Part shown: piece after piece, positions 1 to 64,000 of the stretch | Position numbering within the stretch: the first letter of the stretch is position 1 | Layout: the number at the start of each line of letters is the position of its first letter | Source of the DNA: Ostrinia nubilalis | Lineage: Eukaryota; Arthropoda; Insecta; Lepidoptera; Crambidae | Length of the DNA stretch: 64,000 nt | Direction: 5' to 3' | Assembly: GCF_963855985.1 (NCBI RefSeq) | Contig: NC_087108.1 | Span: 12,852,001-12,916,000, forward strand | The notes under the pieces: model-generated | Databases searched by the model: none | What the model was told of the DNA's origin: nothing | Seen by the model: the letters and a program-made list of their open reading frames with translations, nothing else | Program-made: the position numbers and the translations under genes

Positions 1-373
1 AAATTTACGGGAATTATTCCGGTTAGGGCATACGTGGGGATACGGATCAAACACGTGGCGTCCATGTGTTGGATAAAAAGTATTTCATTATTATCAAGTG
101 GCTTATAGTGTATCCCAATGTTGGGCAAAGCCCTACCCACTGTCATACCATTCATTTCGGTCTTATGTAAAATAAATCTATTCCGTTACACACATTGCGT
201 TTCACACATTGCGGCCCGCCGGCCGGGGCGCTTGACGACAGCTGCGTGGCTCGTACCATGGTACTCAGTGCGCGTTGTGACAAACGACGCCCGCCATACA
301 GAATGCGATAATTAAGCGACAGTCGCTATTGCAAGACATTTCATAATATTTATCAACTCTCGGCGAACAGATT
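1..373. other. Intron downstream of exon 21, nothing recognised
   Basis: The next Usp32 exon (after the Cys-rich block) was looked for on the minus strand and not seen. A short frame at 118-315 has no family features. Confidence 0.5.
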
Positions 374-449
374 TTATACACACGACGTCAGCTGTATACA
401 TGCGACGTCCGCTGTACAATATACAAGTCGGGTGCTGTACACTGCCGCG

Positions 450-893
450 GTGACGTCACAGTACTCACGGCAGCACAGCACGAGCGGCGCGGCGTGCGTG
501 GGCAGCGCGCAGCCGCGGCACAGCGCGGGCCAGGCGCAGGCGCCGCACCACGCGCCCGCGGTGACGTCACAGTACTCACGGCAGCACAGCACGAGCGGCG
601 CGGCGTGCGTGGGCAGCGCGCAGCCGCGGCACAGCGCGGGCCAGGCGCAGGCGCCGCACCACGCGCCCGCGGTGACGTCACAGTACTCACGGCAGCACAG
701 CACGAGCGGCGCGGCGTGCGTGGGCAGCGCGCAGCCGCGGCACAGCGCGGGCCAGGCGCAGGCGCCGCACCACGCGCCCGCGGTGACGTCACAGTACTCA
801 CGGCAGCACAGCACGAGCGGCGCGGCGTGCGTGGGCAGCGCGCAGCCGCGGCACAGCGCGGGCCAGGCGCAGGCGCCGCACCACGCGCCCAGA
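450..893 (-). repeat. 111-bp tandem array over the exon 21 donor (4 copies)
   Basis: GTGACGTCAC recurs at 450, 561, 672 and 783. On the gene strand each unit is about 87 bases of exon 21 from the WCGACAW codons to the donor, plus about 24 bases of intron. The period is 37 codons and the frame through the whole array is open, so unspliced RNA would encode a 37-residue repeat. Copies look identical by eye. Confidence 0.97.
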
Positions 894-947
894 GGCCCGC
901 TCACCAGCCGCAGCGTGAACGGGAACTCGTAGCCCAGGCTGTCGTCG
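802..947 (-). CDS. Usp32: Usp32 exon 21: Cys-rich block of the peptidase domain
   Basis: Encodes [20 protein letters not shown] and [14 protein letters not shown], matching human DDSMGYQYPFTLRVV and CAWCPWYRFCRGC. The acceptor is GTATACAG; the first donor is CTGCC|GTGAGTACTGTGACGTCAC, phase 1. Three further copies of its last part and donor follow at 111-bp spacing. The next coding exon is not seen before the left edge of the window. Confidence 0.94.
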
Positions 948-3900
948 CTGTATACATTATTATTAAAATTTTATTTATTATTAAAAACTGTAATAAGTCT
1001 TCGACAGTCGACGAGACAATGACGACGTCAGACAGAAATATGGGATTTTTGTGTCATTGAAATTCATTGCAGTGATCCAGATGTCGTCTAGATCAGCGGT
1101 TCCCGAATGGTGGTCCGCGGAACCCTGGGGTTCCGTGGAAAGGCCGCAAGGGTTAAGTAAAAAATATTATCCCACGTTTCGTGACCGACGTTGTTCGCTC
1201 GCATCGACTTGTTTACGCACAAGGGAGGGGCAGGGCGTGCGGGCGGAGTAGTACGGGGGTTCCGCTAGGAAAAGTATAATCAATTAGGGTTCCTTGGCAA
1301 AAAAAATTTGGGAAACCCTGGTCTAGATAAATGCTCGACAAAGGAGTAGAGCACGATAATGTTATCAAAGTAAGATAAATAGTGAATGCGGTCAATCCAA
1401 ACCAGTAGTTGTAGTAGGCGTGGTTCATTGAAGAGTATAATTCCTAAATTACATACACGCGGGCTAACTTGAAGACTACCGGCATTGTATGGTAGGCAGT
1501 AAAGACATCCAAAGGTTGCCACGACAATAATTCTAAAACACGCTAGATTTTTATTTTAAACTCACCAATCAGTGGCATGATTTGACGTTTCGTGCGTAGG
1601 TGGCCTCGCGCTGAGTAGCCTCGAGACCTGTAAGAACGATGGAAGTTATTATTTTCAGTCATTAAAAATGCCAAAACTCTAGGCGAATACTGATTGGACT
1701 TGACTAATATTGAAAAATTGACTTTTGAATTTGTCTTCGCTAACATTCGGAGCCAATAAAACTCAGGTTTGATCAATATTTGATATTATTATAATAATGC
1801 GCCTTATGTACACTGTTCTATGTGCATGTAAGTTTGAAATAAATAAAATAAATGCGAAGGTAAGTAATTTGACAGTAAAAAATAACTATGAAGTTTGAAA
1901 CGTCTGTGATGAAACAATAGCAAATGACATGTACAAGTATTTCGACACAATAAATCTCATTAATGATGGTAAAAATCAGCCAGTACCAGTGAAAGGTTGA
2001 AACCTTTGATTCAAACAAAAGGGAAGATACGGTAAAAGCGTCTCAAATATGTCATGCTTAAATGACGTGGCACGACAGCATTTCTGACAGAACACTCACT
2101 GACAATTTGACATTCGCCATGATGTCAGGGCCTTGTTTTTTCAACAACGTAAGCACATGCCGTATCTTCCCTTTTCATTATACTCTAAGGCAGTCTTTCC
2201 CAAAGTGGGCGATAACGCCCCCTTGTGGGCGCTGCAGGCTTAAAGGAGGGCGGTAAGAGACCCAGAAAAAAAAACGGGACGTTGTTTAGAGGCTTGGGAG
2301 GCTTCATTTACTAGGAGGACTCTTAGACACCGACTGAGCACTCGACACTCGACTACAAATGGGGGCGCTAAAAAGAATTTATTCTCAAAGTGGGCAGTAG
2401 CACAGAATAATAATAAGTACTACGTACAGAAGTTTTACTTCGCGAAGGTATTTAAAAAAATGTATGCTCAATGTCATTAACAATATGGTGTAATCTAGCC
2501 TGTCTCAAGAGTCAAGCACCATTTTGTTGACAAACGTCAGTGATCGGCACTGCGCCGAAGCTATAGGGCTGACTTCGGTAAAATGATGTGACGTGAGGTG
2601 CCAAACTGCGGAAAATGGCGGAGGAAATACATGATTTAGCATGAATTATCATGAATAATATTAACTACATATTTACCTCTCAGTGTCTTGAGGCAACTTA
2701 AAAAGTACATTCTGTGTTTTTATTATTATTTAGGCAGTTAAATACTGCACAGTATTTAGTACCCCATTTTTTTTATTTTCTTCCACCATACACAAGAATA
2801 CGCGTGCGTGAGTCAATGTTCGCTCGTATGTGAGGCCTTGTCGAATAGTATCCTGTAGGTGGGCCATCGTGCGTGTTTTGTTTTCGATGTAAACTCGCGG
2901 AGATGAACAGGCCTGGCAGTAGACAAAATAAGTTCGGGAACCGCTGCTCTAAGGTTACCTGCGTCCAGACGGCGGCGTAGATGTCGCGGCCGCTCATGCC
3001 CTCGCGCAGCCCGACGAGGAGGGGCACGCCGAACAGCGCCGGCTTGCAGCGCTGCGACGACAGGAAGTACGCGTCCATGCGGCACTGCTTCCTGAGGGAC
3101 CATACGGGACTTGACACACTAGTCCAGGGTTTCCCAAACTATGGGTCGCGAGCGAACATTGAGTGGGCCCTGCCTGTAGAACAACACACCACACTACCGA
3201 TCCAACCGCTTGGCAGCGGGCGAAATTTCCTATACTAGGTGGGTCCCGAGTTTGGGAACTTGTATTAGTAGATGCGTTTGGGAACCAGACAACTTTGGGA
3301 ACCACTGCACTAGTCAATGACACATGTTTTTGAGCTGTCAAAACGAGGCTCTCCCATAGATTTTGTGTAGCAAAAACAAACTAAGGTTTACTGTTTATTT
3401 GAAAGATTCATTTTTGCTGCAAAATAGTACTTATTGCAAATTCATAAGACTCTAGCTTATTTTGATGTGTTGTGTGTACCAAAAAATTTTCAGGTGCCGA
3501 AAAACTAGTGGCTTCAGTGATAGTTGCGCGAATGTTTTTTTTAAACTGTGTCTGGCTGTGGTGACAACAAAACAAATATATTTTGAGAGGCAGTTTTTAT
3601 AACAAAAAACCTCATTTACCGTTCATTCTCATTAATTTTTGACAGGATACAAGATTGATTTCTACAATAAATCAATTTGAACAATAATAACATCTATTTC
3701 AACACTCAAGGATCGATCTTAGAAAAACCAGAACACATTTGAAAGAAAATTAAACCTGTAAAGCCCGGTCCATGAGCACGTAGAATTTTGTCCAATGACC
3801 CCAAGCTACCCATCCTTATGGATCGCGCGTAACTATATTGCTGTCGCGACTGTGCGACTGGCACCCGCTGTGAGTGTGCGAGCGCGATAGCAACATAATT

Positions 3901-6900
3901 ACGCGCGAGCGATAAGGATGGGTAGCTTGGGGTCATTGGACAAAATTCTACGTGCTCACAGACCAGACTATAGTAGGCAGACATCCTACACTGACCTGTG
4001 CACTGCGACCAGGTACTGTATCCGTCCGACCTGCACGTGTCCGGTCGGCGCGTCCAGCCCACACATGTTCGAGGGCGACGAGCCGAAGCGCGCCTTGCCC
4101 AGCGCTGGGCTGCCCGGCTTGAGCGTCAATGACCGCACGCTGAGCGTGGGCGAGCCGTTGTCTATGGGTTTTAGAAAAAAAACTTATAAATAGAAAGATC
4201 ATAGACTAAAGTCCAGTCGCCGAGCAGATAGAATTTCGTCCAATGAACCCAAAATACCCATCCTTATCACTCGCACGTAATTATATTGCTGTCGCGCTCG
4301 CACTCACTGCGGCCGCCCGTCGCACAGTCGCGTGATAAGGATGGGTAGCTTTTGGGGTCATTGGACGAAATTCTATCTACTCGGCGACCGGACTTTACAT
4401 TTTGTAGCCCTTTAAGTTATCATCAATAGATCAATTTTATTGTTACCGCGGTCTCATGGAACCGCTTCGGATTCCACGAGATAGCAAAACTATTTTCGCT
4501 CTAATTAAATTTAAATTATTGAACCCAGTGCCGTTGAAGCTCCGACAGTTTCCGTAAAAACTCGAGCATGAGTGACGTTACAATGTCTAATCTTTCTCAT
4601 TGTAAAAAACATATTTTTCGTCACTTTAAATAGAAACCATTGACACTGTACTATCAAGAAATCATTTTGTGACGTCATATCACAAGCATGGCGATCAATC
4701 GTGACGCGTTCGTGTTCACGGGATCTTTTTCAGTTTTTAAATTAATTGAAGAAACATTTTTAAAAAGTTTTTGCATAGACTACAAACATACAATTTTAAA
4801 AATACATTAAAAACGCAGGCCGCTACCAATCGATCAACATGGAAAGCATTGGGGAAGGCCTATGTTCAGCAGTGGCTATCCTATGGCTATGGCTGAAATG
4901 ATGATGAAATTAAAAATGATTTTTTTTTTCAAATACCCATTTCTCTCCGAAGCTCCCTAGGTAGCGTCCGACTGCGCGGGTCCCTACAGGCCTCCTCCGT
5001 GGCGTCGGGCCCATCAGGCCCGTCGGTCGCATCGGGCCCGTCGGCCGCGTCGGGCCTGCTGTAGAAGGCTGAAGGGGGACTCTGCGACATGAGGATCTCG
5101 GAGCGCGATCTCTGGAAGGGCGGGGCGTTAGTATGTTATTGTTGAACGGACAGGGAGAGCTGGCTCGTTGAAAAAGAAATTATGTACTTTTAGGAGTATT
5201 TTTAAAAGATATACACTGGCCATCATAAAAATCGACCCACCCGCGACAAGCACTTTCAAACGTATGCATCCTCACTTCCCACCAATATTACTATACTATA
5301 TTACTATACTATATTACCATTTAAAAGCCTAGTTCTAAACTTCATTTCATTAAAGGAAAAGTTTTTACCCCAAAAATGTGTCTGTAGAAGAATCCAGAGT
5401 CACTTCTTCAAAAAATAGGTAGTTACGCTTGAGCCAACTTTTATGGCTATAAAACTGTTAAGTTGGGATTAATCGCTATCCATCTGTTAAAGAGGACACG
5501 TGAGATCATTATTTGGTTTTATAACCATAAAAATTGGTCTAATTGATCCCAGAGGTGAGCCCAAAGTGAGGTCTTTTTTCAAGTTTTTCAAGTCACATTT
5601 ATTGTATATGTTATCGTTTATTAGGAAATGCAATGTGTTTTTCTTTAAGGATATTTATTGGGCTTTCAAATGACACCAATATTGTTGGGGCACCATGATT
5701 GTGTCAGTAGAAACGAGTTTTCCTGTAAAACGTAGGTGGGCCGGTTTTTGTGATGACCAGTATAGAAACGATGTAAGTAATTTTAGAGGTATTTTCAAAA
5801 GATAAATACTTGTACTAACTTTCGATAAACAACATGGCTACTCCGATACGCTGTTTACGTAGTTTCAAGTTTATCACCGTCGCTCATGCTCGCATCTCGC
5901 TTGGCAAGAGAGGGAAGGCGACATTCGAAACTACGGATAACGTTTATCAGAGTAACCTTACAGTATCGTAATTATTTTTAACATAGCTTTTCAACGAAAG
6001 ACCATTATTTTAATCAGCCACCGAATTACAGTGGTAACTAGATGTGACGGATGATTAAATTGCATCTTAGCTTGCACTTATCACTAAATTCCAAATTGAC
6101 TATTTATGAAGTGAAAAAGTTAAGTTTGCAAACAAGGGACATTACTTGAAGTTATGATTAAAAATTGTGACTAATTAGTTGATGTACGAACCAGCTCAAG
6201 TTTTTATAAGACTAAATGCCCGTAACCTATACAAAAATCTACCTTTCTACTATACACAAAATAGCCTACACACAGCATAGCAGGAGGAATATTTCCACAA
6301 ATCAAAAACAAACAATGGGTGGATGATCGGATGATTTTATCTACAGTTCTAACTACTGATGTTTCAAGACAAGTCCAAATACCTACCGATCGCTATATGT
6401 CTGCCTCGTTCTATTAGAGTACTAAAATGCTTTCATGCATACTTTGTAAGATCAAAAGAACACACATAGAACGATTCAGTGGTAAATTCAATTCGTTGAA
6501 TGCAGAATTTCGACAATCAGGGGTGATTCACACAGGAGGGATGAAGAATGCAACAAAATCGCGGGTTCGAAGCGAGATAAAGCGAAGCTATTTCACATTT
6601 GAGCATTATAAAAAGGCTTGAGTACAATATGATTTAAACAAGGTTTTTGAGATTTTGTCGCTTTTTTCATCGTTCATGTGTGAACCAACATTTTTTTTAC
6701 TACAAAACAATGAAAACTTCAATAATAACGAAACACCAAACAAATACATTTCAAAATCGTGTATCAGACTTGAACAGGATAGAATGATGTGTGTAAGAGA
6801 TTTTTGTACTGTAATTTCAACCAACAAAATGTTATGAAAGTCTACTTTGGAACTATGTACAAAAGTTACAGTGAGTTGGACGTTTACTTACTGGGTCCCA

Positions 6901-9900
6901 CGTTTATGTACAATTGAACAGACACAAGGTACACACCGGATTAGGATTATGTACATTCGTAATATTGTTAGATCCCCCAATTTTAGTTAGATTCTCCCAA
7001 TCATTATTACCATTTTAGTAGATAGTTTTTAGATATCTGTTAACCCTCACCGACTTCATTTTTTATCATATTAAAATGTGGTATCAACCAAAAATTAATA
7101 AACTTAAAAATAATGTTAATTTGTATACTTTATAAGTGACGTGTACTACTAATGGTTCGTGTTGTTATTTATCTTTTGGTTTTGAGCTGTAAATCTTAAC
7201 AAAATTTTGTACAATGTTATTTTAAAATTACTTTTTACATTTACTTAGGTTTTCTTTGTGGCCGGTCTTGTAATCCAATCTAAAAAACTGAAAAATTTGG
7301 AACTTCAATTTGTGTTTTATATAAAATTGATTGACGAAGTGTTAGTGTAATCCAATATGAAATCGCTCGTAAAATGTTTATCAAACGTCATTATAGTGAT
7401 ATTATGCTTTTAGTTACACACAAAACAATAGTTAATACATTAAAAATAAAGAAAAAAAAACATTTTAATTTAAACTTTAGATTGTCAAAAATAATCAACA
7501 TACGATTAATATTAACCTTTTCAATAACATAATATTATTTTTTCAAATTCAAATTGTGTTTATTTTAGTCACTATTCATTTGAGAACATCTTTATTAATC
7601 TGTTTGACGACGTAAGATTACACGTAACATTTTAGTCGTTAATTGAAAACATTTATCGATTGACAATTATGTTACAGTCAGCGTAAAATAGATCGTGATA
7701 CCCAACAAGTAGCAAAAAAGATCGCAACACGTCTTTGTTACAATGAGGATTTTCGCGAATGAAAGATCCGCTAGATGGCGGGACGTGGATGTGGGGTCTG
7801 ACTGCTGCGTGATTGGTGGATTTTGACATATCTATCAATGTCATGTCAAAAATAACCAATCATGCAGCATTTGGACCTCGCGTCTACGTATTTAATCTTG
7901 AAGAAGTTTAAGAATCTAGAGAATGCCACATGGCATTAAGCTTGCCTGTTGTACCACTATTTTTTGTGTGCAATAAAATAAAGATTTTAAATAAATATAA
8001 TGATATCGTTCGAAATAAAAGCATTTATGCGTTTCTGAAAATAAATAACAGAATTAACATTCAAAGCTCTTATTCCGTTTCATTAACCGATTTAAAACAA
8101 TATTTAACATTTTATCGGTAATTTATAAAATACATCTCCATGACACATGACATGCTCGTGTCACATGACATTTTACTCTTAAAGAAAAAATAAACCAAAG
8201 ACAACCTCAAAATAGGTTTTCTTTACATAAATAAATATTTCCATCTGGCGGATTTTTCATTCGCGAAAACCCTAATTGGAATAAAGCTGTGTTGTCAACT
8301 TTTTGGCCACTTTGAGAGTCACGAACTTTTTGACGCTGACTGTACCTAGACATGTGTGTGCGCTGTACTATCGGCCACAGTTCGAGCTATCCATTTCCAT
8401 TTTTTCTCTCGCTCTCATCAAATGGTGACTCTTTGCGATAGAGCGAGACACATGACCGGGATGGGTAGCTGGAAATTTGGCCGATAGTATAGATCGTTTC
8501 ATCCACGCAGACGCGCCCCACCATTCTTCCGCTAATGTTTGAGTGTTATCGGTACATCTAAATCATCCATGAGTGCACACGCACACTACAATAATGCCGC
8601 TCGGATTGCTCGGATCAAACTCCCCGCATCCCGCGCGACCTCGATCGAAATAGACATGTTGACACCACCAATCAATTGACGTACTTTTTAAAACTGTCAA
8701 AACGAAACTCTCCCATAGATTTTGTATGGCGCTACAAGCAAGTGACGTCACTATTTTGTCAACTCTATTAAACTACTTTTTTCTATTACAATGCGACCAA
8801 AAATCGTAATTTACAGGTAATTTAAAATTAATTAAGTTTTTAAGACCAGAATGAAGTGTCTTTTTAGAAAAGTTTTGATTTCGAATTATTGGGGAATGGT
8901 GTCAAACTGTCTATTGGTGGGGCGCGTCTTCGTGGATGAAGCGACTGTACGTGTGTATTGTGTGTGTGTGTGTGTGTCCGTGCGCGTGCTAACCTTGAAG
9001 CAGAAGAGTGCGGGCATGCAGAGTGAGGAAGCGGGGCCGCGCGGCGCACTCACCTCCGCCCACGCCGCCTCCGCGCCGCTCCAGCCTACACACGGTATGT
9101 TTCATTAATTAAAATAAAACGTATTAGTGAGTACTAATTTAGGAAAACATTTTTAGCATCAATCCGATTTATCAATCAACAAAAACATCTCAACATTAAA
9201 CAAAATTGCCTACAAAAAATGTTAACATTAAACAGTGACATGAGGTAAGAGCACTGGACTTGGTCTGTTGTCTTTTAACAACTACTACTTCTATTTTTTT
9301 CTTCTTTTACTGAAAATGAGAAACACTTTGATCAAATGTGGTCTTGGCTGAGATATTTGATTAGTTTCGGTACTGGTACTGAGCTTTTTCAAAGAAAAAG
9401 CGGATAGGCACTTACTGTCAATGTGCAATGTCCTAGGCATGTCATAATGCCTAGGACATTGCACATTAGCTATGTTTCCGGAGCGGTAGGACCACTCCTG
9501 CTTTTCCCCAATCGTTCGTTTCAATTAAATGACGTCCACTGTTGGACAAAGGTCTCCCGCAAGGATATCCACAACGACAGATCCTGCGTTGCCCGCATCC
9601 AGGTACTTCCCATGACCTTCACCAGATCGACGGCACACTTAGTGGGGGGCCAATATCTCTATGAATAACTAGGCGTTGTAAAAGACAAGAGTATGGACAT
9701 CAGGCCTTACCAACTCGTCCAGTTATTGTGTGGGAGTGTCGGCCAACCTCTCTATGTGCGTCTGGTAAATTAGAAAGGGGTCTAACTCCTGAAAATTGAC
9801 TGGACTGTACACAAGTCCAAGTTACGTACGCGTGGCTCGACCTGCACAGCTGTAGTGCGCGGGGGATCACTGTGTGTGGATGTGGTGCGCAGGGGCTCTA

Positions 9901-12900
9901 ATATATACTAATTTTTTTATCATGTTTTTAATGAATTGATGATAATACTGCGCCATTATTATTTATTGTTGCTGGAAACCCATTGAGTGATTTAGTGTCT
10001 GTCAAGACTATACATTTATTTTTTCCATTGAAAATTGATAAGAATTTTCCCCTGAGACCCATTTCTAAATGAGATGAAGATGTTGCCTATTTAAAAGCAA
10101 AAAAGTGCTTTCTTTAAGGGTAGTTAATGATACAGCCTTAGATTAATAAAACCTAGATGGATAGTCTTCATACAAACGCTTCGTCAAGAGTGAGGCAAAA
10201 ATCTTATGTCATTAGTGTCAATTTTGTTGGGGAGTGTAGACAGTGAAGGCGATTTTCCCGAAAGTAGGAAAATTTTTAATACGTTTTTAATTATTTTATA
10301 ACTAACAAAAACAAAACGCATCATGTACTTACTTATTTATTGAATTCAAAGTACCTACCTGATTACAATAAGATAAATCGACTTAAAAGTCTAGATTTCA
10401 TAAAAAAGGAAGTGTATTTGTACGGCGAACAATTGGAAAATAAATTTTCTTGTTACTGGTATCATTCCCGTATTTAATTTTTGAAAGCCAAATTCAGGCA
10501 AAATACGCGTCGAATCGTAGTACTTACTTATGAAATGTAACACTGGTCACTTTCTTTAGTTTTTCTGATGTATTTAGACACCCTTTCACAGCACAAACCG
10601 TCTTAATTAATTAAAAGTCGTCGGACGTGTTTACCAATTTTTCACTTTGACAGTTCATGTGACGTTTACGAGTAAGCCATTCTGGCTCACTAAAATCTGC
10701 CTCACCTTTCGTGCACTGACTATCTATCTAGGTTTTATTAATCTAAGGGGGGGGGGCTCACCGGGCACGCAGGGCGCGTGGTGCGGCGCGGGTAGTGGCG
10801 GCGGCAGCTCGTAGGCATACAGCTGCATGGCCCGCGCGGGGCACACCTTGTGGCCGTCCTCCAGGACACGCCCGATGGTCGCGCCGCTCAGCTCCACCAG
10901 CAGCATCCTGGGGACGCACAAACATCATCAGGCTTGACCCTGGAGTACACGTTTCAATGGCCCTGGAGGACACCGTCGGGTTTTAGTAGGTAAAAGAGTC
11001 CTACATAACTCACTGACTGTCCCCATTGGCCAGTGCATTTACCGACGCAAAAAAGGAGCATACAGTAGAGGGCAAAAATCCTGTCTCGCGGTGTGAGCGA
11101 GGCTTGCCCCAATACGTGCGATATTTACGATCGCGGGGTGGTGTGTGCTTGAATACGAGAGAGAGAGAGTCGTACACCAGCAAAGTGCGGAGTTAACTCC
11201 ATCGGGTTCGAGCTTCTTTATCAAAATTGGAACAAATTCTCCAAGTAATTTTACAATTTCTGTGTTCCATCTGGGACTTGATGGAATTCTAACCAGCATC
11301 CTAAATCGTTTAATTCTCTAAATGTTTATGCATGGAGTTATTTTATCTATTCAAATCTACTATATAAAAATAAGCCGGTTTTCCTTCCTGACGCTATAAC
11401 TCCAGAACGCACGAACCGATTTCCATGGTCTCGGGCTCCGTGAGGTTTTATAGCCTATAATATAATGTAGTCCACGCGGGCGAAGCCGCGGGCGGGAAGC
11501 TAGTTATAACTAAAATATAAGCTAAAGTTAGTCATAAGACAATGTACATTGAAAAAATGTCTGACAAAAAATGAAAACGAACAAAAGTAGAAGTTTGTGA
11601 ACTCACGAGTCAGGCTCCAGCCCGCACAGTTTCGCCAGCTTCTGCTTGAGGTCCAGGTACGTGCCCTCCGAGTGCACGCGCACGCCGTACTTCACCGGCA
11701 CCGAGCCGTCCAGCAGGATCACTGCAAGCAAACACTTTACTATCAAGCGGCGCTCGGGGCGGAGCGGCGAACGCGAACAATGCTCGCGAGCATACGTTCG
11801 CGATCTTTTGACTCTAGTAACTTGCTAATAGAGTTGGACTTGGGGCCACGAAGGGTAAGCTCCTGTCACTCGTCAGTGACGCCAACTAAGGAATGCAAAA
11901 TACAGTAGCCCTCATCATTTATACAGTCTGCTGTGTGTTTCTATCGTCACACGAATTAAGGCAATTTTGGGTTTATATCAATGGCACTTTTTGCATAAAG
12001 TGTCAACAAGAAAGACAAGTCGATTATTTTGTTTTCTTTCTTCCTTATTGTATGAGTGTTTTCGTCCAAAATGTGATGACTTATGGTTCGGAAACGTGTA
12101 TTCTCACTATAGGCCTTATACAGAAGTTGCACAGCGTGCTATGGAGAGGGCTATGCTCGGTGTTTCTTTACGAGATCGAATCAGAAATGAGGAGATCCGT
12201 AAACGAACTAAAGTCGCTGACATAGCCCGACGGATTAGCAAGCTGAAGTGGCAATGGGCAGCGCACATAGTACGCAGAACTGACGGTCGATGGGGCAGCA
12301 AGGTTCTGGAGTGGAGGCCGCGTACCGGAAAACGCAGGGTGGGACGTCCACCCACAAGGTGGACCGACGACATCATAAAGGTAGCAGGAAGGCGCTGGAC
12401 GCAGGCCGCTACCAACCGGGCAACATGGAAAGCATTGGGGTAGGTCTATGTTCAGCAGTGGACGTCCTATAGCTGATCCCATGATGATGATGTATGAGTG
12501 AAGGTGACGGAGTGTAGCGTGACGGAGTGTAGCGTGACGGAGTGTAGCGTGACGGAGTGTAGCGTGACGGAGTGTAGCGTGACGTACCTCGCACCTCGGC
12601 GCGCACGATGGACTCCATGGGCAGCGGCAGGCTGAGCATGTTGAAGGAGTGTAGCGTGACGGAGTGTAGCGTGACGGAGTGTAGCGTGACGGAGTGTAGC
12701 GTGACGGAGTGTAGCGTGACGGAGTGTAGCGTGACGGAGTGTAGCGTGACGGAGTGTAGCGTGACGTACCTCGCACCTCGGCGCGCACGATGGACTCCAT
12801 GGGCAGCGGCAGGCTGAGCATGTTGAAGGAGTGTAGCGTGACGGAGTGTAGCGTGACGGAGTGTAGCGTGACGGAGTGTAGCGTGACGGAGTGTAGCGTG

Positions 12901-15900
12901 ACGTACCTCGCACCTCGGCGCGCACGATGGACTCCATGGGCAGCGGCAGGCTGAGCATGTTGAAGGAGTGTAGCGTGACGGAGTGTAGCGTGACGGAGTG
13001 TAGCGTGACGGAGTGTAGCGTGACGGAGTGTAGCGTGACGTACCTCGCACCTCGGCGCGCACGATGGACTCCATGGGCAGCGGCAGGCTGAGCATGTTGA
13101 AGGAGTGTAGCGTGACGGAGTGTAGCGTGACGGAGTGTAACGTGACGGAGTGTAGCGTGACGTACCTCGCACCTCGGCGCGCACGATGGACTCCATGGGC
13201 AGCGGCAGGCTGAGCATGTTGAAGGAGTGTAGCGTGACGGAGTGTAGCGTGACGGAGTGTAGCGTGACGGAGTGTAGCGTGACGTACCTCGCACCTCGGC
13301 GCGGACGATGGACTCCATGGGCAGCGGCAGGCTGAGCATGTTGAAGGAGTGTAGCGTGACGGAGTGTAGCGTGACGGAGTGTAGCGTGACGGAGTGTAGC
13401 GTGACGGAGTGTAGCGTGACGGAGTGTAGCGTGACGGAGTGTAGCGTGACGGAGTGTAGCGTGACGGAGTGTAGCGTGACGTACCTCGCACCTCGGCGCG
13501 CACGATGGACTCCATGGGCAGCGGCAGGCTGAGCATGTTGAAGGAGTGTAGCGTGACGGAGTGTAGCGTGACGGAGTGTAGCGTGACGGAGTGTAGCGTG
13601 ACGGAGTGTAGCGTGACGTACCTCGCACCTCGGCGCGCACGATGGACTCCATGGGCAGCGGCAGGCTGAGCATGTTGAAGGAGTGTAGCGTGACGGAGTG
13701 TAGCGTGACGGAGTGTAGCGTGACGGAGTGTAGCGTGACGTACCTCGCACCTCGGCGCGCACGATGGACTCCATGGGCAGCGGCAGGCTGAGCATGTTGA
13801 AGGAGTGTAGCGTGACGGAGTGTAGCGTGACGGAGTGTAGCGTGACGGAGTGTAGCGTGACGGAGTGTAGCGTGACGGAGTGTAGCGTGACGTACCTCGC
13901 ACCTCGGCGCGCACGATGGACTCCATGGGCAGCGGCAGGCTGAGCATGTTGAAGGAGTGTAGCGTGACGGAGTGTAGCGTGACGGAGTGTAGCGTGACGG
14001 AGTGTAGCGTGACGGAGTGTAGCGTGACGGAGTGTAGCGTGACGGAGTGTAGCGTGACGGAGTGTAGCGTGACGTACCTCGCACCTCGGCGCGCACGATG
14101 GACTCCATGGGCAGCGGCAGGCTGAGCATGTTGAAGGAGTGTAGCGTGACGGAGTGTAGCGTGACGGAGTGTAGCGTGACGGAGTGTAGCGTGACGGAGT
14201 GTAGCGTGACGTACCTCGCACCTCGGCGCGCACGATGGACTCCATGGGCAGCGGCAGGCTGAGCATGTTGAAGGAGTGTAGCGTGACGGAGTGTAGCGTG
14301 ACGGAGTGTAGCGTGACGGAGTGTAGCGTGACGGAGTGTAGCGTGACGTACCTCGCACCTCGGCGCGCACGATGGACTCCATGGGCAGCGGCAGGCTGAG
14401 CATGTTGAAGGAGTGTAGCGTGACGGAGTGTAGCGTGACGGAGTGTAGCGTGACGGAGTGTAGCGTGACGGAGTGTAACGTGACGGAGTGTAGCGTGACG
14501 TACCTCGCACCTCGGCGCGCACGATGGACTCCATGGGCAGCGGCAGGCTGAGCATGTTGAAGGAGTGTAGCGTGACGGAGTGTAGCGTGACGGAGTGTAG
14601 CGTGACGGAGTGTAGCGTGACGGAGTGTAGCGTGACGTACCTCGCACCTCGGCGCGGACGATGGACTCCATGGGCAGCGGCAGGCTGAGCATGTTGAAGG
14701 AGTGTAGCGTGACGGAGTGTAGCGTGACGGAGTGTAGCGTGACGGAGTGTAGCGTGACGGAGTGTAGCGTGACGGAGTGTAGCGTGACGGAGTGTAGCGT
14801 GACGGAGTGTAGCGTGACGTACCTCGCACCTCGGCGCGCACGATGGACTCCATGGGCAGCGGCAGGCTGAGCATGTTGAAGGAGTGTAGCGTGACGGAGT
14901 GTAGCGTGACGGAGTGTAGCGTGACGGAGTGTAGCGTGACGGAGTGTAGCGTGACGTACCTCGCACCTCGGCGCGCACGATGGACTCCATGGGCAGCGGC
15001 AGGCTGAGCATGTTGAAGGAGTGTAGCGTGACGGAGTGTAGCGTGACGGAGTGTAGCGTGACGGAGTGTAGCGTGACGTACCTCGCACCTCGGCGCGCAC
15101 GATGGACTCCATGGGCAGCGGCAGGCTGAGCATGTTGAAGGAGTGTAGCGTGACGGAGTGTAGCGTGACGGAGTGTAGCGTGACGGAGTGTAGCGTGACG
15201 GAGTGTAGCGTGACGGAGTGTAGCGTGACGGAGTGTAGCGTGACGGAGTGTAGCGTGACGTACCTCGCACCTCGGCGCGCACGATGGACTCCATGGGCAG
15301 CGGCAGGCTGAGCATGTTGAAGGAGTGTAGCGTGACGGAGTGTAGCGTGACGGAGTGTAGCGTGACGGAGTGTAGCGTGACGGAGTGTAGCGTGACGTAC
15401 CTCGCACCTCGGCGCGCACGATGGACTCCATGGGCAGCGGCAGGCTGAGCATGTTGAAGGAGTGTAGCGTGACGGAGTGTAGCGTGACGGAGTGTAGCGT
15501 GACGGAGTGTAGCGTGACGGAGTGTAGCGTGACGTACCTCGCACCTCGGCGCGCACGATGGACTCCATGGGCAGCGGCAGGCTGAGCATGTTGAAGGAGT
15601 GTAGCGTGACGGAGTGTAGCGTGACGGAGTGTAACGTGACGGAGTGTAGCGTGACGTACCTCGCACCTCGGCGCGCACGATGGACTCCATGGGCAGCGGC
15701 AGGCTGAGCATGTTGAAGGAGTGTAGCGTGACGGAGTGTAGCGTGACGGAGTGTAGCGTGACGGAGTGTAGCGTGACGGAGTGTAGCGTGACGGAGTGTA
15801 GCGTGACGTACCTCGCACCTCGGCGCGCACGATGGACTCCATGGGCAGCGGCAGGCTGAGCATGTTGAAGGAGTGTAGCGTGACGGAGTGTAGCGTGACG

Positions 15901-18900
15901 GAGTGTAGCGTGACGGAGTGTAGCGTGACGGAGTGTAGCGTGACGGAGTGTAGCGTGACGGAGTGTAGCGTGACGTACCTCGCACCTCGGCGCGCACGAT
16001 GGACTCCATGGGCAGCGGCAGGCTGAGCATGTTGAAGGAGTGTAGCGTGACGGAGTGTAGCGTGACGGAGTGTAGCGTGACGGAGTGTAGCGTGACGGAG
16101 TGTAGCGTGACGGAGTGTAGCGTGACGGAGTGTAGCGTGACGTACCTCGCACCTCGGCGCGCACGATGGACTCCATGGGCAGCGGCAGGCTGAGCATGTT
16201 GAAGGAGTGTAGCGTGACGGAGTGTAGCGTGACGGAGTGTAGCGTGACGGAGTGTAGCGTGACGGAGTGTAGCGTGACGGAGTGTAGCGTGACGGAGTGT
16301 AGCGTGACGGAGTGTAGCGTGACGTACCTCGCACCTCGGCGCGCACGATGGACTCCATGGGCAGCGGCAGGCTGAGCATGTTGAAGGAGTCGAAGCGCAC
16401 GGAGTCGCGCGAGCACGTCACGCATCGGACACGGGACTTGAGTTGGCCACAGAACAGCTCCGTTAGGATTGACTGGTTGCGCGCCGTATACGCCGCCCAT
16501 GACTCTGCTGCCACCACCTGTAAGCAGACATAAACTTTATAACGGGTAAATATAAAGGTTGCAGGTGATCCGAACGGCGCAGTACTGTACTATACGTCAC
16601 AGTAACTGGATCGCGCTGCGCGAGTTCGCGCACTCCTGGCACACGATCAGGCGAAGTTATGAGAAGAAGTGATGACATTTATCAACGATAGCAGCCCGAC
16701 GCGAAGTACCGTATTTGTGGTGTCAAGCCCCAGAAGGGGGAGAATTGACTATGAGAAGGGACATGGATCAGATAAATTTGTAGGGAGTCAAGCAAAGCGC
16801 CCGGGGAAAAGAGCCCAGAGCAAGTACCCGCGCGCTCTCCCGAGATTCGGTTCGTACGCCGTGAGGCAGGAAGAACCATGGGTGGTGGTGTACTATACGT
16901 CACACTCATAGCGAAAGACGCTGCACAGAAGTGATGTGCGTCACGACAACGCAGAGCTAGCGCCGCGACGGGAGACGGTGACGTTCGAAAGATGATAGTG
17001 GGGGGGCTTTAGTCAAGTCAACGTCACTGACCTGGTCGATGACAAACCTTTTTTTGTCACCTGTCATCCGCTTTGCAACGGAGTCGAACCTTAACTTCGA
17101 ACTCCTATGTTCTTCAAATTAATTTCGTTGCGGGTCCAATCCAATGACAGTTTAATTTTCCCCCGTGACAAACATGACTTTCATTGGTTGGGTTTTTATT
17201 GGCGGTCATGTTGTAAATCCTGGCTACACAGGAGTTGCAGTGGTGGGAAAGAGAGGTGGGAATAGTCCCGTTTGACCTGGTCGGCCAGCAGCTCCCGCGC
17301 GTGTGACGTTACTGACCTGGTCGGGCAGCAGCCCGCGCGTGACGTCACTGACCTGGTCGGGGCGGCCGTCGGAGTCGGCGGGGGCGGGTGCGGCGGGCGG
17401 GGGCGCGGCGCGGTTGAGGTCCTCGTGCAGCGCGTCCAGCAGCCAGGCCAGCAGCCCGCGCGTGACGTCACTGACCTGGTCGGGGCGGCCGTCGGAGTCG
17501 GCGGGGGCGGGTGAGGCGGGCGGGGGCGCGGCGCGGTTGAGGTCCTCGTGCAGCGCGTCCAGCAGCCAGGCCAGCAGCCCGCGCGTGACGTCACTGACCT
17601 GGTCGGGGCGGCCGTCGGAGTCGGCGGGGGCGGGTGAGGCGGGCGGGGGCGCGGCGCGGTTGAGGTCCTCGTGCAGCGCGTCCAGCAGCCAGGCCAGCAG
17701 CCCGCGCGTGACGTCACTGACCTGGTCGGGGCGGCCGTCGGAGTCGGCGGGGGCGGGTGAGGCGGGCGGGGGCGCGGCGCGGTTGAGGTCCTCGTGCAGC
17801 GCGTCCAGCAGCCAGGCCAGCAGCCCGCGCGTGACGTCACTGACCTGGTCGGGGCGGCCGTCGGAGTCGGCGGGGGCGGGTGAGGCGGGCGGGGGCGCGG
17901 CGCGGTTGAGGTCCTCGTGCAGCGCGTCCAGCAGCCAGGCCAGCAGCCCGCGCGTGACGTCACTGACCTGGTCGGGGCGGCCGTCGGAGTCGGCGGGGGC
18001 GGGTGAGGCGGGCGGGGGCGCGGCGCGGTTGAGGTCCTCGTGCAGCGCGTCCAGCAGCCAGGCCAGCAGCCCGCGCGTGACGTCACTGACCTGGTCGGGG
18101 CGGCCGTCGGAGTCGGCGGGGGCGGGTGAGGCGGGCGGGGGCGCGGCGCGGTTGAGGTCCTCGTGCAGCGCGTCCAGCAGCCAGGCCAGCAGCTCCTGCG
18201 CGTCGTGCTGGCCGCCGCCCGCCAGCGCGCGCGCGTGCCGCGACACCACCCAGCGCACGCGCAGCGGCGCCACCGAGCGCGCGCTGCACGACCACACCTG
18301 ACACAAAAGATACATAGTCACAGAATTTTTTCTTTTTTTTATGTGACTGGAGGCAAACGAGCAGACGGATCACCTGATGGTAAGTGATTACCGTCGCCCA
18401 TAGACACCCGTAGTCCTAGGAGCGTTACAGGTGTGTTGCCGGCCTTTAAGACGATCTCTTCTTGAAAGTTTACGTAATGATATCAAATCATAAACGCAAT
18501 CGAAGCCTTAAAGCTTCAGCCAAACCAACCCGTTCAGCTTACAACTGCGTTAGCGTGCACGATAGAGATCAAATGTCGTGTACAAACTGTGTCAATGTGT
18601 TCACATTGACACATTCTGTCATTCGACGCAGCGTCCAATAAAATGTCTGCGCACGATTTCATTTTGACGATTCTGATTTTAAAATGGCGGAGGTTTTTCA
18701 TGGTGAACGTCTGGAATGCGAACGCGGCAGGGTAAACAAGTTTTGCAAGCGCAATGATCACTATCGCAAATGCAGACTGAGCGCATTAGTTTGACCGAAG
18801 CTGTGATAGTAATCACAGTGTCTTCAAACTCAAGTAGAATAATTTTAATACAATAAAATTTTGTGCGACGTATTGTTTATGGAATAAACACTAAAGAAAT

Positions 18901-21900
18901 AATTTATAAAGACAAATAAAACAAAAAAGGCGACAATACATCTAATCTACTAAATCTCTTTTAATCGTGAGTATTCAGTTTTATCAAAAAAAGTAAAATT
19001 GACAATTTCTCGAATGTTTTGACTTACCTCCTTGCAGAGCTCTCCGAACCGCAACGCGAGGGCTCCTTTAGTCCCCAGGGGATTAGCGGTATTCAACTCA
19101 TACATGTGCATGCCAGAGTTGAAGTACTGTGTGAGAGGTCCCGTGTTCCATACCTGTACATAATAAGTTGGAGATTTTAGTTATGCTGTCTACCTAGAAA
19201 CTTGAAAACAAACAGTTAACCTGAGCTCAACGCAAATAAATATCAATTACGGGTGATTGATTCTCGCTTGACTACTTTTCAATTTGACATGTAAAAAAAG
19301 GAAACGTGTTGTTAATATATTGGCTGAGGCTGTAACCTTATCTACGAGTATTATCACGTCACGTTTTTGATTGACATATTCGTAGGTGTCTGACAACATA
19401 TTCTCCAAGAACGGATTAACCCTATCTACGAGTATTATAACACGTTACTGACAGACATAGGCATGTAAAAATATCTAAGTACGGTGCAGCTTACCGACTG
19501 TAGCGCCGCATTCATGAAGCAGGTATTGCCGAGGTTGTGAAGACCAGTGGCGCCCGGCAAGTTGGGCGCGATCAGCGTCTCGCGTCTCTCCGTCGCACGG
19601 GACCCACTGAGGAATAAACACGATATTATAGGATAGTGTAGACATACGAGTAGTGCGGCGTGGCCAGTAGGCCTAGGATGCGCGCCGTGATAAGCTTTTT
19701 TCACGCCGTTTTATCGATAAGCCCATACATTTTTCATCTAAAATCATCGATAAAATTTTATCACAGCGCGTATCTTAGCCCAGAAGGGCCGAATTAACTT
19801 GATGGTTACTCTACCCAGTTGCCTAGAGGCTCCACACTAACCTTTTTTGAAGATGAAAATGGCCCCCATTTTGAAACCGTAACCTGTAAACGGGTGAAGG
19901 GCCCTGAGGCAATCCTCAGCCTATGGGTCCCGACAGGGTAAATCCAACCCGCATACTTGCGCTTGAGATGTGCGTTGTGTTTGTCTAAATCCTCCATAGA
20001 GAAGTTCACATCAAGCAATAGGCTGCAGCCGAGGTTACAGTGGGTGAAGACTGCGAAAGAAAAAAGAGATTGCGAATGGGCGCAGTCTGCGCGTGGCTGC
20101 AAAGTGCAGGTGGGGTGGACTGCAAGTAGGTGCAAACTGCGTCAGGGGCAGCCTGTGAACGGTATCGGGCCAGCGGGTGCAGCTTGGCCGCTCGACGCCT
20201 GCGACCCACGTGAGCGCCGTGATCTCCTCGGGCCAGGTGAGGTCGGGGTTGCGCCGCTCGAGCGGCAGGCGGCGGCGGCGGGGCCTGTGTGACTCACGTG
20301 AGCGCCGTGATCTCCTCGGGCCAGGTGAGGTCGGGGTTGCGCCGCTCGAGCGGCAGGCGGCGGCGGCGGGGCCTGTGTGACTCACGTGAGCGCCGTGATC
20401 TCCTCGGGCCAGGTGAGGTCGGGGTTGCGCCGCTCGAGCGGCAGGCGGCGGCGGCGGGGCCTGTGTGACTCACGTGAGCGCCGTGATCTCCTCGGGCCAG
20501 GTGAGGTCGGGGTTGCGCCGCTCGAGCGGCAGGCGGCGGCGGCGGGGCCTGTGTGACTCACGTGAGCGCCGTAATCTCCTCGGGCCAGGTGAGGTCGGGG
20601 TTGCGCAGCTCGAGCAGCAGACGGCGCGCGTCAAGACGTAGCTCGTGCAGCGCGGGCCGCTCGTCGTCCAGCAGCACAGCATTGGCTCCGAGTGCCCACA
20701 GGCGGACGTCTTCCCGAGCAAGCCCCAGCGCTGCGCACAGGAACTCGCTCACCTGCACACCAATGTCATGCTTACAAAACTGTTCTAAGTCTGGATCGAA
20801 TCTCATGATTGGGAAAATAGTGTTGTTTTTTATATCTATTCGTATATTTAATCGACGCAGATAAACAACCAATACACACATACACACACACACACACACA
20901 TTCTTTTGCACAATAACACTTAATATTGAACAGAACTATGTAACTAATTATTTATTTTAATTTTATTTTATTTTATTCGGAAAACCAACAGCAATACAAT
21001 ACAAATAATGGGACCATAAATTATGTATCTGCTTAGCCATTTATAGGTAATCGCAAATGGAAGTTAAGATGCAAATAGACCATATGCCATAGCAGACATT
21101 TATAGAATTTACAAGTGAAAACTTAACAGTCAACAATACTTTTTAAGCGCCGCTGGAGTGGGAGTCGAAAAAGTTTGAATTGAATAATTTATTTATAAGT
21201 AGTGGGTTTCGTTCGAAATAATTCTAGATCTAAGGTTTATTAATAATTGTATACATCTATGGAAGAGCGGACCCTCCAAACACAGGCATTTTTTGCTTAA
21301 ATGGAGGTTCCAATCTACTTATTAACTAAAGAAACCTTGTAAACGAATTTTTTTTTTCTGCGGGCACGATACTGGCGACGGCCGAGCAATGAGCGGAGCG
21401 ACGCGATGCGCAGCGGTGACGATGAGAAATAGTATTGCCATCGCCCCGCCCCGCCGCCTTTGAGCCACGGCCTCACAAAAAACCGGCGTGAAGCAGCGCT
21501 TGCGCTGTGTTTCGCCGAGTGAGTGAGGATACCGGAGGCCCAATTGGGGGGGAATGGGATTTAAAAGGTTGACAGCGCACTTGTGACTTCACTGATGTTG
21601 CGGGTGTACATGGGCGACGGCAATTGCTTACCATCAGGTGATCCGTCTGCTCGTTTGCCTCCTATCACATAAAAAAAAAAGAGCCCCCGTTCGAGCTACT
21701 GGAACGCTGCCACGAAATTCTAATCGACCAGCAGATCAAGCGCCGCAAGTGGAACTGGATTGGCCACATTCTCCGAAGGGACCCCGATCACATCCCTAAG
21801 CAGGCTCTGGATTGGAATCCCCAAGGAAAACGCAAACGTGGTCGCCCCAGGCAAACTTGGCGGCGCACTGTAGCGGACGCTGCGAAGAAGATCGGCAAGA

Positions 21901-24900
21901 CCTGGAGCGAGATCAAGCGAGAAGCTCAAGACCGAACGAGATGGAGGACTGTTGTGGACGCCCTCTGCCCCATCTAGGGGACATAGGACCATAAGTCAAG
22001 TCCGTTTCGTGCCCGTAGACTTAATGCTGCAATTCCTAGAGTAAAATCTGTCTAACGCCCGTTTCCTATATTCAATCCTTGTCCAAATCCGGATTACAAC
22101 TGTCAAATTGAATTCAGTTTTAGATTATATTTCCAAAATGTTTGATGCATTTACACTTTAATATTATTTAAATAGTCTTATAAACAATATATAAATGTAA
22201 AAACATCAAAAACCGCAGATATTTTGGCCAAAAACATATTTAAATTTGACAGTTGACAATCCAAATCCGTCCAATTTGGATTAGGATTGAATATAGAAAT
22301 CCAGCATAAGGCAGTCGCGATTCCGCGCACACTATTTCCGCGATTCGGCCAATACAACCGCGAGGTTGGTGTAGCCATGGGAGGTGGGTTTGCTACAACT
22401 TCTAGGTAGCCAGGATCTACAGCTTATCTACCAATGCCGGTCACATTCGCCCTAGATGAACTGTATAAGATGATGAATTAAACAGGAGAGATTCACATAG
22501 TTTTCTTCTTGCTATTTTCTTTTTAGAATTCTAGAACGGCATACGGAAAGATGATGACTACTATACAGAAATCTTAGCTAAAAAGTACTAAAAAATGGTG
22601 CAAACTGATTAACCTGTAAGTTCACAAGAGTATAAGTAAAGCCTGACCTGCTTGACGGTGGCCAGGCGGGAGAAGGCGGCGGTGTAGGCCAGCGTCCGCT
22701 CGGGCGCGGCGGGCGCCACGCCGGCGTAGGCGCCGCCCGCCACGCCGCCCGTGCCCACCACGCTCAACGCTCCTGAGGACAACGGACGGATACGTCAGCG
22801 GCACGCTACAGGGCATTGTGGATTGAGATATGGCTGTAAAACCATGTATTCATTATAGTCTTTTTCAGCTAAGATGATCCGTATGACACTTTAAGGTTAT
22901 CCATATTACGCATACTACATATGCAGAATATTTTTGAAAAAATATTTGTATTTCATTAGCAATATAATAAAAAAAAAATTAACTACTTGTCTTGAAATAT
23001 ACAGCCTTGGCCAAAAGTATTGAGCACCCATGATATTTATTAATTTTGAAGGAATTATACATGTGTCTGAATCAAAACAGTTTTTAACAGTTTTATATTG
23101 TTTATTAACAACAAAAAATTAATACTTTGTTGGACCACCCTTTGCCTTAATTACTGCAGAAGTTATTTTTGGTAAAGATTGTACTAATTTATTACAATCG
23201 TCACATGTTAAAGCGTTCCACTCTTCCCGCAAGCGACGTTTTAGGTCTTCTTTTGTTTTTATTCAATGGCGCCGGACCTTGTCCTTCAATAGACCCCACA
23301 AATGCTCGATGGGGTTCAGGTCTGGTGACTGGGCAGACCATTCAAGCAGCTCGATGTTATTGTCACTAAACCAAGCCATCGTTTGTGACAAGGTGCGTTA
23401 TCCTGCTGGAATTTGACGCTTTCCATGTTGGTGTCACCAAAAAGTGTTGTAAACGAGGGCAGAAGTGCGGATTCAAGAACGTTTATGTACTTTGTAGAGT
23501 CCATGCGTCCTTCACACACAAACATTTCCCCAACTCCTGCGGCGCTCATGCACCCCCAGACCATCACACTGCCGCCGCCATGTTTGACGGTAGGTACCTT
23601 ACACTCCGGGGTAAATTCTTCGTCTACTCGACGACGTACAAATGTCACACCAGGTGTGCCAACAATCGTAAAGTAACGAAATTTTGTTAAGTGTTTTTCG
23701 GTCCAATATTTATTTTTACAAATATAGTTTTATAATATTATTGTCGCGTATTGTTATTACATGATATTGGCTAACTTACCTCAAAGTTTGATTCATCTGA
23801 CCACACAATATTTTTCTAATCTTCCTCGGTAAAAGTTTGGTATTTTAAAGCCTACTCGTAACGAGCTGTTTTGGTCTTTACTGAGAGCCATGGCTTCTTT
23901 CTGGCTGTATAGCCCTTAAGCCCAGCTTCTTGGAGTCTTCTGCGAGTTGTTCTTGCAGAAATCGGCGTATTAATTTCAGCTGATAACTCAGCAGCGAGGT
24001 CGGAAGAAGATTTTTTATGATTTTTCAAAGACTAACAATACTACAGTATCATAGCTAAACATCTCGAAACGTGTTTTATTGCACGTTGTGCCGTGAGTTT
24101 ATGTTTCAAAACCTGTCAAAGAAAGGTTTTTATCAAATATCTTTGAGTATCTTTTATAGTTATCACGTATAAGCAGTATTTAGGGGGTGCTCAATACTTT
24201 TGGCCAAGGCTGTATAGTAAAATCTGAGTCTATTGATTATATTTTAATTAAATACGATGTAAAAATATTTTTTATTTAATGTACGCAATGTGTAAAACGG
24301 AATAGATTTAGTGCTGGGGTATTTGTTGTATAACAAAATCGATTATTTCCGCGGTTCATTAATCGATTGTAGTGATTACTTAGTTAAAAACATCTCAAAA
24401 AACAACTATATTTTTCGATTGTTGACTTTAATAAACGCATTGAAAATAAATTAATAGTTTTTAATTTAAAGAAATAGAACCAGAACTTTTTAGGAACCGT
24501 TTTTTTGAACACGAAGTCCATGGAATTTGAATATTATCAATAAAAAATTGTTACAATAATATTTGTAATTTAAAAAACATGTTTTTTTTGTTAAATAACA
24601 CATATACAAAATATTTCTCTAAAAGCAGGTTTCACTAACTCTTAGAAAAAAATCGATAGATAAATCGCTATGGTTTAGTTATGTGACATCTCTATAACTT
24701 TCAAACTCGAAACGTCATACGAATCATCTTAGGTGAAAAAGACTATAGGCAACATTTGTTGATAAACTGTTTATGACTAGTGTGAAACAAGTTTACCATA
24801 AACACAGGTTTCTGAAACATGGCCGTCCACACTTGTCAGTTGTTGATAGGATAAAGCTCTATGAGCATCGAAATTTGGTTGTTAGACCACACTACCTCCA

Positions 24901-27900
24901 TGTTTATAAACTCGAGCAACACACGTCCACACCTGTCGACTTCTGTCTGATGTTTCGTCTTGCTCTCCACTCATAGCGGGGAGCACGGCAACATGTATCA
25001 TAAACAATATTACATCATCTATGTTTTATCTATGTTTATGAACTTTTTATAAACCAGAGAATCACAATATTGTTTATGAACAGTTTATAAACAGTGTTTA
25101 TCAACAAATGTTGCCTAATGATAATGAATACATGGCTTAACTCTTGACTTATCGCTGTATAATATTCCTAAACCAAGAAGATACAATAGATGTCGTTGTA
25201 CGGAACTAACTCGTGCTGAAGTATCCCAGTGCCCCTTGTAAAGGCACGTATTCTATGAAGTTGAGTATCTATAGAACAATATGGTAATTTGCGAAGTTTT
25301 TATTTATTAAAGCAAAACAAAATATAGGTCTAGCACTTAACTGAGTCAATGTAAGTATGCCTTGTCCGCACCAATTGTACAAAGTATCCAATGAAGAATG
25401 TTCACTAATTTTGTTTTTTAGCTTATTTGAGTATTCTCTGTTAAAAATAAAAAATACACGTGAAAGAATTATTTCGATACGTCAATTAGTTTCCAAGATA
25501 TTGAATTTTAAAAGTGCGGGCGGCGGCCGGCCCGCCATTTTATGCGCGTGACGTCATATTACAGAGACTGGCTCATATTTGTATGGGTGGAATCTTGCAA
25601 GCTGAATTAAGACCCACTTCCAGGCAACCGATTAAGCTGAAATTTCGCAAACACATGTGATTTGGATGACCATGCAATATTATGATGACATGGAGCTGAT
25701 CTGATGATGGAGCTGGAAGGTGGCCATAGGAACTCTATAATAAAACGACTTAAATCCATCTAGTTTGGGTTCGTTCGTTTTGTATTGATGAGTACTTTAA
25801 TTCTATATCCTCTCAAGCGATCTGCGGCGGGAGCAGACGCACGTCACTTAGCTCTAAAGTGCTCTGCGGCGGGAGCAGACGCAAATCACTTGTCCAAGTT
25901 CGGGACCTTGTCATTTAAAAAATATAGTTCTGTTTCTTTCGCTCGAAAGTAATAATGCTTAAGTATGAATGTGATAGCTATATTTTCTAGGCACTATGGT
26001 TGCTTTTCAACGAAATTTTTCTCAGTCTGTGTTTGAAGATGACGCGATCCGCGGTGCCCGTCTGGGTAGTGAAAAAGATGGATGTTTTTTATCGTTTAGA
26101 TGCTTTGGAAGTGTGTTTTTCTTTATAAAAAACGTGTATAATGTGATTAACTTTGGAAATAAGTGTTAATATATAACATTGCTTCTAATTTTGAAGGTGA
26201 ATCAAGTGCAATCACAAAAAGTGACAAAAATGACGAATCTTTTTTTTCAAGTAAGTGTTGTACCTAAAATATATACAGTGTGTCCGGGCTTGTAGTGATC
26301 AAACTTTAAGGGCGTAATCTATGGACAATTTTATCGATGAAAATACTTCAAATTTGGGGCTTGACCCATTTCTCGCAAAATTACGAGGATTTAAGTTTTT
26401 AATTTTTAGTTTTCACCTCTTCCTTCAAAAACAAGTGAAAGCGTGGGTAGCTTAACACTAATAAGCAAAAATTTTATATCATGCGATAGCCAATAAAATT
26501 ATCTATTAGCAGAAGTAGAAAACAGATACAAGTTTCATACATTTTAATGAAGTAAGAATGGATTTATTAGGAAAAAACATAACTTTTTTCACTTCTTTTT
26601 TTCAGTTATTTTCCAACACAAGAAAAACCAGGTCGTTAAGGTATGTTTTATTTGCATTGTATTATTAGTATTAGAGCTATTCTACAAAACGAATGTACAT
26701 TTATTAGTCTACGTCTATTAGTTTCGACGTAATTGTTGAACAAAGATATCCCTTCCCAGCGGTTTCCATAGCGCACGCGACATGCGAAAATGCACTGCCT
26801 GAAAGAATCACACAACCTATTCCGATTACTATGGAAACCGCTGGGAAGGGGTATCTTTGTTCAACAGTTACGTCGAAACTAATAGACGTTGACTAATAAA
26901 TTTACATTCGTTTTGTAGAATAGCTCAAATACTAATAATACAAAGCAAATAAAACATACCTTAACGACCTGGTTTTTCTTGTGTTGGAAAATAACTGAAA
27001 AAGAAGTGAAAAAAGTCATGTTTTTTCCTAATTAAATCCATTCTTACTTCATTAAAATGTATGAAACTTGTATCTGTTTTCTACTTTTGCTAATAGATAA
27101 TTTTATTGGCTATCGCATGATATAAAATATTTGCTTATTAATGTTAAGCTACCCACGCTTTCACTTGTTTTTGAAGGAAGAGGTGAAAACTAAAAATTAA
27201 AAACTTAAATCCTTGTAATTTTGCGATAAATGGGTCAAGCCCCAAATTTGAAGTATTTTTATCGATAAAATTGTCCCTAGATTTGGCCCATAAAGTTTGA
27301 TCACTACATGCCCGGACACACTGTATTTGTTAGCCTTAAAAGTTACACCAAAAGACGGGTAATTTTATCCAGATTCCAAAAATGTGACTCGATAGTATGT
27401 AACGGTAATAATGATAAGCTATTTTAGGGAAAATGCGCAACGGGATTTTTTTTTTTTTTTCCCGCGGGAAGTGGGGGGCACTTCACGCAGTAGCGCCTTC
27501 CCGCGGCAGATCGCTTGAGGGGATATAGTAATCAGGGTCTAATGATGGAGCTGGAAGGTAATTCGCAATAAAACGACACAATCGCATCAAGTTTGGGCTT
27601 GGTTCAATCAGTGGCGGCGTAGCATGGGTTGGCACCCGGGGCGATCCCCCCCCCCCCCCCGTCATAAGTCCAAAGGCACCCCCTGGTACCCCCCCAGGAT
27701 TTTGGGGACCTACCGATTCGAAGATTGAAAGACAATCGCACCCCCCGTATCATGACATAGACTGCAGATTTGCCATGCAGATGCGCCAGTGAGTACTAAT
27801 CTGCGCGACTTGTGTCACCCCCTGATGCTTGGCACCCGGGGCGGACCGCCCCCACCGCCCCCCCCCTTACGCCGCTACTGGGTTCAATTTTAATTTCTGT

Positions 27901-28797
27901 GATGGGTCTGGGTGTTAATATGTATAATAAGTTTGTATTTACAAAAAAAAATGTATTTAAGTATGTTTATATCCGTTTTCTAGTGAGCGGACACTGTGAA
28001 TGTACGTCACGCGGGGTCACGTGACCGTCGGCGGCACTCAATATTTAAGCGAACTTTGAATGCCTATAAAATCATAACTACTGGGTATTTTTGAATGAAA
28101 TAAAAACGAATGTATTTGTAAATGTAAAAGCCTAACTGTAACATAGGTTTCAAGTGATTTTGCATACCTAGTAACATTCTCAATTTTATTAAAATCCAAT
28201 GTTATTAAACATACCTTGTTGAACATGTCAGAAACACTTTTTTGGATTACAATCTAGATTAAAACTGTATTTATTGTTGGTTGTACCTTGTTGATTGTAC
28301 TCTGTATGTGTTTTTTGTACAAATAAAATAAAATAAAATGCCTAAGATATGGGAGTGGCACCGGAGGAGTGACATTGACATATTATGATACTAGCTTTCC
28401 GCCCGCGGCTTCGCCCGCGTGGAATTTTGACTGTCACAGAAAAACTTTATCGCGCGCGTCCCTGTTTCAAAAACCGGGATAAAAACTATCCTATGTTCTT
28501 TCCCGGGACTCAAACTATCTCTATGCCAAATTTCATCAAAATCGGTTGCGAGGTTTAAGCGGGAAAGCGTAACAGACAGACAGACAGACAGAGTTACTTT
28601 CGCATTTATAATATTACTAGCTTTCCGCCCGCGGCTTCGCCCGCGTGGAATTTTGTCTGTCACAGAAAAACTTTATCGCGCGCGTCCCTGTTTCAAAAAC
28701 CGGGATAAAAACTATCCTATGTTCTTTCCCGGGACTCAAACTATCTCTATGCCAAATTTCATCAAAATCGGTTGCGAGGTTTAAGCGGGAAAGCGTA

Positions 28798-28838
<41 letters not shown>

Positions 28839-31800
28839 GTTACTTTCGCATTTATAATATTAGTTAGGATAGTTGGGATGAAAGAGCATATAAATCTGAA
28901 GTCTAGCTGACGTTTGACGTTACAGAAACACCCTCCCGTGCCGCTCCCATACCCCAGGCAGTGACTAATTTAAGCACTCTAAAAACGTGGGATGTACAGC
29001 GTCTACAATATTTTGCATAAAAGAAAGAAATATTGCATGAACTAAGTTTAGGTAACTTACTTTGCGTATTCGGCACGTGCCTTAAAATCTTCAGTTGCAG
29101 AGGATATAGCTCAAGTTCAACGTCTGAATTCGGTGGCCTTATGACCTGAAAAGAAATGTCATTTTTAGACTGAAGAATTACTAGCGTGACGTATACGTAC
29201 AGTGACAAAAATGTAAACACTTCGTAAAGAAGGGCCTCCATTAAAATGCGAGCGTCCGCGCGAATTTCTACGGAGGCCCTTATTCCCGTGTCCTAAGGTG
29301 TACATTCCGCTGACCTGTCTCGGCAGCGGGTCGGGCACCAGCTCGAAGTCACGGTGCCGCGCCATCGAGGACCTTATGTACAATCCCCTGACCTGTCTCG
29401 GCAGCGGGTCGGGCCCGCCGTACCACAGCGCGAGCGCGCGCCACAGCGCGTCGGGCACGAGCTCGAAGTCGCGATGCCGCGCCAGCGAGGGCCTTATTCC
29501 TATGTGTTAAGGTGTACATTCCCCTGACCTGTCTCGGAAGCGGGTCGGGCCCGCCGTACCACAGCGCGAGCGCGCGCCACAGCGCGTCGGGCACGAGCTC
29601 GAAGACGCGGTGCCGCGCCAGCGAGGACCTTATTCCTACGTATTAAGGTGTACAATCCCCTGACCTGTCTCGGCAGCGGGTCGGGCCCGCCGTACCACAG
29701 CGCGAGCGCGCGCCACAGCGCGTCGGGCACCAGCTCGAAGTCGCGATGCTGCGCCAGCGAGACCCTTATTCCTATGTGTTAAGGTGTACAATCCCCTGAC
29801 CTGTCTCGGCAGCGGGTCGGGCCCGAGCTCGAAGACGCGGTCCCGCGCCAGCGAGACCCTTATTCCTATGTATTAAGGTGTACATTCCGCTGACCTGTCT
29901 CGGCAGCGGGTCGGGCCCGCCGTACCACAGCGCGAGCGCGCGCCACAGCGCGTCGGGCACGAGCTCGAAGTCGCGATGCTGCGCCAGCGAGGCCCTTATT
30001 CCTATGTATTAAGGTGTACATTCCGCTGACCTGTCTCGGCAGCGGGTCGGGCCCGCCGTACCACAGCGCGAGCGCGCGCCACAGCGCGTCGGGCACGAGC
30101 TCGAAGTCGCGATGCTGCGCCAGCGAGGCCCTTATTCCTATGTATTAAGGTGTACATTCCGCTGACCTGTCTCGGCAGCGGGTCGGGCCCGCCGTACCAC
30201 AGCGCGAGCGCGCGCCACAGCGCGTCGGGCACGAGCTCGAAGTCGCGATGCTGCGCCAGCGAGGCCCTTATTCCTATGTATTAAGGTGTACATTCCGCTG
30301 ACCTGTCTCGGCAGCGGGTCGGGCCCGCCGTACCACAGCGCGAGCGCGCGCCACAGCGCGTCGGGCACGAGCTCGAAGTCGCGATGCTGCGCCAGCGAGG
30401 CCCTTATTCCTATGTATTAAGGTGTACATTCCGCTGACCTGTCTCGGCAGCGGGTCGGGCCCGCCGTACCACAGCGCGAGCGCGCGCCACAGCGCGTCGG
30501 GCACGAGCTCGAAGTCGCGATGCTGCGCCAGCGAGGCCCTTATTCCTATGTATTAAGGTGTACATTCCGCTGACCTGTCTCGGCAGCGGGTCGGGCCCGC
30601 CGTACCACAGCGCGAGCGCACGCCACAGCGCGTCGGGCACGAGCTCGAAGTCGCGGTGCTGCGCCAGCGTCACGTCACGTCGCAAGTGACCACCCTCGCC
30701 CGTCAGTGTCCGGACCTGCCAAACATACTAGTTGGTATCACACGAGCAAAGAACAGAGACGAAGAATTATACGATCGCGCCGTGATAATAACACACACCA
30801 GGCAGGTGTGCGTGGACATTTTTCGCTCCCGTTATTATTCATCGACGAAAGCGAAATTAGACGGAAAGCTTTCCCGCCGCGGCCGTAAGTGTGGTTTCGC
30901 TTGTCATTTTTTACTTTCTATAAATGAGTCCTTAGTTCCTGACTGCCTTCCTGCCAACTACAAGTTATTGCCTCGTGTATCATAGGTGTGACTTCTATCC
31001 AACCTTGTGCTTTAAAAATGCAGTGTCTTTCGTGCAAAAGGGCCAAAGACCACATTCGTCCATCCGTTTCCACATGAAATCGTCACGGTCGCCACCTTCA
31101 TTTGCATAGTACCAAAGGACGTTGGCATGCGATGGTGGTCGGTGGCCCGTTTTCGCGGAACCTGGTACCTTGAGCGTGTTGGGAGCTAAGAGCCGCTTGT
31201 TGTCGACGGGCCCGGGGTGCGGCGGCGGGCGGGCGGCGGCGGCGCTGCTGACGCCGCTGCTGCTGGCGCTGCCGACAGAGGCCGTGTCCGCGCGCCACAG
31301 GAGCGACCCCATCGACTCTGCGGAGGAGGGAGAAGTTGTTAGTTGGGCCGTATTGGTTGGGTTTGCCTTGACATATGTAACAAACAATCTGCCAGAGGCA
31401 AGCAACCACTGAAGAATAAATGTGATTCAAGTCAAACCCTATGTCAGTTCCGAAATAAGTGCCAATTAAGTTATCGTTTCCTTGAGCACACACAAAGAGC
31501 CACCTCGTAGAATTGGGAGGTGACAAAATTGTCCACGGTGCGTGTCTCGTAAAATAGTCGACATTGTCAAAACTAGAATGCTTCAAAAAATAATAACAAT
31601 AGTGAGGGTTGTCATTAATTACGTCGATGTCACTCACCCGTAGTTACAGGCCGCTAACCGGCCAATCTGGAAATCATTGGGGGAGACCTATGTTTAGCAG
31701 TGGACGTCCAATGGCTGAAATGATGATGATGAGGATGACTCACCCGTGGAGTTGCTGGTGAAGCTCTCGTCGCACACGATGGCGTCGTCGAGCTGGCGCG

Positions 31801-34800
31801 GGCTGTGTGCGCCAGCCTGGTGACGTCACTCACCCGTGGAGTTGCTGGTGAAGCTCTCGTCGCACACGATGGCGTCGTCGAGCTGGCGCGGGCTGTGTGC
31901 GCCAGCCTGGTGACGTCACTCACCCGTGGAGTTGCTGGTGAAGCTCTCGTCGCACACGATGGCCTCGTCGAGCTGGCGCGGGCTGTGTGCGCCAGCCTGG
32001 TGACGTCACTCACCCGTGGAGTTGCTGGTGAAGCTCTCGTCGCACACGATGGCGTCGTCGAGCTGGCGCGGGCTGTGTGCGCCAGCCTGGTGACGTCACT
32101 CACCCGTGGAGTTGCTGGTGAAGCTCTCGTCGCACACGATGGCCTCGTCGAGCTGGCGCGGCGCGGCGCGGCAGCAGCCCTCGGCGCCGCCGGCTGTGTG
32201 CGCCAGCCACGCGCTCCACCACTCGGCGCCCACCAGGTACCAGAATTGCCCCACCGAGTATCCCCGCTGGACTTCCCGCCGGAGCCATCCCAGCACTGAA
32301 ACGGGTAGAGAAAGAACAATGAATTACAGGTTCATATGAAACAGAGTAGGCGCACACCGTCGATTTTTCGTCGGCCGATAGTTTAGTCGGGCAGTTGATC
32401 AGTATGGGCATGTATGGGAGTGCGCACACTACGCCGATTCGATTTGGCCGATTCTTCATACAATTTAAAACCGGGCACAACTATCAGCCAACTAAAAATC
32501 AACGGTGTGCGCCTACTCTTAAGACAACAAGGAAGCATTGCAGTATGTCCCTGAAAATTCTGCACCATAGCTGAGTCACCAAGGTTCTCGACGCCGACTC
32601 ATTGGAGGGTTGAGCCAGATTCCGTGCTTTTAAGAGCATTATTTTTTACAACCCAACAGATTTGCAAACGGTTTTGAACCATTCGAAATGTCAATTAATT
32701 TGATATTATTTAAATAATAATAATAAATAATAAATAAATCTTTGGACAATTTCACACAGCGCCAGCTAGCCCCAAAGTAAGCAACTTAATGCTTGTGTTA
32801 TGGGTGCTAGCTTAACGGATATACTACTTATATACTTTTTTTTTTTTTTTTAAATACATACATATTATACATAGTCACACCCAGACCCGTCACAGAAATT
32901 AAAATTCATCATTTCAATTTCTGCCCGGCCGGGAATCGAACCCGGGACCTCTCGGCATAGTAGTCCGTTCTGAACCACTACACCAAACGGCCGACTATTG
33001 ATCGAAAAGACAGACAAAATAATTTATGAGTCCATCAAATCAAAATACTTTGACGTATATTATCGATCTCACGTTACATACACTACTCAGAAATAATAGT
33101 GAGTGAGCATTTATACACAACTTATTTTACATAATACAAACTACGAATTTTGGAACTAGGCTAGAGATAATTGTAAAAACTAGATGTAGGATAATGGGAC
33201 AACTCTATTTCAAACGGACTACATTGTCTCAGTCATTACTGATTTTATGAATGCCATTATGAGTGCAGTTAGGGGTGTCAAAATTGATAAAGGTTTATAG
33301 AATCGTCATTTTTTTTGTAAAGTGCTTAATAATATGGCTTCACTATTGTATGAGAAGCTGGTACAATATGACTTTCTCCAAGAGACGTTATATGGTCGCC
33401 TTTTTATCTAAATTACTTTAAAAAACTAACCTTGTATTTAATTTTAGGCCAGTCTAGGTAATCAGTTATGCAAATTACTATTTACGCTACGTCTATCTAT
33501 ACAGATATCGTTGCGATAAACGACGCACCGACGACGATATTCGTTCCAATTACTAAAGATAAACTTGATTGCCTATAATTACTCTAAACACTCGAGTATT
33601 CTACTAACTGTGCAGATAAGTGTTCGATGAATTTGAACTTTAAGTACATAAAAATAAGGGGTATAAGCTGTATATGTCTCAATAAGTCAGTACGAAGGCA
33701 AGTGCGATAAGTGATAAGAATTGGCTGCGAACGTATTTGTTGAACTATGTCTTAAAGGACGTTGCACTGTCTTTGCTACGTTGGATTACGAACTGAGAGA
33801 AAAATAACATTCCTCCTTGTGATGTGTTATGTAAATATGTACATATTTATGTCAGTTTTAAGTACTTATATTATTGCGTTTGAAACAAAGTATTTTCAAA
33901 TAGTAGGTCTCATTTGCCTGTCTATTTTTTAAATAATCTAACAGTACGTTTTTCTCTTCAACAACATTAATATTTTGGGCGCCATTTGCAATAATTATAG
34001 TAATATTGGCATTGAAATACAGACTTAAATAGATCTACTTGATTTCAAGTAGTTTCAGCTAATTATATCAAATATCAGTAGGAAAGTTTCACGTTGATAA
34101 TGAGGATTTCACTTATTGTAGACATATCTTCAGGGTTGCCTGTATTAAAATATCACAATGACAAATTAGAATTTGACACCAGCTGACAATTCTGTTGTAA
34201 AAGCGCATAATAGATAATACAAAAATACAAACAAGAAAAAACTGCAAAAACAAGTGAAAAGCGATAACACACAAAAAAGAAAGTTGAGATATCGTCCATC
34301 GTTTTATATTCGCTGATAACGGAGCACAATGCTATGATAATGCGCTAGATAACTTAGGGCAGCCCTACCACATCCATGTCAAGCTTGTGACACTGGTACA
34401 CATAGATAATTATGTTTATTCTCGCATTAAAATCAACAGGGCGCTAATTTTAGAACGCCGTAATGGCTGTTTCGCGAAGGTGTTTTTTAGTTTTTATTGT
34501 ACAACAAAACGTTTAATTGGGTAGTCTATGCTAGTGTTAGTACTCGTTATTCCGCTAACCTGGCATGCACAGTCACGTTTTTCATTTAAGAAAATGGTTA
34601 CGTTTGAGGTCAGAGGTTGGGATTGAATTCATACGGATACAAAACAATACATTTTAATAGGTTTTTTTTTTTTTTTTTTTTTTATGTGATAGGAGGCAAA
34701 CGAGCAAACGGATCACCTGATGGTAAGTGATTACCGTCGCCCATAGACACCCGCAGACCCAGGGGCGTTAGAGGTGCGTTGCCGGCCTTTAAGGTAAAGA

Positions 34801-37800
34801 TACGCTCTCCTCTTGAAAGCTTGCAGGTCGTATCCGTCCGGAAACACCGCAGACGACAGTCCATTCCACAGTTTGGTTGTACGGGGCAGAAAGTTTCTAG
34901 AGAAACGTAATGTTGTGGACTGCCAACCATCTAAGTGATGGGGGTGGAAGTGCTGTCGGGTAGATCGGTGGCGAAAAGTGGCGGCAGGAATAAGTCCGGA
35001 TAATTCTTCGGAGCACTCCCCGTGATACATGCGATAGAATATGCACAGTGAGGATACATCTCTACGCAGCGCCAAGGGGTCAAGCCGATCCGAAATGTCC
35101 TGGCAGTCAACGATTCGAGCTGCTCTCCGTTCAATGCGGTCCAGAGGGAGAAGCTGGTACTGGGGCGCACCTGCCCAAAGATGAGAACAGTATTCCATAT
35201 GAGGCCGAACCTGCGCCTTGTAAAGTTGCAGACGATGGGCTGGAGTGAAATACCGTCTCGATCTATTGAGCACACCAAGCTTCTTCGAGGCTAATTTAGC
35301 CTTACCCTCTAAATGACCACGGAACTGGACTTCGCTCGATATGTCGACACCAAGGATTCCGATATTGGCTGAGGCAGTTAGGGGAGTGCTCTCGAAACAG
35401 CGGGATACGACAAACGGCAACTTTTTGGCGGTGAACGCGCAAACTTGTGTCTTTGTAGGGTTAAATTGGACCAAATTGCGTCGACCCCAGTCTGAGACCT
35501 CCTTCAAGGAGGTTTCAATGTCGGACACAAGTTTGTTACGGCTCTCAATGACGTTCTCCCGAGAGATATTTGCGCGGCCGGTATAAGCGGCATCAACCGT
35601 GCTGTCGTCCGCATAGCAATGAATGCCGCTAATTTGCAGCATATCATTGATATGCAGAAGGAAGAGCGTAGGCGATAGCACACAGCCTTGGGGGACACCA
35701 GCATTCACAGACATAGAGTCTGAGCATTTACTGTCGACAACGACCTTAATGCTTCTGTCTGCTAAAAAGCTGGCGACCCATCCGCATAATTTCTCGGGAA
35801 GCCCATAGGAAGGGAGCTTCGAAAGAAGCGCTTTGTGCCAAACCCGATCGAAGGCCTTCGCCATATCCAAACTGACCGCCAATGCTTCCCCCTTAGTCTC
35901 GATCGCCTGTGCCCAACAATGTGTCAAGTAGACCAGAAGATCACCAGCCGAGCGACCTCCACGGAAACCGTACTGTCGGTCACTTAGCAACTGGTGGGCC
36001 TCTAGGTACCGAAGGAGCTGGCTGTTGATAATGGATTCCATTATCTTCGAGAACAAGGAGGTGATTGCTATCGGCCTATAGTTGGACGGATTTGAGCGGT
36101 CACCTTTTTTAGGGATCGGGTGCACCAAAGCTGTCCTCCATGAGGTCGGGACTATGCCAGAGAGGTAGGAGAGCCGAAAAAGGCGCGTTAAAACCGGTGC
36201 TAACTCTGGAGCGCACGTCCTCAGCACGATAGGTGTTTCTCTTACAATGGATTAACTTCAACAGTCTTGACTAGAATCATTTTATCAATCTAACCAACAG
36301 TAAGTGCTTGGCCAGGCTGCACACGCGAGCGCGGCACATTGTATTCGAACATATGAAATCTTCATATGACATGAAATCTATACGGATCTGAGACGTGGTC
36401 GTTTACTATGGGCCTCATAAGAAGGCTCTAGGTCACCCAAAGAGCGATGGAGCGTGCTATGCTCGGAGTTTCCCTGCGTGATCGAATCAGAAATGAGGAG
36501 ATCCGTAGGAGAACCAGAGTGACTGACATAGCCCGCAGAATCGCTAAAATCAAGTGGCAGTGGGCGGGGGGGCACATAGCTCGGAGAGCTGATGGCCGCT
36601 GGGGCAGGAAAGTTCTTGAGTGGCGACCACGAGCCGGAAGACGTAGCGTGGGCAGGCCTCCCACTAGGTGGACCGAGGATCTGGTGAAGATCGCGGGAGG
36701 TGCCTGGATGCGAGCGGCGCAGGACCGGTCTTTGTGGAAATCCTTGGGGGAGGCCTTTGTCCAACAGTGGACGTCTTTCGGCTGAAACGAACGAATATGA
36801 AAATTAAATCTTATTCGAGTGTCCATAGCGGCGCACGCGCACGTTTCATTTGTTTGACGCAACGCACCGCGGTCGCCCCGTGTTTACGTATGCAGCCTGG
36901 CCACTAAGGCGGGTCTTAGAACCGCGCTGACCACTCGCTGATTGTCGGCGCTGACACATCATATGACCAAGATTTATGTAATTGAAGGAAACGTTCCTAA
37001 GTGACGCTGATCGCTCGGCGACAACGCTTCGTACATTTCGGCTGTCAGCACCGACGGTCAGCGTAATTCTAAAACCAGCCTTAGACCTTGAACCACGCTA
37101 TTAGTTTTAACAAGACATGACTCACTCCGAAGTGCTCCTACAGATCCTCCTCAGACACTCACCGATGTCCCTCTCCTGGTGCTTGCACTGCGGTCGAAGC
37201 CCCAGCACTATGTGGCACACCTCGAACAGAAGCTCCAGGAAGGGAGTGACGAGCGTATCAGCACTCTCCACGCTCCAAATCAGGAAGTCTTCTTGAGTGA
37301 GCGCCACGTCGTTGCTGATCAGACCCTCGCTCTCTGACTCCTGCTGAAGAAACATTGTGGTTAGTCATTAATAGAACTTCCAGAACCGTCCAGAGTATCC
37401 AGCTCCATCTATTTGGATCGGGTGTATTCGTCTGAACATTGATGCACTGGATTTAAATAAAGAGCTACGTTCATATTAGCTTCTGTGTAACATTTTTTAA
37501 TTCTATCCCTTGTGATATGCAACACAGAATCTGAATTCGGACAACTATAACCGGGACTCCGCTGCGCCTGCATTTAACCCAATTGTATTCAGCATAAAAT
37601 TTCCTCGTAAGACGTCAACATCAGCCATACATAATGCAACTTTGTCTTACAGTAATTTAAATATAAACGGGAATACAAAATTCGTTTATCGAGCATTTGT
37701 GACGTCAATAACTGGTTTGATTTAGGTCATGGTACCAGTACAAAAAACGATATAATTTTGAAACGAAGGTGACAATAACTGCCTGATCGTCACTTACCAT

Positions 37801-40800
37801 CAGGTGAGATACAGGCCAAGAGCTTCCTCGTTGCGGATAAAAAAAACGCAGGGATACTAGGATCGAGTCTCGATCAGGCCTAGGATGCGCACCGCGATAA
37901 ACTTTTTCGAGGCATTTTATCGATTTTGCATGATAAGCACATACAGTTGTCGTAAAATCATGGCGTATCCTAGCTCTGCAGGTTACTTCAACAAATGAAT
38001 TGGCGTACAAAAAATTACCGTCATCAATAATGTCTTTTGTACAACAGAGGTAACATTGTTGCATACTCATTGTGCATGGACTGTCGCATATTTACGGTGG
38101 TCGTGAAAACTTCAAATTCAAGTAGTTTAGTCGTGGTTTCACAATATTCATTTATTGAACTCAAGCTTACGACTAAACAAACTTTTCGTGGCAAACAATC
38201 ATGGGAATTTACATATTTCCACATATAAAATAGGCTAGCTCAAAATCGACCGTTCACGTTGGCGTCGCGCACCGGGAAGAAGGAAGCTTCTCGAAGCTTC
38301 CGCGTGAGTCGCGAGACGCGCGGGGGGACTGCCTCGCGCCGATTGGCCGAGGAAAGGGCGCGGCACCATACTTCCGCGTGATTCGCTATTAGACGAGATG
38401 GCGTGATAACACTAACGTTGCGTTGTTCGCGCGCGATAACGTTATAAACGTTATGAAATAGCGTTGCCGCGTTACAACCTCCCCCTCTAGTTCAGACGAC
38501 GCAACGCGGTCTGGACTAGCTTAAGACTTACGCGGCCTACCTCGCCTACGCTTTTCCCTAACAGGCGGCTGGATGTGACCAACAAATGGAGTAAATTGTG
38601 AGGCATAACACTTCCCTAACTTCGCTCCAGGCTCTCCCTCCAGGAGGTAAGTGCTGTCACTCAAGGCCCTCGATACCTTATACGGGCCGTCACGCCTAGG
38701 GTTAAACTTAGGGGTTTGACCTCGATCAGTGTCGTTCAAACTTTGGGTCTTCAGTAAGACCAAATCGCCCACCTTACAGTCTGGCGGCGGCCGACGCTCT
38801 TGGTCGGCATAGTTCCTCTCGGTGGCAGCTCGGAGGCGGCTAGGGTACTCAACAAGTCGCTCGTCCGGCCCCTCCCCCTGCTTCAAAGCTACCCCGAGGC
38901 AATAACAACTGCTCTCAGACCTCAGCTTCAGCTTCGTGGTCTCCTTGACACGCTTCAGCTCGGCGTCGGCGGTAGGGGTAAGTACACGATCCTGTACAAA
39001 AGCGTACCGCCGGTCTGGTGTGTCGGCAAAACTCCACGATGCCTGCTGGATATCAATAACAATACCTGCGTCTCTGATGAAGTCACGTCCTAGAAGCGTC
39101 CTCGTATCGGCCCCAGGGATCACCAGGAATGTGGTAAATATCTTTCGACCTTGCAGGACGACAGTGACATTACCTCTAAGGACGTCGTGTACCTGTCGTG
39201 TTCCGTCTGCTAACCCGATCAATCGCTGCGTCTCCGTGAAGCGTACGCCACCTGCCACCAACTTCCGGTACAACATCGGACTGGCTAGGCAGTCCGTAGC
39301 CCCTGTGTCCATGACAGCAACACCGCTATGACCCAATATCCGGATTCTGATCGTCGGCTTAAACTGGTCGAAGTCAACTCCCGCTGTATAAAGAGTCAGA
39401 TTAGGGAGGAAACAGAAATCGTGAGGCTCACCCTTCACCTGGGCGGAATTAAGCTCACTGCCACCTGAAAAACTGGCTTTCACCTCAAACTCGGCAATTT
39501 CTCGAAAATTGCGTAAAACATCGGGTGAGATAGGCATTTCACATCTATCTTGCGCACGATTACCACTGTGACACATTTCGGATGCGTTACCCTGCATCCC
39601 AGAAAAGTCGCATTTGCCACCCTGTAATATGCCCGAAAAGTTCCGGTTGCCACCCTGTGTGTCCGAAAAATTCCGGTTGCCACCCTGTGTTACAGGTGAA
39701 CTACGGTTACCACCCTGTGTTACAGGTGAACTACGGTTACCACCCCGTACTGAATTAACATTCCCGGGCTTACAATTGTTTCCACAAAAATTCCCGGTTT
39801 CACCCTGTATTGTCAAAACATTCCCATTTTCACCCTGTATGACGGGAATTTTACGTGATGAGTTACGAATTTTACGTGATGAGTTACGAGTTTTCGTCTT
39901 GTTACGTGATGATAATAATGTTACGGGGGGTTTACAATTCTTGTAAAAAGTACGACGGGACCCTAAAGTGTGGAATTCCGATTGAGACTTCGAACTACAC
40001 GTCTCACACTTCGATTTGATTACGCCTTGCTGGCCACATCCATAACACCGTATTGTACCATTATTACTACGCGAACTATCATTATTATTACGTTCGGGGT
40101 TGTCTTTGCTCGTGGAAGTTTTGTTATTTCGCTCACGGTTACGACAATTATCTATTTGATGACCAAATACTTTACAAAAAGAACAACGTAAACGATTACG
40201 TCCCTGTGTTTTTGCGTCATTTGAACTAGAGGGCGAGTGTGTAGGTGTGTTATCAGTTAGCGGAGAACTACTTACGGTTTTCTGGATGGAATAGGTACTT
40301 GTGGTGCCGCGTGGACCTTTACCTGCGTCCCCTTGCGTTACCTCGGCGATAGACTCTTCGATATCGCGGGCCCTATCCACCAACACGTCTAACGACACAA
40401 CACTTTCGCGGGTTACGCGTTTACGCACTCGTCGGTCAAGTAGACCGTAAACAATGTCAATCTGTAGACACTCGTTCAGTTCGTATGGAAGTTTAGCTAT
40501 CAACGCTCTCGTCTTCGAGATAAACACGTCGCATCGTTGCTGTCCTTGCTCTTGCGCGAATATTTCGCGAAGGATTTTGTAGGCCGGTCGTGCGGCGCCG
40601 TACATGCCTCGTAGGCGCGCGACCGCGTCGTCCCAGGTGTAGACGGAGTTCTTGACCCCTCGCCACCACACAGCTGCATCATCCACCAGCAGGATGGGGA
40701 GGCCGCGCAGCGCGTGCTCGTCGCTCACGCTCAGGCACTCCTTGTATGTAGTGACGGCGTCCAGAAATGCTTCCAAGTTGTCGGCGTCGTCCGCTCGCCC

Positions 40801-43800
40801 ATCGAAGCGTGCCGTGCATTTTGTGAACGACCCGCCTCGGAACTGCGACTCGGATGTCGACATCGGTGGCGACTGGGGCGGTACTGCCGGCCCCGTGCTC
40901 GTCGTGCTCGTGGTGCTCAGCGTCGTCAGTAGGTTCTCGAAGAGGATGCGGTTGGCCTCCTGTTGGGACCGTGCGAAGGCCGACAGGAGGGAGGACACCT
41001 GCGACTCGGTCATGAACGGGCCCGCGGCGCTGCCGTCGGGCGCGGTCGGAGCCGCTGTCGCTTGCCGGTCGGCGCCGTGCTGAGCGACCCCCTGGTCGCC
41101 CGCGGCTGCCGATGCCGTTGCCGCCGAGTGGTCGTCGTGGTCGTCGCGGTTGCCTGCGACCCCACACTTGGATCGCGTCGCGGAAGCCATCGTTCACTCG
41201 TAAAGTTCGAGATTGCACTGTTTTCACGCCGGTAAAAACAGGTTTCGACACGTTGCTGCACTCACGGTAGGTACTTTGCCGGTACTGTTCGTAGGTTAAG
41301 GCCTCGAGTTGGGCGTCATTTTAGTCGTGGTTTCACAATATTCATTTATTGAACTCAAGCTTACGACTAAACAAACTTTTCGTGGCAAACAATCATGGGA
41401 ATTTACATATTTCCACATATAAAATAGGCTAGCTCAAAATCGACCGTTCACGTTGGCGTCGCGCACCGGGAAGAAGGAAGCTTCTCGAAGCTTCCGCGTG
41501 AGTCGCGAGACGCGCGGGGGGACTGCCTCGCGCCGATTGGCCGAGGAAAGGGCGCGGCACCATACTTCCGCGTGATTCGCTATTAGACGAGATGGCGTGA
41601 TAACACTAACGTTGCGTTGTTCGCGCGCGATAACGTTATAAACGTTATGAAATAGCGTTGCCGCGTTACAGTAGTTAAATTACGTTATATTAGTTTATGT
41701 TTATTAGTTGACAAATAAAAGAAATCATAAATACATTACACATGCAAGCTGCATGCAAAGGCATGGCATGGCAAATAATACTTCTTATAATTATAGCATT
41801 TAGTTAGATCACATTTGTTTAGCATAAAATGTAACCCTATATTATGTACACAGTAAACACCTAATTGGAAAATCACCGTCGTCACATTATTTATTTTTTC
41901 CGATCTCGATTACTCACCTGTTTACACGTCTCAATGTAAAAGGAAATGTATTCGTTTGAATGTTCTACGAGTACATGACTCACTAAATTATTGTCCAATT
42001 GTTAGTTTACAAATCAAAGTACGGTGCAACTATCGATTCTCCTTTTTAATGAAATTAAAAAAACCGAGGAGGTCCCCAATCGATTGTATATTTTTTATGT
42101 TCATTACCTTAGCCATTTATGTACTAATTTGAAGAATATTCTCTGAAAATATGATAATATCACGTCTGAATGTATATGATGTAGCAAGCTGGTCTAGAAG
42201 ATGCGTTTTACTCCTATCTTAGAGGGTTCGGCGCGCCCGCGCGGTTGTTTTTTGTCACAGTGACAGTATGTCTCTTTTCTTTTCTTTAAAATTGGAGTAA
42301 AAGAAACAGATATACTTATACTATCACGAATCATACTGTCAAGGCGCAAGGTTGCATAAGTTGTGGAAGTCAGACACCGGCAGATATTTACACTCATTTA
42401 TCGCTTATCAACGTTTATTTCGTATGTTTTACTTAGCATAAAATGACCGTCATGTTAATTATTTAAACCATTAAAAACTGACGTTATCAATGAACAATAT
42501 TAATTCATTGATAAGTTAAATGTTCTGTAGCCAAATATATGATTCATTAATCGGTTCAGATGTAAATTCACAGCACGAACACAAACATAGATACAAATCT
42601 TTCTTAATTGTACGCGTAACTTGAATGCAAATGCAGGAAAAAATAATGTAATGAAGAGGATAATAAATTATTACAAGAAAGGTACACATTCCAGCTGAAC
42701 AATGCGATTATGCGACTCAGTCAAGGCTGCAGTCATCATAACCATCACCTGTATATCAACAGGTTTACCTATCTATAGTATTTATTTACCTAATACACAT
42801 TTCACTAGCATTACAGGAAAACCCCAATGCATAAGTGAAGTAAAAATAGTTTATTTAATCAATGTAGATGTTTTTCATTTAAACAAAAAATTCTAATGAA
42901 GTAAAACGATGAGGAAACTACTTCTAATTATTGCCCTAATATTTCATACAAAAATCTCATCAGCCAGACAGTTTTGACAGTTCCAACTCCTTGCCAGACA
43001 GTTTTTTTAGGATAGCTGCCAAAGCCACGATGACCCAAACTTCATAATTCACCAACATTCTATCCTATATTGGGAGCATACGCCGGCAAACTTTCAGCTT
43101 TTATAAAATGACGTAGGTCTGGCGTTCTCTAGCTCTTAGTCTATTATGGGAAGTACACGGTGATATTCTTGACAGGCAAAATACTGAAATTAAACCGTAT
43201 TAAACAGCATCGTCATGACACAACAAGAAAAACCTATTACTATTTTGAAACGCATGTAAATCTGTGGAGCGATTTAGCATCTATCATTGTTTGTAGTTAA
43301 GTCGTTTACGATGTTTTTATATAATTAGACCAATTTGTTTTACCTAATTAATCCTTCTAAATACGTTTCGACTTTGTATTTCTTATATGTCTACTTTGTG
43401 TGGCGTGCTATAAAAATCATGCATAGAATCTATCATCTACATCGCCGTGTGAACAGGCCCTAATCATTTATTTCTCGTCAGCGCATCTGACCACTTGCGT
43501 CTCTTCAATTTGCATTAACTCGTGCACATATGGAACAATAGAGTCGTAATTGTTACATACACTTGCGTTTTCATACACGTCATGCTTGTTCTCAACTCTA
43601 ATACAGAAGACAGCACGTCAAGCGAACACGGCTTTTTATACAGTCGTAATAAGAGCGGTATTGCAACAAAAATGCCTAGTCTGTTGCGCTGTTATCTGTA
43701 CTGTATGCAAACGTGACAATAACATATTTCTCGATCTTTCTTTATAGAGACGAAATTACGATTCAAACTTTTTATTCTTTTTTTTTCTTTATGTGACAGG

Positions 43801-46800
43801 AGGCAAACGAGCAAACGGATCACCTGATGGTAAGTGATTACCGTCGCCCATAGACACCCGCAGACCCAGGGGCGTTACAGGTGCGTTGCCGGCCTTTAAC
43901 ACGTTGGACGCCACGCGGCTCACCGGTGAGCCTCGAACAATACAATTTCCATTGTGTCTAGCGTCTCGGCGTTCAATGACTTAAGGTGAAGATACGCTCT
44001 CTTCTTGAAAGCTTGCAGGTCGTTTCCGTCCGGAAACACCGAAGACGACAGTCCATTGCCTAAACATTCGTTTAAATGCACATATCATTCCATTGTTTAT
44101 TATGTAGAATTTCATTAGGCCACTGCTGTCATGTTTCTATCAGAAAGATAGATGATTATGGAAGTACTTCAAAAATAACATTGTTGATTTGAACGCAAAA
44201 TATCCCAGATTTTTCTAAACTGTCTGTCTCTATAAAATTAATTACACAGTATGATATTTAGGAATAGGCTTGAATGAGTACACACAACTTTTGGGCAAAA
44301 GGGACCCACCTAACCACCCATGACCTAAATTACGGTTCCAATGCTTTTAATGAAACCGGCATCGATTTCCGTCCATTCATTGCTTTAAGTAATTGCTTCA
44401 TTATCACTAGTCATTTCACTGATTTTATCGATGTTAGTTGTAAACTGATCGGTGTTATAGAGTCGTATCTATCGACGCAATGAAATGTTAACACAGCAAA
44501 ACAGCGATATTATAACTTATTAGTTTATGGTAAAAATATATCACTAAGTACATAATGGTAGTGATGTTGCCGTTCTACATTATTATTTGAAAATCTATCG
44601 ACATACTCGCGTGGGCGCACGTGTGTGTGTATCGACGATGATGATACGAGTTTGATTTCGTATTCGCGTCGAGGGGCGGACTCGAATCTCGATCAGTTGA
44701 GAGCCGTAATGTAACACAGAGCACACGCATCGGGAGACGAAGATTCTAATGCGTCGGAGGTTCGAACTAGGGATCCGTGCATGTTTTACCGTACAGGTCA
44801 TAGGTTTATTCTACTGCGTCGGAGGTTCGAGCCGGGCACCCGTGCATGTTTTAGCGTACAGCTTTAAGGCCATAGCAGACTTATCAACTCGGAAAGGGAT
44901 CAACAACGTAGTATCGCCTTTCGCGAGCTGTCATCGCTTTTCGCGCGGCGCGAGGCGTTTACGTTACGGTGTGCGGATAAGACGTGTGCGTTGCAGTATG
45001 GAGTTTCATGCAAAGAATACTGACCGCCTCGAGTTGATACGGTTACGATCCCTTTCCGGGTTGATGCATGTGTCCTTAAAAAAGGTCATATCGACCCTAT
45101 TTCATCATAGGATATTTTTTCAGCAGACTTATCGAGAGCGCCTGACGATGGTCTCACTCACCTCGTTCAGAGTGACGATATTTTCTTCATCTGCCTTGGG
45201 CCCGAGATGGAACATGGCCTTCTTAGGTGCGGGAACCAGCTTGCCCTTAAGGTTCACCAGCACCACTTCTGGGTCGAAACCCTTGTCTGCTTGCTCGGAA
45301 TCGTTGGTGTCGGGGGTAGACGCTCTTGAGCCTATAATAATAAGGATGTATTAGTATTTCCTGCTATGTGCATTATTGTACAGGTTATTTAAACTTGAAT
45401 GTGACATAAATGAATACATAAAACGTCATTATGTTATAATAATTAAGGCACTCTCTAACAAGTTCATTGTCAATGCCATTATGAAGTGAATCAAAATCAA
45501 AATCAAAATCAAAAAATATTTATTCAGTTTAGACCACAAGTGGCACTTATGAACGTCAATAGAAAATAATAAAAAAAGAAAAGGTAGCCCTTATGGGGCA
45601 CTTTACATGTCTCCTTATCTTTTGGGCCCTACCAGCGCTTCGAGACAAACATATGGCAAGTGCTGAGAAGAAACGCCGGAACAAACTCAGTCACCACTTA
45701 TTGCCAGGAATTATCTAACGGTAAGAATAGTCAAATTTAAGTACATCAAATATGTGCAGACTGAACTGACCACGCATCCTTGTCATCAATATAGTCTCGA
45801 ACCTTGTAGTACCCTTTGGACATAAGGGTATTTTTTATATGTATCTTAAATTTGTTTATTGGCAATTCGACAAGGTTGTGTGGTATTTTGTTAAATATGG
45901 TAATACATTTCCCCAAGAATGAATTACCTATCTTATGCAACCTAAATGATGGAACAGCAAGTTTATTCTTATGTCTCGTGTTAAATGAGTGGACGTCACT
46001 TTTCTTAGTAAATAAATGTATATGTTTACGGACATACATAATGTTATCAAATATGTATTGCGAAGCCACAGTCAATATATTGATTTCTTTAAAAACTTCT
46101 CTAAGCGAGTCACGTGGTTTAAGACCGTATATTGCCCGAACAGCTCTTTTCTGTAAAATGAAAATTGATTCTATGTCTGCTGCTGAGCCCCACAGTAAAA
46201 GACCATAAGACATAATACTATGAAAATAACTAAAATATACAAGCCTTGCTGTTTCAACATCAGTCAAGTTTCTGATCTTTCTCACCGCAAAGGCAGCTGA
46301 ACTAAGTCTTCCCGCCAAGGCAGCAATAGCAATTGTGTGCAAATGATGGCACCAGATGACGCCACTTTGGTGAAGTGGATACAGTCATAGACTATTTCAC
46401 AAGAAAACAAAACTAGTGTAAAATAAACGATTTCTTCTTGTGTGTAATACCTACGTTAATTGTTTGTTCGATGTAAATTTAAATGTAGGTATTTATTTTT
46501 ACATAAAAAATTCTTTGAGGAGATAAAGCATCCCCTTTTTACAGGTGACATAGACCAACTACAGCTCATGTTATGGGACTATTCTCACCCCTCGTTCCCA
46601 CCGCTGCAACTCCTCTATAGCCAGAATCTACAACTTGACCGTCAATAAACACCCAACCAGTAAGGTCAAGTTTGTCCAAAGTTAAACTGGCATTGGACCC
46701 ACAACGAAATTAATCAGAAGAACATACTTCAACTTCAACTTCCCTCCAGTGCAAAGCGGATGCTAGGTGAAAGCTCATGTTAATCAAATCAAATGTCGAT

Positions 46801-47187
46801 TCATTTACCTTTTTTATGTGACAGGAGGCAAACGAGCAGACGGATCACCTGATGGTAAGTGATTACCGTTGCCCATAGACACCCGCAGTCCCTAAATGCG
46901 TTTCCGGCCTTTAAGATGTAGATATGCTCTCTTCTTGAAAGTTTGTAGGTCGCATCGGTCCGGAAACACCGCAGACGACAGTCCTTTCCACAGTTTGGTT
47001 GTACGGGGCAGGAAGTTTCTAGAGAAACGTACTGTTGTGGACTGCCAACCATCTAAAACTTTAAGTGATGGGCTACCTTGCTGCTTGAGGGCTTCGTTGG
47101 CGACGGTGCAGAGGATGCCCACCATGTCCACCAGCTCCTTCTTGTTCAGGACCCCGTCCCGGTCCATGTCGAAGATCTTGAAGCAGA
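802..47187 (-). CDS. Usp32: USP32-type ubiquitin-specific protease, partial gene (21 internal exons)
   Basis: Deubiquitinase that removes ubiquitin from proteins; the family carries EF-hands, a DUSP domain and a USP peptidase domain (human USP32 is about 1,600 residues). In transcript order the exons are 47077-47187, 45162-45331, 37163-37340, 32104-32295, 31169-31317, 30575-30715, 29061-29145, 22648-22772, 20562-20752, 19495-19606, 19028-19153, 18091-18297, 16328-16517, 11607-11721, 10762-10907, 9054-9085, 4937-5111, 3996-4161, 2959-3091, 1566-1627 and 802-947. All have AG/GT borders and the codon phase matches across all 20 junctions, which is strong internal proof. The order of conserved blocks follows human USP32. 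The start codon, first EF-hands and catalytic His box are outside the window. Exons are GC-rich, introns AT-rich and full of transposons. Confidence 0.95.
1094..1320. mobile_element. hAT-type MITE with 8-bp target duplication
   Basis: The element starts CAGCGGTTCCCGAA and ends TTTGGGAAACCCTG, imperfect inverted ends of hAT type. It is flanked on both sides by GTCTAGAT (1086-1093 and 1321-1328). It has no coding sequence. It lies in the intron between exons 20 and 21. Confidence 0.85.
1566..1627 (-). CDS. Usp32: Usp32 exon 20: short peptidase exon
   Basis: A 62-bp exon encoding [20 protein letters not shown], clearly like human VSRLASPLPPQEASNHAQDC. The acceptor is TTCTTACAG; the donor GATTG|GTGAGT is phase 2, and the first base of exon 21 completes the Cys codon. 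It is too short to stand out as a reading frame and was found from the phase gap between exons 19 and 21. Confidence 0.95.
2191..2946. mobile_element. Non-autonomous hAT-type element, 8-bp target duplication
   Basis: Begins CAGTCTTTCCCAAAGTGGGC and ends GTTCGGGAACCGCTG; both sides carry CTCTAAGG (2183-2190 and 2947-2954). The right duplication starts five bases after the exon 19 donor GT. About 756 bp, no transposase seen. Confidence 0.8.
2959..3091 (-). CDS. Usp32: Usp32 exon 19: peptidase domain
   Basis: Encodes [20 protein letters not shown] then DIYAAVWTQ, matching human KMMRTELYFLSSQKNRPSLF and DLYDAVWIQ. The acceptor is TCCCTCAG, the donor ACGCAG|GTAACC, phase 0. Both introns next to it are invaded by hAT-type MITEs: one target duplication begins 5 bases past the donor, another element sits about 33 bases upstream of the exon. 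Confidence 0.96.
3125..3307. mobile_element. hAT-type MITE upstream of exon 19
   Basis: Begins CAGGGTTTCCCAAACT and ends TTTGGGAACCACTG, flanked by CACTAGTC at 3117-3124 and 3308-3315. Only about 33 bases separate it from the exon 19 acceptor, so it may lie over or next to the branch point. Confidence 0.87.
3768..3962. mobile_element. Palindromic MITE, copy 1
   Basis: Arms at both ends read GTCCAATGACCCCAAGCT and its reverse complement, with a GC-rich centre containing ATTGCTGTCGCG. It folds into a long hairpin and codes for nothing. A second copy lies at 4208-4397. Confidence 0.8.
3996..4161 (-). CDS. Usp32: Usp32 exon 18: insert to start of second peptidase half
   Basis: Encodes [20 protein letters not shown], a serine-rich part and [11 protein letters not shown], which matches human TGYIIAVHR. 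The acceptor is ACCCATAG; the donor CACAG|GTCAGT is phase 2. The exon is squeezed between two copies of one palindromic MITE (3768-3962 and 4208-4397); one ends within 35 bases of the donor. Confidence 0.93.
4208..4397. mobile_element. Palindromic MITE, copy 2
   Basis: Same family as 3768-3962: arms with TAGAATTTCGTCCAATGA and its inverse, shared ACCCATCCTTAT and ATTGCTGTCGCG. It sits upstream of exon 18 on the gene strand. Confidence 0.8.
4815..4906 (+). mobile_element. RTE-type LINE 3' fragment
   Basis: Contains the tail pattern GCAGGCCGCTACC, ATGGAAAGCATTGGGG, TTCAGCAGTGG and ends in ATGATGATG, shared with 12.0-12.49 kb, 31.65 kb and 54.5 kb. 5'-truncated, non-coding. Confidence 0.75.
4937..5111 (-). 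CDS. Usp32: Usp32 exon 17: Asp/Pro/Gly-rich insert
   Basis: Open in phase: [20 protein letters not shown], then a short repeat of the type [14 protein letters not shown], then [11 protein letters not shown]. It falls where the human protein has an unconserved Ser/Pro-rich insert in the peptidase domain. The acceptor is CCTTCCAG; the donor ATGG|GTATTTG is weak but keeps phase 1 into exon 18. Confidence 0.75.
5214..5762. mobile_element. TA-flanked MITE (Tc1/mariner type)
   Basis: Ends CACTGGCCATCATAAAAA and the inverse of TTTTTGTGATGACCAGTA, next to TA on both sides. The interior is AT-rich with no frame. Confidence 0.72.
5763..7674. other. Intronic AT-rich stretch, nothing recognised
   Basis: Part of the intron between exons 17 and 16. 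Frames are short and scattered. The inverted pair near 5780-5960 (GTTTACGTAGTTTC and its neighbour region) is too weak to call as an element. Confidence 0.5.
7675..8342. mobile_element. TA-flanked foldback MITE
   Basis: Ends CAGTCAGCGTAAAA and TTTTTGACGCTGACTG with TA outside each. A second inverted pair inside reads TTTTCGCGAATGAAA at about 7750 and its inverse near 8265. About 670 bp, no coding capacity. Confidence 0.78.
8355..8490. mobile_element. Short palindromic MITE
   Basis: Arms ACTATCGGCCACAGTTCGAG... and ...GGAAATTTGGCCGATAGT face each other around a GC-richer centre. No target duplication was settled. Confidence 0.55.
8957..8981. repeat. GT microsatellite
   Basis: A run of GT dinucleotides (GTGTGTGTGTGTGTGTG) in the intron just left of the exon 16 microexon. 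Confidence 0.8.
9054..9085 (-). CDS. Usp32: Usp32 exon 16: 32-bp microexon
   Basis: Ten codons reading [10 protein letters not shown] after completion of a Gly codon. The acceptor is GTGTGTAG and the donor GGAG|GTGAGT. It takes phase 1 from exon 15 and gives phase 0 to exon 17, which fits exactly. The region is poorly conserved in the family, so there is no homology support. If skipped, exons 15 and 17 would not be in frame, which favours its being real. Confidence 0.65.
9511..9655 (-). mobile_element. RTE-type LINE 3' fragment
   Basis: Reverse-strand copy of the tail pattern (GACGTCCACTGTTGGACAAA, then TTCACCAGATCGACGG), matching the segment at 36.70-36.79 kb and the one at 53.93 kb. 5'-truncated. 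Confidence 0.75.
10136..10748. mobile_element. MITE beside the exon 15 donor
   Basis: The ends are inverted copies of CCTTAGATTAATAAAACC (10136 on) and its complement up to 10748, with matching CTAGATGGATAGTC inside. The right end is about 12 bases from the exon 15 donor. No frame of note. Confidence 0.7.
10762..10907 (-). CDS. Usp32: Usp32 exon 15: peptidase insert
   Basis: Encodes [20 protein letters not shown] then [14 protein letters not shown], matching human ILLAEVHGSNIKNFPQDNQK and FLCAFEIPVPVSP. It enters in phase 2 and ends in phase 1 at CCCG|GTGAGCC. The donor is followed at once by a G-poor C run and then by the end of a 0.6-kb MITE (10136-10748). Confidence 0.94.
11359..11513 (+). 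mobile_element. Helitron-like 3' end
   Basis: Ends GCGGGCGAAGCCGCGGGCGG then GAAGCTAG: a GC-rich hairpin followed by CTAG, the arrangement of Helitron-like elements common in Lepidoptera. Other copies in this window lie on the minus strand at 28391, 28617 and 48632. Confidence 0.65.
11607..11721 (-). CDS. Usp32: Usp32 exon 14: ubiquitin-like insert in peptidase domain
   Basis: Encodes [20 protein letters not shown] then [18 protein letters not shown], matching human VIKLDGTTPVRYGLRLNM and LKKQLSDLCGLNSEQ. It completes the phase-1 codon from exon 13 and ends in phase 2 at GACTC|GTGAGT. The acceptor is GCTTGCAG. This confirms that the array downstream of exon 13 is intronic in the canonical transcript. 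Confidence 0.95.
12057..12495 (+). pseudogene. RTE-type LINE reverse-transcriptase C-terminal fragment
   Basis: A frame includes [38 protein letters not shown] and [14 protein letters not shown], the usual C-terminal end of this LINE protein in Lepidoptera. The upstream part ([14 protein letters not shown]) is in another frame, so it is frameshifted and 5'-truncated. The tail ends in ATGATGATG and abuts the exon 13 array. Confidence 0.85.
12505..16327 (-). repeat. Hierarchical array over the exon 13 donor (26 exon-end copies)
   Basis: The exon end (seen on the plus strand as ATGGACTCCATGGGCAGCGG) recurs 26 times, at 12608, 12790, 12927, 13064, 13186, 13308, 13505, 13642, 13764, 13916, 14098, 14235, 14372, 14524, 14661, 14843, 14980, 15102, 15284, 15421, 15558, 15680, 15832, 15999, 16166 and 16348. 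Spacings are 122, 137, 152, 167, 182 or 197, that is 62 plus n times 15 with n from 4 to 9. The 15-mer (GGAGTGTAGCGTGAC on the plus strand) forms the variable spacer. Every copy keeps the GAG|GTACGTCAC donor. The left end abuts an RTE-type LINE tail. Confidence 0.97.
16328..16517 (-). CDS. Usp32: Usp32 exon 13: zinc-ribbon half and FNMLSLPLP block
   Basis: Encodes [40 protein letters not shown] and [18 protein letters not shown], like human RNRSIVVDLFHGQLRSQVKC and PFNFLSLPLPMDS. The CVTC pair is the first half of the Cys4 zinc site of USP domains. The acceptor is CTGCTTACAG; the first donor is CGAG|GTACGTCAC, phase 1. A 3.8-kb array of its 3' end follows. Confidence 0.96.
16531..17273. other. 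Intron between exons 13 and 12, with an unidentified repeat
   Basis: No exon is seen. The part at about 17045-17270 matches 46540-46765 in inverted orientation (shared CAATCCAATGACAG-type and GGTCCAATCC/GGACCCA-type blocks), so it is a dispersed repeat. The part at 16680-16910 has a short frame but no recognised product. Confidence 0.55.
17274..18090 (-). repeat. 123-bp tandem array over the exon 12 donor (7 full, 2 short units)
   Basis: GTGACGTCAC recurs at 17339, 17462, 17585, 17708, 17831, 17954 and 18077. Each unit is about 103 exonic bases (QELLAWLL to GRPDQ) and 20 intronic bases. The period is 41 codons and the frame stays open. Two shrunken units at 17274-17340 keep only a few exonic bases next to the GACCAG|GTC junction. 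The leftmost full copy has one T>G change seen as GTGCGGC against GTGAGGC. Confidence 0.96.
18091..18297 (-). CDS. Usp32: Usp32 exon 12: QELL motif of the peptidase domain
   Basis: Encodes [13 protein letters not shown] then [20 protein letters not shown] and [10 protein letters not shown], matching human [33 protein letters not shown] and KDSDGRPD. The exon is 69 codons, phase 0 at both ends. The donor is GACCAG|GTCAGTGACGTCAC. Its last 103 bases and donor are repeated six more times at 123-bp spacing, plus two shortened units. Confidence 0.96.
18341..18470 (-). mobile_element. Jockey/CR1-type LINE 3' tail
   Basis: Plus strand shows TTTATGTGACTGGAGGCAAA, GGATCACCTGATGGTAAGTG and GCCCATAGACACCCG, the same tail as the LINE at 34.66-36.24 kb. 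5'-truncated. Confidence 0.85.
18471..19027. other. Intron between exons 12 and 11, no gene seen
   Basis: AT-rich. A run at 18590-18770 reads with moderate complexity but shows no splice-bounded homology. Confidence 0.5.
19028..19153 (-). CDS. Usp32: Usp32 exon 11: peptidase domain
   Basis: Encodes [20 protein letters not shown] then [20 protein letters not shown], matching human VSNTQPLTQYFISGRHLYEL and NPIGMKGHMAKCYGDLVQE. The exon is 42 codons long, phase 0 at both ends; acceptor TGTACAG, donor GAG|GTAAGTC. Confidence 0.96.
19495..19606 (-). CDS. Usp32: Usp32 exon 10: catalytic Cys box
   Basis: Encodes [20 protein letters not shown], the Cys box of the USP (C19) peptidase domain; the Cys in NTC is the nucleophile. 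Human USP32 has [17 protein letters not shown] here. The acceptor is TATTCCTCAG; the donor TCG|GTAAGC is phase 0. The box is intact, so the gene could encode an active enzyme, but the His box is not in this window. Confidence 0.97.
19671..19780. mobile_element. Small palindromic MITE
   Basis: Ends GCCTAGGATGCGCGCC and the inverse in GGCGCGTATCTTAGCC-like form around TTATCGATAAG. A relative lies at 37879-37973. Confidence 0.65.
20209..20561 (-). repeat. 88-bp tandem array over the exon 9 donor (5 donors)
   Basis: CGTGAGCGCC recurs at 20209, 20297, 20385, 20473 and 20561. Each unit has the codons for [14 protein letters not shown], the donor AC|GTGAGTCAC and a GC-rich intron piece with GCC repeats. 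The period is not a multiple of three. The true exon 9 end differs from the copies at a few bases (GTAATC against GTGATC). Confidence 0.96.
20562..20752 (-). CDS. Usp32: Usp32 exon 9: ubiquitin-like segment before the peptidase
   Basis: Encodes [37 protein letters not shown] and [16 protein letters not shown], aligned to human EEDMRLW, LTLLDDEDHKLEYLKI and VRNKDMSWPEEMSFIA. The acceptor is GTGTGCAG, the donor CTCAC|GTGAGTCAC, phase 2. Four extra copies of its last bases and donor follow at an 88-bp spacing (20209-20561). Confidence 0.95.
20875..20901. repeat. CA microsatellite
   Basis: Alternating CA run in the intron upstream of exon 9. Confidence 0.8.
21612..21680 (+). mobile_element. Jockey/CR1-type LINE 3' tail
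   Basis: Reads CTTACCATCAGGTGATCCG, CTCGTTTGCCTCC, then CATAAAAAAAAA: the tail of the 34.7-kb LINE in the opposite orientation, with poly(A). Confidence 0.8.
21690..21977 (+). pseudogene. LINE reverse-transcriptase C-terminal remnant
   Basis: One open stretch encodes [20 protein letters not shown] then [19 protein letters not shown] and ends at CTCTGCCCCATCTAG. This is a familiar C-terminal end of an RTE-like LINE protein in invertebrates. It starts directly after another LINE tail and lacks the catalytic core. Confidence 0.8.
21978..22647. other. Intron between exons 9 and 8, no gene seen
   Basis: AT-rich. An inverted pair (AATCCGGATTACAACTGTC... near 22088 and GTCCAATTTGGATTAGGAT near 22267) suggests a small MITE of about 200 bp but the ends are not settled. 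Confidence 0.45.
22648..22772 (-). CDS. Usp32: Usp32 exon 8: linker to ubiquitin-like segment
   Basis: A Gly/Ala/Val-rich stretch is followed by [18 protein letters not shown], which matches human KRVLAYTGCFSRMQTIKE. The acceptor is TTGTCCTCAG and the donor CAAGCAG|GTCAGG, phase 0. It lies alone between a long intron rich in MITEs (left of exon 7) and the LINE remnants near 21.7 kb. Confidence 0.95.
23002..24212 (-). mobile_element. Tc1/mariner element, decayed transposase
   Basis: The ends CAGCCTTGGCCAAAAGTATT and the inverse at 24183-24212 are 28-30-bp inverted repeats, with TA on each side (23000-23001, 24213-24214). On the minus strand, 23316-23648 encodes [17 protein letters not shown] and [11 protein letters not shown], which hold the VWG and second-Asp blocks of a DD34E transposase. 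The N-terminal and C-terminal parts are in other frames, so the copy is dead. Confidence 0.9.
24748..25115. mobile_element. TA-flanked MITE
   Basis: Ends GGCAACATTTGTTGATAAAC and its inverse, each next to TA. The centre has several TTTATAAAC/GTTTATAAA words in both directions. Non-coding. Confidence 0.78.
25118..26273. other. Intergenic/intronic stretch, no gene seen
   Basis: Part of the intron between exons 8 and 7. It contains a short direct repeat of CTGCGGCGGGAGCAGACGCA at 25829 and 25861. Otherwise AT-rich without support for coding. Confidence 0.5.
26276..27323. mobile_element. Large foldback element with TA target
   Basis: Two arms of nearly 500 bp (26276-26771 and 26829-27323) are inverted copies: CAGTGTGTCCGGGC at the left and GCCCGGACACACTG at the right, down to CCCAGCGGTTTCCATAG and its inverse at the centre. 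The loop is about 60 bases. TA flanks both ends. No coding sequence. Confidence 0.9.
27609..27890. mobile_element. MITE with 8-bp target duplication and poly-C runs
   Basis: Begins CAGTGGCGGCGTAGC and ends TTACGCCGCTACTG; GGTTCAAT flanks both sides (27601-27608, 27891-27898). Inner copies of GGCACCCGGGGCG appear twice. Long C runs occur near 27648 and 27860. The 8-bp duplication suggests a hAT-like origin. Confidence 0.82.
27893..27985 (+). mobile_element. SINE tail fragment
   Basis: Contains TTTTAATTTCTGTGATGGGT and CTGGGTGTT, then an A run and GTATGTTTATATCCG, shared with the full tRNA-derived SINE at 52240. The 5' part is missing, cut by the MITE just to the left. Confidence 0.7.
28391..28616 (-). 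mobile_element. Helitron-like element, copy 1 of a tandem pair
   Basis: The plus strand begins CTAGCTTTCCGCCCGCGGC, that is, the 3' hairpin-CTAG end on the minus strand. It runs through a conserved body to GACAGACAGACAGA and CGCATTTATAATATTA. A second copy follows directly. Confidence 0.7.
28617..28862 (-). mobile_element. Helitron-like element, copy 2 of a tandem pair
   Basis: Nearly identical to 28391-28616, but with a longer GACA run (28799-28838). It starts at the CTAG directly after the first copy's TATTA end. Confidence 0.7.
29061..29145 (-). CDS. Usp32: Usp32 exon 7: end of DUSP domain
   Basis: Encodes [20 protein letters not shown], matching human VIKNSKTDIPELELFPRYL. It follows exon 6 in phase 0 and ends in phase 1 at CAAA|GTAAGT. 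The acceptor is CTTTTCAG. The intron between exons 6 and 7 contains the whole 136-bp array. Confidence 0.95.
29312..30574 (-). repeat. 136-bp tandem array over the exon 6 donor (11 donors)
   Basis: TGACCTGTCTCGG recurs with spacing 136, with the donor-side base at 29312, 29390, 29526, 29662, 29798, 29892, 30028, 30164, 30300, 30436 and 30572. The units at 29312 and 29798 are shortened (spacings 78 and 94). Each unit is about 97 exonic bases and 39 intronic bases (GTCAGCGGAATGTACACC onward). Copies nearest the exon are almost identical; the ones farthest left have more changes. Confidence 0.96.
30575..30715 (-). CDS. Usp32: Usp32 exon 6: core of DUSP domain
   Basis: Encodes [17 protein letters not shown] then [20 protein letters not shown], very close to human LTLEGGRLKR...GRDYEMVPEPVWRALYHWYG. 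The acceptor is TTTGGCAG; the donor is AGACAG|GTCAGC in phase 0. Ten further copies of its 3' part and donor follow in a 136-bp tandem array (29.3-30.57 kb). The true exon is the only copy with the acceptor and the first 18 or so codons. Confidence 0.95.
31169..31317 (-). CDS. Usp32: Usp32 exon 5: Ser/Ala/Pro-rich linker inside DUSP region
   Basis: Encodes [14 protein letters not shown], a Ser/Ala run, then [16 protein letters not shown], which lines up with human PGAIDNQPLV. Phase 1 entry is met by GAG and the exon ends in phase 0 at CTCAAG|GTACCA. The acceptor CCGCAG is followed by a second AG, so the start could shift by two bases, but only 31317 keeps the frame. Confidence 0.9.
31651..31735 (+). 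mobile_element. RTE-type LINE 3' fragment
   Basis: Shows GGAAATCATTGGGGGAGACC, CAGTGGACGTCCAATGGCTG and ATGATGATGATG. It lies immediately next to the left end of the exon 4 array. Confidence 0.78.
31741..32103 (-). repeat. 90-bp tandem array over the exon 4 donor (5 donors)
   Basis: CACCCGTGGAGTT recurs at 31741, 31831, 31921, 32011 and 32101. Each unit is exonic sequence ending SNSTG, then GTGAGTGACGTCACC. The period is 30 codons. The four downstream copies all lack a block of about 30 bases that the real exon has between its ACACAGC and CGCGCCAGC, so they descend from one deleted copy. A single G/C difference alternates among copies (GGCGTCGTC against GGCCTCGTC). Confidence 0.96.
32104..32295 (-). 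CDS. Usp32: Usp32 exon 4: start of the DUSP domain
   Basis: Encodes [20 protein letters not shown] then [10 protein letters not shown], matching the USP32 DUSP start (GWLERE...HNWFIISMQWWQQW). DUSP is the domain found in ubiquitin-specific proteases and thought to bind partners. The acceptor is CGTTTCAG; the first donor is ACGG|GTGAGTGACGTCAC, phase 1. The last part of this exon plus donor is repeated four more times downstream (31741-32104), but the repeated copies lack about 30 exonic bases present here. Confidence 0.95.
32344..32519. mobile_element. MITE, family A
   Basis: Inverted ends GAGTAGGCGCACACCG and CGGTGTGCGCCTACTC, with GGCCGATAGTTTAGTCGGGC inside. A relative with the same layout lies at 49608-49763. 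Confidence 0.8.
32520..34660. other. Long AT-rich intron segment with one SINE
   Basis: Apart from the SINE at 32838-32997, nothing with splice-bounded or homologous coding potential is seen. Confidence 0.5.
32838..32997 (-). mobile_element. tRNA-derived SINE
   Basis: On the minus strand GGCCGTTTGGTGTAGTGG is an A-box-like start and GGGTTCGATTCCCGG a B box, followed by TGATGAATTTTAATTTCTGT and a T/A-rich tail. It has the head of a tRNA but the tail of a retroposon, so it is not a tRNA gene. The copy at 52240 is the same family. Confidence 0.83.
34664..36241 (-). mobile_element. 5'-truncated Jockey/CR1-type LINE with poly(A) tail
   Basis: The 3' end is a long T run on the plus strand (34662-34683), i.e. 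poly(A) on the minus strand. The body is a reverse transcriptase frame; sequence stops matching at about 36241, so the 5' half is missing. Related tails at 18341, 21612, 43788 and 46811 show that the family is abundant here. Confidence 0.9.
34731..36227 (-). CDS. LINE reverse transcriptase (ORF2, C-terminal part)
   Basis: 498 residues in one open frame. Reverse transcriptase blocks are clear: [18 protein letters not shown] near 47-64, [13 protein letters not shown] (motif A) near 118-130, [14 protein letters not shown] (motif B) near 176-189 and YADD (motif C) at 205-208. The endonuclease domain is absent because of 5' truncation. The C-terminal 60 residues ([20 protein letters not shown]) recur near exon 1. 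It copies LINE RNA into DNA at its target; alone it is probably not competent. Confidence 0.9.
   Translation of the reverse strand: MLRTCAPELAPVLTRLFRLSYLSGIVPTSWRTALVHPIPKKGDRSNPSNYRPIAITSLFSKIMESIINSQLLRYLEAHQLLSDRQYGFRGGRSAGDLLVYLTHCWAQAIETKGEALAVSLDMAKAFDRVWHKALLSKLPSYGLPEKLCGWVASFLADRSIKVVVDSKCSDSMSVNAGVPQGCVLSPTLFLLHINDMLQISGIHCYADDSTVDAAYTGRANISRENVIESRNKLVSDIETSLKEVSDWGRRNLVQFNPTKTQVCAFTAKKLPFVVSRCFESTPLTASANIGILGVDISSEVQFRGHLEGKAKLASKKLGVLNRSRRYFTPAHRLQLYKAQVRPHMEYCSHLWAGAPQYQLLPLDRIERRAARIVDCQDISDRLDPLALRRDVSSLCIFYRMYHGECSEELSGLIPAATFRHRSTRQHFHPHHLDGWQSTTLRFSRNFLPRTTKLWNGLSSAVFPDGYDLQAFKRRAYLYLKGRQRTSNAPGSAGVYGRR
36387..36786 (+). pseudogene. RTE-type LINE reverse-transcriptase C-terminal fragment
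   Basis: Encodes [39 protein letters not shown] and [15 protein letters not shown], close to 12.1-12.45 kb. A TAG interrupts the frame just upstream (about 36427). It ends at CAGTGGACGTCTTTCGGCTG. 5'-truncated. Confidence 0.87.
36907..37085. mobile_element. Probable small MITE next to exon 3
   Basis: Ends CTAAGGCGGGTCTTAGAA and TTCTAAAACCAGCCTTAG are imperfect inverted copies. The interior is GC-richer with CGCTGA words in both directions. No target duplication was confirmed. Confidence 0.5.
37163..37340 (-). CDS. Usp32: Usp32 exon 3: conserved block before the DUSP domain
   Basis: Encodes [16 protein letters not shown] then [15 protein letters not shown], close to human LEDYQIWSV and [14 protein letters not shown]. 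The donor is ATCG|GTGAGT in phase 1. The acceptor is a tandem CAGCAG, so the exon may start at 37343 (one extra Gln) or 37340. The intron upstream holds the Ty3-type element and the intron downstream the truncated LINE at 34.7-36.2 kb. Confidence 0.95.
37879..37973. mobile_element. Small palindromic MITE
   Basis: CCTAGGATGCGCACCGCG at the left and GGCGTATCCTAG at the right; related to 19671-19780. Confidence 0.6.
38126..38476 (-). repeat. 3' LTR of the Ty3-type element
   Basis: 351 bp, same as 41320-41670 by eye. On the minus strand it starts TGTAACGCGGCAACGC, after the purine tract. Confidence 0.92.
38521..41190 (-). CDS. Gag-protease-integrase-tail fusion protein
   Basis: 889 residues in one frame. 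Capsid-like region about 120-285 ([18 protein letters not shown] helices); CCHC knuckle C336-C339-H344-C349; a second knuckle C382-C385-C395 without the His; a Gln/Gly/Asn-rich repeat tract about 430-535; aspartic protease with D628-T-G and LLGRDF near 699-704. Then a short RNase H start ([17 protein letters not shown], 770-786) runs straight into the integrase C-terminal domain ([14 protein letters not shown], 807-820). Reverse transcriptase, most of RNase H and the integrase core are absent, yet the frame is unbroken. It could package RNA but would need a helper to copy and insert it. Confidence 0.9.
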   Translation of the reverse strand: MASATRSKCGVAGNRDDHDDHSAATASAAAGDQGVAQHGADRQATAAPTAPDGSAAGPFMTESQVSSLLSAFARSQQEANRILFENLLTTLSTTSTTSTGPAVPPQSPPMSTSESQFRGGSFTKCTARFDGRADDADNLEAFLDAVTTYKECLSVSDEHALRGLPILLVDDAAVWWRGVKNSVYTWDDAVARLRGMYGAARPAYKILREIFAQEQGQQRCDVFISKTRALIAKLPYELNECLQIDIVYGLLDRRVRKRVTRESVVSLDVLVDRARDIEESIAEVTQGDAGKGPRGTTSTYSIQKTVSSSPLTDNTPTHSPSSSNDAKTQGRNRLRCSFCKVFGHQIDNCRNRERNNKTSTSKDNPERNNNDSSRSNNGTIRCYGCGQQGVIKSKCETCSSKSQSEFHTLGSRRTFYKNCKPPVTLLSSRNKTKTRNSSRKIRNSSRKIPVIQGENGNVLTIQGETGNFCGNNCKPGNVNSVRGGNRSSPVTQGGNRSSPVTQGGNRNFSDTQGGNRNFSGILQGGKCDFSGMQGNASEMCHSGNRAQDRCEMPISPDVLRNFREIAEFEVKASFSGGSELNSAQVKGEPHDFCFLPNLTLYTAGVDFDQFKPTIRIRILGHSGVAVMDTGATDCLASPMLYRKLVAGGVRFTETQRLIGLADGTRQVHDVLRGNVTVVLQGRKIFTTFLVIPGADTRTLLGRDFIRDAGIVIDIQQASWSFADTPDRRYAFVQDRVLTPTADAELKRVKETTKLKLRSESSCYCLGVALKQGEGPDERLVEYPSRLRAATERNYADQERRPPPDCKVGDLVLLKTQSLNDTDRGQTPKFNPRRDGPYKVSRALSDSTYLLEGEPGAKLGKCYASQFTPFVGHIQPPVREKRRRGRPRKS
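41320..41670 (-). repeat. 5' LTR of the Ty3-type element
   Basis: 351 bp, same as 38126-38476. The primer-binding site should lie just inside (left of 41320); the sequence there begins ATGACGCCCAACTCGAGG and the tRNA is not assigned. Confidence 0.92.
41675..43787. other. AT-rich intron segment, no gene seen
   Basis: Part of the intron between exons 2 and 3. Only short unsupported frames occur. Confidence 0.5.
43788..44060 (-). mobile_element. Jockey/CR1-type LINE 3' tail carrying a nested MITE
   Basis: Same tail as at 34.66 kb (GGATCACCTGATGGTAAGTG, CCCATAGACACCCGCAGACC), interrupted at 43900-43980 by a small TTAA-flanked insert. Confidence 0.87.
43900..43980. mobile_element. 81-bp TTAA-flanked mini-MITE (piggyBac type)
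   Basis: TTAA at 43896-43899 and 43981-43984. Ends CACGTTGGACGCC and GGCGTTCAATGAC are inverted. The paralogous LINE at about 34790 shows the empty site, GGCCTTTAAGGT. Confidence 0.85.
44061..45161. other. Intron between exons 2 and 3, with a short direct repeat
   Basis: GCGTCGGAGGTTCGA and GTGCATGTTTTA occur twice, at about 44751-44798 and 44815-44862. The rest has no support as coding. Confidence 0.5.
45162..45331 (-). CDS. Usp32: Usp32 exon 2: linker after the EF-hand
   Basis: Starts [14 protein letters not shown] and ends ENIVTLNE before GTGAGTGAG. It occupies the place of the loosely conserved human segment between the EF-hand and the conserved LEDYQIWSV block. The acceptor TTATTATAG completes the Gly codon from exon 1 and the exon ends in phase 0. 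The sequence is Ser/Asp/Lys-rich and not strongly conserved, so identification rests on phase, splice sites and position. Confidence 0.85.
45488..46345 (-). pseudogene. LINE reverse-transcriptase C-terminal fragment with (ATTTTG)n-like tail
   Basis: A 198-residue frame (45746-46342) has [39 protein letters not shown] and [19 protein letters not shown], the C-terminal region of a Jockey-like LINE protein. The 3' end has a repeated TCAAAA tract at 45488-45525. No catalytic core, so 5'-truncated. Confidence 0.87.
46540..46765. repeat. Dispersed repeat, inverted copy of 17.05-17.27 kb
   Basis: Blocks such as CACCGCTGCAACTCCT, CCAGAATCTACAAC, CATTGGACCCACAACGAAAT and GCAAAGCGGATG match, in reverse complement, the sequence at 17050-17270. 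Family unknown. Confidence 0.7.
46811..47066 (-). mobile_element. Jockey/CR1-type LINE 3' end touching the exon 1 donor
   Basis: Contains the family tail and, on the minus strand, codons for [20 protein letters not shown] and [11 protein letters not shown], matching the C-terminus at 34.73-34.93 kb. It begins about 11 bases after the exon 1 donor, in the same frame as exon 1. Confidence 0.87.
47077..47187 (-). CDS. Usp32: Usp32 exon 1 in window: EF-hand
   Basis: Encodes [18 protein letters not shown], a canonical EF-hand calcium loop (D-x-D-x-D-G start, E at position 12), matching the last EF-hand of USP32. The acceptor is TTTGCAG and the donor CAAG|GTAGCC. It begins two bases into a codon and ends in phase 1, which joins exon 2. 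Upstream exons were not found between here and 64 kb. A LINE 3' end in the same orientation lies only about 11 bases into the intron, so reading through the donor gives an open frame into LINE sequence. Confidence 0.93.
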
Positions 47188-47273
47188 CTGCAAAGAAAAC
47201 TTGAGGTTAGATGTCTTTGAATAAGAAACCTGGATCGTGAATGCCTTATGTCAAATATCTAGTGTTTAAGGAT

Positions 47274-47383
47274 GGGTTGCACCATCTTACTTTAACTTTG
47301 ACAAACGTCAAAAATCCGTCAAACTCCATACAAAATTCACCGGTTATTGTTATATTTACCGTCAAAGTTAGGTGGTGCAACTC
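47274..47383. mobile_element. Small MITE upstream of exon 1
   Basis: Ends GGGTTGCACCATCTTACT and AGTTAGGTGGTGCAACTC are inverted, with GTCAAA words in both directions inside. Confidence 0.7.
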
Positions 47384-48631
47384 AGGACTCAGCCTAAGAG
47401 AGTTAACTGTACGTCTACGCAATAATATAAATAAATAAAAATATAAAAATACGAAAACGTGGTATTATACACGATATTTATTTCCATTCAATACACATAG
47501 TTACTTATCGTTCCTGTATCGAATAATGCACACATAAGACTAAAAAAACGTGTGTAACTACTAACAAAACTAGATTTTCAACTGTATACCTAATAAATAA
47601 ATAAATAAAAGTACCCCGTACAAAACATAGAGACCTCTTTGGACTGGACAAAGTTGCCTTAAAGTTTCGTTATCGCTTCTTAAATGATGGAAAAGTTATC
47701 AATAAAACTCCATTACTTTTTTGTTGTACCTACATCGTACATACTATCTCCTCATTGTGTCGTTCAAAGATCAAGGTGATGAAAATTAAGCATAAACTTC
47801 TGTGTGAACTCGTACCTAAAGATGCTAGATACAAAATACGTTAATAATAAAAAATGGAGGTAAACAGTTCTATTTTCCGCATTGAGATCTTAGTAAATTC
47901 GTTATCCTTTAAAGTTGTAAGAATGGAAGCTACAACTTCCTTACTAAACAAGGAATTAGGTGAGCATTTCGTAACAAAATACATAATGCATATTTCCTTA
48001 ACATATTAAGGCCACGTTTCTAGTTGTTTTAAATTGTTTTCAACACCAAAAGATATAGCGCATTTTTCCACTTGGACGCGAAGAACAAGCAAAGAAAAAA
48101 GAAGATTCGCTTAATAAGTAAAATCAAATGGCAGCAGATTCAGATTAATTGGGATCCCTAATGAAACATAAGTACAGATTTTTGATAGTAGAAGTCTAAA
48201 TTAGCTGATTTGCAATTGATTGGACTCCTTCTTTCTTATCACCTCTTAAAAATACACTACATAGTGCGTAGGTATTGAATGTACCACATCTGGTATATTA
48301 TGTTATATTGTAATGAATAATTAATTCGCACGCAGCGACATTGTTAGATAACGCTTATCAGCATTGTATAATAATACGGCCAATAAATTACGCGGCGTAT
48401 TGTGCCGGTACACAATACACGTTACGGCCCGAGGACGTAGAGAGACGGAAAGCCTTGGGAGCAAGGTCGATTCCCGATGAGGGTCAAGTAATATTAGACT
48501 CGGGTTTTAGTGGGCAGGCACCGCTCTCCTGGCGGGGAGAGTCCCACACCCACATAAACCACTGACTGTCCCCATCGGCCAGTGGGTATGCGCAAAGCAT
48601 TTCCCGACGCAAAAAAAGGGCATATAGCATA
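47384..48631. other. AT-rich stretch, no exon found
   Basis: The missing N-terminal exons of Usp32 were looked for and not found. A piece at 48561-48625 (CACTGACTGTCCCCAT, CCGACGCAAAAAA) also occurs at 11009-11065, so it is a dispersed repeat. Confidence 0.5.
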
Positions 48632-48872
48632 CTAGCTTTCCGCCCGCGCGCGGGCCGCGGCTTTGCCCGCGTGGAATTGTGTCTGTCACAGAAAAACCTT
48701 ATCGCGCGCGTCTCTGTTTCAAAAACCGGGATAAAAACTATCCTATGTCCTTTCCCGGGACTCAAACTATCTCTATGCCAAATTTCATCAAAATCGCTTC
48801 AGTGGTTTAGGCGTGAAAGCGTGACAGACAGACAGACGGACAGACAGAGTTACTTTCGCATTTATAATATTA
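48632..48872 (-). mobile_element. Helitron-like element
   Basis: Same family as 28391-28862: CTAG plus GC-rich hairpin at the left, GACAGACAGAC and CGCATTTATAATATTA at the right. Confidence 0.7.
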
Positions 48873-49607
48873 GTATAGACTAGTATAGATAGTAGTGACA
48901 TAGGACGTGACAGAGCATACACGTCTGAAGCATATCTAAAGTCTCGCTGACGCTTGACGTCACAAAATATACTTTATAAATAAATACTTTCTTTCTTTCA
49001 AAAAACCCCTTCCGTGTCACTCTTATAGTGAAGCGCTGATTCAATTAATGTATGTAAACCTGTAAAATTATAGGTACTGGTACATATCAAAACAACCTAG
49101 ACAAATCATCAAGGATTTAAAACCAAGAAGAAAGAATGATGCCATGATATTAACCTTATTTGGTAGACATACTTGTACTACGTATTTGCATATTTTTAAA
49201 TGTCCATGATTTCTAGATAAATATTATTTTAACCCAGTAGTGTTAATCAAATTAATATTCTCGTCAAACAAAAATATTACCGAAAAAAATTACCAGCCAG
49301 ATCAACATGATGATTTTCCAATAATTAATGTTAATTAACGTGACGACAAAACGTTTCACCGTGGAAATAATATTAATAGACATTTCAAACAATAGGTTTT
49401 TGTGTTTTAAGAACTGAAGTTTCTAGTTTTGCATGAGTAATATTGATAAGTATTTTTGTTGTTTTGATGGTATAGGCAGGCAGATACTATATCCGAATGT
49501 ACAATACATACATGCATGACACCTGACGATTGACACGTTACTAGAAGAAATGTATCATGTACCAGATATGAAATACTAAAAGCAACAACAATCAATTGGC
49601 CTAACAC

Positions 49608-49763
49608 TAGGCGCAGACCACCGATTTTTAGTTGGCCGATAGTTAGGCCCGATTTTAATTTGTATGAAGATTCGGTGTAATGTACGTACTTCCATACATG
49701 CCCATACTGATCAACTGCCCGACTAAACTATCGACCGATGAAAAATCGATGGTCTGCGCCTAG
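49608..49763. mobile_element. MITE, family A
   Basis: Inverted ends TAGGCGCAGACCACCGAT and ATCGATGGTCTGCGCCTA; related to 32344-32519. Confidence 0.8.
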
Positions 49764-50184
49764 GCTAAATATCCTTGACATCGTTCATGCCGGTGACATT
49801 CCCATAGCAGTAAGTTTAGCTATCATGAAATTCTATTCTATTTAGCCTTCTACCTTGGCCTTGAACAAAACAAGGGAATTAACCCTGGCGAAACAAACCA
49901 TGGCCTTAAAAAAACAAGAGTCAATTGATAAAACATCCTAGATATGTCATTGTCAGTCTTAGGTCAGAGGTAAGGAGGAAGCGCGTTGGAGGAAGTCCGT
50001 ATTTGGCAGATTAACGCAGATCTTGACACAGCCAGGTCATTGGACAGGGACAAAGAAGATGGCGGAGACATTTGTGACCGTAGAGGACAATGGAAGGGTG
50101 GCTTAGACTATGGCGGGGTGAAAAACCCTAGTAGACTATGAAGAAGTTAAGGATTGTACCTACTACCGTTATTTCCATTTATTT

Positions 50185-50275
50185 CAACCGGCAGACAGTG
50201 GTGACTAAGTTTGTTGCGGCGCATCTTTTCAGCACTTGCCAGATGCTGGTCTCGAAGCGCTGGTAGGGCAAAAAG
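50185..50275 (+). mobile_element. LINE 3' fragment
   Basis: Reverse complement of the tail blocks at 45.65 kb and 53.7 kb (CGGCAGACAGTGGTGACT, AGCACTTGCCAGATG, CGAAGCGCTGGTAGGGC). Confidence 0.65.
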
Positions 50276-52239
50276 AGTATGGGACTTGTAAAGGCTCCAG
50301 CAAAATTTTGCGTGAAAAATGCGTTTTTTTTAGCAAAAATGCTAGAAAGACGCTAATGTCCGTTAATATCAGCGCAAGTAGTCCCGAAAACAAGATGGGT
50401 TTGAATCTAAGTAACTAATATAATTGCTATAATTAGAAATGTTTTCAGCTGCACTGATACATAATACAGACTTTTTAGAAATATTTATTAATTACGTATA
50501 ATGAATATATTATTTTTTACTCATTTTTATTTGCGTTGCATTACAATAGCTCAAGCACCTAGCAAATAGAAGTTAATTTTGTATCGTAAAATTCGTTTTC
50601 ATTTATTATGTATGTATAATTGAAACAGATTAAAACTAATAAGTTATTAGTAATAACACAGACGCGAAAACGAGGCACATTACAAGTAAAAAGTCGCGTA
50701 ATGATGGTAGTAACATCAATTAAACATTTCTAACAAGGCAGACGACGCGATTACGCGCTCGAGTGCGTATCGTACTTTATGAACGTTTCTAGACTCTAGT
50801 CGGATCCAAGCGTTCCTGTCGTTCATACTGAGATTTTGACATGAGCGATAGCGACAGACATCCAAGTATATCCTCCAGTCTGTTGTCAATTGTCCATAGT
50901 AGTTTGTATAACTATCAAAAAGAGAGTTAAGTAAGGTAATTTTAGCATGTTGGTTGCAAATCATAGTCACAACTAAATTTTATATCTTCTTTAGAGTTCC
51001 TTATTGTCGGGAATCACGATATGACACAAAACAAAGCTCGGAAATTTCTATACAGTGGTTATGCCATTGTCAGCCAATGAGCAGGTTTCCTTACAACTTT
51101 TTTCCTTTATTACTATTTCTTAACAATATCAGTTTAAGTTAAAATTACTGTTTTATTGGTTCTGAAGTGAAATCTCATAATTATAATCTCAATAAAATTC
51201 CTAATCATCTACTTATTCAGCTACAAATATGAGTGCAAACCGAGTGTCTGTTTTACCATAAACTATTACAAAAGATTTGATAAAACACTTGATAAAGAAC
51301 AGTTTCTCATGTGTAAAAGATGTAAATTAAGTAGATATACCTACACAATTTAGTAAAAATGTTAATTAGTGTCGGATCGTTACGCAATTTATTTTTACAG
51401 ATAAAAAAGTTTCTTCACGTTCCCAGACATGAGTTAGATAGATATACGTAGGACGTAGGTATATACTCGTATATACCTACATACAAAATACCTACCTGAG
51501 GTCAGAAATATTATGATTTTATGTAAATCCATCGAGTCGAAGATAAACGAAACAAAACACAGTCTTAAACATTACAGTATTCCCTAACTAAATAAACAGG
51601 TAGTTATGTATTGTCTTAACTAACAGCTCAAACACTATTCCTAGCCTTAGCCGTTGTAGTTTAGTTAGTGTAGTTTAATTCCATAGCTTACACAGTTTTC
51701 TACAGTTATATGCAAACTGTAAACTATACAAACACTATGGGACTGCGTCAGCTATAACTACAACCGACTTATGACTAGGATTAGTAAAACTTAGATTAGC
51801 TTCTGGTCTGCCATCAATGGACCCATAGACATTATTCATGTGGTACTGAGACCATAAAGAGTTCCGTAGGCAGTTGACGACACGCAGCGCATAATCAAGT
51901 TCCGTACGGGTCACACGCACAGCGGACTTCCGTACTGAGTACTGTGACAGCTGACAACTGTCACTCAGCAACTGTCAGGCAGCAGCAGTTCACAATAGCG
52001 CGCTTGGTTTTATGATTCGGGTCGCTAAATTCAAATTATGCTACAGCTTTTTAATTGAATCATTAATTTGACTCCGTGGTTCAGTGGCTAGAGATTTACT
52101 CTCTCGACCCCTGACTCTACGTTCGATATCCATGATATGGGATACATGTAAAATAATTTGTCCAACATGCAGACTTGGAATCAACTTGGTTGTTCGAAAA
52201 AAATAAACCCTAGCGTAGAATATAGAACTCTTATAATAT
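50276..52239. other. AT-rich stretch, no gene seen
   Basis: Frames of 60-85 residues occur but lack family features and splice support. A weak tRNA-like piece near 52075 (GTGGTTCAGTGGCTAGAG, then GTTCGATATCC) may be an old SINE head. Confidence 0.45.
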
Positions 52240-52402
52240 ACCGGCCGTTTGGTGTAGTAGTTCAGAACGGACTACTATGCCGAGAGATCTCGGGTTCGAT
52301 TCTCGACCGGGCAGAAATTGAAATGATGAATTTTAATTTCTGTGACGGGTCTGGGTGTTTTCTATGTATAATTATTTATTTATTTCGAAAAAAAAAAAGG
52401 AT
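52240..52402 (+). mobile_element. tRNA-derived SINE
   Basis: CCGGCCGTTTGGTGTAGTAG starts the tRNA-like head, GGGTTCGATTCTCG is the B box, and AATTTCTGTGACGGGTCTGG leads to an A-rich end. Same family as 32838-32997. Confidence 0.83.
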
Positions 52403-53572
52403 TGAAGTCATTGAAGTATGTTTATATCCGTTGTCTAGTACCCATAGTACAAGCTATGCTTATTTTGGGGCTAGAGGCGCAGTGTAAAATGTCCAAGGAT
52501 ATTTATTTATTATTTATACCAATATAGCGTATGTGGCTAACATACAAAGGAGGAATCTTCAGAGCATATTTTATGCAAGTCCTAAAAATATAATTTCAGC
52601 CTCAAAGGTATTTGCACAGCTGCACTTCGCAATTTTGCATCAGGCGGATCGTATTGTGTCCATCATGTAGAGTTGATTGATGTTATCACATATTCGGCGC
52701 TAATCCACCGGGAATTTATCGCACACGAGACAATACTCGAATCGCCCTGATAACAGGCACTATCAGAATATAATTACTCTTTAAGGGGCCTTTACACCAG
52801 ACGATCTTTATCTTATAGAGATAGGTTGTGCTGAGCGCTCGGATTGGACTTTCTGTGAAGCAAAAACCGTTCGGTTATCTAATGGACTTCATACATAAAG
52901 ATAAGATATTGTTGTTTAGTTATAATAAGACGGTAATAAATACAAACGATGCAAATCCTAATCAAGTAACAGCCGAGGGGCATTGAAGTGAGATGGTGAC
53001 ATTAGTGGTGTCTAAGCTCAAGAAACTATTCTTGAGCTTAGATTACTATTATTGTCCCAAACGCATACTTTAATGACAAAGCGCGCAATGTTGTGGTGTG
53101 TAAAAGAACTTTTTATAGGAATAATATTCCATAAACATTTGAATTTCAGCCTTTGGTATGATGGTCCTGTCGCATCAAGCAAATATTCCTTTAAAATTTC
53201 TAGACTGCCTTAGTGTGGGGGATAGATTTGGTGAACTTTTATATTCCAGTCGTGTCGTGTAAACGCGGGCAAATCCTACCTGCAGCCGCTGACGTCACCG
53301 ATAGCGGGAGTCAACAGCAGTGACATTGCTTCTGCTGATACAGACTTTATTTATGACTTATACAACAAACGCGTCCGTCAGCCAGACGATAGGTAGGTAC
53401 GTACTGAACCTGCCAACTGTGGCAGATTTTTTTCTATACACCTATTTTCCCAGTTTTATCTTAGCCGGTATTCCCACAGTTGAGAGGTCAGACGATATTG
53501 GTTTTGATGCCTTTTAATAACTGACTTTAGTTGGAGTTTTGACAAAATGTTGATCCTATTTTCTTTTCTAAG

Positions 53573-53900
53573 TCAAAGTCAAAGTCAAAATTTCTTTATT
53601 TGTTTGGACTAATAAATAGTTCTTACAAATCGTCATTTTGCTCTTAAGGAGCCTCTACATGTCTCATAATCTTTTTACCCTACCAGCGCTTCGAGACCAA
53701 CATTTGGCAAGTGCTGAGAAGAAGCGCCGCAACAAACTCAGTCACCACTGTCTGCCGGTTAATATAAATAAATAGAAATAGTAGTAGTAGGTACATTCGA
53801 TTCAGGAGCAGTTCACTGAATTTACCATGCATTCTTGTATGGTGTATCTTATAAGAATGGGTATACAAGATTGCGTGGTATATTAAACAAGGTAGTGACT
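53573..53900 (-). mobile_element. Jockey-like LINE 3' end
   Basis: Begins with AGTCAAAGTCAAAGTCAAAA and shares CTACCAGCGCTTCGAGACC and GGCAAGTGCTGAGAAGAAGC with 45.49-45.75 kb. Only the 3' end is left. Confidence 0.78.
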
Positions 53901-53919
53901 ACTAGGAATGGTCGTTCGA

Positions 53920-54040
53920 TCATTTCAGCCAAATGACGTCCATAGCTGGTCAAAGACAAGGATTTCGACAAGACCGGCCCTGCGCTGCCCGTATCCAGGT
54001 GCTTCTCATGACCTTCACCAGATCGTCGGGTTACCTAAAA
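53920..54040 (-). mobile_element. RTE-type LINE 3' fragment
   Basis: Contains ATGACGTCCATAGCTGGTCA and TGACCTTCACCAGATCGTCG, like 9511-9655. Confidence 0.72.
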
Positions 54041-54526
54041 AGAGGCGAGCCCAGTCCCTTGACTTTTAATGAACGTACAAAATTACAATTATGCATTTAA
54101 AATACTTTAAAAAGTTGAAAAAAATAAGGAATAGTTATTATTTTACTGCATGTAGACCAAAAGGTTTATTCGCTCTTTAGTTACTAAGAATGAACGATTT
54201 ACACAAATTATACTGATAATCTACATGCACACAGCGACCTTCGAGTTATCACGAAATCTTTATCAAATCCATATTAGCATTTTATCTTAGTTACTATGCA
54301 TCCATAATAATGCAGCTGGTAGTGCTGGTACATAATTCCAAAACAAGCTTCATATTATTTTAGTGGTAGAGAAAATCCACTTTGATTGATGGTGACATAA
54401 ACGAAAAACTACGAGCGTGAAACTTTGGACCTGCAGGAAAAGTTACTGATATGATATACAAGTAAGTACATAAACTAGCTGTTGGCAGAGGTTTTATACA
54501 TGTGTATAGTATAGTTTCATATAGGC

Positions 54527-54620
54527 TGGACGCAGTCGCTACCTACCGGTTACATGGAAATCATTGGGGGTGGTATATGTACAGAAGTGGACGTCCTATG
54601 GCTGAAATGATGATGATGGC
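54527..54620 (+). mobile_element. RTE-type LINE 3' fragment
   Basis: GACGCAGTCGCTACCTACCG, ATGGAAATCATTGGGGGTGG and CTGAAATGATGATGATGG, the standard tail of this family. Confidence 0.75.
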
Positions 54621-55565
54621 GATTATAGTTTCGGTCAGTGGTAACACATTTTTCATTGAGATATTTTCATGGCCTTTTTCATTCTCTCTCCTATAAGATT
54701 TAGCTTCGTACTATGCATCCTAGAATGCATCTCACTTAATATCTGGTGCGAGTGCAGTCAAATGCTATCTTTGCTTTGAATAAAAACAAAGATTTTCCTA
54801 CGACAGCAGATCTAAAGACATATAATATTGCGATTTGTAACGTTTCTTAACTTATTGTTATTAACTCGGTTAAATAGCTAGTCTTTATTTTAGTAGGTAG
54901 GTAATGTAGGTATTCTACTTATACAACTGTATAACTCTACCTAGAGCTGAAAACAATAGCACAGGGCGCATGATAACAAGAGCTGTGATGAATGATCCAG
55001 TCGTGAAGGACGTCATATTGTGTGACGTACAATAACGAACGAGTGTATGTTGTTCGAGCCGAAATGAAACCTACGTGGTGCAGAGCGCAATAACGACACG
55101 CGTTTTTACTGGCCACTTTTTTTATCTGTCAAATTTGTATTTTTTATGCATGTCATAATTTTGTTTGATACGCAATACAATTCTTGAGTATGTAAGAACT
55201 GCTTTTTTTTCTGCTCACCATCTTCTACGGCTTAAATCATAATTTCTCACACGAAACATTGGTCCTTCTCCGCCGAACACTAACTGGATTACCGCAAACC
55301 AGAGTCAGCGAGCCTATAAATTTGCAAATACTGGAGACTACGCATCGGCCAGGATTGGAAGATTGGTACTGGAGCTGCCCCATCATCACAAAGCGCATCG
55401 GTACGGCCAGCCAACCTTTCTATTTCCCAACCTATCTCCTCTATTTGTGTTTGATACTTGCGCTTCTCCTGATTTCAGTCGTGGATGTGAGTTACCCGCT
55501 CGGTCAAGACTTTTCAACCGAATTAAACCGCAAGCACCAAGTGCACCTTCGCAGTAATTATAACC

Positions 55566-56696
55566 GTGAGTACTCCACTTTCATTTACTACTAAAATGAG
55601 CGTATCTGAGACTTATGACACGCTAAGTGCGGGCTCAACGCGTGACAAGTCTCCATATAGGACAAACAGTGACTGTGATATTAAATTGATCCGAGAACTC
55701 GTTAAAAAACGAGGAATTATCAAAGGGAGGCTTACAAGGTTCATTAACTACCTAAAGTCATTTGATGGTATAGATGTTTTGCCTAGTCAGAATGTTATGG
55801 ACTTGAAACTGCGCATACAAGGCGTCACTAGTCTTTATACTGAATTTAATTGCATTCAAACACAACTAGAAGAAGCAGTGTTAGACAGTGATCTCGATGA
55901 ACAATTAAATCAAAGAGAATCATTCGAAGATTCTTACTACACTGTTTTAGCCAAGGCAGAATGCATAATCTTAAAATCTAATGCATCTACCACTAATTTG
56001 AATGGCAATCATAACCTAAATTCTGTTAAGCTACCTACCATTACTATACCCACCTTTGACGGTTCCTACGAGCACTGGTTGGAATTTAGGGATACTTTCC
56101 TTTCACTTGTTCACAATTCCACTGAAATTTCTAGCATACAAAAGTTTCATTACCTAAAATCTTCGCTTAAGGGTAGTGCTGAGTTGGTGATAGATTCATT
56201 GGAGTTTTCTAGTGCTAACTATGACATTGCATGGGAACTGCTTCTCAATCGGTACAACAACAGTAGGTTATTACTTCATAATCACGTCAAGTCACTGTTC
56301 AATATCCAGACAATAGGCAAAGAGTCGCCAGTTTTAATTAGAAAATTGATAGACACTGTTCTAAAAAATCTACGCGCATTAAAGGTCCTCGGGGAGCCTA
56401 CAGATTCTTGGGACACTTTAATAATTTATTTAATAGTGTCAAAGCTCGATAAAACCACAGAACGCGAATGGGAACAGTTTAGAGGCACTTTATATTCTGA
56501 AACTGGTGACTCCAAAACGAAACTTAAGGTTGATCACTTGATGAACTTCCTTAAAAGTAGGGCTGATATGTTGGAAACATTATCCGTGTCGCACAGCAAA
56601 CCCGATAATAACTATAAACAAACTTTACACGCCAATACAAGGGTTCACTGCAATGTTTCCACACACGATAGCAGCAAGTCTAACGTAATAGTCTAA
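55566..56696 (+). CDS. BEL/Pao Gag (N-terminal part of the polyprotein)
   Basis: 376 residues. LPTITIPTFDGSYEHWLEF near 156-174, followed by FHYLKSSLKGSAELVIDSL, is the conserved Gag region of BEL/Pao elements (DUF1759-like); it forms the particle. The stop TAA at 56694-56696 is made by the edge of the foldback insertion, not by the element itself. The zinc knuckles that normally follow are on the other side of the insertion. Confidence 0.9.
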   Translation: MSTPLSFTTKMSVSETYDTLSAGSTRDKSPYRTNSDCDIKLIRELVKKRGIIKGRLTRFINYLKSFDGIDVLPSQNVMDLKLRIQGVTSLYTEFNCIQTQLEEAVLDSDLDEQLNQRESFEDSYYTVLAKAECIILKSNASTTNLNGNHNLNSVKLPTITIPTFDGSYEHWLEFRDTFLSLVHNSTEISSIQKFHYLKSSLKGSAELVIDSLEFSSANYDIAWELLLNRYNNSRLLLHNHVKSLFNIQTIGKESPVLIRKLIDTVLKNLRALKVLGEPTDSWDTLIIYLIVSKLDKTTEREWEQFRGTLYSETGDSKTKLKVDHLMNFLKSRADMLETLSVSHSKPDNNYKQTLHANTRVHCNVSTHDSSKSNVIV

Positions 56697-58235
56697 GATC
56701 CCGCTATACAACGACCTTCATCGAGATGCTTATTTGATGAAACATATTTTATATTCAATTTAACATGTCAATAATTATATTGCTTAAGGGTTGCCTAATA
56801 AATTTCAGTCCAGGATATGATTAATTAATCATTAAAAAAAGTTTTATTTTTAAATATTTCATCGGTTTGACTATTAAACAAACTCCATACCAATCGAAAG
56901 TATGAAGCCCATAGAATATGCAAACGTTAGGTTGCCTATTCTTTTCCAGTCATAACTCTCGGGTTGCCAGGTATAAACAGGTAAATTGATAGAGCATTTT
57001 GCACCGGTCTGATAATTTAATCAAATTTAAATGAAAATAAAGATTATTTCATTATGAATACGGTGGTATAGGGTTGCCTGCGAAAAATCAGTCCTGAATG
57101 ACGGTTGTCGAATTTTGTAAAGTGAAATTAAAACTGAAAGGTGACATTTTTCGAGTAGTTGGCAACATTTGGGAAAGACGAGTTGTATGAGGCGTTTGTG
57201 TGTCTTGTCAAGAGGTGTCGCTTGGGTGAAGAAATTTCTCCAGTGTTGCCATGCTTTGGGAGATTTGGTCCAAAAATGTCGAAAGTGGAAATAACGACTT
57301 CCGGTCAAAAATTTGGATGACGCCTCCTGCAAAAGGGTCGTACAAATGACATTTGACCATTTTCATCTCGATCACCTGGCAACACTGGCAGCTACGGGGA
57401 AAAGTATTTTTTTTCGACATGGGTGTCTTTAAAGTTAAGGACGGACAGAAGGAGATATGGCAGAAAAAATCCAAAAATGGGGTTTGGTCCCAGATTATGG
57501 GAAAAATCCGAAAATTCAGAAAATCAAGATGGCGACCGAGTGAGCGGTCATTTTGTAAAAAGTTTCAGATTTCTGATTTTTCAAATGCATTTTTTGGGCA
57601 GTTGGCAACATTTGGGAAAGTCGAGTTGTATAGAGCGATTACGTAGTTTGCTGAGGAGTATCGTTTGGAAAAACAATATTTTCCAGTGTTGCCATACTTA
57701 TTGCATTTTTCGCTTAATCTAGACCATTCTCCGCGCCGAAACCCATTTTTACTTTTTTTCTAACTTAAACCAATCCCGTGAAACAATTCCTTAAAACCAC
57801 CCAAGTCCCAAAATTTTGTGGCCCCATAACTGCCAGTGTTGCCAGGTAATCGAGATAAAAATAGTCAAATGTTATTAGTTTGACCTATTTGCAGGAGGCG
57901 TCATCCAAATTTTGGACCAAAAGTCGTTATTTCCATTTTTTACATGTTTTGACCAAATCTTTCAAAGTATGGCAACACTGGAAAATGTTGTTTTTCCAAA
58001 CGATACTCCTTAGCAAACTACGTAATCGCTCTATACAACTTGACTTTCCCAAATGTTGCCAACTGCCCAAAAAATGCATTTGAAAAATCAGAAATCTGAA
58101 ACTTTTTACAAAATGACCGCTCACTCGGTCGCCATCTTGATTTTCTGAATTTTCGGATTTTTCCCATAATCTGGGACCAAACCCCATTTTTGGATTTTTT
58201 CTGCCATATCTCCTTCTGTCCGTCCTTAACTTTAA

Positions 58236-59165
58236 CCTTTAACTACCGACCTATACGTCTCTCAGACGTAATAAATTTTCATTTTGAAATATTTCTAAAA
58301 TCACGCTACTTTTGGCGTCGCCTCTCCCGCTACCTTCCTCCCTCCGCGTCGCAAGCCACCAGTCGACTTCGCGTCCGTGGCAAGTTCATATGTCTCTGTG
58401 TCGAAGCGATCGACGTCTCACAGACGTAAGTACGGTGTTTATGTAACGAAATTTCGTACGCATAAACAAGGGCGAGATCAGTCGTAGCCGATTTTTATCC
58501 TCGCTAGTACGTGAATTAGTCATCCCAGAAATGAAACTACGCGTTTAAAATGATATAATCCTATCGAGCGAGTTTTAGGACCCGCCGATATGCCCGAGCC
58601 TCTACCACCAAAAAATTATCTAAATCCAGATCCAGGTGTTAGAAAGACGTGTGAAATCTGTCCCGTACGGTTGAAAAGGCGAACGAGTACTGTTGCTGCA
58701 AATTTAAGAAACTAATGTACCTTACTTGCTGCCTACAAATATGCAGTGACTGCAAACGTACGTAGTGAATGTACCAATTATTCAAGTGCTGTCATTTTTT
58801 TTATATTATAACTAAGAAGTAAGATTTGTGTTTTATTTTGATAATTGTTTATAGAAGATAACATATTTTAAGTTCATTCGTTGTTTAATATTGAATTCTA
58901 GAGAAAAACAAGACTTAAGTAAGTCCTTAAAATTAGGTGCCAAATAATCGTGACCTCTCGAATAACTGTTGATTTTACCTAAAAAATAACGTGTATTTTT
59001 TTGAAATCCTGTAGTTTACTTACCTCAAATAACAATCTTGTTAATTCATAAAATAGAAAAATGTTGCAGGCAAATACACTTGTAATTTCATTACTTAAAT
59101 TTTTACGTCTCTCAGTCGTCACATCGGCGTAAGTGCTGCGTTTAGACCAGGTCGGCAGCTAAAGG
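58236..59165. mobile_element. piggyBac-like element nested in the foldback arm
   Basis: TTAA at 58232-58235 and 59166-59169. Ends CCTTTAACTACCGACC and GGTCGGCAGCTAAAGG are 14-of-16 inverted matches. Without it, the two sides rejoin into the intact foldback arm, which mirrors 57421-57440. About 930 bp. Confidence 0.88.
58590..58764 (+). pseudogene. Remnant of a piggyBac transposase C-terminal Cys-rich domain
   Basis: One frame reads PDPGVRKTCEICPVRLKRR and a second, one base off, reads YCCCKFKKLMYLTCC then ICSDCKRT before TAG. CxxC pairs of this sort form the zinc domain at the end of piggyBac transposases. The frameshift and the lack of any catalytic part make it a dead remnant. Confidence 0.7.
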
Positions 59166-59839
59166 TTAAAGACACCCATGTCGAAAAAAAATACTTTTCC
59201 CCGTAGCTGCCAGTGTTGCCAGGTGATCGAGATGAAAATGGTCAAATGTCATTTGTACGACCCTTTTGCAGGAGGCGTCATCCAAATTTTTGACCGGAAG
59301 TCGTTATTTCCACTTTCGACATTTTTGGACCAAATCTCCCAAAGCATGGCAACACTGGAGAAATTTCTTCACCCAAGCGACACCTCTTGACAAGACACAC
59401 AAACGCCTCATACAACTCGTCTTTCCCAAATGTTGCCAACTACTCGAAAAATGTCACCTTTCAGTTTTAATTTCACTTTACAAAATTCGACAACCGTCAT
59501 TCAGGACTGATTTTTCGCAGGCAACCCTATACCACCGTATTCATAATGAAATAATCTTTATTTTCATTTAAATTTGATTAAATTATCAGACCGGTGCAAA
59601 ATGCTCTATCAATTTACCTGTTTATACCTGGCAACCCGAGAGTTATGACTGGAAAAGAATAGGCAACCTAACGTTTGCATATTCTATGGGCTTCATACTT
59701 TCGATTGGTATGGAGTTTGTTTAATAGTCAAACCGATGAAATATTTAAAAATAAAACTTTTTTTAATGATTAATTAATCATATCCTGGACTGAAATTTAT
59801 TAGGCAACCCTTAAGCAATATAATTATTGACATGTTAAA

Positions 59840-62800
59840 TTGAATATAAAATATGTTTCATCAAATAAGCATCTCGGTGAAGGTCGTTGTATAGCGGGAT
59901 CTTATACTATAACACAACCGAAAAAGTTATGTTTAATGTGTAAAAAGCCGCATCCACTATACTCTTGTCAGCAATTTTTAGATACTGATGTTCTAGGTAG
60001 ACTTAATTTTGTAAAACAGAATAACCTATGCGTTAATTGCCTGCGTCAGGGCCACACGTTTGCAGACTGCCGATTCGGGCCTTGTAGATTATGTAACGAT
60101 AAACACAACTCGCTAGTTCACCGCAATACGCACGATTTAAACGCACACAAATCGCCTGCATCAATGTTATCGCTGCACTCTATTAAGGAACCGCTTACCG
60201 AGGCGCCGCAACAGGCCGTCGCCTCCGCCACGCCCGCGACGTCAACGCAATCACATAATTTGAACACATCTGGTTCGATCCAGGTAAACAAGGCACACAT
60301 AGATGATTTACGATGCGATCTAAGTAGTGTCCATCAACCTGTTTTGCTTTCTACGGCGTTGATTGAAATAGCAGATATTCACAATAAATATCACACCGCG
60401 CGTGCATTGCTTGACAGTGGCAGCCAGCGCAGTTTTATTACAAAGAAATTATGCGATTCACTAAATTTACCACTAATACAGTCCACTCATGAAATACGTG
60501 GCGTTGGAAACTCGGTGACACAAACTACGCAAATGTGTAACATCGATATTCAGTCACGGACCGCAGCTTATAAAACTAATTTGCAATGTTTTGTTCTTTC
60601 GAATATTACTTCAGCACTGCCATCAGTACCTATACAAAGCGCACAAATCAGGATTCCTGATAAGATGCTTTTGGCAGACCCATTCTTTTACAAGTCTCAT
60701 GATATAGATATTCTAATAGGCGCAGACAAGTTTTGGGATTTGTTAAATACTGAAAAAATTAGATTATGTAATGGCCCATTCTTACACGACACAAAACTAG
60801 GTTGGATAATTTCAGGCCCCATTTACACTAATGCGAAACATTTTAATTACAGTAACTGTAACTTTACACAGTCTTTTGATTCTCAGCTTCGTAAGTTTTG
60901 GGAATTAGAGGAGTTGCCTAGGGTTCAGGACATCTACAGCAAAGAGGAGCGTGCATGTGAAAACCATTTTGTTCAGACTACGAGGCGCGATGAGAATGGG
61001 AGGTTTTGCGTTAGTATTCCTTTTAAAACTTCACCTGACACATTAGGAGAAACTTATTCAATGGCAGACAATCGATTTTTGGCATTAGAGAAACGGTTAC
61101 AACGTAATCCCAGTTATAAAAAATTATACACCGATTTTATACATGAGTACATAGACTTAGGTCACATGTCTGAGGTGTTTAACTATGGCAAACCTCACTA
61201 TTTTCTGCCACACCATGGCGTGTTCAGGGAGCATAGCACGACTACTAAACTTAGAGTGGTGTTCGATGCAAGCGCAAAATCATCCTCAGGCCATTCATTA
61301 AACGATCTACAAATGGTTGGCCCACCAATACAAGGCGATTTAGTGGCCATTTTGTTGAGGATGCGGCAACATAAATATATTGCATGTGCCGATATAGAAA
61401 AAATGTACAGGCAGTGTTTAATTGATGATAAACAAAGAAATTTACAATTAATTCTTTGGCGGGATGAACCATCGCAACCTTTACGCATTTATCAATTAAA
61501 TACTGTCACATACGGTACAGCATCAGCCCCCTTTTTAAGCTGCCGCTGCTTAAAGGAGGTAGCTGCTAATTGCACGGACAGTGACGTCATTAGAGTCATT
61601 ACGGAGGACATGTACGTGGACGATATGATTACAGGTCACGACGATTTATCTAAATTGTTGTCAATCTGTCAACAAACCGCGAAGGCGTTGCAGGCAGCAT
61701 GTTTTCCTTTGCGCAAATGGTGCTTTAACTTTAAAAATAATGAGTCAGTAGCACCAAATATAATGAAAAATTTCTCATTAATTGATCAGGCTAGTTCCAA
61801 AACGTTAGGCTTAGGTTTTTGTAACCAGACTGACGAGTTTCACTACACAACGCAATTTAAAAGTGAACATAATAAAATCACTAAGCGCAGTATTATGTCA
61901 AATATTTCACAGATATTCGACCCACTGGGCCTACTGAGTCCTTTTATAGTGACAGTCAAAGTTTTGTTGCAAAAATTGTGGCTACTGAAATTAGACTGGG
62001 ATGACGAAGTTCCGAGTGACGTCGCCCTAGTCTGGAACCGGTTTGCTAACGCATTGCCTATTTTGCATACTATACACATACCGCGTCATGTCATTGGTAG
62101 TGATCCCGATCGCATTGAATTGCATGTTTTTACCGACGCCTCAGAAACAGCGTACGGCGCCTGTGTTTACGTGCGCACAATATGCAAGGATTCGAATATT
62201 TTAGTGAGATTGCTATGTTCAAAAGGAAAGGTGGCCCCTCTCAAACCTGTAAGCATGCCTAGACTTGAGTTATGCGGTGCTTTATTAGGCGCACGATTAT
62301 ATGAGAAGGTTAGGGAAACGCTTCGTTGCAATTTTGATGGTGTCTATTTCTGGTGTGACTCAACAATAGTGCTGGGCTGGTTACGCATGTCACCCAGTCT
62401 ACTCAAAACATTTGTCCAGAATAGGGTGTCTGAAATTCACGAGATCACTAAGGAAGTTCCTTGGCGTCATATCAGCGGAAAACATAACCCAGCTGATCTC
62501 GTGTCACGAGGTGTCAAGTTGGAGGATTTGCCTTCAGCAAGTTTGTGGTGGGACGGTCCCTCTTTACTTCATGACAATACCTTTGACAGTACAAAACCTA
62601 TGTCCACTGATTATTCTGAAATTGCACAGAAGGACTTACCTGAAACAAAAATCAAGCAGGTACTCGCTTTAACATCTCAAACGCAATCTCCACAGTCTTT
62701 GTTTCCTTTTGAACGATTTTCTCAATTTAATCGCATGAGACGAGCAGGAGCATATGTATTACGATTTATTTATAATTTACGCAACAAAAATAAACGTTGC

Positions 62801-63586
62801 ACTGGCTCACTTACTGTTGATGAATTGAAATTGTCAGATTTAATGTTAGTAAAAATGTCTCAAATTGAATCCTTTCCAATTGAATATAATATGTTAATGA
62901 ATAATAATGATTTAAAGAAAAACAATAAATTATGCAAATTAAATATTTTTATGGATGAAAATAAATTACTACGTGTAGGTGGCCGTTTACAAAATTCTGC
63001 AATGTTTACATACGCAAAGAAACATCCCTTACTAATTTCTGGTAAACATTGGTTCTCAGTGCTGTTGTTCCGTCACGAGCACAAGCAACTGTCGCACGCA
63101 GGTGCGCAAGCGCTGCTTTACAGCGTGCGTGAGTCATACTGGCCAGTCAGCGGCAGGGATCTCGCCCGGCAGGTAGTGCACACTTGCGTTGTATGTACTC
63201 GACTGAGAGGCCGAACCCTTACGCCTATCATGGGAAACTTACCACTAGAGAGAATCACTCCAACATTCCCCTTTATGCGTTGTGGAGTGGATTACGCCGG
63301 GCCAGTGCTCGTACTCAACCGAAAGGGCAGAGGTGCTAAATTAATCAAATCTTATATTTGCATTTTTATATGTTTTGTAACAAAAGCAGTACATTTAGAA
63401 TTAGTAAGCGATCTTTCCACAAATTCTTACCTGTTGGCGCTAAAAAGATTTATTTCCAGGCGGGGTAAACCTGCTGAAATTTATTCTGACAATGGCAGAA
63501 ACTTTGTAGGCCTCATGAACGAATTTAAACATTTTTTATCACAGTCACATTCTGAAATTGCAGACTTTGCTTGTAGTCATGACTAG
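59840..63586 (+). CDS. BEL/Pao pol: knuckles, protease, RT, RNase H, integrase (interrupted)
   Basis: The first 21 or so residues are foldback sequence. Then come zinc knuckles CLMCKKPHPLYSC (31-43) and CVNCLRQGHTFADC, protease ALLDSGSQRSFIT with the active Asp near 191, reverse transcriptase with TYGTASAPF and YVDD near 590, RNase H (HVFTDASETAYGA) near 765, and integrase with HEHKQLSH...CVVC near 1083-1118, first Asp in GVDYAGP (about 1150) and DNGRNF (about 1217). The catalytic Glu is missing because another element enters at 63583; the last residue and stop come from that insert. Confidence 0.93.
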   Translation: MNIKYVSSNKHLGEGRCIAGSYTITQPKKLCLMCKKPHPLYSCQQFLDTDVLGRLNFVKQNNLCVNCLRQGHTFADCRFGPCRLCNDKHNSLVHRNTHDLNAHKSPASMLSLHSIKEPLTEAPQQAVASATPATSTQSHNLNTSGSIQVNKAHIDDLRCDLSSVHQPVLLSTALIEIADIHNKYHTARALLDSGSQRSFITKKLCDSLNLPLIQSTHEIRGVGNSVTQTTQMCNIDIQSRTAAYKTNLQCFVLSNITSALPSVPIQSAQIRIPDKMLLADPFFYKSHDIDILIGADKFWDLLNTEKIRLCNGPFLHDTKLGWIISGPIYTNAKHFNYSNCNFTQSFDSQLRKFWELEELPRVQDIYSKEERACENHFVQTTRRDENGRFCVSIPFKTSPDTLGETYSMADNRFLALEKRLQRNPSYKKLYTDFIHEYIDLGHMSEVFNYGKPHYFLPHHGVFREHSTTTKLRVVFDASAKSSSGHSLNDLQMVGPPIQGDLVAILLRMRQHKYIACADIEKMYRQCLIDDKQRNLQLILWRDEPSQPLRIYQLNTVTYGTASAPFLSCRCLKEVAANCTDSDVIRVITEDMYVDDMITGHDDLSKLLSICQQTAKALQAACFPLRKWCFNFKNNESVAPNIMKNFSLIDQASSKTLGLGFCNQTDEFHYTTQFKSEHNKITKRSIMSNISQIFDPLGLLSPFIVTVKVLLQKLWLLKLDWDDEVPSDVALVWNRFANALPILHTIHIPRHVIGSDPDRIELHVFTDASETAYGACVYVRTICKDSNILVRLLCSKGKVAPLKPVSMPRLELCGALLGARLYEKVRETLRCNFDGVYFWCDSTIVLGWLRMSPSLLKTFVQNRVSEIHEITKEVPWRHISGKHNPADLVSRGVKLEDLPSASLWWDGPSLLHDNTFDSTKPMSTDYSEIAQKDLPETKIKQVLALTSQTQSPQSLFPFERFSQFNRMRRAGAYVLRFIYNLRNKNKRCTGSLTVDELKLSDLMLVKMSQIESFPIEYNMLMNNNDLKKNNKLCKLNIFMDENKLLRVGGRLQNSAMFTYAKKHPLLISGKHWFSVLLFRHEHKQLSHAGAQALLYSVRESYWPVSGRDLARQVVHTCVVCTRLRGRTLTPIMGNLPLERITPTFPFMRCGVDYAGPVLVLNRKGRGAKLIKSYICIFICFVTKAVHLELVSDLSTNSYLLALKRFISRRGKPAEIYSDNGRNFVGLMNEFKHFLSQSHSEIADFACSHD

Positions 63587-64000
63587 AGTTGCCGCGAATA
63601 GTGGTTATAGCGAATAGTCGAATACCGATTAATCGCCATTCACTTTGGCGAATAGTCGAATAACTCGACATTACTATTCGACATAAAAATATTAAAATTA
63701 TTTCTAATTTCTTCTAAGGTTGTGAGAAAAGAAAACAATAAAGTTAAAGAAATCTGTTTCATGTTATCCATACCTACATAATTATACACCACTACTTTTT
63801 TATCACCGGAAAAATTTTAACAGGTTATGTAGGAATGTGTGAAAATTATAAAGTAAAAAAAAAATTTAAATTTTTATAAAGTTAATGTTTTTATTAAATT
63901 TTCTTTAGTCCCTATTTTACGCGTCACAGCTGGGCCACTCCGCTGCTCGTTCATTCAGTAGAGTAGTCGTACGCGCTCGCACATTGATCTGTCTGTCTCG
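63583..64000. mobile_element. hAT-like element inserted in the BEL/Pao integrase (right end outside)
   Basis: Coding sequence stops abruptly at TAGAGTTGCCGCGAATAG, a hAT-like terminus, after GTCATGAC. The rest contains repeated GCGAATAGTCGAATA words and AT-rich sequence. The right end is not in the window, so the target duplication cannot be checked. Confidence 0.6.

Follow-up and report, generated by a model that had tools for sequence, protein, structure and literature searches.

Why should six exons of a single gene each end in a tandem array that runs across the 5' splice site (donor)? The question is raised by a 64,000-nucleotide (nt) stretch of the Ostrinia nubilalis genome (the window), in which a preliminary description had placed such arrays at exons 4, 6, 9, 12, 13, and 21 of a Usp32 gene; we keep its exon numbers. 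The gene was first recognized with pieces of human USP32 as the query, and its identity and exons rest on tblastn, Pfam, and protein comparisons. The gene and the six exons concerned are as follows.

802 to 47187, minus strand: USP32 ortholog, 21 exons mapped in the window.
802 to 947, minus strand: exon 21 (exon copy).
16328 to 16517, minus strand: exon 13.
18091 to 18297, minus strand: exon 12.
20562 to 20752, minus strand: exon 9.
30575 to 30715, minus strand: exon 6.
32104 to 32295, minus strand: exon 4.

The piece spanning exons 4 to 14 matched the Pfam families DUSP and UCH as well as the solved catalytic domains of USP15 and USP4; the EF-hand exon was placed by tblastn alone. The two domains and the collinearity with USP32 proteins make the gene a member of the USP32 group. 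Lepidopteran proteins confirm this identity, the highest identity among the best 120 of 832 matches being to Ostrinia furnacalis LOC114361131 (98% over the best local stretch, which is 21% of the query). Later exons lie past the left edge of the window, and the first exons are not among the 21 mapped. If every array is spliced at its first donor, the 21 exons give 1003 codons in one frame with no stops. Each junction between them is in frame and has a single intron, so that the gene can be read without invoking a new one.

Arrays were found at 6 of the 21 mapped donors, and no acceptor lies inside any of them, as the preliminary description had claimed. Every array starts in the exon, crosses its donor, and stops in the intron, and the head-to-tail unit consists of the exon's own end, the donor, and a short piece of intron.

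445 to 890, minus strand: array A1, exon 21 donor; 4 identical copies of a 111-bp unit, in frame and open.
12504 to 16385, minus strand: array A2, exon 13 donor; 26 copies, each about 60 bp of exon end, the donor, and CTACACTCCGTCACG 15-mers.
17273 to 18203, minus strand: array A3, exon 12 donor; 123-bp unit, 7 copies plus two decayed partial units.
20203 to 20626, minus strand: array A4, exon 9 donor; 88-bp unit, 5 donor copies.
29273 to 30669, minus strand: array A5, exon 6 donor; 136-bp unit, 11 donor copies.
31738 to 32161, minus strand: array A6, exon 4 donor; 90-bp unit, 5 donor copies.

In total there are 60 donor copies, with 4 to 26 per array (5 at exon 4; 11 at exon 6, located with an exact 10-mer; 5 at exon 9; 9 at exon 12, two of them in the decayed units; 26 at exon 13; and 4 at exon 21), mostly 88 to 197 nt apart. 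TRF called them at 445 to 890 (111 bp, 4.0 copies), 12671 to 16405 (variable period), 17273/17326 to 18203 (123 bp, 7.1 copies), 20203 to 20626 (88 bp, 4.8 copies), 29377 to 30669 (136 bp plus shortened units), and 31738 to 32161 (90 bp, 4.7 copies); beyond these calls, the exon-13 array continues to 12504, and decayed sequence carries the exon-6 array on to 29273. The GC content of the units is 0.62 to 0.78. Such head-to-tail units, tens to hundreds of base pairs long and highly identical, are those of a minisatellite (VNTR), and copy number differs between genomes in the array that could be compared, that of exon 12.

The arrays differ in their state of preservation. The four identical copies at exon 21 presumably make that array the youngest. 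Within A2, the number of CTACACTCCGTCACG 15-mers behind the donor varies between copies. The intronic copies of A4 have two amino acid changes in common (L to P and L to R), and its last donor copy reads GTGGGT; the intronic copies of A6 lack 31 bp of exon sequence. Distal copies of A5, which occupies almost the whole intron before exon 7, are diverged or internally deleted, and internally deleted units are found at the far ends of both the exon-6 and the exon-12 arrays.

A self-BLAST of 18 of the 21 exons (all but 2b, 7, and 16; plus or minus 300 bp) against the surrounding 5 kb found the exon's own junction copied nearby at these six exons and at none of the other 12. Among the matches listed (the best six per exon; exons 4, 6, 12, and 13 had more), none lay over an acceptor; three other exons had matches located outside the exon. 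In the window as a whole, TRF gave seven distinct arrays with a score of at least 500, namely, the six donor arrays and a duplication in intron 7. The latter lies wholly within the intron, and thus large tandem repeats are not fully absent from introns. This duplication and other repeats in the window are listed here.

28389 to 28818: TE-like 226-bp tandem duplication in intron 7, 1.9 copies, 99% identical, with a 92% relative at 48655 to 48870.
31638 to 31737 and 12402 to 12492: copies of one (ATC)n-bearing dispersed repeat, within about 12 nt of which the exon-4 and exon-13 arrays end; more partial copies lie near 4.9, 9.5, 36.8, and 54.6 kb.
38126 to 41670: LTR-type element with 351-bp direct repeats (100% identical) around an 890-codon minus-strand open frame; it has the appearance of a recent intronic insertion.
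34734 to 36251, minus strand: 506-codon open frame that by eye resembles a non-LTR reverse transcriptase.

It had also been claimed that the arrays are not placed by chance. We reduced each array to one copy (with rough ends at 12480 and 29230 for two of them) and slid segments of 90 to 136 bp along the result. Segments that covered a donor only made up 5.6% of all placements, rising to 23% at a GC content of at least 0.60, 28% at 0.65 or above, and 32% at 0.70 or above. The probability that six of six would be donor only is therefore 3e-8 overall and 1.6e-4, 5e-4, and 1.2e-3, respectively, at the three GC thresholds. The claim thus survives matching for GC content, and the same values (1.6e-4 to 1.2e-3) count against GC bias as the full cause; by itself it accounts for only part of the placement. 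Segments over acceptors have lower GC content than those over donors, and the share of donors versus acceptors is 0.58 to 0.69, giving 0.04 to 0.11 for six of six (0.62^6 = 0.06 at a GC content of at least 0.65). The donor-versus-acceptor contrast is by itself weaker than the donor-only placement.

A further factor, not raised in the preliminary description, is survivorship: as long as splicing uses the first donor, a duplication over a donor does almost no harm, unlike a duplication within an exon. If selection also removes placements in exon interiors and over acceptors, leaving those over donors and in introns, the probability of six of six calculated from these fractions is about 0.002 to 0.10. 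Survivorship and GC bias together account for much of the placement, but not clearly all of it.

On balance, we lean toward the view that GC-rich minisatellites are born recurrently in this gene and are kept where the first donor still gives the normal exon. Local tandem duplications arising in the GC-rich exon ends of the USP32 gene would seed the arrays wherever they cover an exon-donor junction, and the arrays would then grow and homogenize by unequal exchange or conversion. Duplications within exons or at acceptors would mostly be removed, because they change the protein, whereas those over a donor would survive, with the spliceosome continuing to use the first (exon-proximal) copy and the later copies becoming intron. 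That GC-rich segments favor donors over acceptors (0.62 at a GC content of at least 0.65) counts for this explanation, as do the identical copies of A1 and the divergence in A5, which rises with distance from the exon.

The explanation depends on which donor is used. Reading through to the second copy at exons 4, 6, 9, and 13 adds 1, 11, 9, and 7 stops, respectively, to the joined frame, so that, as far as the second copy goes, the first donor is needed at at least four exons. At exons 4, 6, 9, and 12 the exon copy retains its coding sequence while the intronic copies decay. Both results bear on the idea that the arrays are functional, either because alternative copies make protein isoforms or because many donors secure splicing. 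Exons 12 and 21 would suit such a role, since their periods (123 and 111 bp) are divisible by 3 and splicing at the second copy adds no stops; also, the O. furnacalis gene model, itself a prediction, reads all eight of its exon-12 copies as coding, through to the last. However, three of six periods divisible by 3 is near the two expected, and additional exon-12 copies would fall inside the Pfam UCH match (residues 283 to 455 of the searched piece, in which exon 12 ends at 411). Since second donors give a stop or a frameshift at four of the six exons and the intronic copies have lost coding sequence, the suggestion that there is selection for many donors found no support, and we consider a function of this kind unlikely.

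The O. furnacalis model with eight coding exon-12 copies counts against first-donor use, whereas the single copy of the exon-13 end in the same protein is as first-donor use predicts. In mammalian systems, the intron-proximal of two strong donors is often favored, which would disfavor the first copy.

O. furnacalis also bears on how the arrays change. The exon-12 array has seven copies in the window and eight in the O. furnacalis protein. The S type accounts for six of the seven, including the exon copy, and the A type for the last one; in O. furnacalis all eight are of the A type. This is as exchange among copies predicts, and the pattern fits an exchange that included the exon itself.

Assembly error would also explain arrays of identical copies, and long arrays are hard to assemble; the copies of A1 are indeed identical. 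However, individual copies in A2 to A6 are marked by variants, and the exon-12 array of O. furnacalis, located on a separate 11.4-kb contig, has a different copy number, so that this array is not an assembly error. The comparison between assemblies covers the exon-12 array only; a search with the exon-21 region gave eight proteins, none named Ostrinia. Overall, we consider an artifact very improbable.

Other moths were surveyed through three protein searches, which together listed 222 proteins (the best 120 of 832 matches, an overlapping best 120 of 488, and all 8 of the third); each protein was scanned for tandem copies, whether in frame or frame-shifted. Six proteins had such copies, all of them among the 16 labeled lepidopteran by name (the other 206 include proteins with no name, and some of these may be lepidopteran); the shifted-frame scan gave no matches in 120 shuffled proteins. 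In four of the six, which are annotated moth USP32 proteins, the copies are of exon ends: exon 12 in O. furnacalis, exon 12 in Chilo suppressalis (three copies), two other places in Operophtera brumata, and exon 19 in Scirpophaga incertulas. Two repeats were not counted, that of Plutella, which sits within an exon, and that of Colias, a short repeat in the tail behind exon 21. That the unit includes the donor can be read directly in O. furnacalis and at one of the Operophtera places; the donor could not be decoded in Chilo or at the other Operophtera place. At the readable Operophtera place, two reading frames give the DNA as GTCGTG followed across the boundary by GTAAGTGTCAC; the exon lies beyond the window, and its end is inferred. 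Thus, a check of related species, as had been proposed, does find tandem exon-end copies in other moths, but restriction to the donor side fared less well: the Scirpophaga copy spans the whole exon, which bears against it, and its unit may include the acceptor too.

Though the six arrays are separate and all lie over donors at GC-rich exon ends, as originally described, their units are not wholly unrelated. The pentamer GTCAC lies within the first 25 nt of the intron at five of the six array donors (all but exon 6) and at none of the 15 others, a score reached by 4 of 5000 random relabelings over all 5-mers. The 10-mer GTGACGTCAC lies behind three array donors, and the decoded Operophtera donor, GTAAGTGTCAC, likewise carries GTCAC. 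Moreover, in three arrays the last copy exits the repeat 3 to 7 nt behind its donor (A4, 20202 to 20220; A6, 31737 to 31754; A3, 17273 to 17286). We had considered GTGACGTCAC as an excision footprint but dropped this, because three arrays share the 10-mer. Viral contigs scanned with GTGAGTGACGTCAC gave 75 stretches, which we take to be chance matches.

The association with GTCAC is not predicted by survivorship of minisatellites and counts against it. It points instead to the main rival, in which mutation is aimed at donors: slowing of the polymerase at TGACGTCA or GTCAC behind the donor, or an R-loop or break at the exon-donor junction, would start the duplication, and position would be set by mutation rather than by survival. 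The sharing of GTGACGTCAC by three array donors, the sequence of the Operophtera donor, and the exits close behind the last donor are all in its favor. So is the abundance of the palindrome TGACGTCA, which occurs 10 times in the window after the arrays are reduced, three of these at arrays, versus 1.0 expected from an order-2 Markov model (about 10-fold). According to the available text of PMC8973881, TGACGTCA, GCGCGCGC, and a GTCA-containing quasi-palindrome are among the motifs with extreme polymerase kinetics.

Several points weaken this rival. Exon 6 lacks GTCAC, and the pentamer was spotted by looking, although the relabeling covers the choice of 5-mer. TGACGTCA occurs at seven single sites outside the arrays (4670, 8743, 25549, 37700, 48955, 53290, and 61582), with unlike flanks and no array. 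Because other 8-mers are equally or more enriched, among them three palindromes with four occurrences each, the excess of TGACGTCA by itself proves little. The kinetics in PMC8973881, as its available text describes them, are those of the polymerase used in SMRT sequencing, are seen in amplified DNA too, and may take the form of slowing or acceleration at the palindrome; a link from them to duplication is our inference. We regard donor-aimed mutation as possible, if on the improbable side; it would be the more novel result. A still more tentative extension is that moths have a recurrent process that duplicates exon-donor junctions specifically, begun at GTCAC or TGACGTCA behind the donor, with exon ends a standing source of intronic minisatellites that feed changes back to the exon. 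Should donors prove to be targeted across the whole genome, this would amount to a duplication process triggered by sequence.

Whichever process starts them, the arrays are a natural experiment in the choice of the spliceosome among 4 to 26 near-identical donors. They point to a safe site for the birth of minisatellites in genes, and the S/A difference at exon 12 suggests that arrays can rewrite their exon of origin. Gene predictions are already affected, as the four annotated moth USP32 proteins with tandem exon-end copies attest.

We found no such arrays in the literature on arrays at donors or exon boundaries, minisatellites, TGACGTCA, and lepidopteran tandem repeats, as judged from titles and the starts of abstracts in a corpus that excludes most subscription journals. 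Three known systems come near, as far as their available texts describe them. The gene-altering variable minisatellites of De Grassi and Ciccarelli (2009, PMC2812944) are likewise intragenic tandem units whose copy number varies, there between paralogs, and slippage and unequal crossover are the processes named. However, they occur in exons, introns, UTRs, and noncoding transcripts, and their units average 30 bp, whereas here six arrays lie in one gene, all over donors. In intron gain by tandem duplication with a proto-splice site (Lehmann et al., 2010, PMC2891723), an exon duplication is likewise made harmless by splicing; there a new intron comes from an exonic duplication, whereas here an existing donor appears to have been duplicated and an existing intron lengthened, with up to 26 copies. 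The competing 5' splice sites of DOK7 intron 4 (PMC5585400) likewise present several donors to one acceptor, but there two dissimilar sites are separated by 11 nt, whereas the arrays of the USP32 ortholog present 4 to 26 near-identical ones.
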